The notes under the pieces: generated by a model | The model's input: only the letters and a program-made list of their open reading frames with translations | Database searches by the model: none | What the model was told of the DNA's origin: nothing | Source: Methanohalophilus sp. | GTDB lineage: Archaea > Halobacteriota > Methanosarcinia > Methanosarcinales > Methanosarcinaceae | NCBI RefSeq assembly: GCF_030156785.1 | Contig: NZ_JASGLW010000008.1 | Span: 1 to 64,000, forward strand | DNA: 64,000 bases | Direction of reading: 5' to 3' | Program-made: the position numbers and the translations under genes | Shown: piece after piece, positions 1 through 64,000 of the stretch | How positions within the stretch are numbered: the first letter of the stretch is position 1 | Layout of the letters: each line of letters starts with the position of its first letter

Positions 1-675
1 TACGGTATTCCTCACAGGGATCCGAGGGAAATGGTGTTCGGGCTTCCTGAGCTTCACCCGGAAGTGAAAAATGAGAACTTGGTAGCAAATCCCGGTTGCT
101 ATCCCACAGGAGCAATACTCTCTGCTGCCCCTCTTGCTTCCGAAAGCTTGCTGGATATGGCAATATTTGATTCCAAATCAGGTATAACCGGTGCGGGAAT
201 TAAACCCACTCAGGTTTCGCATTACCCTAACATGGCTGAAAACGTGCAGCCATACAAGCTAACAAATCACAGGCACAGGGCAGAGGTATATCAGGAATTA
301 ACCGCCCTTGGTGGTGAAATAAACATAAGCTTCACCCCTCATGTGGTTCCTGCAATCAGGGGTATCCTGACAACCGCCCACCTCTTTACCCACCAGTCTT
401 TATCAGCTGAAGATGTAAAACACATATTTGAGAAATTCTATGAGAAATGTCCCTTTGTGAGAGTAGTTGACGGAATTCCATCTCTGGGAAGTGTGCGCGG
501 TTCAAACTTCTGTCATATAGGTTTTGAAGTTGACGAGCACAACAACCGCATAGTAGTTATTTCAGTAATTGACAATCTTGTGAAAGGTGCTTCAGGTCAG
601 GCGATTCAAAACATGAATCTGATGTGTGGCTTTGAAGAAACTGCTGGAATATGGAATGCAGGACTTGCTCCATAA
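1..675 (+). CDS. argC: N-acetyl-gamma-glutamyl-phosphate reductase, C-terminal part
   Basis: The gene enters from the left edge already open, so its N-terminal NADP-binding part is missing. ArgC reduces N-acetylglutamyl phosphate to the semialdehyde in arginine synthesis. The visible part has the family sequence YGIPHRDP and YGLPELH-like residues, and NPGCYPT, which holds the catalytic cysteine. A later stretch, HVVPAIRGILTT, is also typical of the family. It ends in TAA and is followed after 15 bases by a CBS-domain gene and then argJ, so it belongs to an arginine gene cluster. Identification is secure; only the start is unknown. Confidence 0.95.
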   Translation, partial: YGIPHRDPREMVFGLPELHPEVKNENLVANPGCYPTGAILSAAPLASESLLDMAIFDSKSGITGAGIKPTQVSHYPNMAENVQPYKLTNHRHRAEVYQELTALGGEINISFTPHVVPAIRGILTTAHLFTHQSLSAEDVKHIFEKFYEKCPFVRVVDGIPSLGSVRGSNFCHIGFEVDEHNNRIVVISVIDNLVKGASGQAIQNMNLMCGFEETAGIWNAGLAP

Positions 676-690
676 TTTGAGGTGAGATAG

Positions 691-1155
691 ATGAAAATTA
701 AAGATGTGATGAATACTGATGTAATTTATTGTTCGCCAGATGATGAAGTGAGCAAGGTTGCCCGGATGCTCAAGGATAATGATATCAGTGGAATGCCGGT
801 TGTAGACGGTGATAAAGTAGTTGGCATGATTTCAGAGCTTGATCTCTTGAAGTTGCTGGAAATTCCGGAACACGGCGATCTCTGGCTACCGAGTCCCTTT
901 GAAGTAATTGAAGTTCCTATACGCGAACTTATAAGCTGGGAGGAAACCAAGCGTATGTTGTCAGATGTTGGTGCAATGCCTGTCCGAAAAATAATGAAAA
1001 AAGACGTCTACTACGTTTCCCCGGAAAATTCAATTGAAGACGCTTCTACTTTGATGATCAGACATAAAATTACACGCTTGCCTGTACTTGAAAATGGGAA
1101 ATTGGTGGGCATTGTTACTCGTGGAGATATTATTCGTGGGTTGGGAAGTCTCTGA
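691..1155 (+). CDS. Two-CBS-domain protein
   Basis: A 154-residue protein made almost entirely of two CBS motifs. The first begins at VMNTDVIYCSPDD (residues 6-18) and includes GMPVVDGDKVVGMIS; the second begins at IMKKDVYYVSPENS (about residue 100) and ends in GIVTRGDIIRGLG. Such pairs bind adenosine nucleotides or related ligands and act as sensors, but the partner cannot be read from sequence. It lies between argC and argJ with short gaps (15 and 13 bases), and a good ribosome site (gaggtgag) precedes the ATG. The location suggests co-expression with arginine genes, not a proven regulatory role. Confidence 0.85.
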   Translation: MKIKDVMNTDVIYCSPDDEVSKVARMLKDNDISGMPVVDGDKVVGMISELDLLKLLEIPEHGDLWLPSPFEVIEVPIRELISWEETKRMLSDVGAMPVRKIMKKDVYYVSPENSIEDASTLMIRHKITRLPVLENGKLVGIVTRGDIIRGLGSL

Positions 1156-1168
1156 TTAAAGGTGGATT

Positions 1169-2350
1169 ATGAAATTAATAGATGGTGGAATCTGTGCCGT
1201 AAGAGGCGTTCGTGCAACAGGTATAAAAGACGGTAAGATGGGTCTTGCAGTCATCGCAGCAGAAGGGCCTACAGCTGGCGTATTTACCAAGAACCGTATC
1301 ATTGCGGCACCGGTTCGTTTTACTCGCGATATATTGCACAAAGAAAGCAGGCTTTCAGCCACTATTGTCAATAGTGGGAATGCAAATGCTTTCACCGGCA
1401 GGAAAGGACAGGAGGATGCAAGGGCAATGGCATCTCTCGCTGCAGAAGCTCTTGGCGTGGACGAAGCACATGTGGCAGTAGCATCTACTGGAGTAATCGG
1501 CAGGAAAATGGACATGGAATGGATAAAAGATCATGTCAGAGAAGTAGTAAATAACCTTACTGATGATTACGAAGGTTCTGCAGCGACAGCCCGCTCCATA
1601 ATGACCACAGATACATTTCCGAAAGAAATTGCCATTGAGCTTGATTCCGGGATACGCATTGGAGGAATTGCCAAAGGAGCAGGAATGATTGAACCCAACA
1701 TGGGTACAATGCTTGCTTTTATTTATACGGATGCGGTTCTTGGTGCAGATGAACTCCAGGATGCCTTAAAACGCACGAATTCTGTTAGTTTTAACATGGT
1801 TGTTGTGGATGGTGATACCAGTACCAATGATATGGTTCTTCTTACTGCAACCGGGGATTCATCTGTAGAGCCTGTTTTTGATGAGTTCCTTATCGGTCTT
1901 GAATATGTAATGAAAGAACTGGCAAAAATGATTGCCCGTGACGGTGAAGGTGCTACCCACTTTATTGAAGTAAATGTAACAGGGGCGACAACCTACGAAG
2001 ATGCTCGCCTTGCAGCAAAGAGCATCCTTCGTTCACCTCTGGTAAAAACCGCTATCTTTGGGAGAGATCCCAATTGGGGGCGTATTGTAGCGGCAGCCGG
2101 ATATTCAGGTGCAGTTCTGGAAGAAAAATACATGTCGTTGAGACTTTCTGATGGGAATACCGAAGTTCCCCTTGTAATTCAGGGTCAGGTTATAGATGAC
2201 GAAGAAATGCTAAGTTCACTGGAAAAAATAATGGAATCTGAAGACATCATTATTTCAGTCGACTTGGGTGTAGGATTTCATTCTGCAACTGGATGGGGAT
2301 GCGACTTTACATATGATTATATAAAGATTAATGCCGAATATACTACCTGA
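1169..2350 (+). CDS. argJ: Bifunctional ornithine acetyltransferase / N-acetylglutamate synthase
   Basis: ArgJ (393 residues, usual length) moves the acetyl group from N-acetylornithine to glutamate, closing the acetyl cycle of arginine synthesis. The precursor cleaves itself at a conserved small residue-Thr bond; here it reads PNMGTMLAF with Gly179-Thr180, Thr180 becoming the N-terminal nucleophile of the beta chain. Gly before the Thr replaces the more common Ala. NSGNANAFTG and the C-terminal GRDPNWGRI are further family marks. A ggtgg site sits 5 bases before the ATG. Whether it also makes N-acetylglutamate from acetyl-CoA cannot be told from sequence. Confidence 0.95.
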   Translation: MKLIDGGICAVRGVRATGIKDGKMGLAVIAAEGPTAGVFTKNRIIAAPVRFTRDILHKESRLSATIVNSGNANAFTGRKGQEDARAMASLAAEALGVDEAHVAVASTGVIGRKMDMEWIKDHVREVVNNLTDDYEGSAATARSIMTTDTFPKEIAIELDSGIRIGGIAKGAGMIEPNMGTMLAFIYTDAVLGADELQDALKRTNSVSFNMVVVDGDTSTNDMVLLTATGDSSVEPVFDEFLIGLEYVMKELAKMIARDGEGATHFIEVNVTGATTYEDARLAAKSILRSPLVKTAIFGRDPNWGRIVAAAGYSGAVLEEKYMSLRLSDGNTEVPLVIQGQVIDDEEMLSSLEKIMESEDIIISVDLGVGFHSATGWGCDFTYDYIKINAEYTT

Positions 2351-2373
2351 GATTTCAAGGGGTTTTGGATTTA

Positions 2374-3831
2374 ATGGAAGCAGATGAGTGGGAAGAGCGA
2401 TACATAAAGGCATATGATTCCATCAATTCAAGTATTTCCAATGTCAAGGGTGTTTTTGTTGCGTACAACAGTAATATAGATGCTATCAAACATATTCGTG
2501 CCGGAGACATTGAACGACTGTTAAAGTACCTGGATCTTGAGAAAGTACAGGAAAAAATTTACTCCTACCCTCGCCAGATAGACACACCCTATGATTTTCT
2601 GGCGCGTCTTTTGATTGCCATGCGTGATGGCAAAGCTGCTGAGGTCCCAACATATTCCACTGATATTCATGAGTGGCTGACCGACAATCTTGTTTTTGAC
2701 AAGGCAAGAATGGGTGGCCAGGCAGGTATTATTTCTAACCTGCTTGCGAGCATGGATCTGAAACAGGTAATTGTCTATATTCCATGGCTCTCAAGGGAAC
2801 AAGCAGAATATTTTGTTGAATCTGAAAACCTTGTGCATCCGGTTATCCATGATGGGAATTTTGAATTAGTGCATCCGACCAAAGCATACAATCCCAATTA
2901 CAAATCCAAAGTAAACTGGATTATTGAGTTTCCCAAAGGCCTTGAGGTTAAATTCGGAGAGGATAAATTCGTGGTCCCAAGAGCGAATCGATTGATCATT
3001 TCATCCAGACCTCCATGGATCCGCATTGACATGAATGATGAAATTCAAAGCCATCTTACGGATCTCTGCGGGCAGATAGACGGTGCAATTCTTTCAGGGT
3101 ACCAGATGATAAAAGAAGAATACGAGGACGGAACCACTTACAAAGATCATGTCAGTAACTCGGTTGATGTGATTGAGAGCCTGAAAAATTGTAACCCTGC
3201 TGTCAGGATACACGTGGAGTTCACATCCATACAAAACAAGATAATTCGGTCTGCAATCCTGAACGATATAGTAAAAAGTCATGTTCATTCACTGGGGCTT
3301 GATACTGTGGAAGTGGCGAATGCCCTGAATGTTCTGGGTCATGAGGAACTTGCATACTCGGTTATAAGCAAAGGTGAAAATGCCATTGTTTCGCTTTATG
3401 AAGGAGCAGTCCGTCTTTTACATGAGCTTGAACTTGAGAGGATACATATACATTCCCTTGGTTACTACATTTGTGTGGCCTCAACCGACTGTCCTGTAGT
3501 GCCTGAAGATCACCTTGAATGCCTCCTTTTCTCAGCATGTGTTGCTGCTTCAAAGGCCAAAAGGGGTTTCATCAGGCATTTCAATGATATTGCACATGGG
3601 CTTGATGTTCCGGTTTCACAAAAAGGACTGGATGAGATCGAAAAACTTGGTATCTATCTGGTAAGACAGGGTGTATGCAGTCTGGATGAATTCCGGGATG
3701 GTTTTATTTCTACTCCTCATCACAATGTGCTAGTAAATCCAACAAAGGTGGTTGAGAATCCGATTGGAACAGTTGGTATCGGCGACGCTATTTCAGCAAG
3801 TGCATTTGTTGCCATGCTATCGAAAATGTGA
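2374..3831 (+). CDS. ADP-dependent sugar kinase (phosphofructokinase/glucokinase family), copy 1
   Basis: A 485-residue member of the archaeal ADP-dependent PFK/GK family in the ribokinase fold, which uses ADP rather than ATP to phosphorylate fructose 6-phosphate or glucose. The N-terminal substrate segment reads VAYNSNIDAIKHI, the HVEF motif is near residue 280, and the C-terminal nucleotide and catalytic segment is NPIGTVGIGDAISASAF, where the Asp of GIGD is the expected base. I take the ATG at 2374 because GGGG at 2359-2362 gives proper spacing; an in-frame TTG at 2365 is too close to it. In methanogens this enzyme serves glycogen breakdown. Substrate choice (fructose 6-phosphate or glucose) cannot be assigned here. 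Confidence 0.85.
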   Translation: MEADEWEERYIKAYDSINSSISNVKGVFVAYNSNIDAIKHIRAGDIERLLKYLDLEKVQEKIYSYPRQIDTPYDFLARLLIAMRDGKAAEVPTYSTDIHEWLTDNLVFDKARMGGQAGIISNLLASMDLKQVIVYIPWLSREQAEYFVESENLVHPVIHDGNFELVHPTKAYNPNYKSKVNWIIEFPKGLEVKFGEDKFVVPRANRLIISSRPPWIRIDMNDEIQSHLTDLCGQIDGAILSGYQMIKEEYEDGTTYKDHVSNSVDVIESLKNCNPAVRIHVEFTSIQNKIIRSAILNDIVKSHVHSLGLDTVEVANALNVLGHEELAYSVISKGENAIVSLYEGAVRLLHELELERIHIHSLGYYICVASTDCPVVPEDHLECLLFSACVAASKAKRGFIRHFNDIAHGLDVPVSQKGLDEIEKLGIYLVRQGVCSLDEFRDGFISTPHHNVLVNPTKVVENPIGTVGIGDAISASAFVAMLSKM

Positions 3832-3846
3832 ACTTCAGGTTAAATC

Positions 3847-5172
3847 ATGAAAATCCTTTGCGGTTACAATGCCAATATTGATGTGGTTTATGCTATTTCC
3901 GGTTCTGAGGTGGAGGCATTACTGGAATTGGCTGACGTCCAACTGGTAGAGCAGAAAATTCGGGATCCTCCCGGAGTAATTTATGAACTTGAAGATCTGC
4001 TTGCTGGGCTTATTTTTTTCATGGAGAGCGGTCAGGGGGGAGAATGGTTTATTCACTCTCCGGAAGTACTGGATTTCCTGAAGAAACGTTTTCTTCCAAG
4101 ATCTCGCATCCGTATGGGCGGGAACATGGGAATAATGTCAAACGTGATTGCTGCTCTTGGAGCAGATCTTATTGTTCCGAATATTGTTTATCTGTCGGAA
4201 ACACAAAAGGATCTTTTTGTGAAGAAATCTATTCTTTTCCCGGAAAGTAGTAAATCCTTAGATGAGCCCGAAAATGAACCGATTCATTTCGTATTTGATT
4301 TCAGGAAAGACGATAGCTTATCCTTTAATGGAAGGTATATAGAGATTCCGAGGGAAAACAGGTTCATTGCAACTTTTGACAATGTGAATTCAGAGTTAAA
4401 AATATCTCCATTTTTCTGTGATTATTCAAATAAACACATCATGGAAATAGATGGTGCGATAGTTTCAGGTTTTCACATGTTGCAGCCATCATATGAGGAT
4501 GGTTCATCTTTTATTGACAAATTAAAACCCGTTCTATCACAGATAGAAAGCTGGAAAAAGGCAAACAAATCCATGCCTGTTCATGCGGAACTTGGGCATT
4601 TCGTATCGGTAGAGATAGAAGCTGATGTGTTTACCCGTCTGGCAGGTGTTGTTGACAGTATTGGCATGAACGAGGATGAACTTGCGGCTCTAGTGGCAAA
4701 AATCGATTCTCCTATACCGGGTATCAGGGAGATGAATATGGCAGCCCTTCTGGAAGCTGCACGCAGGTGTATGGATGCTTCTGCAGATCTTTCGTCCCTG
4801 ATTGTTCATAGCCGGGATATTGTTTTGTCTGTTTTAAGGGATGAAAAGCACATACTCTCTTGCATTGATTCACTCGATTTCGGGATAAGAGCAGCTGGAG
4901 CATTCGCTTCAACCGGAAGACTGGAATCTCGTAAGTTTGTGGAACTGGTTTCCAATTCCATGAAAAGAAGCGAGTATGGGATTGGGCAATTGCATGAAGT
5001 AAGTACTCTTGTCGATGCTCTAAAGGAATCTACCGGTATTCGTGGTACTTATTATGCGTATGCAGTATGTGCCATTCCCACATTGATAGCTGAAAATCCA
5101 GTGGTAATAGTGGGACTCGGGGATACTTTTTCGGCGGCTTCTTTCCTCCGGTTTTTGGAATTGAATAGTTAA
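3847..5172 (+). CDS. ADP-dependent sugar kinase family protein, copy 2
   Basis: A 441-residue paralog placed 15 bases behind the first copy. It keeps the same layout: CGYNANIDVVYAI at the N-terminus, RMGGNMGIMSN, HAEL, SIGMNEDELA and the catalytic GLGD in NPVVIVGLGDTFSAASF. All key motifs are present, so it looks active and not a decaying duplicate. The two proteins differ strongly over most of their length, so the duplication is old. Different sugar or sugar-phosphate substrates for the two are likely but not shown. The gene ends in TAA and no further gene follows in the operon. Confidence 0.8.
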   Translation: MKILCGYNANIDVVYAISGSEVEALLELADVQLVEQKIRDPPGVIYELEDLLAGLIFFMESGQGGEWFIHSPEVLDFLKKRFLPRSRIRMGGNMGIMSNVIAALGADLIVPNIVYLSETQKDLFVKKSILFPESSKSLDEPENEPIHFVFDFRKDDSLSFNGRYIEIPRENRFIATFDNVNSELKISPFFCDYSNKHIMEIDGAIVSGFHMLQPSYEDGSSFIDKLKPVLSQIESWKKANKSMPVHAELGHFVSVEIEADVFTRLAGVVDSIGMNEDELAALVAKIDSPIPGIREMNMAALLEAARRCMDASADLSSLIVHSRDIVLSVLRDEKHILSCIDSLDFGIRAAGAFASTGRLESRKFVELVSNSMKRSEYGIGQLHEVSTLVDALKESTGIRGTYYAYAVCAIPTLIAENPVVIVGLGDTFSAASFLRFLELNS

Positions 5173-5639
5173 ACGTTATCTTTTACCCATGCAGGGCTTT
5201 TCGATTATATGTGGATATTTTCATTCAATTCTTCGAGGGAACTGGTAACAAATTTATGATTGTGACATGTGTGGGTTAATTTTTGATATATGCTCATGAC
5301 TCTCAAATATTGCTCGGAAAAAGTAAGATCATGAAATACAGCGTATGCGGGATCGACTGCAACAGCCTTTTTTATTGTTTTTTGGCTCTGTAGAAATCCT
5401 ATTTGTAAATCCTACTGAGCCATTAGGTTTTTTATAAGAATAAGTTCCATGTGATTGTTTGCAACCAAAAACACAAGGGGATGATTGTGTTTTGTTCCAG
5501 ATTCGAAATCGGAACCTCCCTTGAATCAGAGATTTAATAGAAAAAGAAAATATGGAGAAGAATCTCAAAGCCTCAATTTTATCGTTATAATTCATCCTGT
5601 ATAGCAATCTATTTGAGATAACCAGCTTATTGATCATAT
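5173..5639. other. Gene-free stretch with probable transposase relic
   Basis: About 470 AT-rich bases without a credible gene. On the minus strand, 5402-5640 stays open and reads NRLLYRMNYNDKIEAL, which resembles the C-terminal part of DDE transposases, without a start or catalytic residues. At its left is an imperfect inverted repeat, ggctctgtag (5384-5393) and ctactgagcc (5412-5421), 9 of 10 matching, which could be a remnant element end or a terminator for the kinase genes. The promoter of the AAA+ gene must lie in the right half. Confidence 0.3.
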
Positions 5640-7064
5640 ATGGCATTCAGGATAGATAGGGGATCCCTGAACCAGCGGGATTACAGCACCATGCATCTGG
5701 CAGTTAGCGACGGTAATGTTGTATCCCTGCTTTCAGCACTCTATACCCGAGATGAAATATACGAAATTTCCTCAGTCCTGATATCTCCGCACTCATTCAA
5801 TGAGTATCTCTACGACACTGCTGCCACCATAATATATGATGAAGAAACAGATATCAAAGAAGTTCTTAATATTTTCAGAAGTAAAGTAAAACAATATGGG
5901 TACAATCTTAAAAGCACACAAAGAAGTTTGCGCTTGAATCACCCTGAAGACAACGATCTGTATATAATAAGCATCCAGGGAAGTGAATTCAAATTATCTT
6001 CGACAGCAGTTCTTGATCCTGAGGAAATGAAGACCCATATCCCGAGATTTCTTGAAATATTTGAAATACTGATTAATTGCGGCTACGAGGCTGGAGGTGG
6101 AGAGCAGGATCTGGCTGTTCGACCGGTGCCCATGCGGGAGCCGGATTTGAAGCCACAATCACTTGCAGCCGAAACTAAAGCCGGGGCAACAGGAGAACAC
6201 AATCGTTTTGAAATTATTGAACGCGAGTTCCTTGATGTGGATTTCAGCGACATTGGAGGTTGCGACGAAGCAAAAGAACAGCTTTCCCTCATTGATCTTG
6301 GAATCCGGCATCCTGAAATATATGATCTCTATGGGGCAGAGTTGCCTCATGGAATATTGCTTTATGGACCTCCCGGTACTGGAAAGACGATGCTTGCAAA
6401 GGCTTCTGCAAAAGAACTTGATGCCATTTTTTATTCCATAAACGGTTCGGACATTCTCTCAAAGTGGTATGGCGAATCTGAAAAGAATCTCAGGGAGCTT
6501 TTTGAAAAAGCAAAAAGCAGAACTCCATCGGTGATTTTCATTGATGAGATTGATGCCTTGATGCCACAAAGGGATGCATCCCATGAAGTAACTGTAAGAA
6601 TTATATCCCTTCTGCTTCAGGAAATGGATGGTATACGCAGTTCAAAGGGTCTGATTATTATGGGGGCGACAAACCGGCTTAACCATATTGATCCTGCTTT
6701 CTTGAGACCCGGGAGATTCGATATTAAACTTGAAATCCCGTTGCCGGATGAAAATGCCCTTGAAGAGATTTATCAAATTCATCTCAAAGGACGCAATGCA
6801 GTAGAGGATATCGATTACAGGAGACTGGCAAAATTAAGTAATGGTCTAAGTGGGGCGGATGTAAAAGGTGTTGTAAATTCGTGTGTTTTCAATAAAATTG
6901 TCAAGATTCGAAACAAGATGCCTGATATAATAACAAAGGATTCAGTGAACAAGATTATAATCGACCAAATAACCACAGAGGATATGGTCAAAAACATTGA
7001 GAAATATAAGAAGGATTTAAGTACTCTTGTATATCCGCCTGGAGAAAGTGGAATGTATGTCTAA
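5640..7064 (+). CDS. AAA+ ATPase with novel N-terminal domain
   Basis: A 474-residue protein with one AAA+ module of the FtsH/Cdc48/PAN type behind an N-terminal domain of about 190 residues that I do not recognise. Walker A is GPPGTGKT at 243-250, Walker B is VIFIDEID with Asp-Glu at 302-303, the sensor stretch is GATNR, and the arginine finger segment is LRPGRFD. The C-terminal helical lid (SNGLSGADVKG) follows. No membrane segment or protease domain is seen, so it is probably a hexameric unfoldase or remodeller with a substrate-binding N domain. It stands alone, flanked by 470 and 230 bases of non-coding DNA. Confidence 0.8.
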   Translation: MAFRIDRGSLNQRDYSTMHLAVSDGNVVSLLSALYTRDEIYEISSVLISPHSFNEYLYDTAATIIYDEETDIKEVLNIFRSKVKQYGYNLKSTQRSLRLNHPEDNDLYIISIQGSEFKLSSTAVLDPEEMKTHIPRFLEIFEILINCGYEAGGGEQDLAVRPVPMREPDLKPQSLAAETKAGATGEHNRFEIIEREFLDVDFSDIGGCDEAKEQLSLIDLGIRHPEIYDLYGAELPHGILLYGPPGTGKTMLAKASAKELDAIFYSINGSDILSKWYGESEKNLRELFEKAKSRTPSVIFIDEIDALMPQRDASHEVTVRIISLLLQEMDGIRSSKGLIIMGATNRLNHIDPAFLRPGRFDIKLEIPLPDENALEEIYQIHLKGRNAVEDIDYRRLAKLSNGLSGADVKGVVNSCVFNKIVKIRNKMPDIITKDSVNKIIIDQITTEDMVKNIEKYKKDLSTLVYPPGESGMYV

Positions 7065-7293
7065 AGTGTGTAACTAAATCCCTTTTTAAAATTCAGAAAT
7101 TAAAATAGGTTATGAAGACCAGGTAGATTATTCCCCTTTTCCAATGGAAAAACAAAAGAGTTACGTGGAAAATAATTGGTGATAAACATTGTCATCTGTT
7201 GCTCAGTTGAGTATCTGGAATTGTAAACAATTTGATTTTGGGATTCTTTTCGGGAAAATCATATTATACCGGAAGATATAAGATTAATCCACG

Positions 7294-10200
7294 ATGGGTG
7301 AAATAGTAGCCAGCAAAACGATGACAGACTATTTTAAGACACTGGAATCGACCCTGCAAAAAGAAATCGAAATTGCAAATAATGCCCGTGCAGTAGGGAG
7401 AGATCCAAAGCCATTTGTAGAAATCCCCATTGCGAAGGATCTGGCTGACAGGGTGGAAAACCTCATGGGCGTTGAAGGTGTTGCCGACAAGATTCGTGAG
7501 CTTGAGGTAAATCTTTCAAGAGAGGAAGCTGCACTTGAGCTTGGAAGGTCGATTGCTGAAGGTGAAGTCGGCAATTTCGATACCAAGGAGCAGGCAATTG
7601 AAAGCGCTATCCGTACATCAGTTGCAATGCTGACTGAAGGAGTCGTTGCGGCTCCGATAGAAGGCATTGACAGGGTAGAGATATCCGATAATGATGATGG
7701 AACCCAGTTCATAAGAATCTATTATGCTGGCCCGATTCGTAGTGCAGGGGGAACTGCTCAGGCCCTTTCCGTGCTGGTAGGGGATTATGTCCGGAGAAGT
7801 GTGGGGATTGACAGGTACAAGCCCCGCAAGGAAGAAGTTGAGAGATACGTGGAAGAAATCCTCATGTACCGCAGGGTTGCCACACTCCAGTACATGCCTT
7901 CCGAGGAAGAAATCAGGCTTATTGTTGAAAACTGCCCCATATGTATTGACGGGGAACCCACCGAGCAGGAAGAAGTTGAAGGATACAGGAATATTGATAG
8001 GGTAGGCACAAATCGGCTCAGAGGTGGAATGGCACTCGTCCTTGCGGAAGGACTTGCCCTTAAAGCCCCGAAAATAATGAAACATGTCAATAATCTTGGA
8101 ATTGATGGCTGGAACTGGCTTGAGAAATTCATGGCAAGTACCACATCCTCAGATGACGAGGGGAAAGAAGAAACGAAGGGCATCAAGCCAAAAGACAAGT
8201 ACATGAGAGATCTGATTGCAGGCAGACCTGTTTTTTCCCATCCCTCCAGACCGGGTGGTTTCAGGCTCCGATACGGCCGTTCAAGAAATACTTCATTTGC
8301 AGCCGCCGGAATCAGTCCGGCAGGAATGGTAATATTAGACAGTTTTATTGTTGCAGGAACCCAGCTAAAAGTCGAGAGACCCGGGAAAGCTGCGGGAATG
8401 GCACCTGTTGATTCTATCGAAGGTCCGACAGTAAGGCTGTTTTCAGGTGATGTGCTTCGAATTGATGACGAAGAAATGGCTATTGAACTCCACTCGCAAA
8501 TCGAGTCTATAATAGACATCGGTGAAATCCTGATCAATTACGGGGATTTCCTTGAGAATAATCATCCTCTGGTTCCTGCATCCTACTGTTACGAATGGTG
8601 GATACAGGAATACGAGAAAATCATGGGTGAAAAGCCGGCAGAAGATCTTACAACTATTTCACAGAGAAAAGCAATTGAATTGTGTCAGGATCATGGCATT
8701 CCCCTGCATCCTTCTTTCACGTACCTTTGGCATGATATTGAAATGGAAGAATATATTCAGCTTGCAGATTGTATTGCCGGATATGGCGAAATAAGTGATA
8801 ATAAGGAGTCACTGTACATACCCCTCAGCAGCTGTTGTAACGGAGCGGTAAAAACAATACTGGAAAAATTACTGGTGCAACACACAATTGAAGATGGCAG
8901 AATCTGTATCAACGAACCACTTCCTCTTATTCACTGTCTTGGGCTTGCGGAGAATCTGAAGAAAAAATGGGAATGTATTGAAGATAAGAACGTTCTTGAT
9001 GCAGTTAATAAATTATCCGGATGGACGGTACGTGCAAGAGCTCCAACTCGAATTGGTGCAAGAATGGGAAGACCCGAAAAAGCAAACCGCCGTAAAATGT
9101 CACCTGCACCACATGTGCTTTTCCCCATTGGAGAGGCAGGTGGAAACACAAGAAAACTAACGAATGCTGTTGATTATAAAGAAGTGGCAACCGGTAAAAT
9201 CGGTAATATCAAGGTAGAAATTGGAAACCGAATATGCCCATCATGCGGTATGGAAACCCATGAATTCAGATGTGAATGCGGAACACACACCGTTCCGAAG
9301 CTATTCTGTCCCAGATGTGGCCTTTCAATAAACAAGGATGTTTGCCCAAAATGCAAAGCTACGACAACCTGCACTACAATGAGGTATATTGATTTCCGCC
9401 AGATATATAAAAGAGCCTTTGAAAGGCTTGGTGAAAGGGACAATCTTGATGTTTTCAAAGGCGTCAAAAGAATGATGTCAAAGCACATGAGTCCTGAGCC
9501 TCTTGAAAAAGGAATATTGCGTGCCAAACATGATTTGTTTACATTCAAAGACGGAACCGTAAGGTATGATATGTCGGATATTCCCCTCACACATATACGG
9601 GCATCAGAATTGGGCATTTCGGTGAGGAAATTACAGGAACTGGGGTACACAGAAGATATTCATGGAAAGCCTCTTGAAAAAGATGATCAGGTTGTCTGCC
9701 TCAGGGTGCAGGATCTTGTTATATCCTACGATGCAGGTGAATATATACTAAGGACTACCCAGTACATTGATGATCTGCTTGTCAAATATTACCATCAGAA
9801 ACCTTACTACAATGCGAAAACCCTCGATGACATTGTAGGGGTTTTACTGATTGGGCTTGCACCACATACTTCAGCAGGTGTTCTGGGAAGACTTGTAGGG
9901 TTTACAAAGGCTTCTGTAGGATATGCACATCCGTTTTTCCATGCTGCAAAGAGGCGCAACTGTGATGGTGATGAAGATTGTGTCATGCTGCTTATGGACG
10001 GGTTGCTGAACTTTTCACGTGAATACCTGCCTGACAAACGCGGAGGGCAGATGGATGCTCCTCTTGTCCTTACCAGCAGAATCGATCCCAAAGAAGTGGA
10101 CAAGGAAGCGCACAATATTGATGTCTGTGCATCTTATCCCCTAGAATTCTATGAGGCTACTCTGGAATTCACAAACCCCAAAGAGCTTGAAGGGATTATG

Positions 10201-10713
10201 GATCTTGTCGGAAACCGACTGGGAACGCCGGAACAGTATGACAACTTCATGTTTACTCACGATGCAACAGATATTGCTGCAGGGCCAACAAAAAGTGCTT
10301 ACAAGACACTTGGAAGCATGGTTGAAAAAATGGATGCACAATTGTCCCTTGGAAGTCGTATTCGTGCAGTTGATGTGGCTGATGTGGCGGAAAGGGTACT
10401 TGTATCCCACTTCCTGCCGGACATGTTCGGCAACCTTAGAGCATTTTCAAAGCAGGGGACACGCTGTGTCAAATGTGGAGGCAAATTCCGCAGACCTCCT
10501 CTTACCGGAACCTGCCCCTTCTGCGGAGGCAGGGTGATTCTCACGGTTCATGAAGGGGCGGTGAAGAAATACCTTGAAGTTTCAAAGAGGGTTGCCAAGA
10601 AATATAATGTCTCGCCTTATACCCGGCAGAGAATAGAATTGGTCGGAAAGGATATCGAGTCACTTTTCAGCAACGATCATTCTAAACAGATGGGGCTTGC
10701 AGACTTTATGTAA
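7294..10713 (+). CDS. polC: DNA polymerase D large (catalytic) subunit DP2
   Basis: The 1139-residue catalytic chain of archaeal PolD, which works with the DP1 exonuclease subunit (not in this window) in replication. The double-psi barrel active site is seen as NCDGDED starting at residue 889, whose Asp residues bind metal. A zinc cluster near residues 648-690 ([25 protein letters not shown]) and a second C-terminal one (CVKCGG, CPFCGG) are present. It begins [10 protein letters not shown], matching the family N-terminus. No intein interrupts the active site, unlike many archaeal homologs. Its end overlaps the convergent mmp10 gene by 8 bases. Confidence 0.97.
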
Positions 10714-11947
10714 ATGACATTCCTACGGCATTGATTTGCTGTATAAGTTCGGTAAATTGCTCAACCTCAAAATCTAACACAACTTCTTTTGTTAAACCTA
10801 TTGACATTTCACCGTCATATGTAAGCTGGTCTGGGCCACGACGAATAAGGCGATCAACACCATCCATGCACAGGGTTTCCTTGATCTCATTGTCATGGGC
10901 CAGGGTGCGCCCTGGTATAATAATAGTTTCTTCCAGATTTGAAAGATTGAGATTTCTGAAATCCTCAATTGTAATCAGGCACCCTATATCCTTTTCCACC
11001 GGCACAACTCTTACATGACTACCAAGTTTGTCAAAAATCTCCTGAAGGCGGGAATATGCAGCCAGACTGGTAATTACGGTAGCCTTTTTTGTGATTTTCG
11101 GGAGCTTTGCAAGGTAATCAGGCTCGTTTCTGATAGCAAAGGGACAACTGATCAGAGGATCTTCAAGAGGAGTGCCTGTTATCCTTATATCATACTTCGC
11201 AGCCTTCTTTCGTACAACAGAAGTAAATTCTTCAATGCTGTGTGTTTTTATGCCTTCAAGAATCGGAGCATTGGCAAGTATTAGACCTTCTTTGAAGGAA
11301 TTCGCAAATCGCATAAGAATGGCGCCTTTTGCGCCCATCTCTTCAAGATCCTGTAGAGTTTGGTCAAGTATATCCGCATCATTTACCCCAGGAATCACAA
11401 CAATTGCAGCATATACGTCACATGATTCACAGAATCGCTTCAAGGATTCAAGGGATACCTGTGGCTGTGGGTCATTCATATATTTGCGCCTGAGCTCCGG
11501 ATCTGTGGCAAAAACACTAAAAGAAACTTCAGTGACACCTGCTTCTATATAAAAATCCGCTTCTTCTACAGAAGTGAAACCTTTACCACTGGTGTATCCT
11601 AGATGTATGGGGCGCCCAAACTGGGACAGGAAATATACAAGGTCAGGCAGTTCTTCGTAGCAACTAATATCTCCACCACCACTGATTGTGAATTTTTCTA
11701 CATTTTCTATATTAGCGTTGGAGAAATGGAGAGACTGCGATACTTCCCTCATGACAACCTGAGCGGGTTTAAACCCCGGGTAGGATTCTTTAATGCTTCT
11801 TGTACAGTAATCGCATCCCTTTGAAAAGGGGAAACAATGTTTACATCCAAAGGGAGGCACATCCTTAACTTTGCGAAAGTAGCAATATGAACAAAAGCCG
11901 TTACAATCTATTCCCGGGCTGCCGCCAACATCTGCGATAATCTCCAT
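10706..11947 (-). CDS. mmp10: Methanogenesis marker 10: radical SAM methyltransferase of McrA arginine
   Basis: This 413-residue radical SAM protein matches methanogenesis marker 10 (Mmp10, also MamA), which makes the 5-methylarginine of McrA using a cobalamin-dependent mechanism. The iron-sulfur motif is CNGFCSYC (Cys15, Cys19, Cys22), followed by a second Cys-rich stretch ([16 protein letters not shown]) typical of this family, and the GGGD element near residue 92. It is divergent from mcrB, with 289 bases between the start codons, the same neighbourhood as in Methanosarcina. Its target arginine is Arg286 of the mcrA product below. The 3-prime end overlaps polC by 8 bases. Confidence 0.93.
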
Positions 11948-12236
11948 GATGGGGAAAATGTAGAAAAAGGTACTACTAAACTATTGTGGTCAGTTCCTCC
12001 AGATATCATGTCAAATAAACAAAAAGAATGACGAATAACCAGGGATTTTGACTCTTTACTCCTAGCTAATCCAAAAGCTTTAAACCTAAAAGAAGACATT
12101 GCTGAAATGAATCATCTTCAAGAAAACCGACTGGAAATCAATCTACTCTTGGATTGTGTCGTCAGATCGTCCTCGCTCAAGCGTAGTTGACTTCCAAATG
12201 GGGATTTTCTTGCTAACAACTAAAGGAGGAAAATAC
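11948..12236. promoter_or_regulatory. Divergent mmp10 / mcrB control region
   Basis: This stretch separates the divergent mmp10 and mcr genes and must hold both promoters. A TATA-like tttaaacc at 12079-12086 points toward mcrB and would give a 5-prime leader of roughly 130 bases. The mcrB ribosome site aaaggagg (12222-12229) is unusually strong and lies 7 bases before a GTG start, fitting a very highly expressed operon. Confidence 0.45.
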
Positions 12237-13541
12237 GTGTCTGATAAAGTAGACATCTACAGTGACAAAGGAAAACTGTTAGAAAGCGGCGTTGATATTG
12301 CAGACCTTGCGCCAACAAGGAACGCAGCCATCAAACGTATTATTACCGACACCAAGAGAACGGTGGCTGTCAACCTCGCTGGAATTGAAAAGGCACTTGC
12401 AACCGGTAAAATGGGTCCCAAAGCGGCTCAGATTAGAGGTCGCGGAATGAACTTCAGTATTGTCGATGATGCAGGTGCAATTGCCGACAAAGTTAATGAA
12501 CTCGTTATGGTCGAAGATGGAGATGACACCGTTGTAGAGACCCTTAGTGGCGGAAAACAGTTGCTTGTACAGCTCCCAACCGCAAGAATAAGCGCAGGTG
12601 CAGATTATGCTGCCTCTCTTACAGTCAGTGCAGCTGCTGTTGTCCAGACCATTATTGACATGTACAACGTTGACATGTTCGATGCACCAATCGTAAAGGG
12701 TGCCGTATGGGGTAATTACCCACAGACTATGGATATGAAAGGCGGTAATGTTGCATCTATTCTCAACATCCCACAGAACAACGAAGGTCTGGGATACTCC
12801 CTGAGGAACATTATGACCAACCACATTGCAGCAATCACACACCGCAAAGCAATGAACGCTGCAGCTCTCTCTTCAGTCTATGAACAGACAGGAATGTTTG
12901 AGATGGGTAACGCAGTAGGTCCATTCGAGAGACATCAGCTTCTCGGATTTGCATATCAGGGTCTTAACGCAAATAATATTGTATACGATCTAGTGAAAGA
13001 AAACGGTAAAGACGGTACTATTGGTACTGTGGTCCAGTCAACCGTTGGCAGGGCAATTGAAGATGGCATAATCAGTGTCGACACAACTGCCCCTTCAGGA
13101 TACAAGTTCTACAAAGCAAACGACGTGTCCGCCTGGAATGCATATGCAGCTGCTGGTCTCCTCGCAGCAACCATGGTAAACTGTGGTGCTGGAAGGGCAG
13201 CTCAGAACGTTTCATCTACAATTCTGTACTTCAACGATATCATTGAGAAGGAAACTGGATTACCAGGCTGTGACATGGGTAGAGCTCAGGGTACAGCAGT
13301 CGGTTTCTCCTTCTTCAGCCACTCAATTTATGGTGGCGGTGGACCCGGTATATTCAACGGTAACCACGTCGTAACCAGACACTCCAGAGGATTTGCAATT
13401 CCATGTGTATCCGCTGCAGTTGCTCTTGACGCAGGTACCCAGATGTTCAGCATCGAAAAAACATCAGCGCTTATCGGTGATGTATTTGGATCCATCAAGG
13501 AGTTCAGGGAGCCCATTGACTCGATCGCAGAAACTCTCTAA
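12237..13541 (+). CDS. mcrB: Methyl-coenzyme M reductase beta subunit
   Basis: The beta chain (434 residues) of methyl-coenzyme M reductase, which releases methane from methyl-CoM and coenzyme B using nickel F430. I start it at GTG 12237, giving [17 protein letters not shown], which aligns with the known McrB N-terminus and sits behind aaaggagg; an upstream in-frame ATG at 12156 would add 27 residues with no counterpart in the family. The C-terminal [18 protein letters not shown] is a hallmark of McrB. First gene of mcrBDCGA. Confidence 0.97.
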
Positions 13542-13570
13542 GATTGTCACAGGATGTTAAAGGTTTCACA

Positions 13571-14068
13571 ATGACAAACAGTTCTTCAGACAACGGAAAT
13601 CCTTTTCAGATAGAAATATTCCCCAGTAGGTTAGTTAGGCCTGCCACTGCTAAAGAATTGCTGAATGAAATCAGCAAAATTGACGGGATCATAAGGGCTT
13701 TTATACAGGGCCCTCGCTTGCCAACCGAAGTTCCCTACGGACCTGCTAAAGGAAGTGTGGTTAATCACGGTTCAAGAGAACATGTGAAAGTAGGGGATGT
13801 GGATATTGAATTGTCAATAATGGTGGGCAGAATACGTCTGGAAATAGAACATGAAGATGTGAAAATAAAACTCCGGGAAGTATGTGAGCGAGTACTTCCC
13901 TTTGGATTTGAAATCCGGGAGGGGCTTTTCATCCCAAAGAAACAAACTATTTCAGACTATGCAAAAAGAGGGCCTGGAGCTGATCCGAAGTTTCTTGGTC
14001 TTTATGATCCTAAAAGCAAACCGGATAAACAAATTACTATACTGAATTCCGAAGAAAACGAGGCGTAA
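13571..14068 (+). CDS. mcrD: Methyl-coenzyme M reductase operon protein D
   Basis: McrD (165 residues from ATG 13571) is a small accessory protein of the mcr operon thought to bind or help deliver F430 or assemble the enzyme; it is not part of the final hexamer. ATG 13571 has an aaaggt site at proper spacing; an in-frame TTG at 13544 lies only 2 bases behind the mcrB stop and is less likely. The family stretches QIEIFPSRLVRPATA, GPxYGPAKGSVVNHG-like residues and LPFGFEIREG are present. Confidence 0.93.
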   Translation: MTNSSSDNGNPFQIEIFPSRLVRPATAKELLNEISKIDGIIRAFIQGPRLPTEVPYGPAKGSVVNHGSREHVKVGDVDIELSIMVGRIRLEIEHEDVKIKLREVCERVLPFGFEIREGLFIPKKQTISDYAKRGPGADPKFLGLYDPKSKPDKQITILNSEENEA

Positions 14069-14073
14069 GTATA

Positions 14074-14691
14074 ATGGTAACTTTTGATCGGGAAACACAA
14101 GTAGTTGATTGCCGACACGGTATGGGGCTTGGCCATGGAGGGGGGCTTGCACAGCGCGGTACTCTTTCAGAGGCTGGTCATGCTGATGTTGTTGCAGTCG
14201 CTATGAGTCCCGGCAGAAGACACATTACCAAGCCAGTATGTGAACTCACTTATGGAATGCGTAAAGAAGGCATTCAGGTGAGTGTACTTGTTCTCAATAG
14301 TGGCTCCGGGGAACCGGATGCAAAAATGAGATCAGGATCTTTTGGAATCAATCCGGATGAAGTAGAGCAGATTAACAGGCACAAATTAGCCGTTATTCAC
14401 ACGGGAAATATCAAGGATCATGTTGTAAAGAAAGTGAGGGAAATACTGAAATATGCAGATATCCCCGCAATAATCGTAACACAGACGATGGTCGATTATG
14501 AGGATTTTGCAAAAATCGGTATTAAAACAAGACTGGTGAAACCAGTAGAAAATAACATCCAGACAAAGGGAAAAGTGATGGAAATTGTAACTGGCGTGAC
14601 AAGAGGTGAAACCTGTCCTAGGGACAAGTTGAACGAATTAGTCAAAGCAGTAAATTCCACCATGAAATCAATCAATCATAGAGGAGTGTAA
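14074..14691 (+). CDS. mcrC: Methyl-coenzyme M reductase operon protein C
   Basis: McrC (205 residues) takes part in the ATP-dependent activation of Mcr, reducing the nickel cofactor as part of a larger complex. The N-terminal stretch VDCRHGMGLGHGGGLAQRGT and the middle MSPGRRHITKPVCELTYG are characteristic. It lies 5 bases after mcrD and 3 bases before mcrG. The third gene of the operon in the order usual for Methanosarcinaceae. Confidence 0.95.
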   Translation: MVTFDRETQVVDCRHGMGLGHGGGLAQRGTLSEAGHADVVAVAMSPGRRHITKPVCELTYGMRKEGIQVSVLVLNSGSGEPDAKMRSGSFGINPDEVEQINRHKLAVIHTGNIKDHVVKKVREILKYADIPAIIVTQTMVDYEDFAKIGIKTRLVKPVENNIQTKGKVMEIVTGVTRGETCPRDKLNELVKAVNSTMKSINHRGV

Positions 14692-14694
14692 ATT

Positions 14695-15441
14695 ATGGCA
14701 TATGAACCACAATTCTACCCAGGCGCAACATCTGTTGCAGAAAACAGAAGGAAGCACATGTCCGGGGATGTTGAGAAACTCAGGGAGATCTCTGACGACG
14801 ACTTAACAACCGTTCTTGGACACCGTGCACCAGGTACTGACTATCCAAGCACTCACCCACCACTTGCAGAAATGGGTGAACCAGAGTGCTCAATCCGTGA
14901 AATTGTAGAACCCACACCAGGCGCAAAAGCTGGTGACAGAATTAGGTACGTGCAGTTTGTCGACTCAATGTACAACGCACCTGCTACCCCATACTTCAGG
15001 TCATACAACGCTTCAATCAACTTCAGAGGCGTAGATCCAGGTACACTTTCCGGTCGTCAGGTAGTTGAAGCCCGTGAAAGGGACATGGAAGAACTTGCAA
15101 AATTCCAGATTGAGACAGAAATGACCTGCCCAGCACTTTCAAGCCTTCGTGGCGCAACCGTGCACGGTCACTCACTCCGTCTTCAGGAAGATGGTGTTAT
15201 GTTTGACATGCTTGAAAGAACTGTCCTTGAAAACGGATATATTGTAGCCGTGAAAGACCAGGTTGGAAGGCCAATTGACAAGAAGGTAAACATGGGCAAA
15301 CCAATGTCCGAGGAAGAAGCTGCAAAGAGGACTACCATCTATCGTGTGGACAATGTCCCCTACAGAAGTGACTCCGAAGTTATCGAATGGGTTCACAGGG
15401 TATTTGAGCAGAGAACCAAATATGGATTCCAGCCCCTATGA
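14695..15441 (+). CDS. mcrG: Methyl-coenzyme M reductase gamma subunit
   Basis: The gamma chain (248 residues) of methyl-coenzyme M reductase, one of three chains in the (abg)2 hexamer. The family start AYEPQFYPGATSVAENRRKH and the middle DDDLTTVLGHRAPG are seen. A strong gaggag site precedes the ATG by a few bases. It is 10 bases ahead of mcrA. Codon use is strongly biased as in the other mcr structural genes, in line with very high expression. Confidence 0.97.
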   Translation: MAYEPQFYPGATSVAENRRKHMSGDVEKLREISDDDLTTVLGHRAPGTDYPSTHPPLAEMGEPECSIREIVEPTPGAKAGDRIRYVQFVDSMYNAPATPYFRSYNASINFRGVDPGTLSGRQVVEARERDMEELAKFQIETEMTCPALSSLRGATVHGHSLRLQEDGVMFDMLERTVLENGYIVAVKDQVGRPIDKKVNMGKPMSEEEAAKRTTIYRVDNVPYRSDSEVIEWVHRVFEQRTKYGFQPL

Positions 15442-15451
15442 GGTGATATAA

Positions 15452-17170
15452 ATGGCAGATGATAGAAAGAAACTGTTCCAGAAACACTTGGAAATTAAAT
15501 TCACAAAGGAACATGGCACCAACAAGATGGAAGGCGGAAAAATCACCGATATGAGGATCAAGTACCACCGTCTTGGTGTTGACCAGAACCCAAGAAAACT
15601 TGAAATGAAGAAAGCCGGTCAGGAAATTGCAAAGAAGAGAGGTCTTGTCGGATACAACCCAATGATGCACTGTGGTGGTATTCCACTGGGTCAGAGGGCA
15701 CTTACCCCGTCATTCATTTCGGGTACTGACATGATGGTCGAAATTGATGACCTGCATTATGTCAACAACGCTGCAATGCAGCAGATGTGGGATGATATCC
15801 GCAGAACCTGTATTGTAGGTATGGACATGGCTCACGAGACTCTTGAGAAGAGGCTCGGTATTGAAGTTACCCCTGAGACCATTAACCACTATCTTGAGAC
15901 CCTCAACCACGCCCTTCCAGGCGGTGCGGTCGTTCAGGAGCACATGGTGGAGACCCATCCAGCACTCGTGGATGACTGTTATGTAAAGATCTTTACAGGT
16001 GACGATGAACTTGCTGATGAAATTGATGACCAGTTCCTCATTGACATCAACAAGGAATTCCCAGAAGATCAGGCAGAACAGCTCAAAGCCGCAATCGGTA
16101 AGACAACATGGCAGGCAGCTCACATCCCTACTATCGTAACCAGGACAACTGATGGTGGTCAGACCAGCAGATGGATTGCAATGCAGGTTGGTATGTCTTA
16201 CATTTCAGCATATGGAATGTGTGCTGGAGAAGCGGCTGTAGCAGACCTTTCATTTGCTGCAAAGCATGCTGCTGTTGTTAACATGGGTGACATGCTCCCA
16301 GCAAGACGTGCTCGTGCACCAAATGAGCCCGGAGGAATTACCTTCGGTAACATGGCTGATATTGTCCAGACAAGCCGTGTAGATCCGGATGACCCTGCAC
16401 ACGTAACCCTTGAAGTAGTTGGTGCAGGCTGTATGCTTTATGACCAGATCTGGCTAGGTTCCTACATGTCTGGTGGTGTAGGATTCACACAGTATGCAAC
16501 CGCTGCATATACCAACAACATTCTGGATGACAACCTCTACTATGACGTTGACTACATCAACGACAAGTATGACGGTGCAGCCAACAAGGGTACTGACAAC
16601 AAGGTCAAACCAAGCCTTGAAGTAGTCAAGGACATCGCAACAGAATCCACACTATATGGTCTCGAGAACTACGAGAAATATCCAGTTGCACTGGAAGACC
16701 ATTTCGGTGGTTCCCAGAGAGCAACCGTATTGTCCGCAGCAGCAGGAAGTGCAACATCCCTTGCAACCGGAAACGCCAATGCAGGTCTCTCAGCATGGTA
16801 CCTCTGTATGTATCTGCACAAGGAAGGACACGGTCGCCTTGGTTTCTTCGGATACGATCTGCAGGATCAATGTGGTGCAACCAACACTTTCTCCTATCAG
16901 GGAGACGAAGGTCTGCCTCATGAACTCCGTGGTCCAAACTATCCCAACTACGCCATGAATGTAGGTCATCAGGGTGGTTATGCTGCAATCGCAGCTGCTG
17001 CACACGCAGGTCGTGGAGATGCATTTGCACTCAACCCACTGATCAAGATCTGTTTCGCAGATGACTTGCTGCCTTTCGACTTCACAGCTCCAAGGAAGGA
17101 GTTCGGAAGAGGTGCTCTCCGCGAGTTCGAGCCCGCTGGAGAAAGGTCGCTCATCATTCCGGCAAAGTAA
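15452..17170 (+). CDS. mcrA: Methyl-coenzyme M reductase alpha subunit
   Basis: The 572-residue catalytic alpha chain. Residues known to be modified in characterised Mcr enzymes are all present: His272 in [10 protein letters not shown] (N-methylhistidine site), Arg286 in [10 protein letters not shown] (the Mmp10 target), Gly467 in [10 protein letters not shown] (thioglycine site) and Cys474 in the same stretch (S-methylcysteine site). Numbering agrees with the Methanosarcina enzyme within one or two residues. [16 protein letters not shown] follows. The mmp10 gene is next door; the YcaO/TfuA thioglycine genes are not in this window. Last gene of the operon, ended by a strong terminator. Confidence 0.98.
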
Positions 17171-17190
17171 ATCTGAAAATATATACCAAT

Positions 17191-17228
17191 TGCAGGTGCT
17201 TTTGCACCTGCATATCTGTTTTTTATTA
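17191..17228 (+). terminator. Intrinsic terminator of the mcr operon
   Basis: A perfect 9-bp stem, tgcaggtgc (17191-17199) with gcacctgca (17204-17212) and a 4-base loop, followed by a T-rich tract around 17219-17226. It begins 20 bases behind the mcrA stop. Confidence 0.85.
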
Positions 17229-17313
17229 ATCCCATGGGGTACCTTATCATTACCCGATAGTTTTATCTGTTTATGACCATTCTATTCACAATCCCTATAA
17301 GCAGGCGGTAATC

Positions 17314-18654
17314 ATGACCATTGATATTGAAAGTAAAGTCATTGAAGCAAAAAACGCATCTATTAGTCTTTCCAGTGTAAGTACTGCCATCAAAAATAAG
17401 GCACTTGAAAATATGGCAGATGCACTCGGTAAAAACAGGGACATGATACTTGAAGCAAACAAAAAGGATCTGGAAATGGCCGGGAAGATGCTTCAGGAAA
17501 ACAAACTTTCACAGGCACTTGTTGATAGGCTGAAGGTAGATGACAATAAAATTGATAGCATGATTGCCGGAATAAAGGATGTAATAAAACTTAATGATCC
17601 AACCGGTGAAACCTTGCAGTGCCTTGAGCTTGATAAAGGGCTTGTACTCTACAAGGTCAGCTGTCCCATAGGTCTGATAGGGGTTATTTTTGAATCACGG
17701 CCTGATGTTGTTCCACAGGTAATGTCACTCTGCCTGAAGAGTGGGAATGCAACAATATTCAAGGGAGGAAGCGAAGCCCTCTATTCCAACCGCACAATTT
17801 TCAATATACTCAAAGATGCTATCAAAAACACGGAAGGTATTCCTGAAGAGGCTTTCCAGTTAATGGAAACAAGGGAAGAAGTAATGGACATTCTTTCTTT
17901 TGATGACTACATCGATTTACTTATTCCACGTGGTTCCAATGCGTTTGTAAAATATATACAGGAGAATACTAAGATACCTGTGCTGGGTCATGCTGATGGC
18001 ATATGTCACGTATATGTCGACAATGAAGCGGACCTTGAAAAGGCAGTTGATGTGTGCTTTGATTCAAAAGTTCAGTACCCAGCAGTCTGCAATGCCATGG
18101 AAACAATGCTGGTACATTCCGGCATTGCAGGTGAGTTCTTGCCTGCAATGCTTAAAAAGTTCGCAGAATCGGGCGTTGAACTAAGACTTGATGAGATGTC
18201 AATGGATATTGCCCGCAAGGAAGCAATTTCCGCAAAAAACGCTACTGATGAAGACTGGTATACTGAGTATAATGACTTGATACTCTCAGTTAAAATTGTA
18301 GGCGACATGAGAGAAGCCATTGATCACATTAACAAATATGGATCACATCATACCGATGCAATTGTCACAGAAAACCAGCAGAAGATGAAGGACTTCGCAG
18401 CACTTGTGGATTCGTCAAGTGTGATGATTAATGCATCCACTCGATTTGCTGATGGGTTCAGATATGGAAAAGGTGCTGAAGTTGGAATAAGTACAAATAA
18501 GATACATGCAAGGGGTCCTGTGGGAATGGAGGGTCTTGTTATTTACAAGTATATTCTTATAGGAAATGGTGATAAAGTTGCCGATTACAGTGGTCCAGGT
18601 GCAAAGAGTTATACACATAATGAATTGAACTCAAAAATTGAGTATGTACTGTAA
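17314..18654 (+). CDS. proA: Glutamate-5-semialdehyde dehydrogenase
   Basis: ProA (446 residues) reduces glutamyl 5-phosphate to glutamate 5-semialdehyde in proline synthesis. The aldehyde dehydrogenase fold is shown by GVIFESRPDVVPQ, the cofactor stretch LKSGNATIFKGGSEA, the catalytic Cys in VQYPAVCNAMET and NASTRFADGFRYG near the C-terminus. It lies 35 bases ahead of proB in the reversed order proA-proB. Proline may matter as a building block only or also for osmotic balance; the sequence does not tell. Confidence 0.95.
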   Translation: MTIDIESKVIEAKNASISLSSVSTAIKNKALENMADALGKNRDMILEANKKDLEMAGKMLQENKLSQALVDRLKVDDNKIDSMIAGIKDVIKLNDPTGETLQCLELDKGLVLYKVSCPIGLIGVIFESRPDVVPQVMSLCLKSGNATIFKGGSEALYSNRTIFNILKDAIKNTEGIPEEAFQLMETREEVMDILSFDDYIDLLIPRGSNAFVKYIQENTKIPVLGHADGICHVYVDNEADLEKAVDVCFDSKVQYPAVCNAMETMLVHSGIAGEFLPAMLKKFAESGVELRLDEMSMDIARKEAISAKNATDEDWYTEYNDLILSVKIVGDMREAIDHINKYGSHHTDAIVTENQQKMKDFAALVDSSSVMINASTRFADGFRYGKGAEVGISTNKIHARGPVGMEGLVIYKYILIGNGDKVADYSGPGAKSYTHNELNSKIEYVL

Positions 18655-18689
18655 ATCAGATTACTTACATTACCTAGGAGCCGGCACAA

Positions 18690-19820
18690 TTGACAGACAG
18701 GAAAGAATTACTGGGAGACGTACAAAAAATTGTGGTTAAAATAGGGACTACTTCTATTAGCAGGGAAGATGGTAGTCTCGACACTGATTTTATGGAACAG
18801 GTGGCTTCTCAGGTATCCAGACTCCATAAGGAAGGCAGACAGGTAATACTGGTCAGCTCAGGTTCCATTGGAACTGGCATAGAGATTCTGGGACTTAACT
18901 CAAGGCCTCGAGAAATTCCCATGCGCCAGGCAGCAGCAGCAGTTGGACAAAGCATCCTTATGCAGAAATGGATGGAAGCTTTCAGGATATATGGTCTGAA
19001 CGTCGCCCAGATTCTGCTTACATATGAATCTTTTACAAACAGGCTTACTTACCTGAATTTACGTAACAGTATATCCGCACTGCTTGATTTTGGGGTTATA
19101 CCCATCATAAATGAAAATGACCCTACCTGCGTCCATGAAATTGAAGCAACTCTTGGAGATAATGACAAACTTTCCGCGATGGTTGCCAGCAAAATCGAAG
19201 CTGACCTGCTCATAATACTTTCTGATATTGATGGCCTTTATGATAAGAATCCTAAAAGGAATCCGAATGCAAAATTATTGAAGACGGTTGAGAAAATCAC
19301 TCCTACAATTGAGAGTTATGGAGGAAGTCCTACAAGTACTAAAGGAATCGGTGGCATGAGAACAAAAATTGAAGCCGCCAAAATATGTAACCTTTCAGGC
19401 TGTCATATGATCATTGCAAATAGTCAGGTTAAAGACGTAATTTTGAATATCATTTATGGGCAAGATATTGGAACGTTATTTGTAGCAGATAAGGAAGTAC
19501 ATTCAAACAGGATAAGGTGGATTCTGCTTGCCCGTTCCGCCGGAAAAATTATAGTAGATGAAGGAGCTTGCAATGCACTTCAAAATAGGATGAGTTTGCT
19601 TCCTTCAGGAGTCATTGATATTGTCGGAAATTTCGATCGTGGAGATATTGTGGAAATTGACTGCAATGGCAAAATTTTCGCAAAGGGCATAACGGATTAC
19701 ACATCCGATGAACTCCAGAAAATCAAGGGTAAGCACACAAATATGATTGCTGATATTCTGGGGTACAAAAATTATGACCATGTTGTGAAAAAGGAAAACA
19801 TCGCATTAATTCAGAGTTAA
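18690..19820 (+). CDS. proB: Glutamate 5-kinase
   Basis: ProB (376 residues) phosphorylates glutamate at the gamma carboxyl, the first step to proline. The amino acid kinase domain begins KIVVKIGTTSIS and contains LVSSGSIGTGIE, NENDPTC and GDNDKLSA; a PUA domain fills the last 100 residues (GACNALQNRMSLLPSGV). The start is a TTG at 18690, chosen because taggag (18675-18680) lies 9 bases upstream and the protein then begins just before the kinase strand. The proC gene is not in the window. Confidence 0.93.
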   Translation: MTDRKELLGDVQKIVVKIGTTSISREDGSLDTDFMEQVASQVSRLHKEGRQVILVSSGSIGTGIEILGLNSRPREIPMRQAAAAVGQSILMQKWMEAFRIYGLNVAQILLTYESFTNRLTYLNLRNSISALLDFGVIPIINENDPTCVHEIEATLGDNDKLSAMVASKIEADLLIILSDIDGLYDKNPKRNPNAKLLKTVEKITPTIESYGGSPTSTKGIGGMRTKIEAAKICNLSGCHMIIANSQVKDVILNIIYGQDIGTLFVADKEVHSNRIRWILLARSAGKIIVDEGACNALQNRMSLLPSGVIDIVGNFDRGDIVEIDCNGKIFAKGITDYTSDELQKIKGKHTNMIADILGYKNYDHVVKKENIALIQS

Positions 19821-19908
19821 ACCGTTATGCGAACCAATATTCCCGGTTAGCTCCTGTGAATATAACAACTGAATAACTTTTTTTGTAGTATTCAAAATAT
19901 AAAACCAC

Positions 19909-20943
19909 TTAGTTTTGCTCTTCAAAATACTTTCTTGTAAGAAGATAAGTGCTTGAAACTATGATTGTCAACAGAAATAAACCTATGAGCAAGCTTTCGG
20001 CTGTAAAATCCTGCCATGAGTGTACAGATGCCCACATTCCACTTCTGGTTACAAAAGTAGCAAAAACTACCAGTATGAATGAACAGGTCGAAAGTAATGG
20101 GGCTGTAAAAGTGAACTTTTCTTTTTTACTGTATCGGGTGTGCAGGAAAGCTGTCGAAGCAAGCCATGGAATCAAGGATGATGTTTCAACCGGATCCCAT
20201 GACCAATACCATGCGCCCCAACCGAGGACTTCATAAGCCCAGAATCCTCCTAGACCTATTCCTGCAGTCAGGAAAAGCCATCCAACTCTCATCCAATCAC
20301 CGGCAATGTTTTTCCAACCATCGTCATTTAAAAGCATGCCAGAAATAGTAGCTGCAAATGGAATTGTGAAAGCTGCATATCCGATGAATAGGACAGGAGG
20401 ATGGACAGCCATCCATGGATTACGGAGCAATGGGTTTAGGCCCTGACCATCCTGAAGGTGATAAGCATGGACAAAGGGATTCCAATTCGATATGGCTATT
20501 GATTGGGCTTTTACATAATATACTGCAAAAGGATTATCCAATACCAATATCAACAGGTATACAGATAATATAAAAAGAGATATTGTTCGTGTATATTCCA
20601 CCATTTCAGACCGATTTTGCGAGGTGTACCTCATGATCAGCAATATGAAACTGAGTGCCCATGACCACAATAAAAGCGAGCCTTGTTGCCCTGCCCACAT
20701 AGCAGACAAACGGTAATACCACCCAAGATCAAGGCTTGAGTGTTGATATACATAGGTGTAAGAAGCCTCTACATTGTAGAGGTAATATAGAAAAAGCATA
20801 CAGGTAAGTGAAATAAATAAAAAGGACATTATCTCAAATTTATATGATAGATTAATCTTTTTAATCTTAAAAGGAGTGGATAATAGTGCTGCTCCAAATG
20901 CAAAGATAAATGAAGCCCATATAAAAACCATACCGAAATTCAT
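19909..20943 (-). CDS. ccmF1: Cytochrome c maturation protein CcmF, N-terminal half (heme handling)
   Basis: A 344-residue membrane protein equal to the N-terminal half of bacterial CcmF, the heme lyase component that joins heme to apocytochrome c outside the membrane. The heme-binding WWD domain is at 241-255 (GWGAWYWSWDPVE), preceded by HPPVLFIGYAAF and a run of about nine hydrophobic helices. It lies 3 bases downstream of the gene for the C-terminal half, whose TGA comes just before its ATG. The gene ends in TAA, so the split is not a UAG effect. The order, C-terminal half first, is unusual. Confidence 0.88.
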   Translation of the reverse strand: MNFGMVFIWASFIFAFGAALLSTPFKIKKINLSYKFEIMSFLFISLTCMLFLYYLYNVEASYTYVYQHSSLDLGWYYRLSAMWAGQQGSLLLWSWALSFILLIMRYTSQNRSEMVEYTRTISLFILSVYLLILVLDNPFAVYYVKAQSIAISNWNPFVHAYHLQDGQGLNPLLRNPWMAVHPPVLFIGYAAFTIPFAATISGMLLNDDGWKNIAGDWMRVGWLFLTAGIGLGGFWAYEVLGWGAWYWSWDPVETSSLIPWLASTAFLHTRYSKKEKFTFTAPLLSTCSFILVVFATFVTRSGMWASVHSWQDFTAESLLIGLFLLTIIVSSTYLLTRKYFEEQN

Positions 20944-20946
20944 TTT

Positions 20947-21882
20947 TCATTTTCCTCCATGACTCTTTCCTTTTGGCAGCAATCCTTGGGCAAGTAATAT
21001 GATCATACCTAAAAGCATCATTAGATTTCCGGCCCAGACAAATGTAATGAATGGCACAACCCTGACATAAAGATCAATTTTATTGTTTTTTTCATCCAAT
21101 GCGCGAGGAGCTATGAAAAGCTCTTCAAATAATCCCCGGTTGATGTAAGTAGTTGTGTATGTCTGCCGCCATTTGATATCAGTGACGTAATCCAGAGTTC
21201 CCGAATCAAAATAAGCGCCATTTTTGTAAACGTCAAATTCGACATGTGTGATATATGACGATCCCGGATACTCTCTGTAAGGATTGCCCTCATAATCTGA
21301 AGTCATGTCGGTGACCATTATACTATAATCTATATCTTCAAATGAGCTTTCAATATTCTCCATATGTATTGCAGATTCTTCAATTTTCATTGTGGAACTT
21401 ACAATTACTCCAAATATTATCAGCAATATACCGATATGGATGACATGAGCTCCAATTCCTCTTAAAAGTACCTTTCCTGATCTCTCATTTATAATTTTGA
21501 CTAATCGATACAATACAACTAAAACAGTGCCTATAAACATTGGAAGAACCAAATCTGTTTTCCAATCTCCGGTAGGTGAAGCAAGTAAAAATAATAGGGA
21601 TGCTATAACCTCACCTCCGACAAACATAAAAACTTGTTTTTGTGAATATTTTTCCACAAGGATACAGGCAGAGAGCAGCAAAACAAGTAGGATCGCAAAA
21701 GGTGCTGTACGGAGGTTGAAATACTCAGCACTCATGCTTATCTCCATGCCACTTGTTAATTTTATAACAAGGGGTGTGAGCATTCCAATTGTGAGCAATA
21801 CCACGAGCACAGCAAATGAAAAGACTGTTGCAGATACAAGATTGTCTTTTGATAATAAATTAAAATCAAGCTTCAAATGCAT
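20947..21882 (-). CDS. ccmF2: Cytochrome c maturation protein CcmF, C-terminal half
   Basis: A 311-residue membrane protein matching the C-terminal half of CcmF. It has hydrophobic helices at about 20-42, 58-75, 85-100, 113-130 and 148-165, a long extracytoplasmic region (about 165-275) and a final helix. The GxGAHVIHIG stretch (His146 and His149) corresponds to the heme-ligand histidine region of CcmF, and FITFVWAGNLMMLLG matches its C-terminal helix. It is transcribed ahead of ccmF1. Other ccm genes lie far off in this window (ccmD and ccmE at 62 kb). Confidence 0.82.
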   Translation of the reverse strand: MHLKLDFNLLSKDNLVSATVFSFAVLVVLLTIGMLTPLVIKLTSGMEISMSAEYFNLRTAPFAILLVLLLSACILVEKYSQKQVFMFVGGEVIASLLFLLASPTGDWKTDLVLPMFIGTVLVVLYRLVKIINERSGKVLLRGIGAHVIHIGILLIIFGVIVSSTMKIEESAIHMENIESSFEDIDYSIMVTDMTSDYEGNPYREYPGSSYITHVEFDVYKNGAYFDSGTLDYVTDIKWRQTYTTTYINRGLFEELFIAPRALDEKNNKIDLYVRVVPFITFVWAGNLMMLLGMIILLAQGLLPKGKSHGGK

Positions 21883-22047
21883 CCCTTCTTCAAATCTGAA
21901 ACTGGAATTAGGGGGGATTAAGTATATATAACAATCCCATGAAGTGGTTCTTTGCTGTTTTAACTCTTCAGTTAGACTGAATTCGTATGGAAAATACTTA
22001 ATAAAGAGCCATTATATTGGAACCAAAGATTAAGGACTGATAATACG

Positions 22048-22599
22048 CTGGATATAGTTGTTATTGCACTCTGGTTAATGTTACCTGCATACGTTCCCAG
22101 CCCATGTGCTGCTTTTTTTGGAGGAGGCAGACCTATCGATGGAGGCCGGATAATGGCTGACGGGAACAGGATGTTGGGTGATGGAAAGACCATTCGCGGG
22201 TTTGTAGCCGGCTCCCTCTGTGGGATTATTCTGGGAATGATTCTTTTTTGGATGGGAGATCTGCAGATTTTTGGAATTGATCTTCCGTCGTTTGGTGATT
22301 CAACATACTCGGCGTTTGTAGTCACAGCTTCCCTTGCAATTGGTTCATTGCTGGGGGACATGGCTATGAGTTTTGTCAAGCGAAGGCTTGGAAAGAAAAG
22401 AGGTGCTCCTTTGCCCGGAGTTGACCAGCTTGATTTCGTTGCGGGAGCATGGCTACTTACGAGTATTACAAGTCCTGTCTGGTTCTTCAGCAATTTTACT
22501 TTATCCGTAGTACTGGCCACAATTATAGTAACTCCTTTGCTTCACATTACAACAAACATAATCGGGTACATGATGGGAATCAAGAAAGAACCATGGTAA
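22048..22599 (+). CDS. carS: CDP-archaeol synthase
   Basis: CarS moves CTP onto unsaturated archaetidic acid in archaeal lipid synthesis. FGGGRPIDGG, LGDGKTIRGF and RRLGKKRGAPLPGVDQLD are the conserved catalytic stretches, within a protein of four or five membrane helices. The first ATG is at 22078, but homologous sequence (DIVVIALWLM, the first helix) runs upstream in frame to at least 22048 and no ATG, GTG or TTG lies there. I therefore place the start at CTG 22048, with aagga at 22032-22036; a start at 22078 would cut the first helix. Product is secure, start is not. Confidence 0.85.
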   Translation: MDIVVIALWLMLPAYVPSPCAAFFGGGRPIDGGRIMADGNRMLGDGKTIRGFVAGSLCGIILGMILFWMGDLQIFGIDLPSFGDSTYSAFVVTASLAIGSLLGDMAMSFVKRRLGKKRGAPLPGVDQLDFVAGAWLLTSITSPVWFFSNFTLSVVLATIIVTPLLHITTNIIGYMMGIKKEPW

Positions 22600-22615
22600 A
22601 AGGGAGATTTTAAAC

Positions 22616-23167
22616 ATGAAACAATACACAGAAGATCATTTGATTGATACCCTCAGGGACTGCGAAGCAATTCGGTATGGGGACTTTACCCTCTCTTCCG
22701 GGAAAAAGAGTCGCTATTATATTGATATCAAAAAGGCAACTTCCATCCCCAAAGTCCTGAAGCTTATTTCGGAAATGGCTTCCGCAAAAATAAGGAGTAT
22801 GCAGGTCGATAGGATCGCAGGAGTGGCTCTTGGGGGTGTACCTCTTGCAACTGCCGTATCACTGATAACAGGATATCCATTGCTCCTGATCAGGAAATCT
22901 GAAAAAGGTTACGGAACCGGAGGGCGCTTTGTAGGTGATGTGAGAAAGGGAGAAACTGTAGTTCTAATAGAAGATGTTACCACCAGTGGGGGATCGGTTA
23001 TAGACGCAGTCGATGTACTCAGAAGTGAAGGTGTTGTTGTAAATACAGTGGTTGCTGTAGTTGATCGGGAAGAAGGCGCAATGGAGTCTCTGAGAGCTAG
23101 GGGCATCAAACTTGTTCCACTTGTCAGAGCATCCCGTATTCTTGAAAAAGCAGCCGGTAAGATGTGA
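22616..23167 (+). CDS. pyrE: Orotate phosphoribosyltransferase
   Basis: PyrE (183 residues) joins orotate and PRPP to give OMP in pyrimidine synthesis. The PRPP loop is VVLIEDVTTSGGSVIDAV, and FTLSSGKKSRYYIDIK is the family N-terminal signature. The length is normal. It begins 16 bases after carS with a gggagat ribosome site, so the two are probably on one message. Confidence 0.96.
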   Translation: MKQYTEDHLIDTLRDCEAIRYGDFTLSSGKKSRYYIDIKKATSIPKVLKLISEMASAKIRSMQVDRIAGVALGGVPLATAVSLITGYPLLLIRKSEKGYGTGGRFVGDVRKGETVVLIEDVTTSGGSVIDAVDVLRSEGVVVNTVVAVVDREEGAMESLRARGIKLVPLVRASRILEKAAGKM

Positions 23168-23281
23168 AAACATAGATCGGAAACTATTTATTGTGTATTA
23201 GGAATCTACTATTCTATTAAAGTCTGAGAACCTGTCTATTGAAATCTATCTGACAAACTTTTTTGGAAACGAGGTTTATAT

Positions 23282-24586
23282 ATGAAAGTTCTTGTTATCG
23301 GTGGCGGAGGGAGAGAACATGCCATTGCAGAAGCTATTGCCAGAAGTCCGAAGCATCCGGAAATCTATGCGGTGATGGCAAAACAAAACCCTGGGATTGC
23401 AAGGTTATGCAAGGATTTCCTGCTTGAAAAAGAAACAAACATTGAGTGGGTGGTTGAATATACCACTTCAAATAAAATTGATGTTGCGATTATTGGACCG
23501 GAAGCCCCTCTGTCTGTCGGTCTTTCCAATTCCTTTGAATCGGCAGGAATCCCTGTGGTCGGTCCGAAGAAGGAAGTTGCCCGTATAGAGTTTGATAAGG
23601 CTTGGGCAAGAAATTTCATGAGGGATAACAATATCGATGGCTGCCCGGAATACAGGGTTTTTTCAAATGATGAAGGGCTAAAGGAATTTATTGAGAAGCT
23701 TCAGGATGTAGCTGTGAAACCTGCCGGCCTTACCGGCGGCAAAGGTGTCAAGATCATGGGAGATCAGCTGGCTGATACAAACGAAGCTTATGAGTATGCA
23801 AAAGAAATGCTTGAAAAAGGCGAGGTGGTAATTGAGGAAAAACTTGAGGGTGAAGAATTTACCCTACAGGCATTTGTTGACGGCGAAAACCTTGCTTTTG
23901 CCCCATGTGTACAGGATCACAAACGTGCTTTTGAAAACGATCTCGGACCTAATACCGGTGGAATGGGATCATACTCGGATGCCGATGTAATACTTCCGTT
24001 TATGCTTGCTGATGATCTGGAAATAGCTAAGAAGATCATGAAACAGACTGTCAAAACACTTAAAGATGTTACAGGAGTGTGTTACAAGGGAATTCTTTAT
24101 GGGCAATTCATTCTTACAAAAAATGGACCTAAAGTTATTGAATTCAATGCACGTTTCGGGGACCCCGAAGCTATGAATGTATTACCAATTCTAGAAACTG
24201 ATATGATCGATGTGATTGATGCGATTGCAAATGGCAAACTTGGATCTCTTGATGTCAAATTTGCAAAGAAAGCAACAGTTTGCAAATACGTTGTGCCTGC
24301 AGGATACCCTGATGACCCCGATGCTGACAAGGAAATTATTTTTGGGGACATGGGCGATGCAATTCTGTTCTATTCAAGTGTTTATGAGATGGATGGAAAG
24401 ATCTTCACTACCAGATCCAGATCCGCTGCGGTAGTTGGTATTGCAGATACTATCAAGAAAGCAGAACGCATAGCACAGGAAGGAATTGAGAACATCATTG
24501 GTGACCTACATTATAGAAGTGATATAGGGACAGAAGCATTGATTAAAAAGAAAATAAATCACATGAAAGAAATTAGGGGATACTGA
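23282..24586 (+). CDS. purD: Phosphoribosylamine-glycine ligase (GAR synthetase)
   Basis: PurD (434 residues) couples phosphoribosylamine with glycine using ATP, the second step of purine synthesis. It starts [15 protein letters not shown], and the ATP-grasp domain shows [25 protein letters not shown] and [11 protein letters not shown]. Length and motifs are complete. A TATA-like tttatata directly precedes the ATG, but a promoter further upstream in the 114-base gap is more likely to drive it. Confidence 0.96.
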
Positions 24587-24609
24587 GATAAACTCATGGG
24601 GTTGATTAG

Positions 24610-25515
24610 ATGAAACACCTGCTCTCAATGGCCGACCTTTCCCATGGTGAAATCATGGAAATTCTGGAAATGGCATTGGACCTCAAGGAAAAACGTGCGC
24701 GGGGCAAGGTTACAGACCTTCTCAAAAATAAAAGCCTTGGAATGATTTTTGAAAAATCATCTACCAGAACACGTGTTTCTTTCGAAGTCGGGATGGCCGA
24801 TCTGGGGGGGCATGCATTATACCTGAACTACAGGGATCTCCAGATTGGAAGAGGAGAAACAATTGCAGATACTGCACAGGTGCTTTCACGATACCTTGCA
24901 GCTATTACTGCAAGGGTTAACAGCCATTCTACCGTTACTGAACTCGCAAAATATTCCACAATTCCTGTTATTAATGCACTCTCGGATCAGGAACATCCCT
25001 GTCAGATTCTGGCGGATTTTTTGACCATAATGGAATACAAGTCTCATCTTAAAGACCTCAAACTTGCATGGGTTGGTGATGGAAATAACGTTTGTAATTC
25101 CATGATCCTTGGTTGTGCCCTGATGGGTATGGAAATAGCTGTTTCCTGTCCGTCGGGATATGAGCCAGATGAGAACATCGTTGCTCAGGCAAGGGAAATG
25201 GGTGGTGAAGTTCTTATCACGGCTGACCCTCTGGAAGCTGCAACCGATGCGGATGTTCTCTACACTGATGTCTGGGTTTCCATGGGTGATGAGGATGAAA
25301 GAGAGAAGAGGCTTAATGACCTGAAAGATTACCAGATAAATTCCAGCCTTGTGGATGTTGCAAAGAACGATGTAATTGTTATGCATTGCTTGCCTGCACA
25401 CAGAGGTGAAGAGATTTCTGCAGAGGTAATGGACGGTCCGCATTCAGTAGTTTTTGATGAAGCAGAAAACCGTCTGCATGCACAGAAAGCGCTACTTCTC
25501 AAACTGATGGCATAA
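24610..25515 (+). CDS. argF: Ornithine carbamoyltransferase
   Basis: ArgF (301 residues) makes citrulline from ornithine and carbamoyl phosphate. The carbamoyl phosphate motif [10 protein letters not shown], the HPCQ stretch, the ornithine-binding WVSMGDE and the catalytic HCLPAHRG are all present. It follows purD after 23 bases and ends in a hairpin that overlaps the stop codon. Confidence 0.96.
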
Positions 25516-25535
25516 CTGCCATCTCTTTCTTTTTC
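25506..25535 (+). terminator. argF terminator overlapping the stop codon
   Basis: A perfect 7-bp stem, gatggca (25506-25512) and tgccatc (25517-25523), around a taac loop that holds part of the TAA stop, followed by a pyrimidine-rich tract ending in five T. Confidence 0.7.
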
Positions 25536-25633
25536 AGGTTTTTACAATTATTATAACGGTTTTTATTCCTATCTACTTTTTTAATACCCTTGTCAGTTTA
25601 AGTGCCTATGTGCAAAATCCTTCCCAAAGAGGC

Positions 25634-25800
25634 TATATAATTCTAGAAGAATATGATCAATAAAGTCTTTCCAAGACTAGATCCAAATGGTTGGAGGTAC
25701 TCCATGCCTCCAACCGACAACCTCCTCAAAAACTGTCATCCTTATTTATTGATAGTAGTGCTAGTTGGGGACGCTCCACGTCTCCAACACCTTTTCTTCT
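25634..25800 (+). ncRNA. Candidate small RNA with two covarying hairpins
   Basis: Between argF and tRNA-Leu there is no gene, but a TATA box (ctatataa, 25634-25641) is followed by two 25-base hairpins at 25690-25714 and 25764-25788. Each has a 10-bp stem and the same five-base loop CTCCA. The two copies differ at several stem positions, all transitions, and several are paired changes that keep base pairing (G-C to A-T, A-T to G-C, T-G to C-G). A pyrimidine-rich tract follows. This supports a structured RNA of about 130 bases starting near 25665. The loop could pair with ribosome sites of the form tggag. Expression is not shown by sequence. Confidence 0.5.
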
Positions 25801-25859
25801 ACACATTCAAATTACCAAAACCCTTAATAATCACAAGTGCTATCTATAGCCATCATAAT

Positions 25860-25947
25860 GCGAGGGTTGCCGAGCCAGGTCAAAGGCGCTAGGTTCAGGG
25901 CCTAGTTTCGTAGGAATTCGAGGGTTCGAATCCCTTCCCTCGCACCA
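25860..25947 (+). tRNA. tRNA-Leu (CAG)
   Basis: A class II tRNA. Acceptor arms gcgaggg (25860-25866) and ccctcgc (25937-25943) pair fully; the anticodon stem ctagg/cctag encloses the loop ttcaggg with anticodon CAG, reading CUG. A long variable arm is present, the T loop is ttcgaat, and CCA is encoded at the end. Confidence 0.95.
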
Positions 25948-26198
25948 TAAGTTTTTTTTGGCAAATCTTAAAAAGACAACTGCTCAAATTTTATCACATT
26001 GTTAGTTTGATTGGATAGGCTGTTGTAAAATCGAATGTAGTCTCTCTTTCCTTCCTGACTTTCTACATGGATCTAATCATCATCTAATTCCATAGTAAAA
26101 AACTATTTGTAAATACGGAAAATGATGCTAAATATGAGATTGGCTATTTCCTTAGATATTTTAAGTATTTGGTATATACTTTAAGGTACATTTTGCGT
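25948..26198. other. Non-coding stretch before the DUF504 gene
   Basis: About 250 AT-rich bases without a credible reading frame. A T run directly behind the tRNA (25949-25960) is a likely termination site for the tRNA transcript. Confidence 0.4.
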
Positions 26199-26486
26199 AT
26201 GAAATCTTTCGGAAGGTATCTTGTGATTGATGAAATAAAATCAAAACGCCCCAGGGATATATTCAATGAGCTGAAATGGAAAGAAGGACTTGATATAAGC
26301 AAGTGTACCATACAGTATATTCACCGAGGAGCACCAGGAGATACAAAAACAGTTTTTGGAGATGCTATCGTGCACATAGGGCACATGTTTTTTACAATTT
26401 TCCCTGATACTATGATACCTTATCATAGAATACTCCGTATAAAATACAAAGATAAAACGATATATCAAAAAGTAGAATCTGACTAA
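26199..26486 (+). CDS. DUF504 (UPF0248) family protein
   Basis: A small 95-residue protein of the archaeal DUF504 family. Its core KWKEGLDISKCTIQYIHRGA followed by PGDTKTV and the C-terminal MIPYHRILRIKY are the family signature. No function is established; association with RNA metabolism has been suggested from context in other archaea, and here rtcA follows after 24 bases. I start it at ATG 26199, with aaggt upstream; an earlier in-frame ATG at 26169 would add ten residues (MVYTLRYILR) with no support. Confidence 0.8.
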   Translation: MKSFGRYLVIDEIKSKRPRDIFNELKWKEGLDISKCTIQYIHRGAPGDTKTVFGDAIVHIGHMFFTIFPDTMIPYHRILRIKYKDKTIYQKVESD

Positions 26487-26510
26487 TTTGTCACTGGAAG
26501 TTCCAAAATT

Positions 26511-27563
26511 ATGATCACAATAGACGGCTCCCATGGAGAAGGGGGTGGGCAGATTGTAAGGACTGCGGTAGCTCTTTCTGCAGTCACAGGAACCCCGCTG
26601 AAGATAGAAAATATACGTTCAAGACGGAAAGTACCCGGATTAAAGGCTCAGCACATAGCCGCTATAAAGGCGATTGCAGAACTTTGTGATGCAGATCTCA
26701 AAGGAGCAGTTATCGGCTCTCCCAAACTTGAATTTATTCCGGGGTCAATTGTATCAAAAGATATACAGATAGATATTCCAACCGCCGGGTCCATCGGACT
26801 TGTGCTTCAGGGGCTCATGATTCCACTGACAAAACTTCAGAGAAGAATTGATATCACTATCAATGGCGGTGGGACTTATGGAAAATGGAGTCCACCTCTA
26901 GTGTATATTAAAAACATCTTGTGTCCAATGCTTGCAGAAATGGGTTATGAAATATCGATTCGCATTGAAAGAAATGGTTATTACCCAAAAGGAGGTGCCA
27001 GAGTTTATGTTTCTGCCGAAACCCTGAAAGATGGAAAACTTGCGGCGCTTGATCTATCTGAAAGAGGAAAACTGCTAAAAATCGATGGACTAGCGCATTC
27101 ATCATCAGATCTTGAAAAGGCAGAAGTCTCTTCTCGTGAAGCAAAAAGTGCACAGGAATACCTCTCCAGTCGGTATGATGTCCCAATAGATATTGAGGCA
27201 ACTTATTCAGAGTGCTATTCCACGGGTTCAGGAGTTACCCTTCGGGCGATTTTTGAGAATGCCATAATTGGTGCAGACACTCTCGGAAAAAGAGGTGTCA
27301 GAGCTGAAGTTATTGGTCTAAATACAGCAAAAAAACTTGCAGAATATATTGATTCCGGTGCAAGTGTAGATGTGTTCTTAAGCGATCAGCTCCTGCCCTA
27401 TATGGCATTGGCTGATGGTAGATCCGTATTTACGACAAATACATTAAGCAGCCATGCGAGAACAAACATGGACATAATTTCAAAATTCATCGAGGTGGAG
27501 TATTCAGTTGAAACAAAAAACGGTTTGAAAATGGTATCAATCAAGCCTATAAAACAAAGCTGA
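26511..27563 (+). CDS. rtcA: RNA 3'-terminal phosphate cyclase
   Basis: RtcA (350 residues) turns an RNA 3-prime phosphate into a 2',3'-cyclic phosphate through an adenylated histidine. It begins with the signature IDGSHGEGGGQIVRTA, has RRKVPGLKAQH and NGGGTYGKWSPP, and ends in the stretch NTLSSHARTN containing the catalytic histidine. The RNA ligase rtcB is not in the window. It probably shares a message with the DUF504 gene. Confidence 0.95.
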   Translation: MITIDGSHGEGGGQIVRTAVALSAVTGTPLKIENIRSRRKVPGLKAQHIAAIKAIAELCDADLKGAVIGSPKLEFIPGSIVSKDIQIDIPTAGSIGLVLQGLMIPLTKLQRRIDITINGGGTYGKWSPPLVYIKNILCPMLAEMGYEISIRIERNGYYPKGGARVYVSAETLKDGKLAALDLSERGKLLKIDGLAHSSSDLEKAEVSSREAKSAQEYLSSRYDVPIDIEATYSECYSTGSGVTLRAIFENAIIGADTLGKRGVRAEVIGLNTAKKLAEYIDSGASVDVFLSDQLLPYMALADGRSVFTTNTLSSHARTNMDIISKFIEVEYSVETKNGLKMVSIKPIKQS

Positions 27564-27982
27564 TATTTTTGTAGTGAAGTGGCTTAAAGCTTATATGCAT
27601 TTGTTCATAAAATCACAATCTAATTGTTTTCTTTGACTTATGGCCGCTGCTTTATGGGGTGGCTGGTGATTTCAGCGATGAGGGTCAATTAAAGACTTTC
27701 TAAAATAATTTACAAAATCAAATAAAATACTAAAAACATTTCACTGTAAATGTATTTTACTACTCGCTTTGGTATTTACAAAGAGATTTATGACGGGTTC
27801 ACTCAATAGAATAAATTATTTGAGAAGTTTGCTATATACTGTTGTTCCTCGATATTTTGTATTTTCAATCCATCATAGCAGCAACGGTTTTGAACTCGGC
27901 TTTGCCACTGGAGTTATCAAGTACAACCAAAGAACATCGTGCCTTCCAATAGTGGGAAAAGTAAAAAATGAAAGGGGGAGAA
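27564..27982. other. Intergenic stretch with a possible gene relic
   Basis: About 420 bases between the convergent rtcA and aconitase genes. On the minus strand, 27865 to about 27984 is open and reads like real protein (HYWKARCSLVVLDNSSGK, then AEFKTVAAMMD and a TGA), but it has no start codon and runs into the aconitase terminator. I could not name the family; it may be the tail of a lost gene. The remainder holds nothing I can support. Confidence 0.3.
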
Positions 27983-27995
27983 TTATTCCCCTTTC
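27970..27995 (-). terminator. Aconitase terminator
   Basis: A perfect 8-bp inverted repeat, gaaagggg (27970-27977) and ccccttTC (27988-27995), with a 10-base loop. Read on the minus strand it overlaps the aconitase stop codon and is followed by a run of six T. Confidence 0.7.
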
Positions 27996-30760
27996 ACCTT
28001 ATCCCTCAGGAACTTGTGCAATATGCCGCCGTTTTTACAATATTCCACTTCAATATTGGAATTGAGTTTCACAACTACATTAAACGATTTTTCACTGCCG
28101 TCTGCAGTCTTTGCCACAACCTGCAATTCCCCTCCGGGTTGTATATTTGAAACACCAAGGATGTCAAATATTTCGTCTCCTTTAAGACCAAGGGTTTCTG
28201 CACTTTCACCATCTTTGAATTGTAATGGAAGAACACCCATCCCCACAAGGTTGCTCCGGTGGATCCTCTCATAGGATTCGGCTATTACAGCTTTTACACC
28301 AAGCAGTTGTGTGCCTTTAGCGGCCCAATCACGTGAACTGCCTGTGCCGTATTCCTTGCCCGCAATGACTACAAGCGGGATATTGTTCTTCATGTATTGC
28401 ATGGCTGCGTCGTAAATGAACATCTCCTCTCCTGTGGGAAGATAGATTGTCCATGGACCTTCTTTACCAGGTACAAGTTTGTTTTTAAGACGCACGTTGC
28501 CGAAAGTACCACGCATCATTACTTCGTGGTTTCCTCTTCTGGAACCGTATGAATTGAAGTTTTCTTTGGAGACACCCTTGGAAATAAGGTATTTGCCTGC
28601 AGGATAATCCTGCGGAATTTGTCCTGCAGGAGATATATGATCCGTTGTTATGCTATCACCCACAAACACAAGTGTCCTGGCATCCTTTATGTCACCCATG
28701 TTACCAATGTCAATGGGAAACTCCTGGAAGAATGGCGGTTCCTGGATGTATGTAGATTCTGTATTCCAATCATAAAGTAATCCTTTGGGTGCATCGAGTT
28801 TTCTCCAGAGTTCAGATCCCTTGAATACGTTAGAATACTCCACTTCAAACATTTCCGGTTTCACGTATTCAGTGATGTAGCTTTCAATTTCAGCACTTGT
28901 TGGCCATATTTCCTCAAGGTATACAGGCTGCCCGTTTGGATCACAGGCAATTGGTTCAGAAGTGAGATCAACGTCAACAGTACCTGCAAGAGCAAAAGCA
29001 ACCACAAGCATCGGAGATGCAAGATAGTTGGCTTTGACATATGGACTAATCCTGCCTTCGAAATTCCTGTTTCCGCTGAGGACAGCAGCTACGGTCAAAT
29101 CTTTATCTTCAATCTGCTTTGAGATGGATTCACGAAGCGGTCCACTATTTCCAATACATGTAAGACATCCATAACCTACAAGATGGAACCCCAGTGCTTC
29201 AAGGTATGGCATAAGTCCTGCAGCCTCAAGATACTTGGTCACTACCCGTGAACCAGGTCCGAGACTTGTCTTCACAAATGGCTTGACTTTTAATCCACGC
29301 TCAACGGCTTTTTTAGCCACTAAACCTGCTCCTATGAGAACTGCGGGGTTTGAGGTGTTGGTACAGGAAGTTATTGAAGCAATAACCACTGAACCATGTG
29401 ACAGGGAAGGAATTTCATCTTCACATTTTATTTTTGAAATGCCACTGTGATGTTCGTGGGTTTTTTCCACTACACTATATCCTCCTTCCTCAAGCCAGCG
29501 GCTGTATTCGGAATCTTCCTCAAAACATCCACCCCTTTTCATGGCAAAAACGTCTTTTATTGTCTGGTGGAAGTTAGCAGGCATATTCTCAAGCAATATT
29601 CTGTCCTGTGGTCTTTTTGGGCCAGCAAGAGAAGGTCTGACAGAACTCATATCCAGCTCAAGCGTGGAGGTGTATTCGGGATCGGGTGCGTCTGCCAATG
29701 CAAATAATCCCTGTTTCATGCAGTAAGCTTTGACCATTTCCACGTGCTCCTGGCTCCTGCCTGTCATCAGCATGTAATCAAGAGTAATATCATCCACCGG
29801 GCAAAATCCCATGGTTGCCCCGTATTCCGGACTCATATTGGAAAGAATTGCCCTGTCTGTGAGAGTTAATTTTCTGTAGCCGGGACCATAGAATTCAACA
29901 AACTTGCCAACAACGCCGTGTTCCCTAAGCATCTGGGTAACGGTAAGTACAAGATCAGTGGCGGTTACGCCTTCCTGTAATTCGCCATAAAGTTTGAAGC
30001 CCACAACTTCGGGGATTGGCATATAGTATGGCTGTCCGAGCATTACAGCTTCAGCTTCAATTCCACCGACTCCCCAACCAAGAACACCCAGACCATTTAT
30101 CATGGTAGTATGGGAATCAGTACCCACAAGGGTGTCCGGAATACCAACGAGTTCGCCGTTATGTTCCTTAAAATGGACTACCTTTGCAAGATGTTCTAGA
30201 TTTACCTGGTGAATAATGCCGCTTCCAGGAGGAACTACACGGAAATTGTCAAAGGCATTCTGTGCCCAGTGCAGCAGTTCATATCTTTCCCTGTTTCTTT
30301 GGAATTCCTATTTCTCATTGCATTCCTGTGCATTGCAGCTTCCGTAGCAATCTATTTGGATGGAATGATCAATAACAAGATCTGCTGGAATCACAGGATT
30401 TATTTCCTCCGGCTTTCCTCCAAGCCTTGCCATGGCTGACCTTATTGCGGCAATATCAACAACTGCAGGTACACCGGTAAAATCCTGTAGGATTACCCTT
30501 GAAGGAATAAAAGGAATGTCGGTTTGTGGGACATTGTTTGCAGCCCAGCCTGCAAGACTTTTTACGTTATCTGCGGTTACAACGTTCCCATCAACATTTC
30601 TCAGAAGGTTTTCAAGCAAAACTCTTATTGAATAGGGCAGAGAGGCTACATTACAAAGTCCTTCTTCTTCCAGTTTGCTCAGACGGTAGATAGTAATTTC
30701 TTTTTTATTAAATGTGAAAGTATCTTTTGCTCCAAAAGCGTCGGATTTATCATTCATCAT
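27983..30760 (-). CDS. acnA: Aconitate hydratase with one in-frame UAG (probable pyrrolysine)
   Basis: One reading frame of 926 codons encodes a full-length AcnA-type aconitase if the UAG at codon 151 (30308-30310) is read as an amino acid. The N-terminal 150 residues end [12 protein letters not shown] and the protein continues [20 protein letters not shown] in the same frame, both sides matching AcnA, with room for exactly one residue at the UAG. The iron-sulfur motifs [10 protein letters not shown] and [12 protein letters not shown] and the C-terminal swivel domain [19 protein letters not shown] are intact. Aconitase feeds the partial oxidative route from citrate to 2-oxoglutarate in these methanogens, so loss would be costly. 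A nonsense pseudogene is the alternative, but no other damage is seen. Start is ATG 30760 or 30757. Confidence 0.88.
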
Positions 30761-31174
30761 TATTACACCTGCAAAATTTCATGTGTTAGACCGACATATT
30801 TTACACACGGTCTTATCAACCTTGTTATCGAATACTGTTCAAGACTGTACGCTATCCCATCGGAAACCCTGTCAATTCCAATAACACTATTGTGAGTTTG
30901 GGAGGATTTTCGGGTATTTATAGACGACACCTGATAAAATAAACGTTTGAATATATAGGTTTGCTTTCAATTAGGATGAATTTTCGGATATGTTTAAGTG
31001 AGATTGCAAAAATAATTTAAATACAAATTTCCGGATTGTCCCAAGGACATTTTGTCCAGATAGTTCTCGGGAGAGGGAACACATGAAAAGATAGTATTAT
31101 TCGGTTTATTACAGTGATCGCTACGACGGTGGTATTGATAAAGAGAGCAGATCTGGGAAAAGAAGGTGTGCCCT
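30761..31174. promoter_or_regulatory. acnA / corA divergent region with long corA leader
   Basis: About 410 bases between the divergent aconitase and corA genes. A TATA box (tttaaata, 31016-31023) points toward corA, placing its start near 31045 and leaving a leader of about 130 bases. Within it gtcc, ggac and a second gtcc (31036-31063 region) can pair in two exclusive ways, ggaca with tgtcc being one. No gene is visible; minus-strand frames here are not protein-like. Confidence 0.35.
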
Positions 31175-32239
31175 TTGTTAAGACACTCATCCAAGGTATC
31201 AACAAAAGCTGGTCTTCCTCCAGGCACATTGATGAAAGTTGGAGAAAAGCGGTGCGAGAAAACCACCATTTCTGTTATTGACTATGATTCAAAAAGCTTT
31301 GAAGAGCAAACTGTTGAAAGGGTGGAAGATATTTTCCCTTACAAGGATACAGCGAAAGTAACATGGATCAATGTGACCGGAATTGACAACATCGATGTTA
31401 TTGAGAAAATAGGTTCTTATTTTGGCCTGCATCCCCTTGTTCTTGAGGATATTCTCCACACGAACCAGCGCCCTAAGATGGAAGATTTTGGAGATTTCCT
31501 GTATATTGTTCTTAAAATGCTGTATTTTGAAGAAACAGAAAACGATATTATGGCAGAGCAGATAAGCCTGATTCTGGGGAAAAATTATGTGATTTCATTT
31601 CAGGAATCTGAGAAGGATGTATTTGGTCATCTGCGTGAAAGAATCCAAAAATCAAAAGGAAGGATCAGGACAATGGGGTCTGATTACCTTGCCTATAACC
31701 TGATGGATGCAATTGTGGACAATTATTACATCATGCTGGAAAGATTGGGGGAATATATTGATGACATCGAAAAAGAGTTAATCGGCGATCCCGACCGGGA
31801 AATACTGGAAGAGATAAATTACCTGAGAAGTGAGATGATTTTTCTGAGAAAAGCCGTCTGGCCACTAAGAGAAGTCATTCGTAATCTTGAGCGAAGAGAT
31901 TCACTTCTGATACAGGAAAAAACAGTGATTTTCCTGAGAGATCTTTATGATCATACTATACAAATAATAGATACCGTTGAAACTTACAAAGAAATGCTTT
32001 CCGGAATGATTGAACTGTATCTTTCCAGTGTAAGCAACCGTATGAACGAAGTTATGAAAACACTGACTATAATTGCAACAATTTTTATTCCCCTTAGTTT
32101 TATTGCAGGGGTTTATGGAATGAATTTCGAGTACATGCCAGAGCTACAATGGAGATGGGGGTATCCTGCAGTGTTGGTAGTGATGGTCATGATTCTTCTC
32201 TTAATGGTTTTCTATTTCAAGAAGAAAAGATGGCTCTGA
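31175..32239 (+). CDS. corA: CorA-type magnesium/cobalt channel
   Basis: A CorA family divalent cation channel of about 354 residues. The soluble N-terminal domain begins near STKAGLPPGT, a stretch shared by archaeal CorA proteins; the long helical part is charged, and two C-terminal helices flank the selectivity motif GMN (VYGMNFEYMPELQWRWGYP), ending in a basic tail KKKRW. I choose TTG 31175 with agaaggtg upstream; GTG 31166 overlaps that site, and ATG 31229 would remove conserved sequence. Cations allowed through cannot be decided between magnesium and cobalt. Convergent with the CNNM gene. Confidence 0.88.
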   Translation: MLRHSSKVSTKAGLPPGTLMKVGEKRCEKTTISVIDYDSKSFEEQTVERVEDIFPYKDTAKVTWINVTGIDNIDVIEKIGSYFGLHPLVLEDILHTNQRPKMEDFGDFLYIVLKMLYFEETENDIMAEQISLILGKNYVISFQESEKDVFGHLRERIQKSKGRIRTMGSDYLAYNLMDAIVDNYYIMLERLGEYIDDIEKELIGDPDREILEEINYLRSEMIFLRKAVWPLREVIRNLERRDSLLIQEKTVIFLRDLYDHTIQIIDTVETYKEMLSGMIELYLSSVSNRMNEVMKTLTIIATIFIPLSFIAGVYGMNFEYMPELQWRWGYPAVLVVMVMILLLMVFYFKKKRWL

Positions 32240-32323
32240 AAAAGCGGAGATGAAATTATTCATTAAAATCTCTCATTCTTGATTTTTCAAATCAGGTATT
32301 TTTCATAATAAGGGAATGGTAAA

Positions 32324-33337
32324 TCATACTCTCACGACAATTCCACGTAGTAGTCTCCCAAGTATATCGGAACCTGTTATGATTCGTTTTTCATCAGGTC
32401 CCCAATAGAGAAGGAGATCCATGTCAATAACATCATCATCCGGGTGTACTGAATAGACCTTCAGTCTCGGAATTACACTATCCAGTTTTGTATCAGGAGA
32501 TGTAATCACTATTGGGCGATGGCAATATGCAAAAGGATTAAATGGTTTTTCCCTGAAAAGGACATCTCTGAGGAAACCATCGGCATCCATTACCATTACA
32601 GGCTGGAAAAGGTGATCCGTTATTATTACCCACTTTTTACCAGATATATTAATCCTTTTGAGAAACGGATCGGAAGGTTCCCGTGTTATTTCCGGGAAAA
32701 CCGGAAGCCCATTTTCAATTGGAAGCGTAATAATGCTATCTGGATCTATGACAGAACCTTCCTCAGAAATACTTATGTCGTCAATTGAAAGGAAATTCAG
32801 AGCTCCAATACCTTCAAATCTTCCTATATCTGTTTTTGAAGATTTTATGTGTTTCTCAAGCATTATGCGGAAAGAATTTTCCTTGAAATAAGTCATCTGC
32901 TCTTTTCCAAGCCAGTGATCAAGCATCATAGCTGTAGGTTTTGCCACAGGGTAGAACAGAATTTGATATAACCTGACCATCGGCACAAGCTATGCACCAG
33001 CACTCATAGCTTTTCTTGTGAAGTAGGCCTGTGGGGCAATTTCTCCAAAACATGTGATAAAGACTGCTGAAAATATGAACGCTGCAGTTCCTGTCATAAC
33101 AGAATCAGTTAGCAGCGCAATTAAGACGTTAACACTAACATTACCCCATAACAATGTAGTTAGCAGGTAATTTGAATCCTTTCTTATTTCCAGTATTTTT
33201 GCTGCACTTTTGTTGCCAGCTTCTGCTTCGGTTTCAAGCCATAAGCGAGTTAAACCAAAAAGCCCTATCGTAAGCCCGGAAAACAAAGCAGATTGTACCA
33301 AACAAAGAAAAATCAGGATCCAGATGACTAGGTTCAT
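32324..33337 (-). CDS. CNNM/DUF21 transport-related membrane protein with one in-frame UAG (probable pyrrolysine)
   Basis: A 338-codon frame encodes a CNNM/CorC-like protein if the UAG at codon 116 (32990-32992) is read through. Residues 1-115 form the DUF21 membrane domain (LFSGLTIGLFGLTRLWLE, LLTTLLWGNVSVNV, CFGEIAPQAYFTRKAMSAGA); after the UAG the same frame continues LVPMVRLYQILFYPVAKP, which is the expected next part of the domain, and then a soluble region with CBS-like stretches. Spacing fits one residue at the UAG. CNNM proteins act in magnesium or cobalt handling, which suits the neighbouring corA. The gene would otherwise be called as two proteins of 115 and 220 residues. Confidence 0.8.
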
Positions 33338-33448
33338 ATTACTTCATTTACCCCAAATCGTGATCAGATTCATGTACACAATTGTATTATGTTAATTATG
33401 ATTTATATTGCTACCCATAGGGATTCATCCATATACTAAAATGATTCA

Positions 33449-33509
33449 GGATTGTTTGCGCTTTTTTTAATCGAATACTCCATTGGGTATTCCTGAATGC
33501 AAACAATCC
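33449..33509. repeat. Nested inverted repeat
   Basis: Perfect 11-bp arms ggattgtttgc (33449-33459) and gcaaacaatcc (33499-33509) enclose a second perfect pair, gaatac (33473-33478) and gtattc (33487-33492). In addition attcagg (33444-33450) and cctgaat (33492-33498) are inverted copies. It could be an operator, a cruciform or a small element; it lies 37 bases ahead of the small frame at 33546. Confidence 0.55.
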
Positions 33510-33545
33510 AAGACATTGCCTCCAAGTACTTAATATACCCAAAGT

Positions 33546-33713
33546 ATGGCTTCATTGTTTGTACATGGTATGAATCCTATCTCAAAAGAACAACATGATG
33601 TATTTTATTCAATTTTTGTTAATGAATTACTCGATCCTTACTCACTACTCTCAAAGAAACGAATTATTCAAAAAAGCAGAGCAGTTTTCGATGATTTTTA
33701 TGGGGGTAAATGA
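33546..33713 (+). CDS. Possible small protein, unknown
   Basis: A 55-residue frame starting at ATG 33546 and ending in TGA. Its composition looks protein-like (MASLFVHGMNPISKEQHD near the start, KSRAVFDDFYGG at the end) and it is the only frame in the region with this quality. There is no good ribosome site; a TATA-like ttaatata lies only about 10 bases upstream, too near for a normal promoter. No family recognised. It may be the start of a decayed gene. Confidence 0.3.
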   Translation: MASLFVHGMNPISKEQHDVFYSIFVNELLDPYSLLSKKRIIQKSRAVFDDFYGGK

Positions 33714-33901
33714 ACAAGAGTCTGAATTTATTGTTTCTTTGAAAATTATCTATTCCGTTTTTGGGTGTAGAATGATAATCGTAGATTTTTTATGTCTAAA
33801 ATGTGCGGTGGCTCAATCATCTTGCATAGCAATCTATGGGAAAATCATGAATTGATTTCATGAGATGCTATATTGAAAACACTGAATAATAAAAATAGAA
33901 A

Positions 33902-33976
33902 TGCTCCGATGGGGATTCGAACCCCAGTCACAGGAGTGAGAGTCCTGTATGATTGGCCGTGCTACACTATCGGAGC
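33902..33976 (-). tRNA. tRNA-Glu (CTC)
   Basis: On the minus strand the acceptor arms gctccga and tcggagc pair; the anticodon stem cagga/tcctg holds the loop ctctcac with anticodon CTC, reading GAG. The T loop is ttcgaat. CCA is not encoded. Confidence 0.95.
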
Positions 33977-34046
33977 ACACGTACTAACCACCTAAATACG
34001 GATTAATCTATATTAATTTTTTGTTCTAAAAAACTAGAGAGGTGGG

Positions 34047-35273
34047 TTATACAAACATCCCACCGGGTAGTGGCTGTTCGTCTTCCGTGGTAACCTTCTC
34101 AAAGGCATCAAGCAGATCCTTCATGGTAACTTCCTCCTCTCTGCGGCGGAGCACAAACATACCTGCTTCCTTCACAATAATCTTCAGGTCTGCACCACTG
34201 AGGCCGTTACTCATCTTTGCAAGTTTCTCAAGGTTCACGTCCTTTGCCAGATTCATTTGTCTGGTGTGAATCCTCAGGATTTCCAGCCTTGCCTTCTCAT
34301 CAGGAAGCGGAACTTCAATTATCCTATCAAACCTTCCCGGTCGAAGCAGTGCCGGGTCCAGCAAATCAATACGGTTTGTTGCCGCTATGATTTTGACATT
34401 GCCGCTGGGATCGAACCCGTCCATCTCGGACAATAACTGAAGCATTGTTCTGTTTACTTCAGCAGAACCCGTTGTACCGTCATGGGTTCTCATTCCGCCA
34501 ACGGCATCAATTTCATCAATGAACAAGATAGATGGTGATTTGTCCCTTGCGAGCTGGAAAACGTCTTTTACAAGCCTTGCGCCTTCACCGATAAACTTCT
34601 GCACAAGATCCGAGCCGGACATGCGGATAAACGTGGCATGTGCACTGGACGCCACAGCCTTAGCGATGAGTGTTTTCCCTGTGCCGGGTTCACCATACAA
34701 AAGGACGCCGCTTGGAGGTTCAATACCTATTTTCTCAAAAAGCTCGGGTTCTGTGAGTGGAAGCTCGACAGCCTCGATGACTTCTTTGAGCACGTCTTCC
34801 AGTCCTCCGATCATATCATAACTAATCCCCGGGGAATTAATTACTTCCATGACCTGCGCCCGCGCATCGGTGGCCTTGCTAAGTACGTCTATAATTGCAA
34901 ATGCCGCATTGATAGAAACCCTTGAGCCAATTTCAAGTCGGTGTGCAAGTTCAGGTGGAATGGTAGTCATAACTTCCTGATTATTGCCATGCTGGCGTAA
35001 CAGCGCCATGTCTCCATCTATCTCCATCACACTAGCTATAAAAAATGGTGGAGAGGTTACCCGATCCAGTTGCTCTTTAAGTTTGGATATTTCCTCGAGA
35101 TAGCTATTTGCGAGCAAATTTGATTCAAGCAATTTTGCTCTTAAGCCCTCGTTCTTAAGCTTAAGCTCCTCGATTTCTCGGACAAGGCTCTCATAATCCG
35201 TTTTTTCATTAAATGCAGCCGTGTTATCCGAGTTTTTAATCTCTGTGGGTGTTCCTGCATCAGCATCTGTCAT
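34047..35273 (-). CDS. pan: Proteasome-activating nucleotidase
   Basis: PAN (408 residues) is the hexameric ATPase that unfolds proteins and feeds them to the archaeal 20S proteasome. An N-terminal coiled coil (about residues 25-75), an OB domain (DGDMALLRQHGNNQEVMTTI) and an AAA+ domain follow one another: Walker A GEPGTGKT, Walker B ILFIDEIDAVGG, and ALLRPGRFDR. The C-terminus is GMFV, so the proteasome-docking motif (hydrophobic-Tyr-any) carries Phe in place of Tyr. Proteasome genes are not in this window. A tRNA-Glu lies just downstream. Confidence 0.93.
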   Translation of the reverse strand: MTDADAGTPTEIKNSDNTAAFNEKTDYESLVREIEELKLKNEGLRAKLLESNLLANSYLEEISKLKEQLDRVTSPPFFIASVMEIDGDMALLRQHGNNQEVMTTIPPELAHRLEIGSRVSINAAFAIIDVLSKATDARAQVMEVINSPGISYDMIGGLEDVLKEVIEAVELPLTEPELFEKIGIEPPSGVLLYGEPGTGKTLIAKAVASSAHATFIRMSGSDLVQKFIGEGARLVKDVFQLARDKSPSILFIDEIDAVGGMRTHDGTTGSAEVNRTMLQLLSEMDGFDPSGNVKIIAATNRIDLLDPALLRPGRFDRIIEVPLPDEKARLEILRIHTRQMNLAKDVNLEKLAKMSNGLSGADLKIIVKEAGMFVLRRREEEVTMKDLLDAFEKVTTEDEQPLPGGMFV

Positions 35274-35700
35274 GTGGACAGCCTATAGATATCATCCAAT
35301 ATAAACCCAACTATAGTATCTTCTTTTGCAGGCAAACGCTAAAAAATCTTTATTCACTGTTTTCACAATCACATTGTTAGTTTTTATTCATTCTTTGTTT
35401 TTCAATTTTAAAGCCAATAATAGATTTATTTCTGAATTTAAAGATTAAATAACACTTTAATACAGTCTAAAACTAACCCCTTCATTTCCACTGGAAATTA
35501 GTTATATATCTATAGATTATTGCTCTAATTAGTTTCTTGATATGTCGATAGAGCCATTAAAAATACAGGGCTTTTTGTATTATTATAGCTTATTATGGCA
35601 TTAAATTCTGCAAAAACAGTATTCTACAGTAATCTATTAGAAACATTTATATGTAATCAGTGTTTACTATTAATTTGTCAAATCACATTATATTTGTAAT
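35274..35700. promoter_or_regulatory. Control region upstream of the winged-helix gene
   Basis: A 427-base AT-rich stretch between divergent genes. It contains a perfect palindrome, atttcca-c-tggaaat (35484-35498), two bases before a TATA-like ttatatat (35502-35509), the position expected of an operator. A second TATA-like sequence (tttatatg, 35646-35653) lies nearer the gene. No reading frame is credible. Confidence 0.4.
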
Positions 35701-36438
35701 GTGAATTGTAACCACAACTTCACAATAAACTTGCAAGCCATCGTCAGAGGGGATGAGTGGTATTGCGAATTCATACGTCTGAGGGGATGGATGGATTCAT
35801 CAAGAGGCTTGAGGATGAAGGTTCGGCTAGAAGTGTTTGATGACGATGACAAGGAAATCGCCACTATCAGACTGGAAGGTGATGGCTGGGAACAGAAACT
35901 AATTCAATTCATCGAGATGATTGGTGACACGCAACCTCCATCAGTCGAATCTTCATCCAGGTCCATCCAACAACCACAGGTTCCTCCACAACCAGTGCCA
36001 CAAATGTTCTATCAATATTATCCTACCTGCTGGACACAATTTCCACCGCAGTATGCGCCTCAACAAAATACTCTTCCCGTACCACCACCCACCACTCAGG
36101 AACATATTGGGAAGCATGCTGCGGTGGAAAAGTCCAGCCGATTTGTTCGGAATGAGGCCACAGGTACTCCACTAACGATAAGTGAGAGGCTTGAACTGTT
36201 TTTGAAATATGAGTTTCCAAGGGTATGGGCCACTTCACAGGACATCCAACAACATTACGAAACCATCTACGGACCCATCAAACTGAGTACCGTTTCAACT
36301 TACCTCTCCAGAATGTTCCACAAAAACCTTGTTGAGAGGCGAGGCAACCGTAACCGCAGGGAATATCTTTTTGTTGGCGACGAAAATCCAGTTGAAAACA
36401 GCCAGAAAAATGCTCATTTATACCTTCACAGGGTATGA
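35701..36438 (+). CDS. Winged-helix domain protein with Pro/Gln-rich linker
   Basis: A 245-residue protein with a GTG start. Residues 1-75 form a small domain of strands ending in GDGWEQKLIQFIEMIGD; 80-145 is a linker rich in Pro, Gln and Tyr (PPQPVPQMFYQYYP); 155-225 looks like a winged helix (ISERLELFLKYEFPRVWATS, then LSTVSTYLSRMFHKNLVERR). It is probably a DNA-binding regulator; its own upstream region has a palindrome. I recognise no named family. ATG 35789 is an alternative start but would cut the first domain. Confidence 0.65.
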   Translation: MNCNHNFTINLQAIVRGDEWYCEFIRLRGWMDSSRGLRMKVRLEVFDDDDKEIATIRLEGDGWEQKLIQFIEMIGDTQPPSVESSSRSIQQPQVPPQPVPQMFYQYYPTCWTQFPPQYAPQQNTLPVPPPTTQEHIGKHAAVEKSSRFVRNEATGTPLTISERLELFLKYEFPRVWATSQDIQQHYETIYGPIKLSTVSTYLSRMFHKNLVERRGNRNRREYLFVGDENPVENSQKNAHLYLHRV

Positions 36439-36469
36439 TTTAAATTAGTGTATTTCCTAATTGAAGACA

Positions 36470-36712
36470 ATGTCTTCAGGTTCAAGTTTCCAAAAGGGCA
36501 TTTCATTGATTTTTTTAGGTATTTTTTTTCTTGTTATAGGATTAATAGTGAAAGCATTTGAGAACAGTGGAAGCAATTCAGAGTTTGGCGGAATTATTCT
36601 CATAGGGCCATTTCCCATTGCTTTTGGTTCTTCTCCTGAAATCACAACAACAATGTTGTTTGTCGGAGCTGCCCTCTTTATTTTCTATATGATCCTACGG
36701 AGGGGAGTATGA
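36470..36712 (+). CDS. DUF131 family membrane protein, copy 1
   Basis: An 80-residue protein with two membrane helices (about 11-30 and 56-75) around the stretch GGIILIGPFPIAFGSSPE, the mark of the archaeal DUF131 family, whose function is unknown. I use ATG 36470; an in-frame TTG at 36461 is possible. Its stop codon overlaps the start of the second copy (ATGATG). Confidence 0.75.
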   Translation: MSSGSSFQKGISLIFLGIFFLVIGLIVKAFENSGSNSEFGGIILIGPFPIAFGSSPEITTTMLFVGAALFIFYMILRRGV

Positions 36713-37002
36713 TGATTGGTGATTTTCTAATAATTGTGGGAATGATTTTGCTGATCTATGGTGTACTACTGATGGTAAAATCAGGCGTATCTTCACAAAA
36801 CAATGGTAAAAAACAAAATGGCAGCGATTCTGGTTTTGAAAATACGGTCAGGGAGCAATCGCATTTTTCCGGCGGTGGCGTGATAATGATTGGACCAATT
36901 CCAATAGTATTTGGCTCAGATAGCAAGGGAGCTGAAGTTGCGATGAAACTTGCTGTTGTGCTAGTTCTCCTCTATATTATACTGTTTGTCTTTTTCCGCT
37001 GA
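36709..37002 (+). CDS. DUF131 family membrane protein, copy 2
   Basis: A 97-residue paralog of the preceding gene with the same plan: helix, polar linker, GGVIMIGPIPIVFGSDSK, helix. The start overlaps the stop of copy 1, so the pair is translationally coupled and may form a heteromer in the membrane. Function unknown. uvrB follows after 46 bases. Confidence 0.75.
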   Translation: MMIGDFLIIVGMILLIYGVLLMVKSGVSSQNNGKKQNGSDSGFENTVREQSHFSGGGVIMIGPIPIVFGSDSKGAEVAMKLAVVLVLLYIILFVFFR

Positions 37003-37048
37003 CTACAGGATTACATATTTACACTTTCAAAACACACTGTGAAATGCA

Positions 37049-39025
37049 ATGCCATCGTTTGAACTTGTGTCAGAATTTGCTCCGAAAGGCTCCCAGCCAC
37101 AGGCAATAGAAAAGCTTAGTACCGGTATTCTGGAAGGACACAAACACCAGACATTGCTGGGTGTCACAGGTTCGGGGAAGACGTTCACAATGGCCAACGT
37201 GATTCAAAACGTGCAACGGCCAACACTCGTCATAGCACACAATAAAACACTTGCAGCACAGCTGTTTTCTGAATTTCGTGACTTTTTTCCTAACAACGCT
37301 GTGGAATATTTTGTCAGCTACTATGATTATTACCAACCGGAAGCCTACCTACCGACAACTGACACGTATATAGAAAAAGATTCACACGTAAACGATGAAA
37401 TTGACCGTCTTAGGTTGTCTACAACACGTTCTCTTCTTGAACGCAGGGATGTCATTGTTGTTGCGAGTGTTTCCTGTATTTACAATCTTGGTTCACCACA
37501 GGAATGGCGAAACATGTCTATTTTCCTTAAACAGGGCGAGGAAATCGGCAGGAAAGAACTATTCGGAAGACTGGTGGACATCCAGTACAACAGGAATGAA
37601 ATTGAATTTACGCAAGGCACATTCCGTTCACGTGGTGACACTGTAGAGATATTCCCGGCGCAGGATAATCGGGCTGTCAGGGTTGAGCTGTTTGGGGATG
37701 AAATTGACAGACTTAGCTATTTTGAACCCCTAACGGGCAAAACGATTGCAGAAGTTGATCCTGAATCAAATGTTATGATCTATCCAGCCAAGCATTTTGT
37801 TATGCCAATGGAACACATGGATCGGGCTCTGAGGTCCATTGAAAAGGAAATGGAGGCAAGGGTCGCAGAACTTGAATCTGAAAACCGTCTTATTGAAGCC
37901 CAGAGGCTTTCCCAGCGTACTAAGTTTGATATTGAGATGATTGAAGAGTTGGGTTACTGCAACGGAATTGAAAATTACTCACGCCATTTTGACGGCAGGA
38001 TGCCGGGCGAACCCCCGTCTTCGCTGCTGGATTTCTTCCCTGATGATTACATAACTTTTATCGATGAATCCCATGTAACTATCCCCCAGATAAGGGGGAT
38101 GCATAATGGCGACAGGGCACGGAAAAAATCCCTGGTTGAATACGGATTCAGGCTTCCTTCGGCTTTTGACAACCGACCGCTTAACTATGAAGAGTTCGAG
38201 CAACGCTTGAACCAGACCATCTATGTTTCTGCGACCCCCGCAGATTATGAGCTGGAATTGAGCACTCAGGTGGTGGAACAGATTATTCGTCCTACAGGGC
38301 TCGTTGATCCTGAAGTTTATGTAAGACCTGTGAAGAATCAGATTGATGACCTGATGGCTGAGATCAGGAACGTTACCAAAAAAGGTTACAGAACTCTTGT
38401 TACAACTCTCACCAAAAAAATGGCGGAAGATCTGACTGATTACCTTCTTGAGATGGGAATTAAAGTTCGCTATATGCACTCGGACATCGATACACTTGAA
38501 AGGGCGGAAATTGTACGCTCCCTCCGAAAAGGAGAATTTGATGTACTTGTGGGAATTAATCTTCTCAGGGAAGGGTTAGATATTCCGGAGGTATGCCTTG
38601 TTGCGGTGTTGGATGCGGACAAGGAAGGTTTCCTGAGATCGGAACGCTCTCTTATACAGACAATTGGTCGTGCTTCGCGAAATGTTGACGGCTATGCTAT
38701 TCTTTACGCTGACAAAGTAACAGGTTCCATGCAAAGGGCCATGGCTGAGATGGATCGTAGGCGGAATCTCCAGCTTGAGTATAACAAAATTCATGGCATT
38801 ACTCCTCAGAGTATCACTAAAGCTATTCAGCGGGAACTCGTGGAGTCAGAAGAATCGCTAGTTGAATCGGTGCCAGAATTTGCAATTGCCGAAAACCTGT
38901 CACCTCTTGAGCTTCAGGATATGATTATTGACCTCGAATCTGAAATGCATGAAGCTGCCCGGAATCTTGAATTTGAGAGGGCTGCAATGCTCAGGGACAA
39001 GATCCGTGTTTTGAAGGAAGATTAA
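37049..39025 (+). CDS. uvrB: Excinuclease ABC subunit B
   Basis: UvrB (658 residues) verifies DNA damage and loads UvrC in nucleotide excision repair. Walker A GVTGSGKT is at 38-45; the damage-probing beta hairpin region [20 protein letters not shown], the helicase motifs (IDESH, RASRN) and the C-terminal UVR domain ([17 protein letters not shown]) are all there. This bacterial-type system is common in Methanosarcina relatives and probably came by old transfer. uvrA and uvrC are not in the window. A short hairpin (aaccct/agggtt, 39065-39083) follows. Confidence 0.96.
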
Positions 39026-39116
39026 CCCTAAATATTATGCAATACTTGCAATACCTGATGGAAAACCCTCTGCCGAAAGGGTTATATCTAAAAAAAGGCT
39101 ATGAAGGGATACCCGT

Positions 39117-39188
39117 GCGCTGATGGTCTAGTGGCTATGACTGAGGCCTTCCAAGCCTTAAACCCGGGTTCGAATCCCGGTCGGCGCA
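39117..39188 (+). tRNA. tRNA-Gly (TCC)
   Basis: Acceptor arms gcgctga (39117-39123) and tcggcgc (39181-39187) pair with one G-U; the anticodon stem gaggc/gcctt holds the loop cttccaa with anticodon TCC, reading GGA. T loop ttcgaat. CCA is not encoded. Confidence 0.95.
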
Positions 39189-39324
39189 TTTCACCCCTTT
39201 TGTTTTTACATTACAACAGTTTTTTATTCCATAGTGATTCTATTTTCCATTATGAGAAGCTTTTCTGTTGGAAAGGTCATTGAAAGGCTGAAACTAACGA
39301 TCAAATCGGCTTGAGGTTTATTGC

Positions 39325-39816
39325 ATGTATAGTGAAAAAGCACCATTAAGTGCTGCGATGAAAGTTTTTCTGTGGGGAGTTTTTTGCATATTGCTGGCAG
39401 TGACTGCCTTTTCTTATTTCTCACTATTTGGTTTCGGGGCAGATCGCGAAGAATTCTACATTGTAGCTTTTGTTTTTGTGGTTTATTCGATTGCAATGCA
39501 GGGTATCCTGAAATTGAAATATTCGGTAAGCTCGGAAGGTGTGCTTGTGAGTTACCCGCCCCTGAAATACCGGATTCCTTTTTCTGAAATCGAATCTGTG
39601 GAACTTGAGCCCGGACTGGGTGTTTACATGGGTTGGGGCTTACGGGTACATGGAAGGACCCTTGTTTTTGCAAGTTCTCATGACACGGGTGTGCGAATCA
39701 GAAAGAATAACGGGTATTTCAGAAGCGTTATCCTTGTGAGTTCCAACCCTGAAAGGCTCAAAAGCCAGATCGAAAGCATGATGGGAAGCATGGCAAATAC
39801 AGAGAAAAGAAGTTGA
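39325..39816 (+). CDS. Membrane protein with PH-like domain
   Basis: A 163-residue protein: two membrane helices (about 11-33 and 44-62) followed by a soluble domain of strands (KYSVSSEGVLVSYPPLKYRI, then PFSEIESVEL) in the pattern of bacterial PH domains, which often read [IPY]PFSEI at this place. Role unknown; perhaps membrane or cell-envelope related. It stands between two tRNA genes and seems to be a single-gene unit, with gaggt upstream of the ATG. Confidence 0.65.
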   Translation: MYSEKAPLSAAMKVFLWGVFCILLAVTAFSYFSLFGFGADREEFYIVAFVFVVYSIAMQGILKLKYSVSSEGVLVSYPPLKYRIPFSEIESVELEPGLGVYMGWGLRVHGRTLVFASSHDTGVRIRKNNGYFRSVILVSSNPERLKSQIESMMGSMANTEKRS

Positions 39817-39883
39817 AAATAGATTGAAATATCTCATTTTCGTAACATTAATATGCCAGTGCGCTATCTGTTAGCTATCTTTT

Positions 39884-39971
39884 GCGGGGGTTGCCCAGCC
39901 AGGCCAAAGGCGCAGGGCTTAGGACCCTGTCTTGTAGAAGTTCGTGGGTTCGAATCCCACCCCCCGCACCA
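39884..39971 (+). tRNA. tRNA-Leu (TAG)
   Basis: Class II tRNA with acceptor arms gcggggg (39884-39890) and cccccgc (39961-39967), anticodon stem caggg/ccctg, loop cttagga with anticodon TAG (reads CUA), long variable arm, T loop ttcgaat and encoded CCA. This is a normal leucine tRNA, not an amber reader, which would need anticodon CUA. Confidence 0.95.
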
Positions 39972-40011
39972 ATCTTTTGTGATATAGTTAACTAGGAAAA
40001 ATACCACTCTT

Positions 40012-40224
40012 CTAAAAAATTGTGTTTTTAGAGGTTAGGATTGTACCCACTGCAGTAAAAGTCGTTAAAGCATACAGATTGAGGAAAACACGCCTGATTT
40101 TGACATTCCTGTGTTCTTTAAAAACATCCTGGATTTCCTCGAGATTTACGTCAAATTCCTGCTTGCCCATACAAAAAATCCTTCTCTGCCTGTAATCATC
40201 TTCTCTTCCAGCAGTTGGATTCAT
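40012..40224 (-). CDS. Possible small protein behind the sensor kinase
   Basis: A 70-residue frame whose ATG directly follows the TGA of the kinase gene, suggesting coupling. The second half has a hydrophobic stretch (VFLNLYALTTFTAVGTIL) that could be a membrane helix. It ends in TAG; reading through would add only seven residues to a TAA. Because every sound gene here avoids TAG as a stop, this weakens the call. No family recognised. Confidence 0.3.
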   Translation of the reverse strand: MNPTAGREDDYRQRRIFCMGKQEFDVNLEEIQDVFKEHRNVKIRRVFLNLYALTTFTAVGTILTSKNTIF

Positions 40225-41031
40225 TCAGATTTTACCATTTTCGTTGCCTAGATATTTTTTAAATTTGAGAATAAAAAGAGCTCCGTGTGGATTATTGTTT
40301 TCTACCTGTATTGAACCATAACGATCCATTGCAGTTTTGACAATGTATAAACCCATTCCACCATTACTTGTGGAAAATCCTTTATCAAAAATCTTCTTTT
40401 TTATGGAATCATGTATGCCGGTCCCGTTATCACTTACTATGACTTCTACTTCATCTTCTGTCTCTTTTACTTTTATATCAACAGTATCTGCCTTCCCATG
40501 TTTAATTGAATTTTCTAGCAGGTTTTCAAAAATTGAATATATGACCTCATCGGCCATGACTGTGGCATCGCCTTCTATGTTTATTTTCAAATCATATTGA
40601 TCATGTAATTTTTCAAAAACCTTATTTAATTGAAATGGTTTGAGTTTTTTCTCAAAATCCAGTGTTTTTTCAAATATTTTCATTTCGTTTATCCGGGAAA
40701 TACTCTTTTCTACTGCTCTTTTAATCATATCAAGATATTTGTCATCCCTTTTATTCCTGAATAAATCTACAGACATTAAAATTACATTAAGGTCATTGAA
40801 TATGTCGTGGCGAAGGATCTGGTTGACTGATTTCAGTTCTTTTATGAGCCGTGCCTGCTGTATTTGTATATCCTTTTTTTCTGTGATATCCTCATACACT
40901 GCAACAACATTTCCATTTGCAAGTTTGTAGATATCGTTGTCCCTCCATCCTTCTCTTTTAGAGTCATAATAGTGGAAGGGGTCTATATGAATATGATTGC
41001 CTGTATTCCAGACCCTTCTTAAATTATCCAA
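40225..41031 (-). CDS. Sensor histidine kinase, C-terminal half (frameshifted gene)
   Basis: The kinase half of a membrane sensor broken by a frameshift near 41030-41045. It begins in the second half of a PAS domain (RRVWNTGNHIHIDPF, KLANGNVVAVYEDITEKK), then has the phospho-acceptor stretch QILRHDIFNDLNVI with the His, and a complete ATPase domain (FENLLENSIKHGKA, VSDNGTGI, GGMGLYIVKTAMDRYG). The TTG at 41031 is merely where this frame first has a start-like codon; the natural protein would run on from the upstream half. A sequencing error or true mutation cannot be told apart here. Confidence 0.75.
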   Translation of the reverse strand: MDNLRRVWNTGNHIHIDPFHYYDSKREGWRDNDIYKLANGNVVAVYEDITEKKDIQIQQARLIKELKSVNQILRHDIFNDLNVILMSVDLFRNKRDDKYLDMIKRAVEKSISRINEMKIFEKTLDFEKKLKPFQLNKVFEKLHDQYDLKINIEGDATVMADEVIYSIFENLLENSIKHGKADTVDIKVKETEDEVEVIVSDNGTGIHDSIKKKIFDKGFSTSNGGMGLYIVKTAMDRYGSIQVENNNPHGALFILKFKKYLGNENGKI

Positions 41032-41036
41032 AAAGC

Positions 41037-42005
41037 CTATTTCTCTGGAGTTGGGGAAAACGAAAGTAATTTTTTTCCGATGATATCTTCCTTTTTCACC
41101 CCTTCTATTTTTTCCACTGCCGGATTTATATCCTTGATCAGGAAGTCTTCTCCGTTGTCAACCGGTTCATAAACAACTACTCCGCTTTTCATTGTCGTGA
41201 AAAGATTTTTGTATCTTTCTTTTTCCTGATTTAATTCCCCGAACAACATCTCATAGGGGTTGTCAAGACTTGAAATTATCACTGCTTTATAGATCAGATA
41301 AAATGAAATTAACTTACAAAAATGTCCTACAAGGTTTGAAAATCCATACACACTTATGTAGAAAGTAAAAGCGAGTTCTGCAATTATGGTAAAAACAATA
41401 GCCAATGACAGATCTCTGTACACATTGGGTAGGAAGTTATTTCTTTTTTGATGAAGTAATTTGAGTGCTATTAGCAGGATTAAAACTATCAGGTATTCGC
41501 TGTATATTTTAAAAGAAGTCAATCCTTCTCCTTCTATGTAAGAATCCGGGAAATATCCGCCAAAAATTGAAACAATCAGGATTGTTGTTATGATAAAATA
41601 GGTTATTGTCACATTTGATGCTTTTATTTTTTTTCCAATGAGGGAAAACGATACTACGAGAGTCAAACTTTCCAGATATCTTGCTGCTATCCACAGTTGG
41701 GTGGGTAGATTTGCATCATAGCCGGAAAATATATTCATGCCCTTATATGCAAGGGTATGTAAAAGGTCAATAGAGGCTATGAACAGGTATGCAATTCCCG
41801 TAATCAGGACGTAATTATTTTCTATAATATCTCTGCGGTTCCAGACTATCAGGAAAAAAGCAAATGCAATAATTATGCTGAATAATTCCACAAGGGAATG
41901 GAATAAAAGATAATTGTAAAGGCTTATAATATACAACCCGGTGATTGCCACTATTAGAAAGATGATATCAATATTTTTTCGAACATTGGTATTACTTTGA
42001 TGCAT
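41037..42005 (-). CDS. Membrane sensor, N-terminal half of the frameshifted histidine kinase
   Basis: The N-terminal half of the same kinase, with about nine hydrophobic helices (residues 10-230) resembling the MASE3 type of membrane sensor domain, followed by the first half of a PAS domain (TTMKSGVVVYEPVDNG, IEGVKKEDIIGKKLLSFSP). The frame ends in TAG directly where the PAS domain should continue; the continuation is found one frame away (EIGFLDNLRRVW). Reading the TAG as an amino acid does not help, since TAA follows five codons later. Start taken at ATG 42005 with agaagg upstream. Confidence 0.7.
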   Translation of the reverse strand: MHQSNTNVRKNIDIIFLIVAITGLYIISLYNYLLFHSLVELFSIIIAFAFFLIVWNRRDIIENNYVLITGIAYLFIASIDLLHTLAYKGMNIFSGYDANLPTQLWIAARYLESLTLVVSFSLIGKKIKASNVTITYFIITTILIVSIFGGYFPDSYIEGEGLTSFKIYSEYLIVLILLIALKLLHQKRNNFLPNVYRDLSLAIVFTIIAELAFTFYISVYGFSNLVGHFCKLISFYLIYKAVIISSLDNPYEMLFGELNQEKERYKNLFTTMKSGVVVYEPVDNGEDFLIKDINPAVEKIEGVKKEDIIGKKLLSFSPTPEK

Positions 42006-42676
42006 ATATGGCCTTCTTAATGTGAATGGAAGTAACTGCAAATTCTAGAATATGGATCGGTTTTAGTTATATATTATTATATTTGTTGTATTTAGCCTAT
42101 TTCAAAACTACTAATTATTTTCAGTGAAGAATTTATTCATTTATGGCTGTAATAGTAGTTTTTTCTAAATTAAAGTGGGATAAAGCTGTTGTTTCATAGA
42201 AATTCTCTCAATTAAATTTATTCATATTATACAACTCAAATGGACTATTCTCATATTTTTAACAGCATTATCCCCACATCTCCAACCTCTCCCTTACATG
42301 AGCATTCAAACTAAAAGGTTTACCAGACTTAGCGTTCTTCTTCATGTAATGTAAAGTACCCTTAGAAAATCCCATCTTCTCCCATTCAGAATATGAAATA
42401 CTTAGTGTTTTGTGCCTCGTTTAATTCGAGGTTGTGTAATATTTGTCTAATTAGAAATTTGTTTTTTACCACCATAAAATCATATCGGCATTAATATGTG
42501 TTAATAATTTGTGCTGAAAACTATAAAACCAACGATGTATGAATTCTGCAAATAGCCCACTAACTAAAATTCAAAACGGTTCCTTTGGGCAAGCCTCAAT
42601 ACTTTTCTAAATCCTTGAAATTATAGTTTGTTGAGAGGGATAAAAATGTATATAGTAATTGAGCATATAGTTTTAT
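42006..42676. other. AT-rich gap holding a Cas1-like relic
   Basis: About 670 bases between the sensor kinase gene and the exported-protein operon. The only supported content is the minus-strand relic at 42268-42420 described separately. I see no CRISPR repeats, no other cas sequence and no RNA gene. The promoter of the following gene is presumably near 42640-42670, where tttatatg lies directly before the ATG. Confidence 0.4.
42268..42420 (-). pseudogene. Relic resembling the C-terminus of Cas1
   Basis: A 50-codon open stretch with no start codon, closed by TAA, reading ISYSEWEKMGFSKGTLHYMK and then NAKSGKPFSLNAHVRERLEMW. This pattern (a helix, G-x-SKGTLxxxK, then KPF and a final helix) is that of the C-terminal end of many CRISPR Cas1 integrases. 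A TAA stands immediately upstream in the same frame, so nothing more of the gene remains. The family call rests on memory of Cas1 sequences and is tentative. Confidence 0.45.
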
Positions 42677-44395
42677 ATGAAGATCTTCAATATAATATTT
42701 ATAGGCTTATTTTTAATTTGTATTACAGGCACTGTAGCAGCCGAATATTCCAATTCTGCTGCAGAAGATCATGAGGCTCTGGTAATTGAGATTGCAAAAG
42801 AGCTTGAAAACACCATGGATGACCGTGGGATATGGTATGAGGGAGCCGATGACAGGTTTGGGTATATATATACCAGTGATAACCGACATGATATCGAAGG
42901 TGAAATGCAATCCCTGGATTACTGGTCCCTTGATGACAGGGTTGTGATTGGGGAATTTCCCAATCAGGTGGTATCAAGCAGCGCTGAGATCAAAGCTCCG
43001 GGTCCGGATGGAAAAACCATCTATATAACAGTCGACGGTTACAATCTGCCTGCAGAAGAAATCCGTCCTGTATCTGAATGGGTTTTTAATGAACTTGTGC
43101 GACTCTCCGTGGAAAGCGGAGCTATTGGAGAATATGTAGGGGCATCAAGCGATGTGTCACCTGTAGATGATAGTGAAACTGCACCTGTTGAATCCACTGA
43201 ACAAAAGGAAGAAGAAATAATTGAAAATTCGCCTACAATAGGTGATGAAACACCCGAAACAGTTGAATCTGTTGAAATTGATGTTGAGCAGATTGAAGAG
43301 TTCATTGATATACTTGAAGAAGAAAATGTAGTCGACGTAAAAGGTACGGTCTCAGTAGAGGAGATTTCCAGAGAAGATGTGTTGCAATACCAGCAGATCA
43401 TGGGTACTTATTTGCTGGACGATAATTTCATGGCAGAGATGGAGTCTTATTCCATAGGCATAAATGCATTAAGAATTGGCTTTGAATATATAGATGAAAT
43501 ACCGGCTCAGGAAATAGATGTATCTTCTGAACAGGACCCTGTTCTTAATGATGAACTCATTAAAGATACCTTTGATGATGATTTCATGTTTGGCATTGAT
43601 GGAGAAGTATCCCTCCAGCGTGAGGAGAGGTATGAAGGCGAAGAAAAAGTTGCAGCAAAGATACAGGAGGTCCTGCAAAAAGAAAAACTCTCAAAAGATG
43701 ACAGGGACCTGATTAAAAGTATCAAATCCGGCCAGCAGGCTGCAACTTATTTTTCTGAAGATTATGAAAATTCAAATTTTGCCAGACTTGTAAATGATGT
43801 AGATAATCTGAACTTTGTCAAAGAAAAAGTTGAAGAAATAAAGCAGGTATCTGATGATACAAAGAAACTGAGCCAGCTTAAAGGTTCAGCTGGTACAACC
43901 ACAAAAGCTCTTTATGGTCTTGCCAAGGCGGGTCAAAAGCTAGGAGGCAACATCCCAGTTGTCGGTAAGCTGATTGAAAGGGGCTCGGAAGTAGTTGAAA
44001 AGACAGTAATGGTCATGCCTGCCATCGATGATGCTGTTTCAAATAGTGATTTCAGACAGGGCCAGATTTCGAGTGGTGCTAGGGGTACAAAGACTCCGAA
44101 TGCATTCCTGGATAGATATGGGGAAAGGATTGAGACCAGTGAGGGGCCTGTTTACAAATTCAAATACAAGGACGATAAAGGAAATGAAAAAACCCTTTCA
44201 CCGGATTTATGGGTAATATCAACAATAAAGGGTCAGACCTATTACATACCGACAGATATTGAGGGCAACCCTATAGACGATGTGGCAATAATGGATAAAA
44301 CTTCCTGGAAGCCTTGGACATGGGACAATTGCCAGGTTGTGAAGTATTCCAATCCTTCCGTTGTTTATAATGACGGGGAGGTGTATGACTTATGA
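42677..44395 (+). CDS. Exported acidic protein, unknown
   Basis: A 572-residue protein with a clear signal peptide (MKIFNIIFIGLFLICITGTV, cleavage after about AAA or VAA near residue 22). The first domain (about 25-150) holds GIWYEGADDRFGYIYTSD; a Glu/Thr/Ser-rich linker (about 155-215) follows; then a mostly helical acidic region and a last domain (about 440-572) rich in aromatic residues. I recognise no family. It is the first of three genes; the second starts inside its end and the third 8 bases after that. Confidence 0.6.
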   Translation: MKIFNIIFIGLFLICITGTVAAEYSNSAAEDHEALVIEIAKELENTMDDRGIWYEGADDRFGYIYTSDNRHDIEGEMQSLDYWSLDDRVVIGEFPNQVVSSSAEIKAPGPDGKTIYITVDGYNLPAEEIRPVSEWVFNELVRLSVESGAIGEYVGASSDVSPVDDSETAPVESTEQKEEEIIENSPTIGDETPETVESVEIDVEQIEEFIDILEEENVVDVKGTVSVEEISREDVLQYQQIMGTYLLDDNFMAEMESYSIGINALRIGFEYIDEIPAQEIDVSSEQDPVLNDELIKDTFDDDFMFGIDGEVSLQREERYEGEEKVAAKIQEVLQKEKLSKDDRDLIKSIKSGQQAATYFSEDYENSNFARLVNDVDNLNFVKEKVEEIKQVSDDTKKLSQLKGSAGTTTKALYGLAKAGQKLGGNIPVVGKLIERGSEVVEKTVMVMPAIDDAVSNSDFRQGQISSGARGTKTPNAFLDRYGERIETSEGPVYKFKYKDDKGNEKTLSPDLWVISTIKGQTYYIPTDIEGNPIDDVAIMDKTSWKPWTWDNCQVVKYSNPSVVYNDGEVYDL

Positions 44396-44861
44396 TAAAA
44401 AGATAATTGCAGGCATATTTGTCCTGTTTATTCTGCTCTTGTTTATGGGCGGAGATGATGGTAGTGAATTATCGCCTGACATAGATATCGATGAATGGGA
44501 CCCTGTTGCCGATGGCACTGCTTCAGAATACAGGGCCCAGAGTATGAAGATCTACGAGACCCTTGCTTTCAGTGGTTTCGAAAAATCCAGTGTGAAAGTC
44601 ACCGATGACTATGTGCTCATAGCTTATGAACAGCCTCCTGTACGTTCGCAGGTGGATTCACTTCTTTCCTGGTTTTATATGATGGGTACTGCTGTGGAAA
44701 TAGCTCCTCATGCAGAAAGGATTGTGATCCAGATGTATTCAGACGATGAACCGCTCTATCAGGTCGAAGCATATACTACCGATGTACAATCCCTGCTGAA
44801 TTATGAGATAGATATGGATGAGTTCCGTTCAAAGGTTGTCGTTAAATCAATTGTCGCCTGA
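44385..44861 (+). CDS. Membrane-anchored protein, unknown
   Basis: A 158-residue protein starting at ATG 44385, 11 bases inside the preceding gene and behind a strong ggggaggtg site. An N-terminal membrane helix (KIIAGIFVLFILLLFMGG) is followed by an acidic outside domain of about 130 residues with a repeated pattern of strands and helices similar in length to a domain of the preceding protein. Unknown family. Overlap with the upstream gene points to translational coupling. Confidence 0.6.
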   Translation: MTYDKKIIAGIFVLFILLLFMGGDDGSELSPDIDIDEWDPVADGTASEYRAQSMKIYETLAFSGFEKSSVKVTDDYVLIAYEQPPVRSQVDSLLSWFYMMGTAVEIAPHAERIVIQMYSDDEPLYQVEAYTTDVQSLLNYEIDMDEFRSKVVVKSIVA

Positions 44862-44869
44862 GGGATTGC

Positions 44870-45352
44870 ATGGGATTGCTTGGTAGGGTTATGGACGGTG
44901 TTATTGAGAGACTTGATAAACTCATTGACGATAAGGCTGTCAATTACAGGAGAGTAATTCAACAGGGTCTTGAAATTAAAGGAAACTGGCAAACCAGGGA
45001 AATATTCCTTTTTGGAAGCCCCCTTACCCCTGCTCCTGAAGTACTTGAAGAGACTGATGGAAAACATAAAAACTTTTGCTGGGGAGATACTTCAGAAAAT
45101 TCACGATTGACCGCACTTGCAATCCTGCTGTGGTTTCTGGATGAAAGAGAAGCTTATGATTATCTGGATGCTTTTCTTAACGATTTTGTCTCCAGGCTAC
45201 CCAGACATGATTTCGAACAAAATTTTGGATATGAGTTTTGGAGAAATAGAATAATTTCTAAAAGGAAAAGGGGAAATATGCATCCGGATCATGATGGTTA
45301 TTATCTGGGAGACGATGATGCAGATGATGGGGACGATGATGGAGGAGATTGA
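44870..45352 (+). CDS. Cytosolic protein with Asp-rich tail, unknown
   Basis: A 160-residue protein without signal or membrane helix, third in the operon. The middle reads CWGDTSENSRLTALAILLWF then LDEREAYDYLDAFLNDFV, which resembles small DUF6166-like proteins in pattern, though this is a weak match. The last 15 residues are nearly all Asp and Gly (DDDADDGDDDGGD), suggesting metal binding or a low-complexity tail. Function unknown. Confidence 0.5.
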   Translation: MGLLGRVMDGVIERLDKLIDDKAVNYRRVIQQGLEIKGNWQTREIFLFGSPLTPAPEVLEETDGKHKNFCWGDTSENSRLTALAILLWFLDEREAYDYLDAFLNDFVSRLPRHDFEQNFGYEFWRNRIISKRKRGNMHPDHDGYYLGDDDADDGDDDGGD

Positions 45353-45812
45353 TTATATTCTTCACAAATGTAGAATATTTGAATTATCCTTCACGATACA
45401 ATTTTTGCACATTTTCCTGAAAAACATGAGGGATGATATAGGAAATCAATGGTTTTTCAGTAATCAGATCTGCTTTTGTTCCGAGCAAGATCTTTATTCA
45501 TTTAGTGATTCCACAGGGTCTACTGGATAAAACTAGCAGCACATCTCAACTCTGATGACATCCTGCTTGCAATGAGTGATCTGGATTACGATGTGAGAGT
45601 GACTACAGGGCATGGCTCTTCATAGAGTTTAGGTGGCATATAGTGTCAAATTGGATCAGATGGGTTGAACTCAAATCAGATCCAGATTCGATTTTCCTTG
45701 TGACTTTCTATGAAAATATGATCAGATAGAAATTACTAATTGATAAAAGCAGTGTTTTTCTTTTAAATATAATCATTATATACAGAAAAAATGCTTTTGT
45801 ATAACAGCATTT
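45353..45812. other. Gap with a decayed small gene
   Basis: About 460 bases between convergent operons. On the plus strand, 45529-45729 looks like a decayed gene in two frames: DILLAMSDLDYDVRVTTGHG in one, then EFRWHIVSNWIRWVELKSD and SIFLVTFYENMIR in the next, closed by TAG. A single frameshift near 45620 would join them. The ending is reminiscent of small toxin-like or DUF4258-type proteins. The right edge holds the pilin operon terminator. Confidence 0.35.
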
Positions 45813-45813
45813 T
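45788..45813 (-). terminator. Pilin operon terminator
   Basis: Read on the minus strand, aaaatgct (45813-45806) and agcatttt (45795-45788) form an 8-bp stem with a 10-base loop followed by T residues, starting at the stop codon of the last pilin-like gene. Confidence 0.65.
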
Positions 45814-47192
45814 CAATTTAAGATGTCGACATAAAGATCATTCTGTGTGATATGCAGGTAAGTAATAAATCCCGGTGCAATATCATAGTTCAATGTAACA
45901 GTAGACGTTGAATAATCTATAGGATCCTGCGGTCCACCATCGATAATAAAATTTATTGATCCTTCTTCTGTCATCAGCTTTATGTAATGTTGCGTAAGAT
46001 CTTTGATAGAAAAGGATTCATTATATTTTTCTATAATATCATTTGGCCATGAAAAGTCCGGATCAGCAGCTTTTTTTGTGTATCTCATCATGAACGTATC
46101 ATTTGTCAAATCCACAGTAGAGTATTGGTCTTCTTGTGTACCATATATATGATAATCATCTACACTTTCCCATTCTTCTGCATCAGAACTTATATCCGTG
46201 TCTTCATAAATTACGTCAAGATGCAAATCGCTCTTCTTCTGTAATTTGTATGTTAGTGTCCGACTTCCAGAAGTTGCAGTTATAACATAATTATCCGGAT
46301 TTAATCCGTTAGCATTATTGTCTTCAGCTTCAAAATAAAACACGAAATCTTGAAATGGATCTGGATTTGCTGGGTTTAGGGGAGCAATTTTTATTTCATT
46401 AATAAGGGGCATTTCTCCCATTGGTGGTGACGTATACAATTCCACTGTTGCCGTATTATTTGTATCATCAACCTTGACATTAGTCTGGGTCATAGTTGCA
46501 GCATATTTTGCCCAAGCGTCATAGTAGTCACTTTTTATAATGACAACTACTTTGTTTGATGTAATCGGGTTTGTCCTTAAAGATGAAACTGAAGTGTTGG
46601 GATACAACAGATCCGGTTTACTGTCTGATCTGATTGCAATACGGACATCACCTGAACCGGATGTTGATGAATTTCCCTTTATACTCATAATCGGAAGTGT
46701 CAGGGTTTCTCCATTGTAATGAAATTCAGGTGGAGAAATCATCACGGAGCCGCCGTATCTCTCATGTTTTGACCAGACTCCTCCGCCTTCATAGGCTATG
46801 TAGCTGTTGTCTTTTATATACTCAAGAGTTCCAAGAGAGACTGTTAATTCCTCTGTCAAGCTGGAGTTTGTAGTATTGCTGATCCGAATGGTAATGCTAC
46901 TGCTGTTTGGATCATCGGCATCATTTGCATAAACCCCTCCGCCTATCATGGTAATTGCTATGGTCTGTAGTGGAGATTCGCCAAGTGCGACCTTACTTGT
47001 TCGTGAGTCAAGAATTGTAAATTCTTCTTCTACTTTTTGTGCTTGGGCATTGTCCTGCATGTCATTAATTGCGGGTACTCCAAAGAGAAGAATGATACTC
47101 ATTGAAACAATGGTGAGTGAAAATATGAGCAGGACTCCTACTACAGAGGATACCGCCTTTTTGGACAATACTAAATTTTGTAGGGTGTTCAT
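45813..47192 (-). CDS. Archaeal type IV pilin-like protein (DUF7289-like), long
   Basis: A 459-residue protein with a type IV pilin-like N-terminus: short polar leader with Lys-Lys, then AVSSVVGVLLIFSLTIVSMS as the single hydrophobic helix, followed by a large strand-rich outside domain. It shares with the next gene the stretch SKxALGESPLQTIAITMIGGG and the PPEFHYNGETLTLPI pattern, so the two are paralogs. The outer domain is rich in Thr, Ser and Asn. Last gene of the six-gene operon. Probably a surface or pilus-associated protein. Confidence 0.65.
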   Translation of the reverse strand: MNTLQNLVLSKKAVSSVVGVLLIFSLTIVSMSIILLFGVPAINDMQDNAQAQKVEEEFTILDSRTSKVALGESPLQTIAITMIGGGVYANDADDPNSSSITIRISNTTNSSLTEELTVSLGTLEYIKDNSYIAYEGGGVWSKHERYGGSVMISPPEFHYNGETLTLPIMSIKGNSSTSGSGDVRIAIRSDSKPDLLYPNTSVSSLRTNPITSNKVVVIIKSDYYDAWAKYAATMTQTNVKVDDTNNTATVELYTSPPMGEMPLINEIKIAPLNPANPDPFQDFVFYFEAEDNNANGLNPDNYVITATSGSRTLTYKLQKKSDLHLDVIYEDTDISSDAEEWESVDDYHIYGTQEDQYSTVDLTNDTFMMRYTKKAADPDFSWPNDIIEKYNESFSIKDLTQHYIKLMTEEGSINFIIDGGPQDPIDYSTSTVTLNYDIAPGFITYLHITQNDLYVDILN

Positions 47193-47203
47193 GTTTCTTC
47201 CCT

Positions 47204-48010
47204 TTATTTAATGGTTGCGGTTATTGGTGAGTACTTAATGTAGACATCTATATTTTCCGTAAAGTTATCACGTCGCATCAGGATTGTTTTATTTGCATCA
47301 TCCTTGCTTACCAGATGCATACCCAGTGATTCATTGAGGTATTTTTCCCAGCCTTCATAATAGTTGCTCACTATTTTTATATCTACAGATGAAACATTTG
47401 AATAACTGAACAAAGATGGCGAACCGCCGTCCGCAACAACTCTTATTAGTCCCTCCCCACTCATTCCATTTGTTCCGAGTAACGTGGCAGCGGGAATAAT
47501 CATAATATTATCTGAAAATGTAAAACGTGGTTCCTTAACAATCACTACCCCCTGATTATCATATTTTGCCCAGACTCCGGTATTTTCATATGAGATGGCA
47601 GTTGTTTCAAATTCACTTCGTATTTCACGGAGTTGACGTGTGAAGCTTTCGCTCTCAAAGCTACTATTGGATGAATTCCATGTCTGGATGGTCACATTAA
47701 TTGAACTGTCGCCTATGACCCAGACTCCACCACCTCCGTACATTTTCAATTCTACAGATTGCGATGGCGTATTTCCGAAAACAATTTTGTTTATATTATC
47801 AGCCAATACAATGTGGCTTTGCTTGATATTTTCAGTGTGTCCGTTATCCTGAAGGGCGGTGAGTGCCGGCATACCAAAAAGAGTGATTATGGATATCGCA
47901 AGCAGCATTATACCGAGTATGAGTACAAAGTCAACTACCTCGGAAACTGCATTTTCAGACTTGGACATTTCTGTCACTTTTTTGGATCCCGGTTTCATGA
48001 TCTTCATCAC
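47204..48010 (-). CDS. Archaeal type IV pilin-like protein (DUF7289-like), short
   Basis: A 268-residue paralog of the following gene. The leader KKVTEMSKSEN precedes the helix AVSEVVDFVLILGIMLLAIS; the outer domain has FGNTPSQSVELKMYGGGGVW and a run of strands. Start codons GTG 48010, ATG 48007 and ATG further in are possible; the first overlaps the stop region of the upstream gene. Shares operon, size class and layout with its neighbours. Confidence 0.65.
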   Translation of the reverse strand: MMKIMKPGSKKVTEMSKSENAVSEVVDFVLILGIMLLAISIITLFGMPALTALQDNGHTENIKQSHIVLADNINKIVFGNTPSQSVELKMYGGGGVWVIGDSSINVTIQTWNSSNSSFESESFTRQLREIRSEFETTAISYENTGVWAKYDNQGVVIVKEPRFTFSDNIMIIPAATLLGTNGMSGEGLIRVVADGGSPSLFSYSNVSSVDIKIVSNYYEGWEKYLNESLGMHLVSKDDANKTILMRRDNFTENIDVYIKYSPITATIK

Positions 48011-48484
48011 TCAATATATCTCTATGAGGTTTGCAGTACTGTTGTAAAGTAAATAGTGGTCACCGGCTGCACTGTTTATCGTTTTTGACTCAATGCTAGC
48101 ATGTTCAAGGTTGTAAGGCACTTCACTTCTTGTTTGCGCTCTGCCTTTTGATTCAAATATTATCACCGAAGTGCTGTTTGAGAATTCCACACTATAGTAC
48201 TCATTTGCAATTGTCAGTGGGAGCAGCATTTCCAACCGCATTTCCTCAACGTCTCCGCCTGTATTATTAACGACGTATATCATAGTGTCCATTTCTGTAA
48301 GTTGGAGTGCGATATTATTTCCATGTATCTCAAATTCTTCTCTCATGACATTTTCCTCGGTTTGCTCCGTCATGAAATAAGATGATTGCATAATTGCTGT
48401 AAAAGTCAGGATTGTGATGGTAAAAGTAAGTATGAAACCAACAGCAATGGATACTGCTCTATCGTCCTGATACAAATTTTTCAT
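48011..48484 (-). CDS. Small pilin-like protein
   Basis: A 157-residue protein. After a short charged leader (MKNLYQDDR) comes AVSIAVGFILTFTITILTFT, the pilin-like helix, then a small strand-rich domain. It resembles DUF7266-type archaeal pilin-like proteins. Its stop lies one base before the next gene in the operon, showing tight coupling. Confidence 0.6.
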   Translation of the reverse strand: MKNLYQDDRAVSIAVGFILTFTITILTFTAIMQSSYFMTEQTEENVMREEFEIHGNNIALQLTEMDTMIYVVNNTGGDVEEMRLEMLLPLTIANEYYSVEFSNSTSVIIFESKGRAQTRSEVPYNLEHASIESKTINSAAGDHYLLYNSTANLIEIY

Positions 48485-48494
48485 GTTTCACTCC

Positions 48495-49337
48495 TTATGG
48501 TACAGTTACAGGTACCGATACACTAATCTTGTTTTCCCCCGATGCGATATTTATTGTAGTGTTGATGACTTTGTATCTTTCAGATTCAAATGTTTCATTT
48601 GTCACTAAATTTCCAGATATTGAGTACAGTCCGACTGCACTGCTTCCGTTATAATATTCTATTCTGTATGTTTCATTAGAAGTTCTGGATGTAAAATTGA
48701 AATTAAAGGCTGTATCAGCAACTTTATTGTTCATAATATCAACAAAAAAGTATGGAACAAGAGCAATTGAATTGTTTTGATCAATTGATATTACATTGAT
48801 ACTGGTAGAGTCATTGTACAGTTTCATATACCAGATCGTTGAACCAGATTGATTGATAGCTTTCACTTCGAATTGGCTTGAAGCATTTGCAAGCTTGCTT
48901 GTGTCTGGTATCTCAATTGTAAAATTATTAACTTGTTTGACGTTATTAATAACAATCCAATTGTCACGTCCTGATTCCAGGCCATTTTGCGTAAAATATG
49001 CATCATTAAAAGTGCTGTTTTCAAAAGAGAATGAAATTCCCTTATGAGCATATAGAATAGCCATTTCCTGTTGGAACGTGTTCATATAATTTGAAAATGC
49101 AGCATTATTGAATGATCCTCCATCACTTGTAGCATTGTAATAAGCGGCACTAGTTGCTTCATCTATTAACTGAACAATGTTTGAGATCTCATAATAATTA
49201 AGTTCATCACCTGATTCGGATGCAACGTTGCTGGCATAAATGAGATTGTTTAACATAATTGTTAATACAACTATCATAAATGCGATGGCGAAGGCGGCAA
49301 GCAACAGCATTTGTCCGGAATCATCAAGCTTCTTCAT
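48495..49337 (-). CDS. Pilin-like protein with N-terminal membrane helix
   Basis: A 280-residue protein with MKKLDDSGQMLLLAAFAIAF, where the Gly-Gln pair precedes the helix as in prepilins, and a long outer domain rich in Asn, Ser and Thr (possible glycosylation sites such as NNT, NAS, NDS). It resembles the DUF7261 type found in pilin clusters of other archaea. Same operon. Confidence 0.6.
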   Translation of the reverse strand: MKKLDDSGQMLLLAAFAIAFMIVVLTIMLNNLIYASNVASESGDELNYYEISNIVQLIDEATSAAYYNATSDGGSFNNAAFSNYMNTFQQEMAILYAHKGISFSFENSTFNDAYFTQNGLESGRDNWIVINNVKQVNNFTIEIPDTSKLANASSQFEVKAINQSGSTIWYMKLYNDSTSINVISIDQNNSIALVPYFFVDIMNNKVADTAFNFNFTSRTSNETYRIEYYNGSSAVGLYSISGNLVTNETFESERYKVINTTINIASGENKISVSVPVTVP

Positions 49338-49355
49338 GTTACCCTTATCCCCATT

Positions 49356-49967
49356 TTACATACGCCACATTGTCAGTTTAACATCGATAATATTGTAGTA
49401 ATCAGTTGCAATATCCACATCCGGAATGCCAGTGGCATTCTCAAATGTTGCAACATTTGCTATATCTGTATTAGAGAGCAGTACCTTTCTTGAAATTATG
49501 ACAGCGTTATCAGAAGGATCACCGTTGTAAATGTAATAGACTGTCTTACTATCACCATCAAGAGTCATGAATGTATATCCCAGGTTATGCACAATTCCAT
49601 TTTCGGTCACTGCAAATTCAAGTATTTCCTGTATCGGCCCTTCAAGGGTATCACTTGCGTTGTCTGTAGACACGTAATGTGTGGAATCCCATACGTATTC
49701 ATCCCCATTCCATGCCAAAATGGCTTTCTTGAGATCTGAATCCTGTTTGTAAGACGAGTGATCAAGTGAAGTAATTATGTCCTGTCCAAGCGAATTTAAT
49801 TGAGTTTCAACATGGGCATTTGCAGTAGATGATGTAAGGGGGGTAAGAGATGTTGCCTGAACAGCAAACACTAGAACTCCAATCATTATCGTTGCAGCAA
49901 TAATTCCTTCGAGTGTGTTTAGCTGTGCACCAGTGTTTTTCCAAAAAAACTTTCTTTGAATATTCAT
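49356..49967 (-). CDS. Pilin-like protein
   Basis: A 203-residue protein. The leader NIQRKFFWKNTGAQLNTLEG ends before the helix IIAATIMIGVLVFAVQAT; LxTLEGxxAA is a prepilin-like pattern. The outer domain of about 160 residues is strand-rich. It resembles the DUF7288 type. Four bases separate it from the upstream gene. Confidence 0.6.
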   Translation of the reverse strand: MNIQRKFFWKNTGAQLNTLEGIIAATIMIGVLVFAVQATSLTPLTSSTANAHVETQLNSLGQDIITSLDHSSYKQDSDLKKAILAWNGDEYVWDSTHYVSTDNASDTLEGPIQEILEFAVTENGIVHNLGYTFMTLDGDSKTVYYIYNGDPSDNAVIISRKVLLSNTDIANVATFENATGIPDVDIATDYYNIIDVKLTMWRM

Positions 49968-49971
49968 TGGA

Positions 49972-50448
49972 TCACCACACTTTTACTGAAACAATTGCTG
50001 CTTCAATTGTTCCTGCATTTTTATCCTCCAGAAGAACTACTCTTTTTGTATGTCCAATGTTTCCGTAATAGGGCAATTTTTCTCCTGCAATGTACATCAC
50101 AGACGTACTGTTTTCGATGGTGATATTAAGATTATAAGTGTAATATCCTCCACTTAAACCAAGTGCATGTATTGTGTCATTGTAATCAACATTCAGCAAG
50201 TTAGTAAAAGCGGCTACACGGTTTTTATCAACGAGATTGGGTGTTGTTATGGATTGCGCACTCATTTCATTTTCGATAATAGTTGTAGCTACGCGATCTG
50301 CGACAAGCGTAATCTCATCGGAATCAGATGCAAAAGGTGTGAAAAGACCTGAAGTATACTGGAAAACAAAAAAGACGGTAAGTAAAAATATAGTAATCCC
50401 CACCAGATAATCAATTGCCATCTGTCCCTTATTGCTATCGAAAAGCAT
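49972..50448 (-). CDS. Pilin-like protein, first gene of the operon
   Basis: A 158-residue protein beginning MLFDSNKGQMAIDYLVGITI with prepilin-like GQMAIDYLVG directly before the helix, and a small outer domain. It resembles the DUF7287 type. The TATA box ctttatataa lies about 25 bases before the ATG, so its message is probably leaderless or nearly so. No pilus ATPase or platform protein is encoded next to it. Confidence 0.62.
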   Translation of the reverse strand: MLFDSNKGQMAIDYLVGITIFLLTVFFVFQYTSGLFTPFASDSDEITLVADRVATTIIENEMSAQSITTPNLVDKNRVAAFTNLLNVDYNDTIHALGLSGGYYTYNLNITIENSTSVMYIAGEKLPYYGNIGHTKRVVLLEDKNAGTIEAAIVSVKVW

Positions 50449-50470
50449 ATTATCAATTATTTAACTCACA

Positions 50471-50480
50471 TTATATAAAG
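50471..50480 (-). promoter_or_regulatory. TATA box of the pilin operon
   Basis: On the minus strand ctttatataa ends 22 bases before the first ATG of the pilin operon. Archaeal transcription starts about 25 bases from the TATA centre, which puts it at or next to the start codon. Confidence 0.5.
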
Positions 50481-50919
50481 ATGTTATTATAGTCCGTATA
50501 TCTCTGTACCACCTTATAGTTTCTTTATGTCCCTTTCAATAACAGAATGCTGGTTTTTATCCACTTTCACTCATGCAATTTTTTCAATATGACATACCGG
50601 TTTCAAATGGTCGTCAGGTGAAAGTAACCAATAAGTTCTTCATAATAAGTTAAGTTCCTGCCGACAAGCTCCATAAGGACTTCAAGACACTCTCTGCAAA
50701 ATTTGGTATTGCTGGAGTTTCATCACATGGAAACGTGGGTCTATCATCAGAATGAGTTGTTTCTCCCTATTTTGATTATCCATTGTTACCCTATTTTAGT
50801 AAATAATAATCACTATAGGAGTTATTTATATAAGGATTACCTCTCGCTTGTGGCACATTTTCCAAATATAAGAGCATCTTGTATATCAAGATAAACTAAT
50901 GCCTCTTTGGCAGAATATT
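50481..50919. other. Gap between pilin and ATP synthase operons
   Basis: About 440 bases. One plus-strand piece, 50667-50753, reads like protein (ADKLHKDFKTLSAKFGIAGV, then SSHGNVGLSSE and TGA) but has a TAA just upstream and no start, so it is probably a relic. I cannot name its family. Nothing else is supported. Confidence 0.3.
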
Positions 50920-51096
50920 TCAAAAATTGATGTATTGGGATACCTTAACATAGATGATTAAGTATCCCAGTACCAGCATTCCCAGGGATATAAGCCAAGC
51001 CCATCTGAGTATCCTGGCTTTATTCTGGGGTTCCATTAATTTCAGGAAGAGCCTCTCGATCAAATTGTATGAACGATCGACTTCTTCGTCTTGCAT
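50920..51096 (-). CDS. ahaG: A1AO ATP synthase operon protein G
   Basis: A 58-residue protein too short for usual gene-finding limits. It begins MQDEEVDRSYNLIERLFLKL and has one membrane helix (AWLISLGMLVLGYLIIYV). It starts 4 bases after the ahaD stop, at the place where Methanosarcina mazei has ahaG, the last gene of its ATPase operon. AhaG has no firm role in the enzyme; assembly help is possible. The call rests on position, size and hydrophobicity. Confidence 0.75.
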   Translation of the reverse strand: MQDEEVDRSYNLIERLFLKLMEPQNKARILRWAWLISLGMLVLGYLIIYVKVSQYINF

Positions 51097-51100
51097 AGTC

Positions 51101-51718
51101 TTACGCCTTTATTCTTTTCAGACGGAAAGTGTTTTCCCTTTCCATCTCTTCAAGCCTCAGGCTGATGAATGCCATTGCTTCTGAAAGTTCAGGGATTACC
51201 TTAAACTCAAGAGCATTTACACGCCTTTTAGTCTTTTCGATATCATCAAGCAGCTTTTTCATAGTAGTTTCAATTTCTGCAGCAAGAATTATCTTGTCAA
51301 CAAGGATTTCGTATGATTCTACTGCTTCATCGATGTAAGAACTTGTGCCGAGAATTCCGTATCCGCGCTGGTTGAGAGATTTGTGAACCTTGGAAGAATC
51401 AATCTTTGGCACAACAACGCCCATTATGTTGTGGCTTCGAAGAGTAATTTCCGGTGTGTTTTTCAATGCAAAGGCAGTTGATTTAACTGTTACACGTCCC
51501 TCTACTGCTTCAGCGAATTTAAATTTCTCGGTGGCATTAGCATAGGCTGCATCCAGCTCGTTCCTCACATCTTTAGCCTGGTTGAGTATATCAAAGAACT
51601 CAAGAATGAGGCCATCTCTTTTCATTTTAAGGAGCTTGTGGCCACTTTCTGAGAGCTTGATTTTCTTCTTAAGGGCAATGAGTTCAGATCGAGTTGGTTT
51701 AACATCTTGTGCGCCCAT
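51101..51718 (-). CDS. ahaD: A1AO ATP synthase subunit D
   Basis: Subunit D (205 residues) forms the coiled-coil rotor shaft inside the A3B3 head. [20 protein letters not shown] at the start and the long C-terminal helix ([20 protein letters not shown]) are typical. It follows ahaB after 14 bases, with an aggtgat site. Confidence 0.95.
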
Positions 51719-51732
51719 GATACATCACCTGT

Positions 51733-53118
51733 TCACTCTGCTTTATTCTGATGTGCAGGGTGATATTTCTCAATATATTTGTTGTCGATCCTAGTCAGAT
51801 ATGATTCAGGCATCTCGGAAAGAATTTCCCATGCTATATTGAGTGTATCTTCGATACTCCTATCCTCATCCCTTCCCTGACGTACAAAGCGGTCTTCAAA
51901 CAGGTCTGCGAATTCCAGAATCTTCTGATCTTTCTCGGATAATGATTCCTTACCGACAATAGCTACCAGGCCACGGAGGTCACGACCTTCTGCATATCCT
52001 GCATAAAGCTGATCAGATACTGCCTTGTGATCTTCTCTTGTCTTTCCTTCTCCTATACCGGAGTTCATCAGACGGGAAAGTGAAGGCAGAACATTGATTG
52101 GCGGATAGATTCCCTTCATGTGCAATTCACGGGATACCACAATCTGTCCTTCGGTAATGTAACCGGAAAGGTCAGGAATTGGGTGAGTAATATCGTCACC
52201 GGGCATTGTAAGGATGGAGAACTGGGTAACAGAACCTTTTAGTCCCTTGATAACACCTGCTCTTTCATAAAGGGAAGCGAGGTCAGTGTACATGTAACCT
52301 GGGTATCCACGCCTTCCAGGAACTTCTTCACGGGCTGCACCCATCTGACGCAGTGCTTCACAATAGTTTGTGATATCCGTCAGAATTACGAGCACGTGCA
52401 TGTCATGCTCATATGCAAGGTATTCTGCAGCTGTAAGAGCCATTCTTGGTGTAATGATACGCTCTACAGCAGGATCATCTGCAAGGTTGAGGAACACAAC
52501 AGCCCTCTCCAGTGCGCCAGTTTTCTCAAAGTCTTCCATGAAGTACTGTGCTTCTTCGTTGGTGATTCCCATGGCTGCGAAAACCACAGCAAAATCTTCC
52601 TCAGATCCAGGGACTTTTGCCTGCCTTGCAATCTGCAAAGCGATTTCGTTGTGTGGTAAGCCAGACCCTGAGAAAATTGGAAGTTTCTGTCCTCTCACAA
52701 GAGTGTTTGTACCATCAATTGTGGAAATACCTGTCTGGATGAAATCCTCGGGTGGCATCCTTGAATATGGGTTCATTGCTGCACCGTTTACGTCCAGGCG
52801 TTTCTCTGGAACAATACGGGGTCCACCATCGAGTGGTTCACCGGATCCTGAAAGGATACGTCCAAGCATATCTTTTGATACAGGTAGCTTAATTGTTTCC
52901 CCGCTGAACACAACACCTGATTCGGAGTTAAGTCCTCCGGTACCCTCGAATACCTGCACAACTACCATGTCAGCAGATGTGTCAAGAACCTGGCCACGTT
53001 TAGTGCTGCCATCAGGGAGGTTGATCTGTACCAGTTCGTTGTAACCTACAGGCTCAGTTTTCTCAAGAAATACAAGAGGCCCTGCAATGTTTACAATGGT
53101 TTTGTATTCTTTGGTCAT
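51733..53118 (-). CDS. ahaB: A1AO ATP synthase subunit B
   Basis: Subunit B (461 residues), the non-catalytic nucleotide-binding chain of the A1 head. [30 protein letters not shown] (where a true Walker A is lacking, as expected) and the C-terminal [15 protein letters not shown] are family marks. I start at ATG 53118, 2 bases after the ahaA stop and 8 bases behind ggagg; an in-frame ATG at 53151 lies within ahaA. Confidence 0.96.
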
Positions 53119-53119
53119 T

Positions 53120-54856
53120 TCAGTTGCCTCCAAGCTGTGCAAATTCTTCATCCATCTTTGCCATTACTGCCTCGAGGGCCGCATCAAAGTCTTCCTCAAA
53201 CTTGACCTTTGCAAGTTCGTCTTTGGATTTCATTTCCATGATCTTTTTCATCTGGACGCCCTGCTCTAGTTTTTCAGTTGCAGTGCCTGCAAATTTTGAA
53301 ATTGCTTTGAGCAGTTTGTACTGTTTGTCAAATGGACAGAATGTATCCACCGGATGGAATGCGTTTTGCTGAAGGAAGTATTCCCTTATCATCCTTGCAA
53401 TTTCAAGGGTAAGCTGCTGGTCTTCCGGCAGTGCGTCGGAACCTACCAACTGCACGATTTCCTGAAGTTCAGCTTCTTGCTGAAGTATATCCATTGCGTT
53501 TTCCCTGAGGTCGTTCCAGTCTATACCTACGTTCTCTGTAAACCAGTTAGCAAGTGTCTGATTATACAGTGTGTAGCTGTTAAGCCAGTTGATGGCGGGG
53601 AAGTGTCTCCTCTGGGAGAGCTTTGCATCCAGTGCCCAAAACACTTTCACAATGCGAAGTGTATTCTGTGTAACAGGTTCAGAGAAGTCACCACCCGGAG
53701 GTGAAACCGCCCCTATTACCGTAATTGAACCGTCCAGTCCTGCAAGGGAGTTTACAGCACCTGCGCGTTCATAGAATTCGGCAAGTCTTGCAGAAAGGTA
53801 TGCAGGATAACCTTCCTCACCAGGCATTTCTTCAAGCCTTGAGGAGATTTCCCTCATTGCTTCAGCCCATCTGGAAGTAGAGTCTGCCATTAGTGATACA
53901 TCGTATCCCATGTCACGGTAATATTCTGCAATAGTAATTCCAGTGTACACAGACGCTTCACGTGCTGCTACTGGCATGTTGGATGTGTTTGCTATTAAAA
54001 CTGTACGTTCCATGAGTGGCCTTCCGGTTTTTGGATCTTCGAGTTCGGGGAACTCGTTAAGAACATCAGCCATCTCATTACCACGTTCTCCACATCCGAT
54101 ATAAACTACAATATCAGTGTCACTCCATTTCGCAAGCTGCTGCTGGGTAACTGTCTTCCCGGATCCAAATGGACCAGGTATGGCAGCAGTACCACCTTTT
54201 GCTACCGGGAACATTCCGTCGAGGATTCTTTGACCGGTAATAAGTGGCTTGTTCGGAGTAGTCTTCTTGTTAACAGGTCTTGGTTGTCTGACTGGCCATT
54301 TTTGCATCATTGAAAGTTCTGTTCCGTCGGAGAGTACACAAATAGTTTCATCAACAGTAAACTTTCCTTCCTTGATTTCACTAACAGTGCCGGAAACATT
54401 AGGTGGAACCATAATTTTGTGTTCGATATTAGGTGTTTCCTGAACAACACCAATAATCTCACCGCCCTTTACATGGTCTCCAGAACTTACAGTAGGTTTG
54501 AAATCCCACTGTTTTTCCCTGTCAAGACCATTTGCTGTGACACCTCTCTCAATGAAGTCTCCCATTTTTTCCTTCAATACCTGTAGAGGTCGCTGAATAC
54601 CGTCGTAAATACTTTCCAATAATCCAGGTCCAAGTTCTACGGACAAGGACATTCCGGTGTTTTCGACAGGTTCACCGGGCCTGATTCCGGCAGTATCTTC
54701 GTATACCTGAACGATTGCTTTGTCTCCTTCAATCTTGATAACTTCGCCCATAAGCCCTTCGTGACCAACCTTAACCACATCATACATTTTAGGTTTGATT
54801 CCGGTAACGGTAACTACTGGACCTGCTACACGATAAATTTCACCTTTCACTTCCAC
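53120..54856 (-). CDS. ahaA: A1AO ATP synthase subunit A (catalytic)
   Basis: Subunit A (578 residues) carries the catalytic sites of the A1 head. Walker A is GPFGSGKT in [15 protein letters not shown] near residue 233, with [11 protein letters not shown] and the Ser/Thr-rich [17 protein letters not shown]. The long non-homologous insert of A-type subunits (about 115-185) is present. The GTG start lies inside the end of ahaF. Confidence 0.97.
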
Positions 54857-55149
54857 AAATCTACACCTACCGCTTGTTTTATCTTATCTCTTATGTTTGA
54901 ACTCTGGCTTGTTCCTCCAAGAGTCACTAGAGTTGGTTCTACAGATTCACTAAGTTTTTCTCTTAGAATTTCCGGTAGTTTATTAAAATCGTCGCTATTC
55001 ATTACAAGGATTCCGACTTCCGAATCATCAATGACATCATTGACTTTTGCCTCTAGTTCCCCGTCATCCTTGATTTCGTGAACTTTCTTGATACCTGCCA
55101 GCCTGAATCCGGTGACAAATTGGTCTTTTCCTACAACTGCAAGTTCCAT
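54847..55149 (-). CDS. ahaF: A1AO ATP synthase subunit F
   Basis: Subunit F (100 residues) is a small Rossmann-like protein of the central stalk. [20 protein letters not shown] is the family start, and [15 protein letters not shown] follows. The ATG overlaps the ahaC stop (TGATG), and the end overlaps ahaA by 10 bases. Confidence 0.93.
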
Positions 55150-56231
55150 CAAATCACCAACTGATTCTTTATTAGCTCTTCACTGAGATTGGAGGCTTTT
55201 CCCCTGACAATTATCCTAAGATTGCGAATCTCATTTTTCTTGTTCAGGATATAATCCATGATTGGGGCAATTGAGAGAGGATACTCATGTGAGAAGCTTC
55301 CAGCAGTTCGAAGACTATATTTAGTTAATTGTGTTTCCAGATCTGTCAATGAGTCTATATTGGGATCAGCAATATCTGCAATTGCATTCCAGTAGGAATA
55401 TTTCTCAAGAGACTGCAATAACTCTTCAAAAGATAGGGGGAGCAACTTTTCAATTTCAGCGAGTCCAAGTTCAAGCCCTCCCGCAATCATCAGATCTGCA
55501 CTCTTTTCTGCATCAATCGTTCCATATTTCTTGAGTCTCATTAACAGTGTGATGTTTTTGATGTCAATTTCTGTACGAATGAATTTCATGAAATGCCTTC
55601 GATCACTGATTTTTGTACTACCAAGTGTCTGAAACAGGCTGCTATAATACATATGATCTAAAAGGTTTTCGATCTTCCAGAGCTGTCCTTTTTCATATTC
55701 TTTCAATATTATGTAATATTGAGTGTTCTGGAGGGCTTCAATTACATCATCTTCTGAATCTTTTTCCGCAAGAGCAGAAAGCTTTCCATAGCTGAGTTGA
55801 CCGGCTGCAACCAGACTTTCCTTAATTTCATCCACCGGTGCACCGTAGTACTTTCCTCTCAGAATAGCCTTAATATTCCATATATCATAGTCCTTAAGAT
55901 ACTCTGTAAGTATGTAATTCAGCTCACCGTTAGTAAAATTGATAATTTTTGTGAAAGTACTTGCCAGGTTTTTGTTCAATGCATGTTCAATGAGGTCAAT
56001 TCCGTCATAGGTTCTTGCCAGCTCATCGACGTCCTGTTTGTATTCAGATTCTTCGATAAACCTGATGATCTCATCAATTTTCATATTCACAAGTCTTGCG
56101 TATGTCTCTTTTGGCAAAAGCTTACTTTTCATTGCCCGCACACGCGCAACAGAATATGCATAGTTAGAACTGCCCCGACTTTGCACAGGACTAACCATAC
56201 TTTTACTCCGGAATTTTTCCAATAGGCGCAT
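55149..56231 (-). CDS. ahaC: A1AO ATP synthase subunit C
   Basis: Subunit C (360 residues) joins the central stalk to the membrane ring. It is mostly helical with [20 protein letters not shown] near the start. I choose ATG 56231 with gggtga upstream; TTG 56246 within the end of ahaE is less likely. Order E-C-F matches the Methanosarcina operon. Confidence 0.92.
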
Positions 56232-56238
56232 CTGGCAA

Positions 56239-56790
56239 TCACCCAAACAAAATGTCAGAAATCTGTTTCAATGAACGCTCATTAACATCGTTGAGAATAC
56301 TGTCATAGGTATAGTCAAAACGAACTGTACCATCATCGTTTTCAATTACAACTCCTCCAATGCAGTTGATATTTCCTGCATATTCAAGCGTTGATAATTT
56401 TTTCACGAGTTCTTCAGAGTCTTTATTCGAATATATTTTAGTACCATTTTCCTGATACTGATCAATGATAGCTTTCAGCAACTCTTCGTTTTTTGAAGGA
56501 GTCAATGATGCTATCGAATCGGCAGCTTTAGAGTAGACTTTTTCAAGCAGTTCTTTGCGAGCATTGAGCATTCTTCGTTTAACTTCCAGATTGGCACTGG
56601 AGATGGCTTGGTTCCGCATTTTTTCGATATCATTTTCAGTTTTTGCAAGTATGTTACCTTTGATCCGCTTTGCTTCCTCTTTTGCATCTTCAAGTATTCG
56701 GGATACTTCGGTTTCAGCTTCTGCGTCCATCTTGGCAACTTCGGCCTGTGCAACTTCCATAATATCGTTTATGACCGTTTCGAGTCCCAT
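56239..56790 (-). CDS. ahaE: A1AO ATP synthase subunit E
   Basis: Subunit E (183 residues) with H forms the peripheral stalk. The N-terminal half is a long charged helix (EVAKMDAEAETEVSRILEDA), followed by a small folded C-terminal part (NINCIGGVVIENDDGTVRFD). ATG 56790 is behind gaaggtg; TTG 56805 would add five residues. Confidence 0.93.
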   Translation of the reverse strand: MGLETVINDIMEVAQAEVAKMDAEAETEVSRILEDAKEEAKRIKGNILAKTENDIEKMRNQAISSANLEVKRRMLNARKELLEKVYSKAADSIASLTPSKNEELLKAIIDQYQENGTKIYSNKDSEELVKKLSTLEYAGNINCIGGVVIENDDGTVRFDYTYDSILNDVNERSLKQISDILFG

Positions 56791-56838
56791 GCTTTTCACC
56801 TTCAAAAAGGTAAGAGCGAAAATGCTCTTAAACCACTT

Positions 56839-57072
56839 TTATTTGATAAGCAATGCAACAACAAGACCGAAGATAACGATACTCTCCGGAATAACGGTCA
56901 TGATCAGACCCTTACCGAACATTTCCTCCTTTTCGGTCATTGCAGCTACTGCTGCGGTACCAATGTCTTTTTCACCGAGACCGGATGCAATTCCTGCAAG
57001 TCCAACTGCAAGTCCTGCTCCAATTGCTTTTAACCCTGATGGGTCCATTGTTGTTAATTCTTCTCCGACCAT
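56839..57072 (-). CDS. ahaK: A1AO ATP synthase subunit K (membrane ring, c subunit)
   Basis: A 77-residue proteolipid with a single helical hairpin: AIGAGLAVGLAGIASGLG, polar loop, GLIMTVIPESIVIFGLVVAL. Glu63 in the PES stretch is the ion-binding residue. Helix 1 has no Gln at the place typical for a sodium site, but coupling ion choice cannot be settled from this alone. Confidence 0.95.
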   Translation of the reverse strand: MVGEELTTMDPSGLKAIGAGLAVGLAGIASGLGEKDIGTAAVAAMTEKEEMFGKGLIMTVIPESIVIFGLVVALLIK

Positions 57073-57075
57073 AGT

Positions 57076-59016
57076 TTATTCCTCCGTGTATTTTCTTTTA
57101 TATCCGAATGGATTGTACTTTTTGCCCCCGCCTTCATAGAATTTAGTAAAGAATTCGACATACTGCAACCTGAGTGAATGTAATCCGGGGGCAATGATAC
57201 TCAGGATGGTGTTTATTGCATGTCCTATTAGGAAGACGATTATTGCAACAAATGTCATAATACCAAACTTCTCAGGCATCAGCATCTCAAAGGCAATGAG
57301 ATTGACAGTTGATGCAATATAAACAGACGATAATCCAACAGCTGCGATACGGGAGTATGATAGTGTGTTACTGAGAAGGGTTGGAAGTTCAAGAGGTCCT
57401 TTAATACCTTCCCCTTTAGCCAGCATCACTACTCCTATCAATAATACAGCTGCTCCAATTGTCACTGGCATATATCCAAGAGCACCAAGTGCGATAAGGC
57501 CAGCTCCGATTTCTACAATAAACCAGCTTGCCTTTTCAAGTACGGCTGCCGGCAATCCGTGTTTTTTATATTCATTAATAAATCCAAGTATATAGCCCAT
57601 ATTTATGTGAATTATGCCAATGATTATGCTTATCAAAATCATTGTAGTAGCCATGTGAGTTCTGTGGATAGGATATGTTATTACCTCTCCTGCAATGGGT
57701 GATTCAAATAATGTAATAGTTTCGAATCCCGGTATAAGGCCCTCGACGACCCCATGCTCAGTATGCAAGCTTGCCAGTGAGAATCCAAGGACTTCTCCAT
57801 AAAGGAGACCAAAAATCAGCGAACTGATTTGACAGTATATCAGTACATTCATTAATGGAACAAGCCCCTCGATCTTGACAAACTTCTTAATACCAAGTGC
57901 AAGGCTGAGTAATATTAGTGCATAGCCAATGTCTCCAAGGATCATGCCATAAAACAGCGGGAATGCGATGAATACAAGTACCGTAGGATCAAGTTCTGTA
58001 TAACGTGGGCGTGCATAAAGATCCATAATCGCCTGGAAAGGCCTTGATATCTTGGGGTTATCATACTCTATTGGTATGCTCTTCTCTTCTTCCTTAATCT
58101 TCACTTCCTGTTCAGTAACAAAAACATGCCCGTTTGTTGCTTTTTCAACAGTAGTTTTTAATTTCTCAAAATCTTTTGAAGGCACCCATCCATCTATAAC
58201 AAAACTTTGTTCAGATGTGGCAAATCTCAGCGGAGCTTCAGATTTTTGTGACTCAATTGAAAGGATTTCATCAGTTGCAAGAATGAAATCAGAGTATTTT
58301 TCTCGTATACTGGTAATATCCCTATCGATAGCTTCTATCTGGGAGAGTATCTTTGTTTTTTCCTGCTCTGCATTGCTGATAAGTTCAGCAGGTTTTCCTT
58401 CAAGTTTTGGAATTTTCAATTCACGGTATTCAAATTCTAAAAGCACTTTTGAAATACTTTGTTCCATTTCCTTCTTTACAAAAAGTGCAATCACATTCTT
58501 TTGTGAATCGTAATCAAGTTCAAACTCATTTGTTATTTCTGAGATTGCAGATCTAACATCTTCTTTGACTATACCTACAAATACAGCTATGCTTTCATAA
58601 CCACTGTAATTCTCTAAACTAATAGGTATTCCGGTTAAAGGTTCTAGGTCTTTCTGAAGGGCTTCCAGATCCTTTAGACGATTTTCAAGTGCCCCCTTTT
58701 CGTCGGTTTTTTCGTTGAGCTCACTTTCAAGTGCCGACAATTTTTCATCGAGCTCCATCCAAAGTCTTTCAGCATTCTGCTTAGGTACTTCTTTTGGCTT
58801 AATACCAAGGTAACTGGATATGGCCCTGAGTTTGACAAGTTTCTTTGACACATCAGCTGCATTCTCAAAAGGTTTGCCTATTTTAAACGTGGACTCAGAT
58901 TCATTGAAGTCCTCAATATGTAATATATTAGTATTGTGAAGTGTATCTACCGTTTTATTCAGGACATTCTTATGTCCTACAATAACGGCTCGACTCATAG
59001 ATTGGGGCTTAAGCAT
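57076..59016 (-). CDS. ahaI: A1AO ATP synthase subunit I (a subunit)
   Basis: Subunit I (646 residues) forms the ion path against the K ring. The N-terminal half is cytosolic with coiled coil (KLSALESELNEKTDEKGALE); the C-terminal half has about eight helices (FIAFPLFYGMILGDIGYALI, SYSRIAAVGLSSVYIAS with the essential Arg). ATG 59016 overlaps the end of ahaH and has gagagg upstream; an earlier in-frame codon at 59031 is less likely. Confidence 0.95.
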   Translation of the reverse strand: MLKPQSMSRAVIVGHKNVLNKTVDTLHNTNILHIEDFNESESTFKIGKPFENAADVSKKLVKLRAISSYLGIKPKEVPKQNAERLWMELDEKLSALESELNEKTDEKGALENRLKDLEALQKDLEPLTGIPISLENYSGYESIAVFVGIVKEDVRSAISEITNEFELDYDSQKNVIALFVKKEMEQSISKVLLEFEYRELKIPKLEGKPAELISNAEQEKTKILSQIEAIDRDITSIREKYSDFILATDEILSIESQKSEAPLRFATSEQSFVIDGWVPSKDFEKLKTTVEKATNGHVFVTEQEVKIKEEEKSIPIEYDNPKISRPFQAIMDLYARPRYTELDPTVLVFIAFPLFYGMILGDIGYALILLSLALGIKKFVKIEGLVPLMNVLIYCQISSLIFGLLYGEVLGFSLASLHTEHGVVEGLIPGFETITLFESPIAGEVITYPIHRTHMATTMILISIIIGIIHINMGYILGFINEYKKHGLPAAVLEKASWFIVEIGAGLIALGALGYMPVTIGAAVLLIGVVMLAKGEGIKGPLELPTLLSNTLSYSRIAAVGLSSVYIASTVNLIAFEMLMPEKFGIMTFVAIIVFLIGHAINTILSIIAPGLHSLRLQYVEFFTKFYEGGGKKYNPFGYKRKYTEE

Positions 59017-59335
59017 AGATTGTCCTCTCAAATTCTTCGATAAGGTACTCTACGGCTTTATCCATGTTCACTTCGGCCTTTTGTACAAGCTTCTCTATAT
59101 CCTTGCTGCCATTTTCCAGAACTGCTTCGTATTCTGCCTTTATAGTTTTTTGAGCAGACTCCAGTAAGCTCTTTGCAGAGGCTTCAGCTTCGTCTTCTGC
59201 CTGTTTTATAATTTCTTTTGCTTCAGACCGTGCTTTCGCGATATTCTCGTTTTTGCTTTTCAGGCCTTCCTCTCTCATTCTGGCAGCTTTTTGCTCTGCT
59301 TCTTTTATTTCAGATAAGATTTTATCTTTGGCCAT
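59009..59335 (-). CDS. ahaH: A1AO ATP synthase subunit H
   Basis: Subunit H (108 residues) pairs with E in the peripheral stalk. It is one long charged helix (DKILSEIKEAEQKAARMREE) and ends EEFERTIYA. ATG 59335 has gaggg five bases upstream; ATG 59347 in frame contains that site and is rejected. First gene of the operon; a TATA-like tttatatg (about 59403-59410 on the minus strand) lies at a plausible distance. Confidence 0.9.
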   Translation of the reverse strand: MAKDKILSEIKEAEQKAARMREEGLKSKNENIAKARSEAKEIIKQAEDEAEASAKSLLESAQKTIKAEYEAVLENGSKDIEKLVQKAEVNMDKAVEYLIEEFERTIYA

Positions 59336-59548
59336 GTGAACCCTCATTAAATCTGTGATTGGTAATAGTGCACGATTTCACACACCCTATAGCAAACTTA
59401 CATATAAACTATTCGGTAAGTGGTCTTTTGATGCTGAAATGTTCATAATTTATCATACTTAAAGCTGTTAAAAAAAGGATTAAGAAAAAGTAGAATCTTA
59501 TATTTTACACATAACCACAGGGTACACTCTTCTCTGAGGATATGTGTG

Positions 59549-59604
59549 CCGGCTAGCCTCTGTGATTAGAGTTTTTCCGTTTGTATGATCTTCTACAGAG
59601 CCGG
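59549..59604 (-). terminator. Possible terminator hairpin between radical SAM gene and ATPase operon
   Basis: Arms ccggctctgt (59604-59595, minus strand) and acagag plus ccgg (59563-59558 and 59552-59549) pair with a five-base bulge and a loop of about 30. It starts 5 bases behind the radical SAM stop codon. A weaker cacata/tatgtg pair follows. No strong T run, so its role as terminator is uncertain. Confidence 0.35.
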
Positions 59605-59609
59605 AGGAA

Positions 59610-60788
59610 TTATTTAATCCGAATGGGGAGTTTTGCATCTTTTGGAATTGTGTGAATATAACGTTCCCTGAAAGAGGGGGATCTCATCATACAATATTCA
59701 GCATTTGAACGATAAGCTGTGTGCTTACCCATGTGCTTCCAGATATCTGCCAGGCTTTCTTCCTTAACATTCCCAAATGAAAGTGGTGTGTATGCACAGG
59801 GTATAACCTCACCGGCAGGGGTAACATGCATCCATCTGCGTCCTGCAAAACATCCGAACATTTCGGGGCCCATGAAATATGGGAATGCTGTGACTCTGGG
59901 TCCGCCATTCATATGGTTTTTGTTCTTTTGGAATTTTTCAAGATGTTTCACATCTTTTTTGGTAATAACCTCATCTTCGTGCTCAAGCCATCTACCCACT
60001 GCGATTATTTCGTAAATGGACATCTCGTGCATGCCCATACTTTCTGCCATCCCATAAAAATCCTCAAGTTGATCAATATTGTCAGGTGAAATAACCACGA
60101 ACATATCGGTTAGCATACCGGCATCAAGTGAGTTTTTAATACCTTCGATAGCATCTCTGAAGGCTCCTTTGCGACCACGTATGCGATCGTGTTCCTCTTC
60201 CTCGGGACTATCAATGCTTATTCGCATTGCATACATCCCCGCATTCTTGAGATCCTGTGCCCTTTTTTGGGTCAGTCCAAAGCCGGAAGTAAAACAGGTA
60301 TTGATGGTTTTTTGAGAATCAACCCTTTGAGCTATTTCAACAATATCATTCCTTACCATTGTTTCCCCGCCGTCAAAAGAGATCAGGTAGGAACCAAGAT
60401 CAATGGCCTGTTCGATTGTGTTAACAATCTGATCTGCAGTTAGTTCTTTATCAGTAACAAAACCGTCTGCACCACAATGAATACAGCGGTTGGGACATCG
60501 GTCAGTGATCGCAATAGAAAACTGGTCAGGGACGCGCTTTTTCATAATAGATGCAATCTCTGCACTAATCATACGGTTGAATGCTTCGCCTGGTATGGGT
60601 GGTATCCATGTGGAAAATATTAGTGTTTCTTCATCGAAATAAATTGGTTTTTCTTCCTAGAAAATCCTGTTTATCCTCGATATTATGGGTTTTGCCAGTG
60701 TTGAAAACACTCCCTCTGTATTGAGGACTACTTTGCCATTTTCCAGTTCTGCATTAACCTTAATCATGGGTTTTTCATAAACTCGCAT
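59610..60788 (-). CDS. Radical SAM protein with one in-frame UAG (probable pyrrolysine)
   Basis: A 393-codon frame. The start ATG 60788 lies 14 bases after the polyprenyl synthase stop and 8 behind a strong aaggagat site. Codons 1-43 (MRVYEKPMIKVNAELENGKV to SRINRIF) lead to a UAG at codon 44 (60657-60659); the same frame continues EEKPIYFDEETLIFSTWIPP and then the radical SAM core with CPNRCIHC (Cys98, Cys102, Cys105), GGETMVRND, and a C-terminal SPASM-like part (GCFAGRRWMHVTPAGEVIPC). No family function is recognised. Without UAG decoding the ribosome site would serve a useless 43-residue peptide, and a protein starting at ATG 60572 would have no ribosome site and lose about 72 residues. 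Confidence 0.82.
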
Positions 60789-60802
60789 TTCTTCAAATCT
60801 CC

Positions 60803-61660
60803 TTAAGGAAGCATGCAAAATGTAGCATATTCAGTAATCTGGAATAATTTATCTCTGGCAGGGGAGTCCGGGAATTTTTTTAGCAAACTGTTAGCAAAAT
60901 TAACTTCTTCATGAACGCGCTCTTCAACTTTTCTCATTGCATCTGCTGAATTCATGTGCATGCTGTATATTTCCACAAGTCCGGTTGAATGCTGGATGGA
61001 GTGCTTGTCGTTGAGTATTTTTCTGTATTCCAATAGGTCATCAAGGATCTGGTATGCCGCTCCAACGCGTTCTCCATATTCCCGAAGACAGGCAACTTTG
61101 TCCTCATCCGCATCAGCAGCATATGCACCCATGGCAGTACTGGCTGCAAAAAGCGATGCTGTCTTATTTCGAATGCATCGAAAATATTTTTCTTCATTCC
61201 ACTGCTTTTCTGAAAAGCCTTTGATGTCTATAACTTCCCCCTCTGCCATTCTCATTCCTGCTTTTCCGAATTCAGCAATTACTTCTTTTTTATATGATGC
61301 AAGAAGTTCAATTGATTTTGATATAAGGTAATCTCCTGCAAGCATTGCAATTCCATTGCCGTATTTTTCGTTGGTGGTCTCTATACCTCTTCGAATTGTT
61401 CCCATATCCAGAAGATCATCATGTACGAGGGATGCTGAATGGATGAGTTCTATTGCAAGTGCAGCGTCAAGACCATCCTCAATTTTAGCATCACAGACTT
61501 CGGCTGAGAGTAGTAACATTATCGGGCGTATCTTTTTACCGCCTGAATTACAAATATGGGACACTGCTTCCTTAAGATATATTCCATCTTCAATCCCGTC
61601 GGTAAACCGGGTAATTGCTTGGTTTATCTGTTGGAATTCTTCCCATGATTCAATATTCAT
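60803..61660 (-). CDS. Polyprenyl diphosphate synthase
   Basis: A 285-residue member of the trans-isoprenyl synthase family, which lengthens allylic diphosphates. GGKKIRPIMLLLS, the first aspartate motif in VHDDLLDMGTIRRG and the second in QILDDLLEYRKI are present; the second reads DDLLE where DDxxD is usual. It is shorter than typical archaeal GGPP synthases. Chain length is not readable with confidence; it may make GGPP for lipids or a longer chain such as that of methanophenazine. Second cytochrome-linked operon member, 24 bases after ccmE. Confidence 0.82.
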   Translation of the reverse strand: MNIESWEEFQQINQAITRFTDGIEDGIYLKEAVSHICNSGGKKIRPIMLLLSAEVCDAKIEDGLDAALAIELIHSASLVHDDLLDMGTIRRGIETTNEKYGNGIAMLAGDYLISKSIELLASYKKEVIAEFGKAGMRMAEGEVIDIKGFSEKQWNEEKYFRCIRNKTASLFAASTAMGAYAADADEDKVACLREYGERVGAAYQILDDLLEYRKILNDKHSIQHSTGLVEIYSMHMNSADAMRKVEERVHEEVNFANSLLKKFPDSPARDKLFQITEYATFCMLP

Positions 61661-61684
61661 CCTGACCTCTGAATTTTTTCGTTT

Positions 61685-62074
61685 TCACTCTGAATATTTT
61701 GAGGGGCACCCCATTACAATCTGATTTGCATAAATTGTTCCATCTTCTTCAAGTCTACCACTAAGGCTGATGCTTTTTCCCTCTTTAAGATTTGGCGGCA
61801 GGTCGCCGGTGTACTCAACACTTATAGTCAGTGCAGGATATTCAGTGTCCTGCAGCAGGAATGAGATTTTTCCGGGTTCAAGTATCAAACTGTTGTTGTT
61901 GATGATTCCCATTGTATTGATATTTTTTCCTGTGTATTTATGCTGTTCTTCAAGAATCTGGGAAACTGTATAATACTGCTGGTTGGTATCTATTCCCCAT
62001 AGACCTGTTACAGCAATAATTGCGGCCGCCACAAGAGCAATTACTATTTTTTTCTGGCGTTTTGTAAGAGTCAT
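61685..62074 (-). CDS. ccmE: Heme chaperone CcmE, Cys-type
   Basis: CcmE (129 residues) carries heme outside the membrane to CcmF. An N-terminal helix (KIVIALVAAAIIAVTGLWG) anchors an OB-fold domain (TGKNINTMGIINNNSLILEP, ISVEYTGDLPPNLKEGKSIS). The C-terminus reads MGCPSKYSE, so the covalent heme site is CxxxY (Cys123, Tyr127) and not the HxxxY of most bacteria; this variant is known from archaea and some delta-proteobacteria. It overlaps ccmD by ATGA. Confidence 0.88.
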   Translation of the reverse strand: MTLTKRQKKIVIALVAAAIIAVTGLWGIDTNQQYYTVSQILEEQHKYTGKNINTMGIINNNSLILEPGKISFLLQDTEYPALTISVEYTGDLPPNLKEGKSISLSGRLEEDGTIYANQIVMGCPSKYSE

Positions 62075-62190
62075 TTTTGAGTCAGCCTTTCTATTTCGTT
62101 ACGTAATTGTGAACGCTTTCGAACTAGGGAGATAATATAAGAAAGTATTGTCCCAAAAATAATTAAAAAAGCTATATAAAGTGCATCCAT
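62071..62190 (-). CDS. ccmD: CcmD-like small membrane protein
   Basis: A 39-residue frame starting at ATG 62190 behind aaaggt and ending in a TGA that overlaps the ccmE start (ATGA). It has one helix (ALYIAFLIIFGTILSYIISL) then a basic tail with VRKRSQLRNEIERL, the plan of CcmD, which stabilises the heme-loading complex. Sequence conservation in CcmD is weak, so the call leans on size, plan and position. Confidence 0.72.
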   Translation of the reverse strand: MDALYIAFLIIFGTILSYIISLVRKRSQLRNEIERLTQK

Positions 62191-62305
62191 TCGTACGTAC
62201 CTTTAAGATCTTTCTTAAGACAAGTAACTATGGACATATTTATATCTGATGCTTAATAGTGTTACTTAAATTACAGTCTCAAATTCAAAAGAGGCATCAA
62301 GTGTC
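62191..62305. promoter_or_regulatory. Divergent ccmDE / ahbD promoter region
   Basis: A 115-base stretch between divergent start codons. It has to hold promoters for both the ccmD operon and ahbD, tying cytochrome c maturation and heme synthesis to one control region. TATA-like atttatatc (62239-62247) points toward ahbD. Confidence 0.4.
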
Positions 62306-63355
62306 ATGTTATCAACTATAAAACCTCCGCGTCTTATTGCATGGGAATTGACTTCCAGATGTAATCTTTCTTGCTTGCATTGCAGGGGTTCCTCTACTGA
62401 TTGTTCAGCCAAGAATGAATTGTCAACTGGTGAAGCTCTGCATTTTATTGATGAAATAGCTTTAATGGGCTCTCCTATTTTGATCCTGAGTGGAGGAGAA
62501 CCGCTTGTCAGGGACGATGTCTACGATCTTGCAAAATATGGTACTGAAAAAGGGCTTCGTGTAGTGCTCGCTACAAATGGTACCATGCTTGACAGGAAAG
62601 TTACAAAAAAGATGAAAGATGCTGGAATCAAAAGAATAAGTGTCAGTATAGACGGTTCATCTGCAGAAACCCACGATGGTTTCCGCGGTGTTCCCGGTGC
62701 ATTTGAAAAAGCCATGCAAGGAATTGAAGCTCTCAATGCAGAGGGCTTAGGTTTTCAGATTAATACTACAATTACTAAACGTAATCTTTCCCAAATTCCG
62801 GAAATTTTGGAGCTAGCGAAAAAAATAGGAGCAGAAGCTCTGCATATTTTCCTGCTTGTGCCCACAGGTAGGGGCGAATCCCTAGTTGATGAGGAAATCC
62901 CGCAGGTGGATTATGAAAAAGTACTCAGGTGGTTTTATGATCAGAGAAAAACTGCAGGATTGGAGCTAAAAGCAACCTGTGCACCACATTATTTCCGTAT
63001 CATGAGACAACGTGCTTCTCAGGAAGGCCTTGAAGTAAATGTGGATAACTTTGGTTATGAAGCTCTGAGTCGTGGATGCCTTGGAGGAATCAGTTTCTGC
63101 TTTGTATCCAGTACAGGAGATGTACAACCATGTGGATATCTACCTATAGTGGCTGGAAATATCCGCAAGGAAAGTTTCCGGAAAATATGGGAAGAATCCG
63201 GGTTGTTTAATTCTTTGAGGGATTACAACTTACTCAAAGGAAAATGCGGAAAATGCGAGTATCGGAATGTCTGCGGTGGCTGTCGCGCTCGTGCTTATGC
63301 CGCTACAGGTGACTACCTTGCAGAGGAACCTTATTGCATCTATGTTCCACATTGA
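62306..63355 (+). CDS. ahbD: Heme b synthase (AhbD), radical SAM
   Basis: AhbD (349 residues) turns two propionate side chains of iron-coproporphyrin III into vinyl groups, the last step of the alternative (siroheme-dependent) heme pathway. The radical SAM motif is CNLSCLHC (Cys19, Cys23, Cys26) after PPRLIAWELTSR, the GGEP element follows, and the C-terminus has the second cluster motif CGKCEYRNVCGGCRARAYA. The next gene on the same strand is an AhbA/B-type protein, supporting the assignment over the related AhbC. Confidence 0.85.
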   Translation: MLSTIKPPRLIAWELTSRCNLSCLHCRGSSTDCSAKNELSTGEALHFIDEIALMGSPILILSGGEPLVRDDVYDLAKYGTEKGLRVVLATNGTMLDRKVTKKMKDAGIKRISVSIDGSSAETHDGFRGVPGAFEKAMQGIEALNAEGLGFQINTTITKRNLSQIPEILELAKKIGAEALHIFLLVPTGRGESLVDEEIPQVDYEKVLRWFYDQRKTAGLELKATCAPHYFRIMRQRASQEGLEVNVDNFGYEALSRGCLGGISFCFVSSTGDVQPCGYLPIVAGNIRKESFRKIWEESGLFNSLRDYNLLKGKCGKCEYRNVCGGCRARAYAATGDYLAEEPYCIYVPH

Positions 63356-63586
63356 AATTGGAATACATATTTGATTTTTATCTAACGACTTGATCTGTTG
63401 GAACTGGCTCAGTTTTGAACTTCACGCATTATAAAGTGGTCGAGTGCACATCAGTTAATGGTATTTATCCTGACTTTCTGACTTATTATTCTGTTCAGTT
63501 TTTCTATCTAAACCATACCTTTTTAATTCATAACTGCATCACTAAATCTGTCTTTCCTGATATTGTGGTAGCAGTAGGCATTTAGC
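63356..63586. other. Gap between ahbD and the siroheme decarboxylase gene
   Basis: About 230 bases with no gene; contains an AT-rich tract (accttttt...aattc around 63515-63530) that may be a separate promoter for the next gene. Confidence 0.3.
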
Positions 63587-64000
63587 ATGATTGATCTTGA
63601 TGAGAAAGATAAAGAGATACTTAACGAAATCCAGATGGGTTTTCCTCTTGATATTCATCCATACAGGATATTGAGCCAGAGGCTTGGTATTCCAGAATCC
63701 GAGTTGCTTGACAGGCTTAAACGGTTAAATGCCGAAGGTGCACTCAGACGCATTGGTCCGGTAATCAATACACGCAGGGTTGGAGGTTCCAGTACCCTTG
63801 TAGCCATTAGTGTTCCTGAAGATCTTTTGGACGAGGTTGCATCCCTTGTTAACAGTTATCCTGAAGTATCTCATAATTATCTGAGGCCCTTCGAATATAA
63901 TCTCTGGTTTACGGTCTCTGCTAAGGATAAGGAAACTCTTGCTGAGATCCTTGAAGATATCCGCAGCAAAACTGGTCTTCCAATGCTTGATCTTCCTACA
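63587..64000 (+). CDS. Siroheme decarboxylase subunit (AhbA/AhbB type), partial
   Basis: The first 138 codons of a gene cut by the right edge. It begins with an Lrp/AsnC-like helix-turn-helix domain (EKDKEILNEIQMGFPLDIHP, LSQRLGIPESELLDRLKRL, GALRRIGPVINTRRVGG) and goes on into the Lrp-like alpha-beta domain (HNYLRPFEYNLWFTVSA). R-IG-V-N and the YN-WFT stretch are typical of AhbA and AhbB, which decarboxylate siroheme to 12,18-didecarboxysiroheme. The two subunits are paralogs, and I cannot tell A from B on this part. Confidence 0.8.
   Translation, partial: MIDLDEKDKEILNEIQMGFPLDIHPYRILSQRLGIPESELLDRLKRLNAEGALRRIGPVINTRRVGGSSTLVAISVPEDLLDEVASLVNSYPEVSHNYLRPFEYNLWFTVSAKDKETLAEILEDIRSKTGLPMLDLPT

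Follow-up and report, generated by a model that had tools for sequence, protein, structure and literature searches.

In-frame UAG codons in three window genes

The window, which is the whole stretch of 64,000 nucleotides that was analyzed, belongs to a Methanohalophilus-type MAG of 1.55 Mb in 19 contigs (94.55% complete), of which 53% (823 kb) was examined. Three genes in the window, encoding an aconitase, a CNNM membrane protein, and a radical SAM/SPASM protein, contain one in-frame TAG each (Table 1). As described in an earlier note on this DNA, the reading frame is kept in all three, and the sequence typical of the family is intact on both sides of the codon. Pfam matches run across the TAG site in the aconitase and the CNNM protein, and the radical SAM and SPASM matches both start downstream of the TAG, at residue 104.

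Table 1 Coordinates of features in the window
Feature	Position	Strand	Length	Remarks
AcnA-type aconitate hydratase	27983..30760	(-)	925 codons	Single in-frame TAG, codon 151 (30308-30310)
CNNM (cyclin M N-terminal) membrane protein	32324..33337	(-)	337 codons	Single in-frame TAG, codon 116 (32990-32992)
Doubtful gene, TAG-ended	36457..36645	(-)	62 aa	No Pfam family
Doubtful gene, TAG-ended	40012..40224	(-)	70 aa	No Pfam family
Sensor kinase, kinase half	40225-41031			Kinase domains 40228-41031
Sensor kinase, N-terminal half	41037..42041	(-)		MASE3 41040-42041; TAG end, then five more codons and TAA
Radical SAM/SPASM protein	59610..60788	(-)	392 codons from 60788	Single in-frame TAG, codon 44 (60657-60659); codon 54 in the 402-codon long frame

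Each UAG leaves space for exactly one residue, in agreement with the earlier note. In all fetched relatives that cover the site, counted among the best matches listed and without the window's own copy, a single sense residue is aligned with the UAG without a gap (22 of 22 aconitases, 24 of 24 CNNM proteins, and 38 of 38 radical SAM loci, some of which represent one genome fetched via two routes). The three positions are variable. The aconitase codon is TAT (Tyr) in the nearest relative, G005, and other fetched relatives have Tyr, His, Leu, Phe, Lys, and Arg among them. At the CNNM site, G005 also has TAT, and Tyr, Arg, Leu, His, Lys, Ser, and Thr occur among other fetched relatives. The radical SAM/SPASM codon is AAA (Lys) in G005 and CAG (Gln) in the remaining fetched members of the genus.

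Standard-code calls of 59 window genes end with TAA in 27 cases, TGA in 27, and TAG in 5. The calls ending with TAG are the aconitase and CNNM genes, the doubtful frames of 62 and 70 residues, and the N-terminal half of a sensor kinase that is split over two frames. The earlier count of 57 window genes, none of them ended by TAG, was nearly right, except that it left the 62-residue frame unnamed.

Pyrrolysine machinery and stop codons of the genome

The components required for pyrrolysine decoding, on whose presence the earlier proposal depended, are found together in the genome. The gene of tRNA-Pyl(CUA), with a CTA anticodon, is located at C9:36922-36993, about 90 bp upstream of that of PylS, and is adjoined by the genes of PylS, PylB, PylC, and PylD. 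PylS scores above its cut-off, and PylB, PylC, and PylD all exceed curated NCBIfam cut-offs. No other tRNA with a CTA anticodon was found in the 823 kb scanned (53% of the genome). The mttB gene carries TAG334 and exceeds the trimeth_pyl cut-off. A 458-codon gene with TAG202, for which no NCBIfam match was found, is presumably mtmB. A single aRF1 is present above the cut-off, and therefore UAG may still terminate translation.

TAG is strongly avoided as a terminator in the examined part of the genome, where 773 of the 800 standard-code gene calls end with TAA (409) or TGA (364). The frequent TAG stops in confident genes that would speak against pyrrolysine decoding are absent, as only 27 genes end with TAG. 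For 13 of these 27, the sample contains an orthologue from G005; for the other 14, it contains no G005 match that reaches 60%. None of the 13 orthologues stops with TAA or TGA at the position of the TAG; in 12 of the 13 cases, the G005 codon is either a sense codon or likewise TAG, the latter with related sequence following. The idea that TAG stops are insured by a close second stop is unsupported, since a TAA or TGA at most eight codons downstream is not enriched after TAG (9 of 27) relative to TAA (134 of 407) and TGA (115 of 364).

The stop codon of pylB is a notable exception to the avoidance of UAG. The gene ends with UAG in this genome; of the 38 family genomes checked, 34 have UAG as the pylB stop, and the terminal UAG is positioned one base ahead of the start of pylC.

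Comparison with the nearest relative

Sixty TAG-containing frames were listed. Those without a homologue were set aside, as were those in which the TAG precedes the likely start (c13, c21, c23, and others), the tRNA sequence c7, the doubtful and possibly antisense frame c32, and the leader c43. A read-through test using coding scores only, which gave 26 sites (11 TGA, 10 TAA, and 5 TAG), was dropped because its result is dominated by adjacent genes in the same frame, and a homology test took its place. The copy of MtaC that contains a TAG was dropped as a central case, because an intact paralogue is present at C9:208217 and the TAG copy need not be read.

Orthologue alignments between this genome (G000) and G005 span 53% of the genome. 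A mid-gene stop was counted as strict if it is flanked on either side by 20 columns with at least 50% identity. By this definition, the 457 alignments scanned for G000 contain eight TAG, no TAA, and no TGA, and the 447 scanned for G005 contain two TAG, no TAA, and no TGA. If nonsense mutations were random, the eight TAG against no TAA or TGA would correspond to a p of about 1e-4 to 5e-4; the TGA of a relic gene fails the strict definition by one column. The UAA and UGA interruptions that gene decay predicts, according to the argument of the earlier note, are thus missing among the strict mid-gene stops. No further in-frame stops were found in the alignments of the eight genes.

Twelve TAG sites are occupied by a sense codon in G005, and 9 of the 12 codons are one step from TAG, as compared to 11.8% across all codons; this count leaves out c13 and c21, where the codons of G005, AGA and GTA, lie further than one step from TAG, and becomes 9 of 14 with them. 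The pooled dN/dS is 0.074 upstream and 0.059 downstream of the TAG, and the downstream sequence thus looks strongly conserved. However, a ratio from two species mostly records the time preceding a recent TAG, and only where G005 has the same TAG does it speak against a gene that was inactivated very recently. Short stretches after the TAG give high values (1.17 for the 6 codons of c8 and 0.37 for the 7 codons of c53), and several dS values are saturated.

In a NUDIX gene the TAG is codon 2, which leaves no room for a truncated product. Two other genes, one encoding a GNAT protein and one 104 codons long, have their TAG in common with G005, and their downstream parts are conserved. The tail that follows the TAG in a 390-codon protein ends with SLFDF both here and in G005.

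UAG as a probable neutral sense codon

UAG is very probably a working sense codon for pyrrolysine at these sites, and partial termination would be compatible with such decoding. The machinery, the bias towards TAG, the intact and conserved downstream parts, and the variability of the sites can be read directly from the sequence. The complete pylTSBCD cluster would make pyrrolysine and charge tRNA-Pyl(CUA), which could read UAG at any location, and UAG would have been almost given up as a terminator. A one-base change to TAG from TAT/TAC, AAG, CAG, GAG, TGG, TCG, or a similar codon at a tolerant position would then result in the insertion of pyrrolysine instead of the end of the protein, and UAG sites may drift into and out of ordinary genes. 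We infer the insertion of pyrrolysine, its efficiency, and the full-length protein as the functional form. About 20 genes in the examined half of the genome, including those of the aconitase, the CNNM protein, and the radical SAM protein, were judged convincing candidates for such reading. The sites are variable, the codons compared with them are mostly one mutation from TAG, and UAG looks like a neutral rather than a catalytic codon there. The earlier suggestion that UAG decoding is widened to general metabolism is supported as far as genes outside the methyltransferases are concerned; however, the neutral-looking sites do not indicate a functional widening, and precedent exists.

The methyltransferases MtmB, MtbB, and MttB similarly contain a single in-frame UAG, which is read by tRNA-Pyl with the frame kept. 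However, their pyrrolysine is catalytic and conserved, whereas at the three sites in the window the residue varies and G005 has sense codons. For MttB of M. portucalensis, a measured pyrrolysine residue of 237.3 Da is reported at position 334 (PMC4928046), which is the position number of the mttB TAG here. The widespread-looking UAG decoding in this genome extends a known phenomenon, as pyrrolysine beyond the methylamine methyltransferases is already known from Thg1 and has been proposed for the citrate synthase of M. mahii. Thg1 of M. acetivorans, which is described as having gained pyrrolysine through neutral evolution (Heinemann 2009, as described in PMC2933860), is a housekeeping enzyme with one species-specific UAG at a nonessential residue. 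The amber codon of the M. mahii citrate synthase, for which its authors proposed pyrrolysine (PMC3017947), belongs to the same genus and to the adjacent step of the citric acid cycle. The present case differs from Thg1 in that many genes of one genome are involved, with TAA and TGA as a symmetric control, and in being read from gene sequences; it differs from the citrate synthase in that the gene encodes aconitase and comparative tests accompany it. In the 'Pyl code' archaea of Kivenson et al. 2025, every TAG reportedly encodes pyrrolysine, and TAG is said to be nearly abandoned as a stop and numerous within reading frames, as it is here. In contrast, pylB retains its terminal TAG in this genome, and the comparison of gene ends with G005 covers 13 of the 27 TAG-ended genes.

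True gene decay does occur in the window. At 50490-50719, all that remains of a homologue of a 451-residue G005 protein is its last quarter, in which the frame changes and both TGA and TAA interrupt the sequence, and the sensor kinase carries a frameshift. It is nevertheless very improbable that the TAGs are plain nonsense mutations in pseudogenes, since all eight strict mid-gene stops are TAG in genes free of other stops, the sequence after the TAG is conserved, and two TAGs outside the methyltransferases are common to both species. Assembly or sequencing errors, which a MAG in 19 contigs may contain, would neither prefer TAG over TAA and TGA nor reappear at the same position in G005, and the chance that they produced the TAGs is minute. 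Many of the sites are occupied by Tyr, Lys, Gln, or Glu in relatives, as would be expected if a different suppressor tRNA read UAG as a canonical amino acid; with tRNA-Pyl as the sole tRNA with a CTA anticodon in the 823 kb scanned, this is hardly credible.

It is nearly an even question whether UAG is decoded ambiguously, partly as pyrrolysine and partly as a stop, which would yield both truncated and full-length products. Such decoding is compatible with UAG as a sense codon and opposes its full reassignment. An amber codon introduced in M. acetivorans gave 20-30% of full-length product, and UAG of that species is described in the same article as sense and stop alike (Rother and Krzycki 2010, PMC2933860). 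The single aRF1 and the recurrent TAG end of pylB point in the same direction. However, the rarity of TAG stops argues against it, as do the 12 of 13 comparable genes for which G005 has a sense codon, or the same TAG with related sequence after it, and poor read-through would be costly for aconitase and for the NUDIX gene with its TAG at codon 2.

Beyond the favored reading of UAG as a sense codon at these sites, it is conceivable, if rather unlikely, that every UAG encodes pyrrolysine (62 sense codons), which would drift through the housekeeping proteome, and that the terminal UAG of pylB is selected as a pyrrolysine sensor. Ribosomes supplied with ample pyrrolysine would pass this UAG and cross the pylC start in another frame, which would lower pylC translation, and scarcity of pyrrolysine would bring the coupling back.

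Standard-code annotation truncates genes of this kind at the UAG or labels them pseudogenes, a fate exemplified by the M. mahii citrate synthase (PMC3017947), and therefore aconitase and other enzymes could seem to be missing in the lineage. A relative that can be cultured and makes several natural pyrrolysine proteins unrelated to methylamine metabolism would permit direct tests of the extent of reassignment alongside an ordinary release factor, and of the effect of pyrrolysine on proteins in which it is not catalytic.

In-frame TAG codons in three conserved genes

The aconitase, CNNM and radical SAM/SPASM genes of the window each contain a single TAG in a frame that is otherwise open, and each protein matches its own family. 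The observation in the earlier note of one in-frame UAG per gene, with the frame kept, in three unrelated genes is borne out. In alignments with the fetched relatives, each TAG faces a single sense residue, with no gap at the site: Tyr, His, Leu, Phe, Lys or Arg in aconitase; Tyr, Arg, Leu, His, Lys, Ser or Thr in CNNM; and Lys, Gln, Glu, Arg, Ala, Leu or Gly in the radical SAM protein. The three sites are variable positions. A second aconitase in the genus (G003, locus L034) also contains an in-frame TAG, but elsewhere in the gene: that codon aligns with Arg 375 of the window's aconitase.

The pyrrolysine machinery

The window is C10:1-64000 of a genome of 1,550,882 bases in 19 contigs, 94.55% complete. 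This genome was searched beyond the window for pylT, pylS and pylBCD, and all of them are present on contig C9. The tRNA-Pyl has the anticodon CTA, and no second tRNA with this anticodon was found across the window and 40 further loci. PylS, positioned about 90 bp beyond the tRNA, has 406 residues with N- and C-terminal domains and is followed by PylB, PylC and PylD; all are above the curated cut-offs. PylS is above its cut-off in 33 of the 60 genomes examined, including this one. The release factor aRF1 has one match above the cut-off and three weak matches. A gene of 458 codons with an in-frame TAG202, which we take from its context to be mtmB, gave no NCBIfam match. The TAG of mttB is codon 334, and pyrrolysine was measured at position 334 of MttB from M. 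portucalensis, according to the available text of PMC4928046.

Coordinates of the features discussed (C, contigs; L, fetched loci with their own coordinates; G005, nearest relative genome)
Feature	Coordinates	Detail
tRNA-Pyl	C9:36922-36993	
pylB terminal TAG	C9:39361-39363 (L001:3278-3280)	one base ahead of pylC start
GNAT acetyltransferase	L138:439-1038	TAG shared with G005
104-codon gene	L129:18136-18450	TAG shared with G005
Archaeal CCA-adding enzyme	L124:12208-13554 (C1:72208-73554)	TAG421 of 448; no G005 match reaching 60% in the sample
390-codon protein	L132:6803-7975 (C7:26803-27975)	TAG at 368
Sensor kinase	window 40225-42041, minus	
Relic	window 50490-50719, minus	
G005 gene with internal TAG	G005:C2:460130 region (L239)	Glu in the Methanohalophilus sp. 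genome

TAG as a stop codon

TAG stops are infrequent. In a sample of 823,174 bases, in which 800 genes were called with a simple hexamer model and the standard code, TAA ends 409 genes, TGA 364 and TAG 27; the window has 27, 27 and 5, respectively (59 genes), and an 800 kb sample of G005 has 436, 366 and 18 (820 genes). When TAG is taken as sense, 60 of the 800 frames hold one, many of them over-extended starts or doubtful short frames; judged by eye, about 20 TAG-containing genes are convincing.

For 13 of the 27 genes ending in TAG, the G005 sample contains an orthologue. Nine of them face a sense codon in G005, including DUF4130, in which the TAG is just three codons from the gene end; three share the TAG and have related sequence beyond it; the remaining one is pylB. 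Its TAG contrasts with the rarity of TAG stops in the genome. The terminal codon of pylB is TAG in 37 of 41 loci, or, counted by distinct genome, in 34 of 38 across the family after removal of four genomes fetched twice and addition of G005; these are the best 38 of 95 genomes with PylB above the cut-off, and the other four, all of one genus, use TGA. In the Methanohalophilus sp. genome the pylB TAG is one base ahead of the pylC start; most of the other loci have a start-type codon at an equal spacing, and none of the 41 pylS genes ends in TAG. Rother and Krzycki report, in the available part of PMC2933860, pylB ending in TAG in three species and in TAA in M. barkeri. As the TAG is missing from M. 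barkeri and from one genus, and descent is shared, selection keeping UAG at the end of pylB is only a suggestion. Pyrrolysine-sensitive coupling of pylB to pylC is possible.

Comparison with the nearest relative

Among seven genomes of the genus that were compared, G005 is the nearest, with 88–91% identity across the three window proteins. Three of the seven have match values identical to those of named loci from Methanohalophilus profundi, M. euhalobius and Methanohalophilus sp. RSK, on which basis the genus is taken to be Methanohalophilus. An aligned G005 sense codon is available for twelve TAG genes: the three window genes, a TOBE/HTH regulator, a small methyltransferase, CrcB, the 390-codon protein (without a Pfam family), DUF4130, a CDP-alcohol phosphatidyltransferase, a NUDIX protein with the TAG directly after its start codon, a trypsin/PDZ protease and DUF434/DUF5616. 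The G005 codon is one step from TAG at nine of the twelve sites, compared with 11.8% of all codons (p = 7e-7). For these genes the pooled Nei-Gojobori dN/dS is 0.074 over the 1596 codons upstream of the TAG and 0.059 over the 2160 codons downstream, at a pooled dS of about 1.3. Values for individual genes are rough, dS is saturated in several of them, and this measure would miss an inactivation that is merely recent.

TAG is common to both genomes in mttB, the GNAT acetyltransferase and the 104-codon gene, and in the latter two the sequence beyond it is conserved. Other relatives have Arg (5/6) or Lys (1/6) at the GNAT site and mostly Lys or Gln in the 104-codon gene. Some TAG genes lack a G005 counterpart matching at 60% or more in the sample, including an aminotransferase and the one of two above-cut-off MtaC copies that contains the TAG. 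The TAG of the CCA-adding enzyme is within the match to its Pfam C-terminal domain (285-429). Past the TAG, the 390-codon protein ends in QSSLFDF, and in KSLFDF in G005. This tail resembles a PCNA-interacting motif, so clamp binding may depend on read-through.

Internal stop codons of all three types

Random nonsense mutation would place TAA and TGA as well as TAG within genes. When G005 proteins were aligned to the Methanohalophilus sp. sample (457 of 1137 with a best match of at least 65%; 131,998 codons), 12 TAG, 10 TAA and 3 TGA fell within the alignments. When a stop had to be flanked on each side by 20 columns of 50% identity or more, 8 TAG and no TAA or TGA remained, which under random nonsense mutation with the same codon usage has a p of about 1e-4 to 5e-4. 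Of the four excluded TAGs, two are close to the start of a gene and two close to the end; the 13 TAA and TGA cases all fall within the first 20 or final 28 codons of the G005 protein, some of them in over-extended starts. The reverse alignment (447 of 761 proteins) gave 3 TAG, 5 TAA and 3 TGA in G005, and 2 TAG, 0 TAA and 0 TGA under the strict cut. One G005 gene with an internal TAG (L239) is presumably DNA adenine methylase-like, with the TAG just before a DPPY motif.

Two of the 13 cases (one TGA, one TAA) come from a relic that keeps, in two frames, only parts of residues 345-451 of its 451-residue G005 homologue. The TGA, with 11/19 and 16/20 identities on its sides, is one column short of the strict cut. 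The relic is a case of real gene decay, against which the TAG-only genes can usefully be set. In the sensor kinase, the MASE3 and kinase halves are in different frames, and the MASE3 half ends in TAG.

Discussion

The main inference of the earlier note, that UAG is decoded as pyrrolysine in these genes, holds. Kivenson et al. (Science 2025) reportedly described archaea that read all TAG codons as pyrrolysine. In the parts of the papers available, Thg1 of M. acetivorans contains pyrrolysine and UAG is ambiguous (PMC2933860), pyrrolysine genes were predicted with neutral evolution treated (PMC3639795), amber stops are little used in the seventh order and Methanosarcinaceae (PMC3941956), release factor and Pyl-tRNA compete (PMC9499178), and a genus comparison mentions pyrrolysine tRNA (PMC6491703). 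The accessible text of PMC3017947 mentions aconitase and pyrrolysine, but its amber codon, a possible pyrrolysine, is in the citrate synthase of M. mahii; PMC9393736 also contains both words.

The decoding mechanism is already known, and it is well supported that this genome is a further case with many candidate proteins. As far as the available text of the cited literature goes, the bias towards TAG alone when both genomes are tested symmetrically, the TAG at codon 2 of the NUDIX gene, the two shared TAGs outside methyltransferases and the wide occurrence of the pylB exception are apparently undescribed. The GNAT and 104-codon proteins that carry these shared TAGs are good targets for proteomics in a cultured relative.
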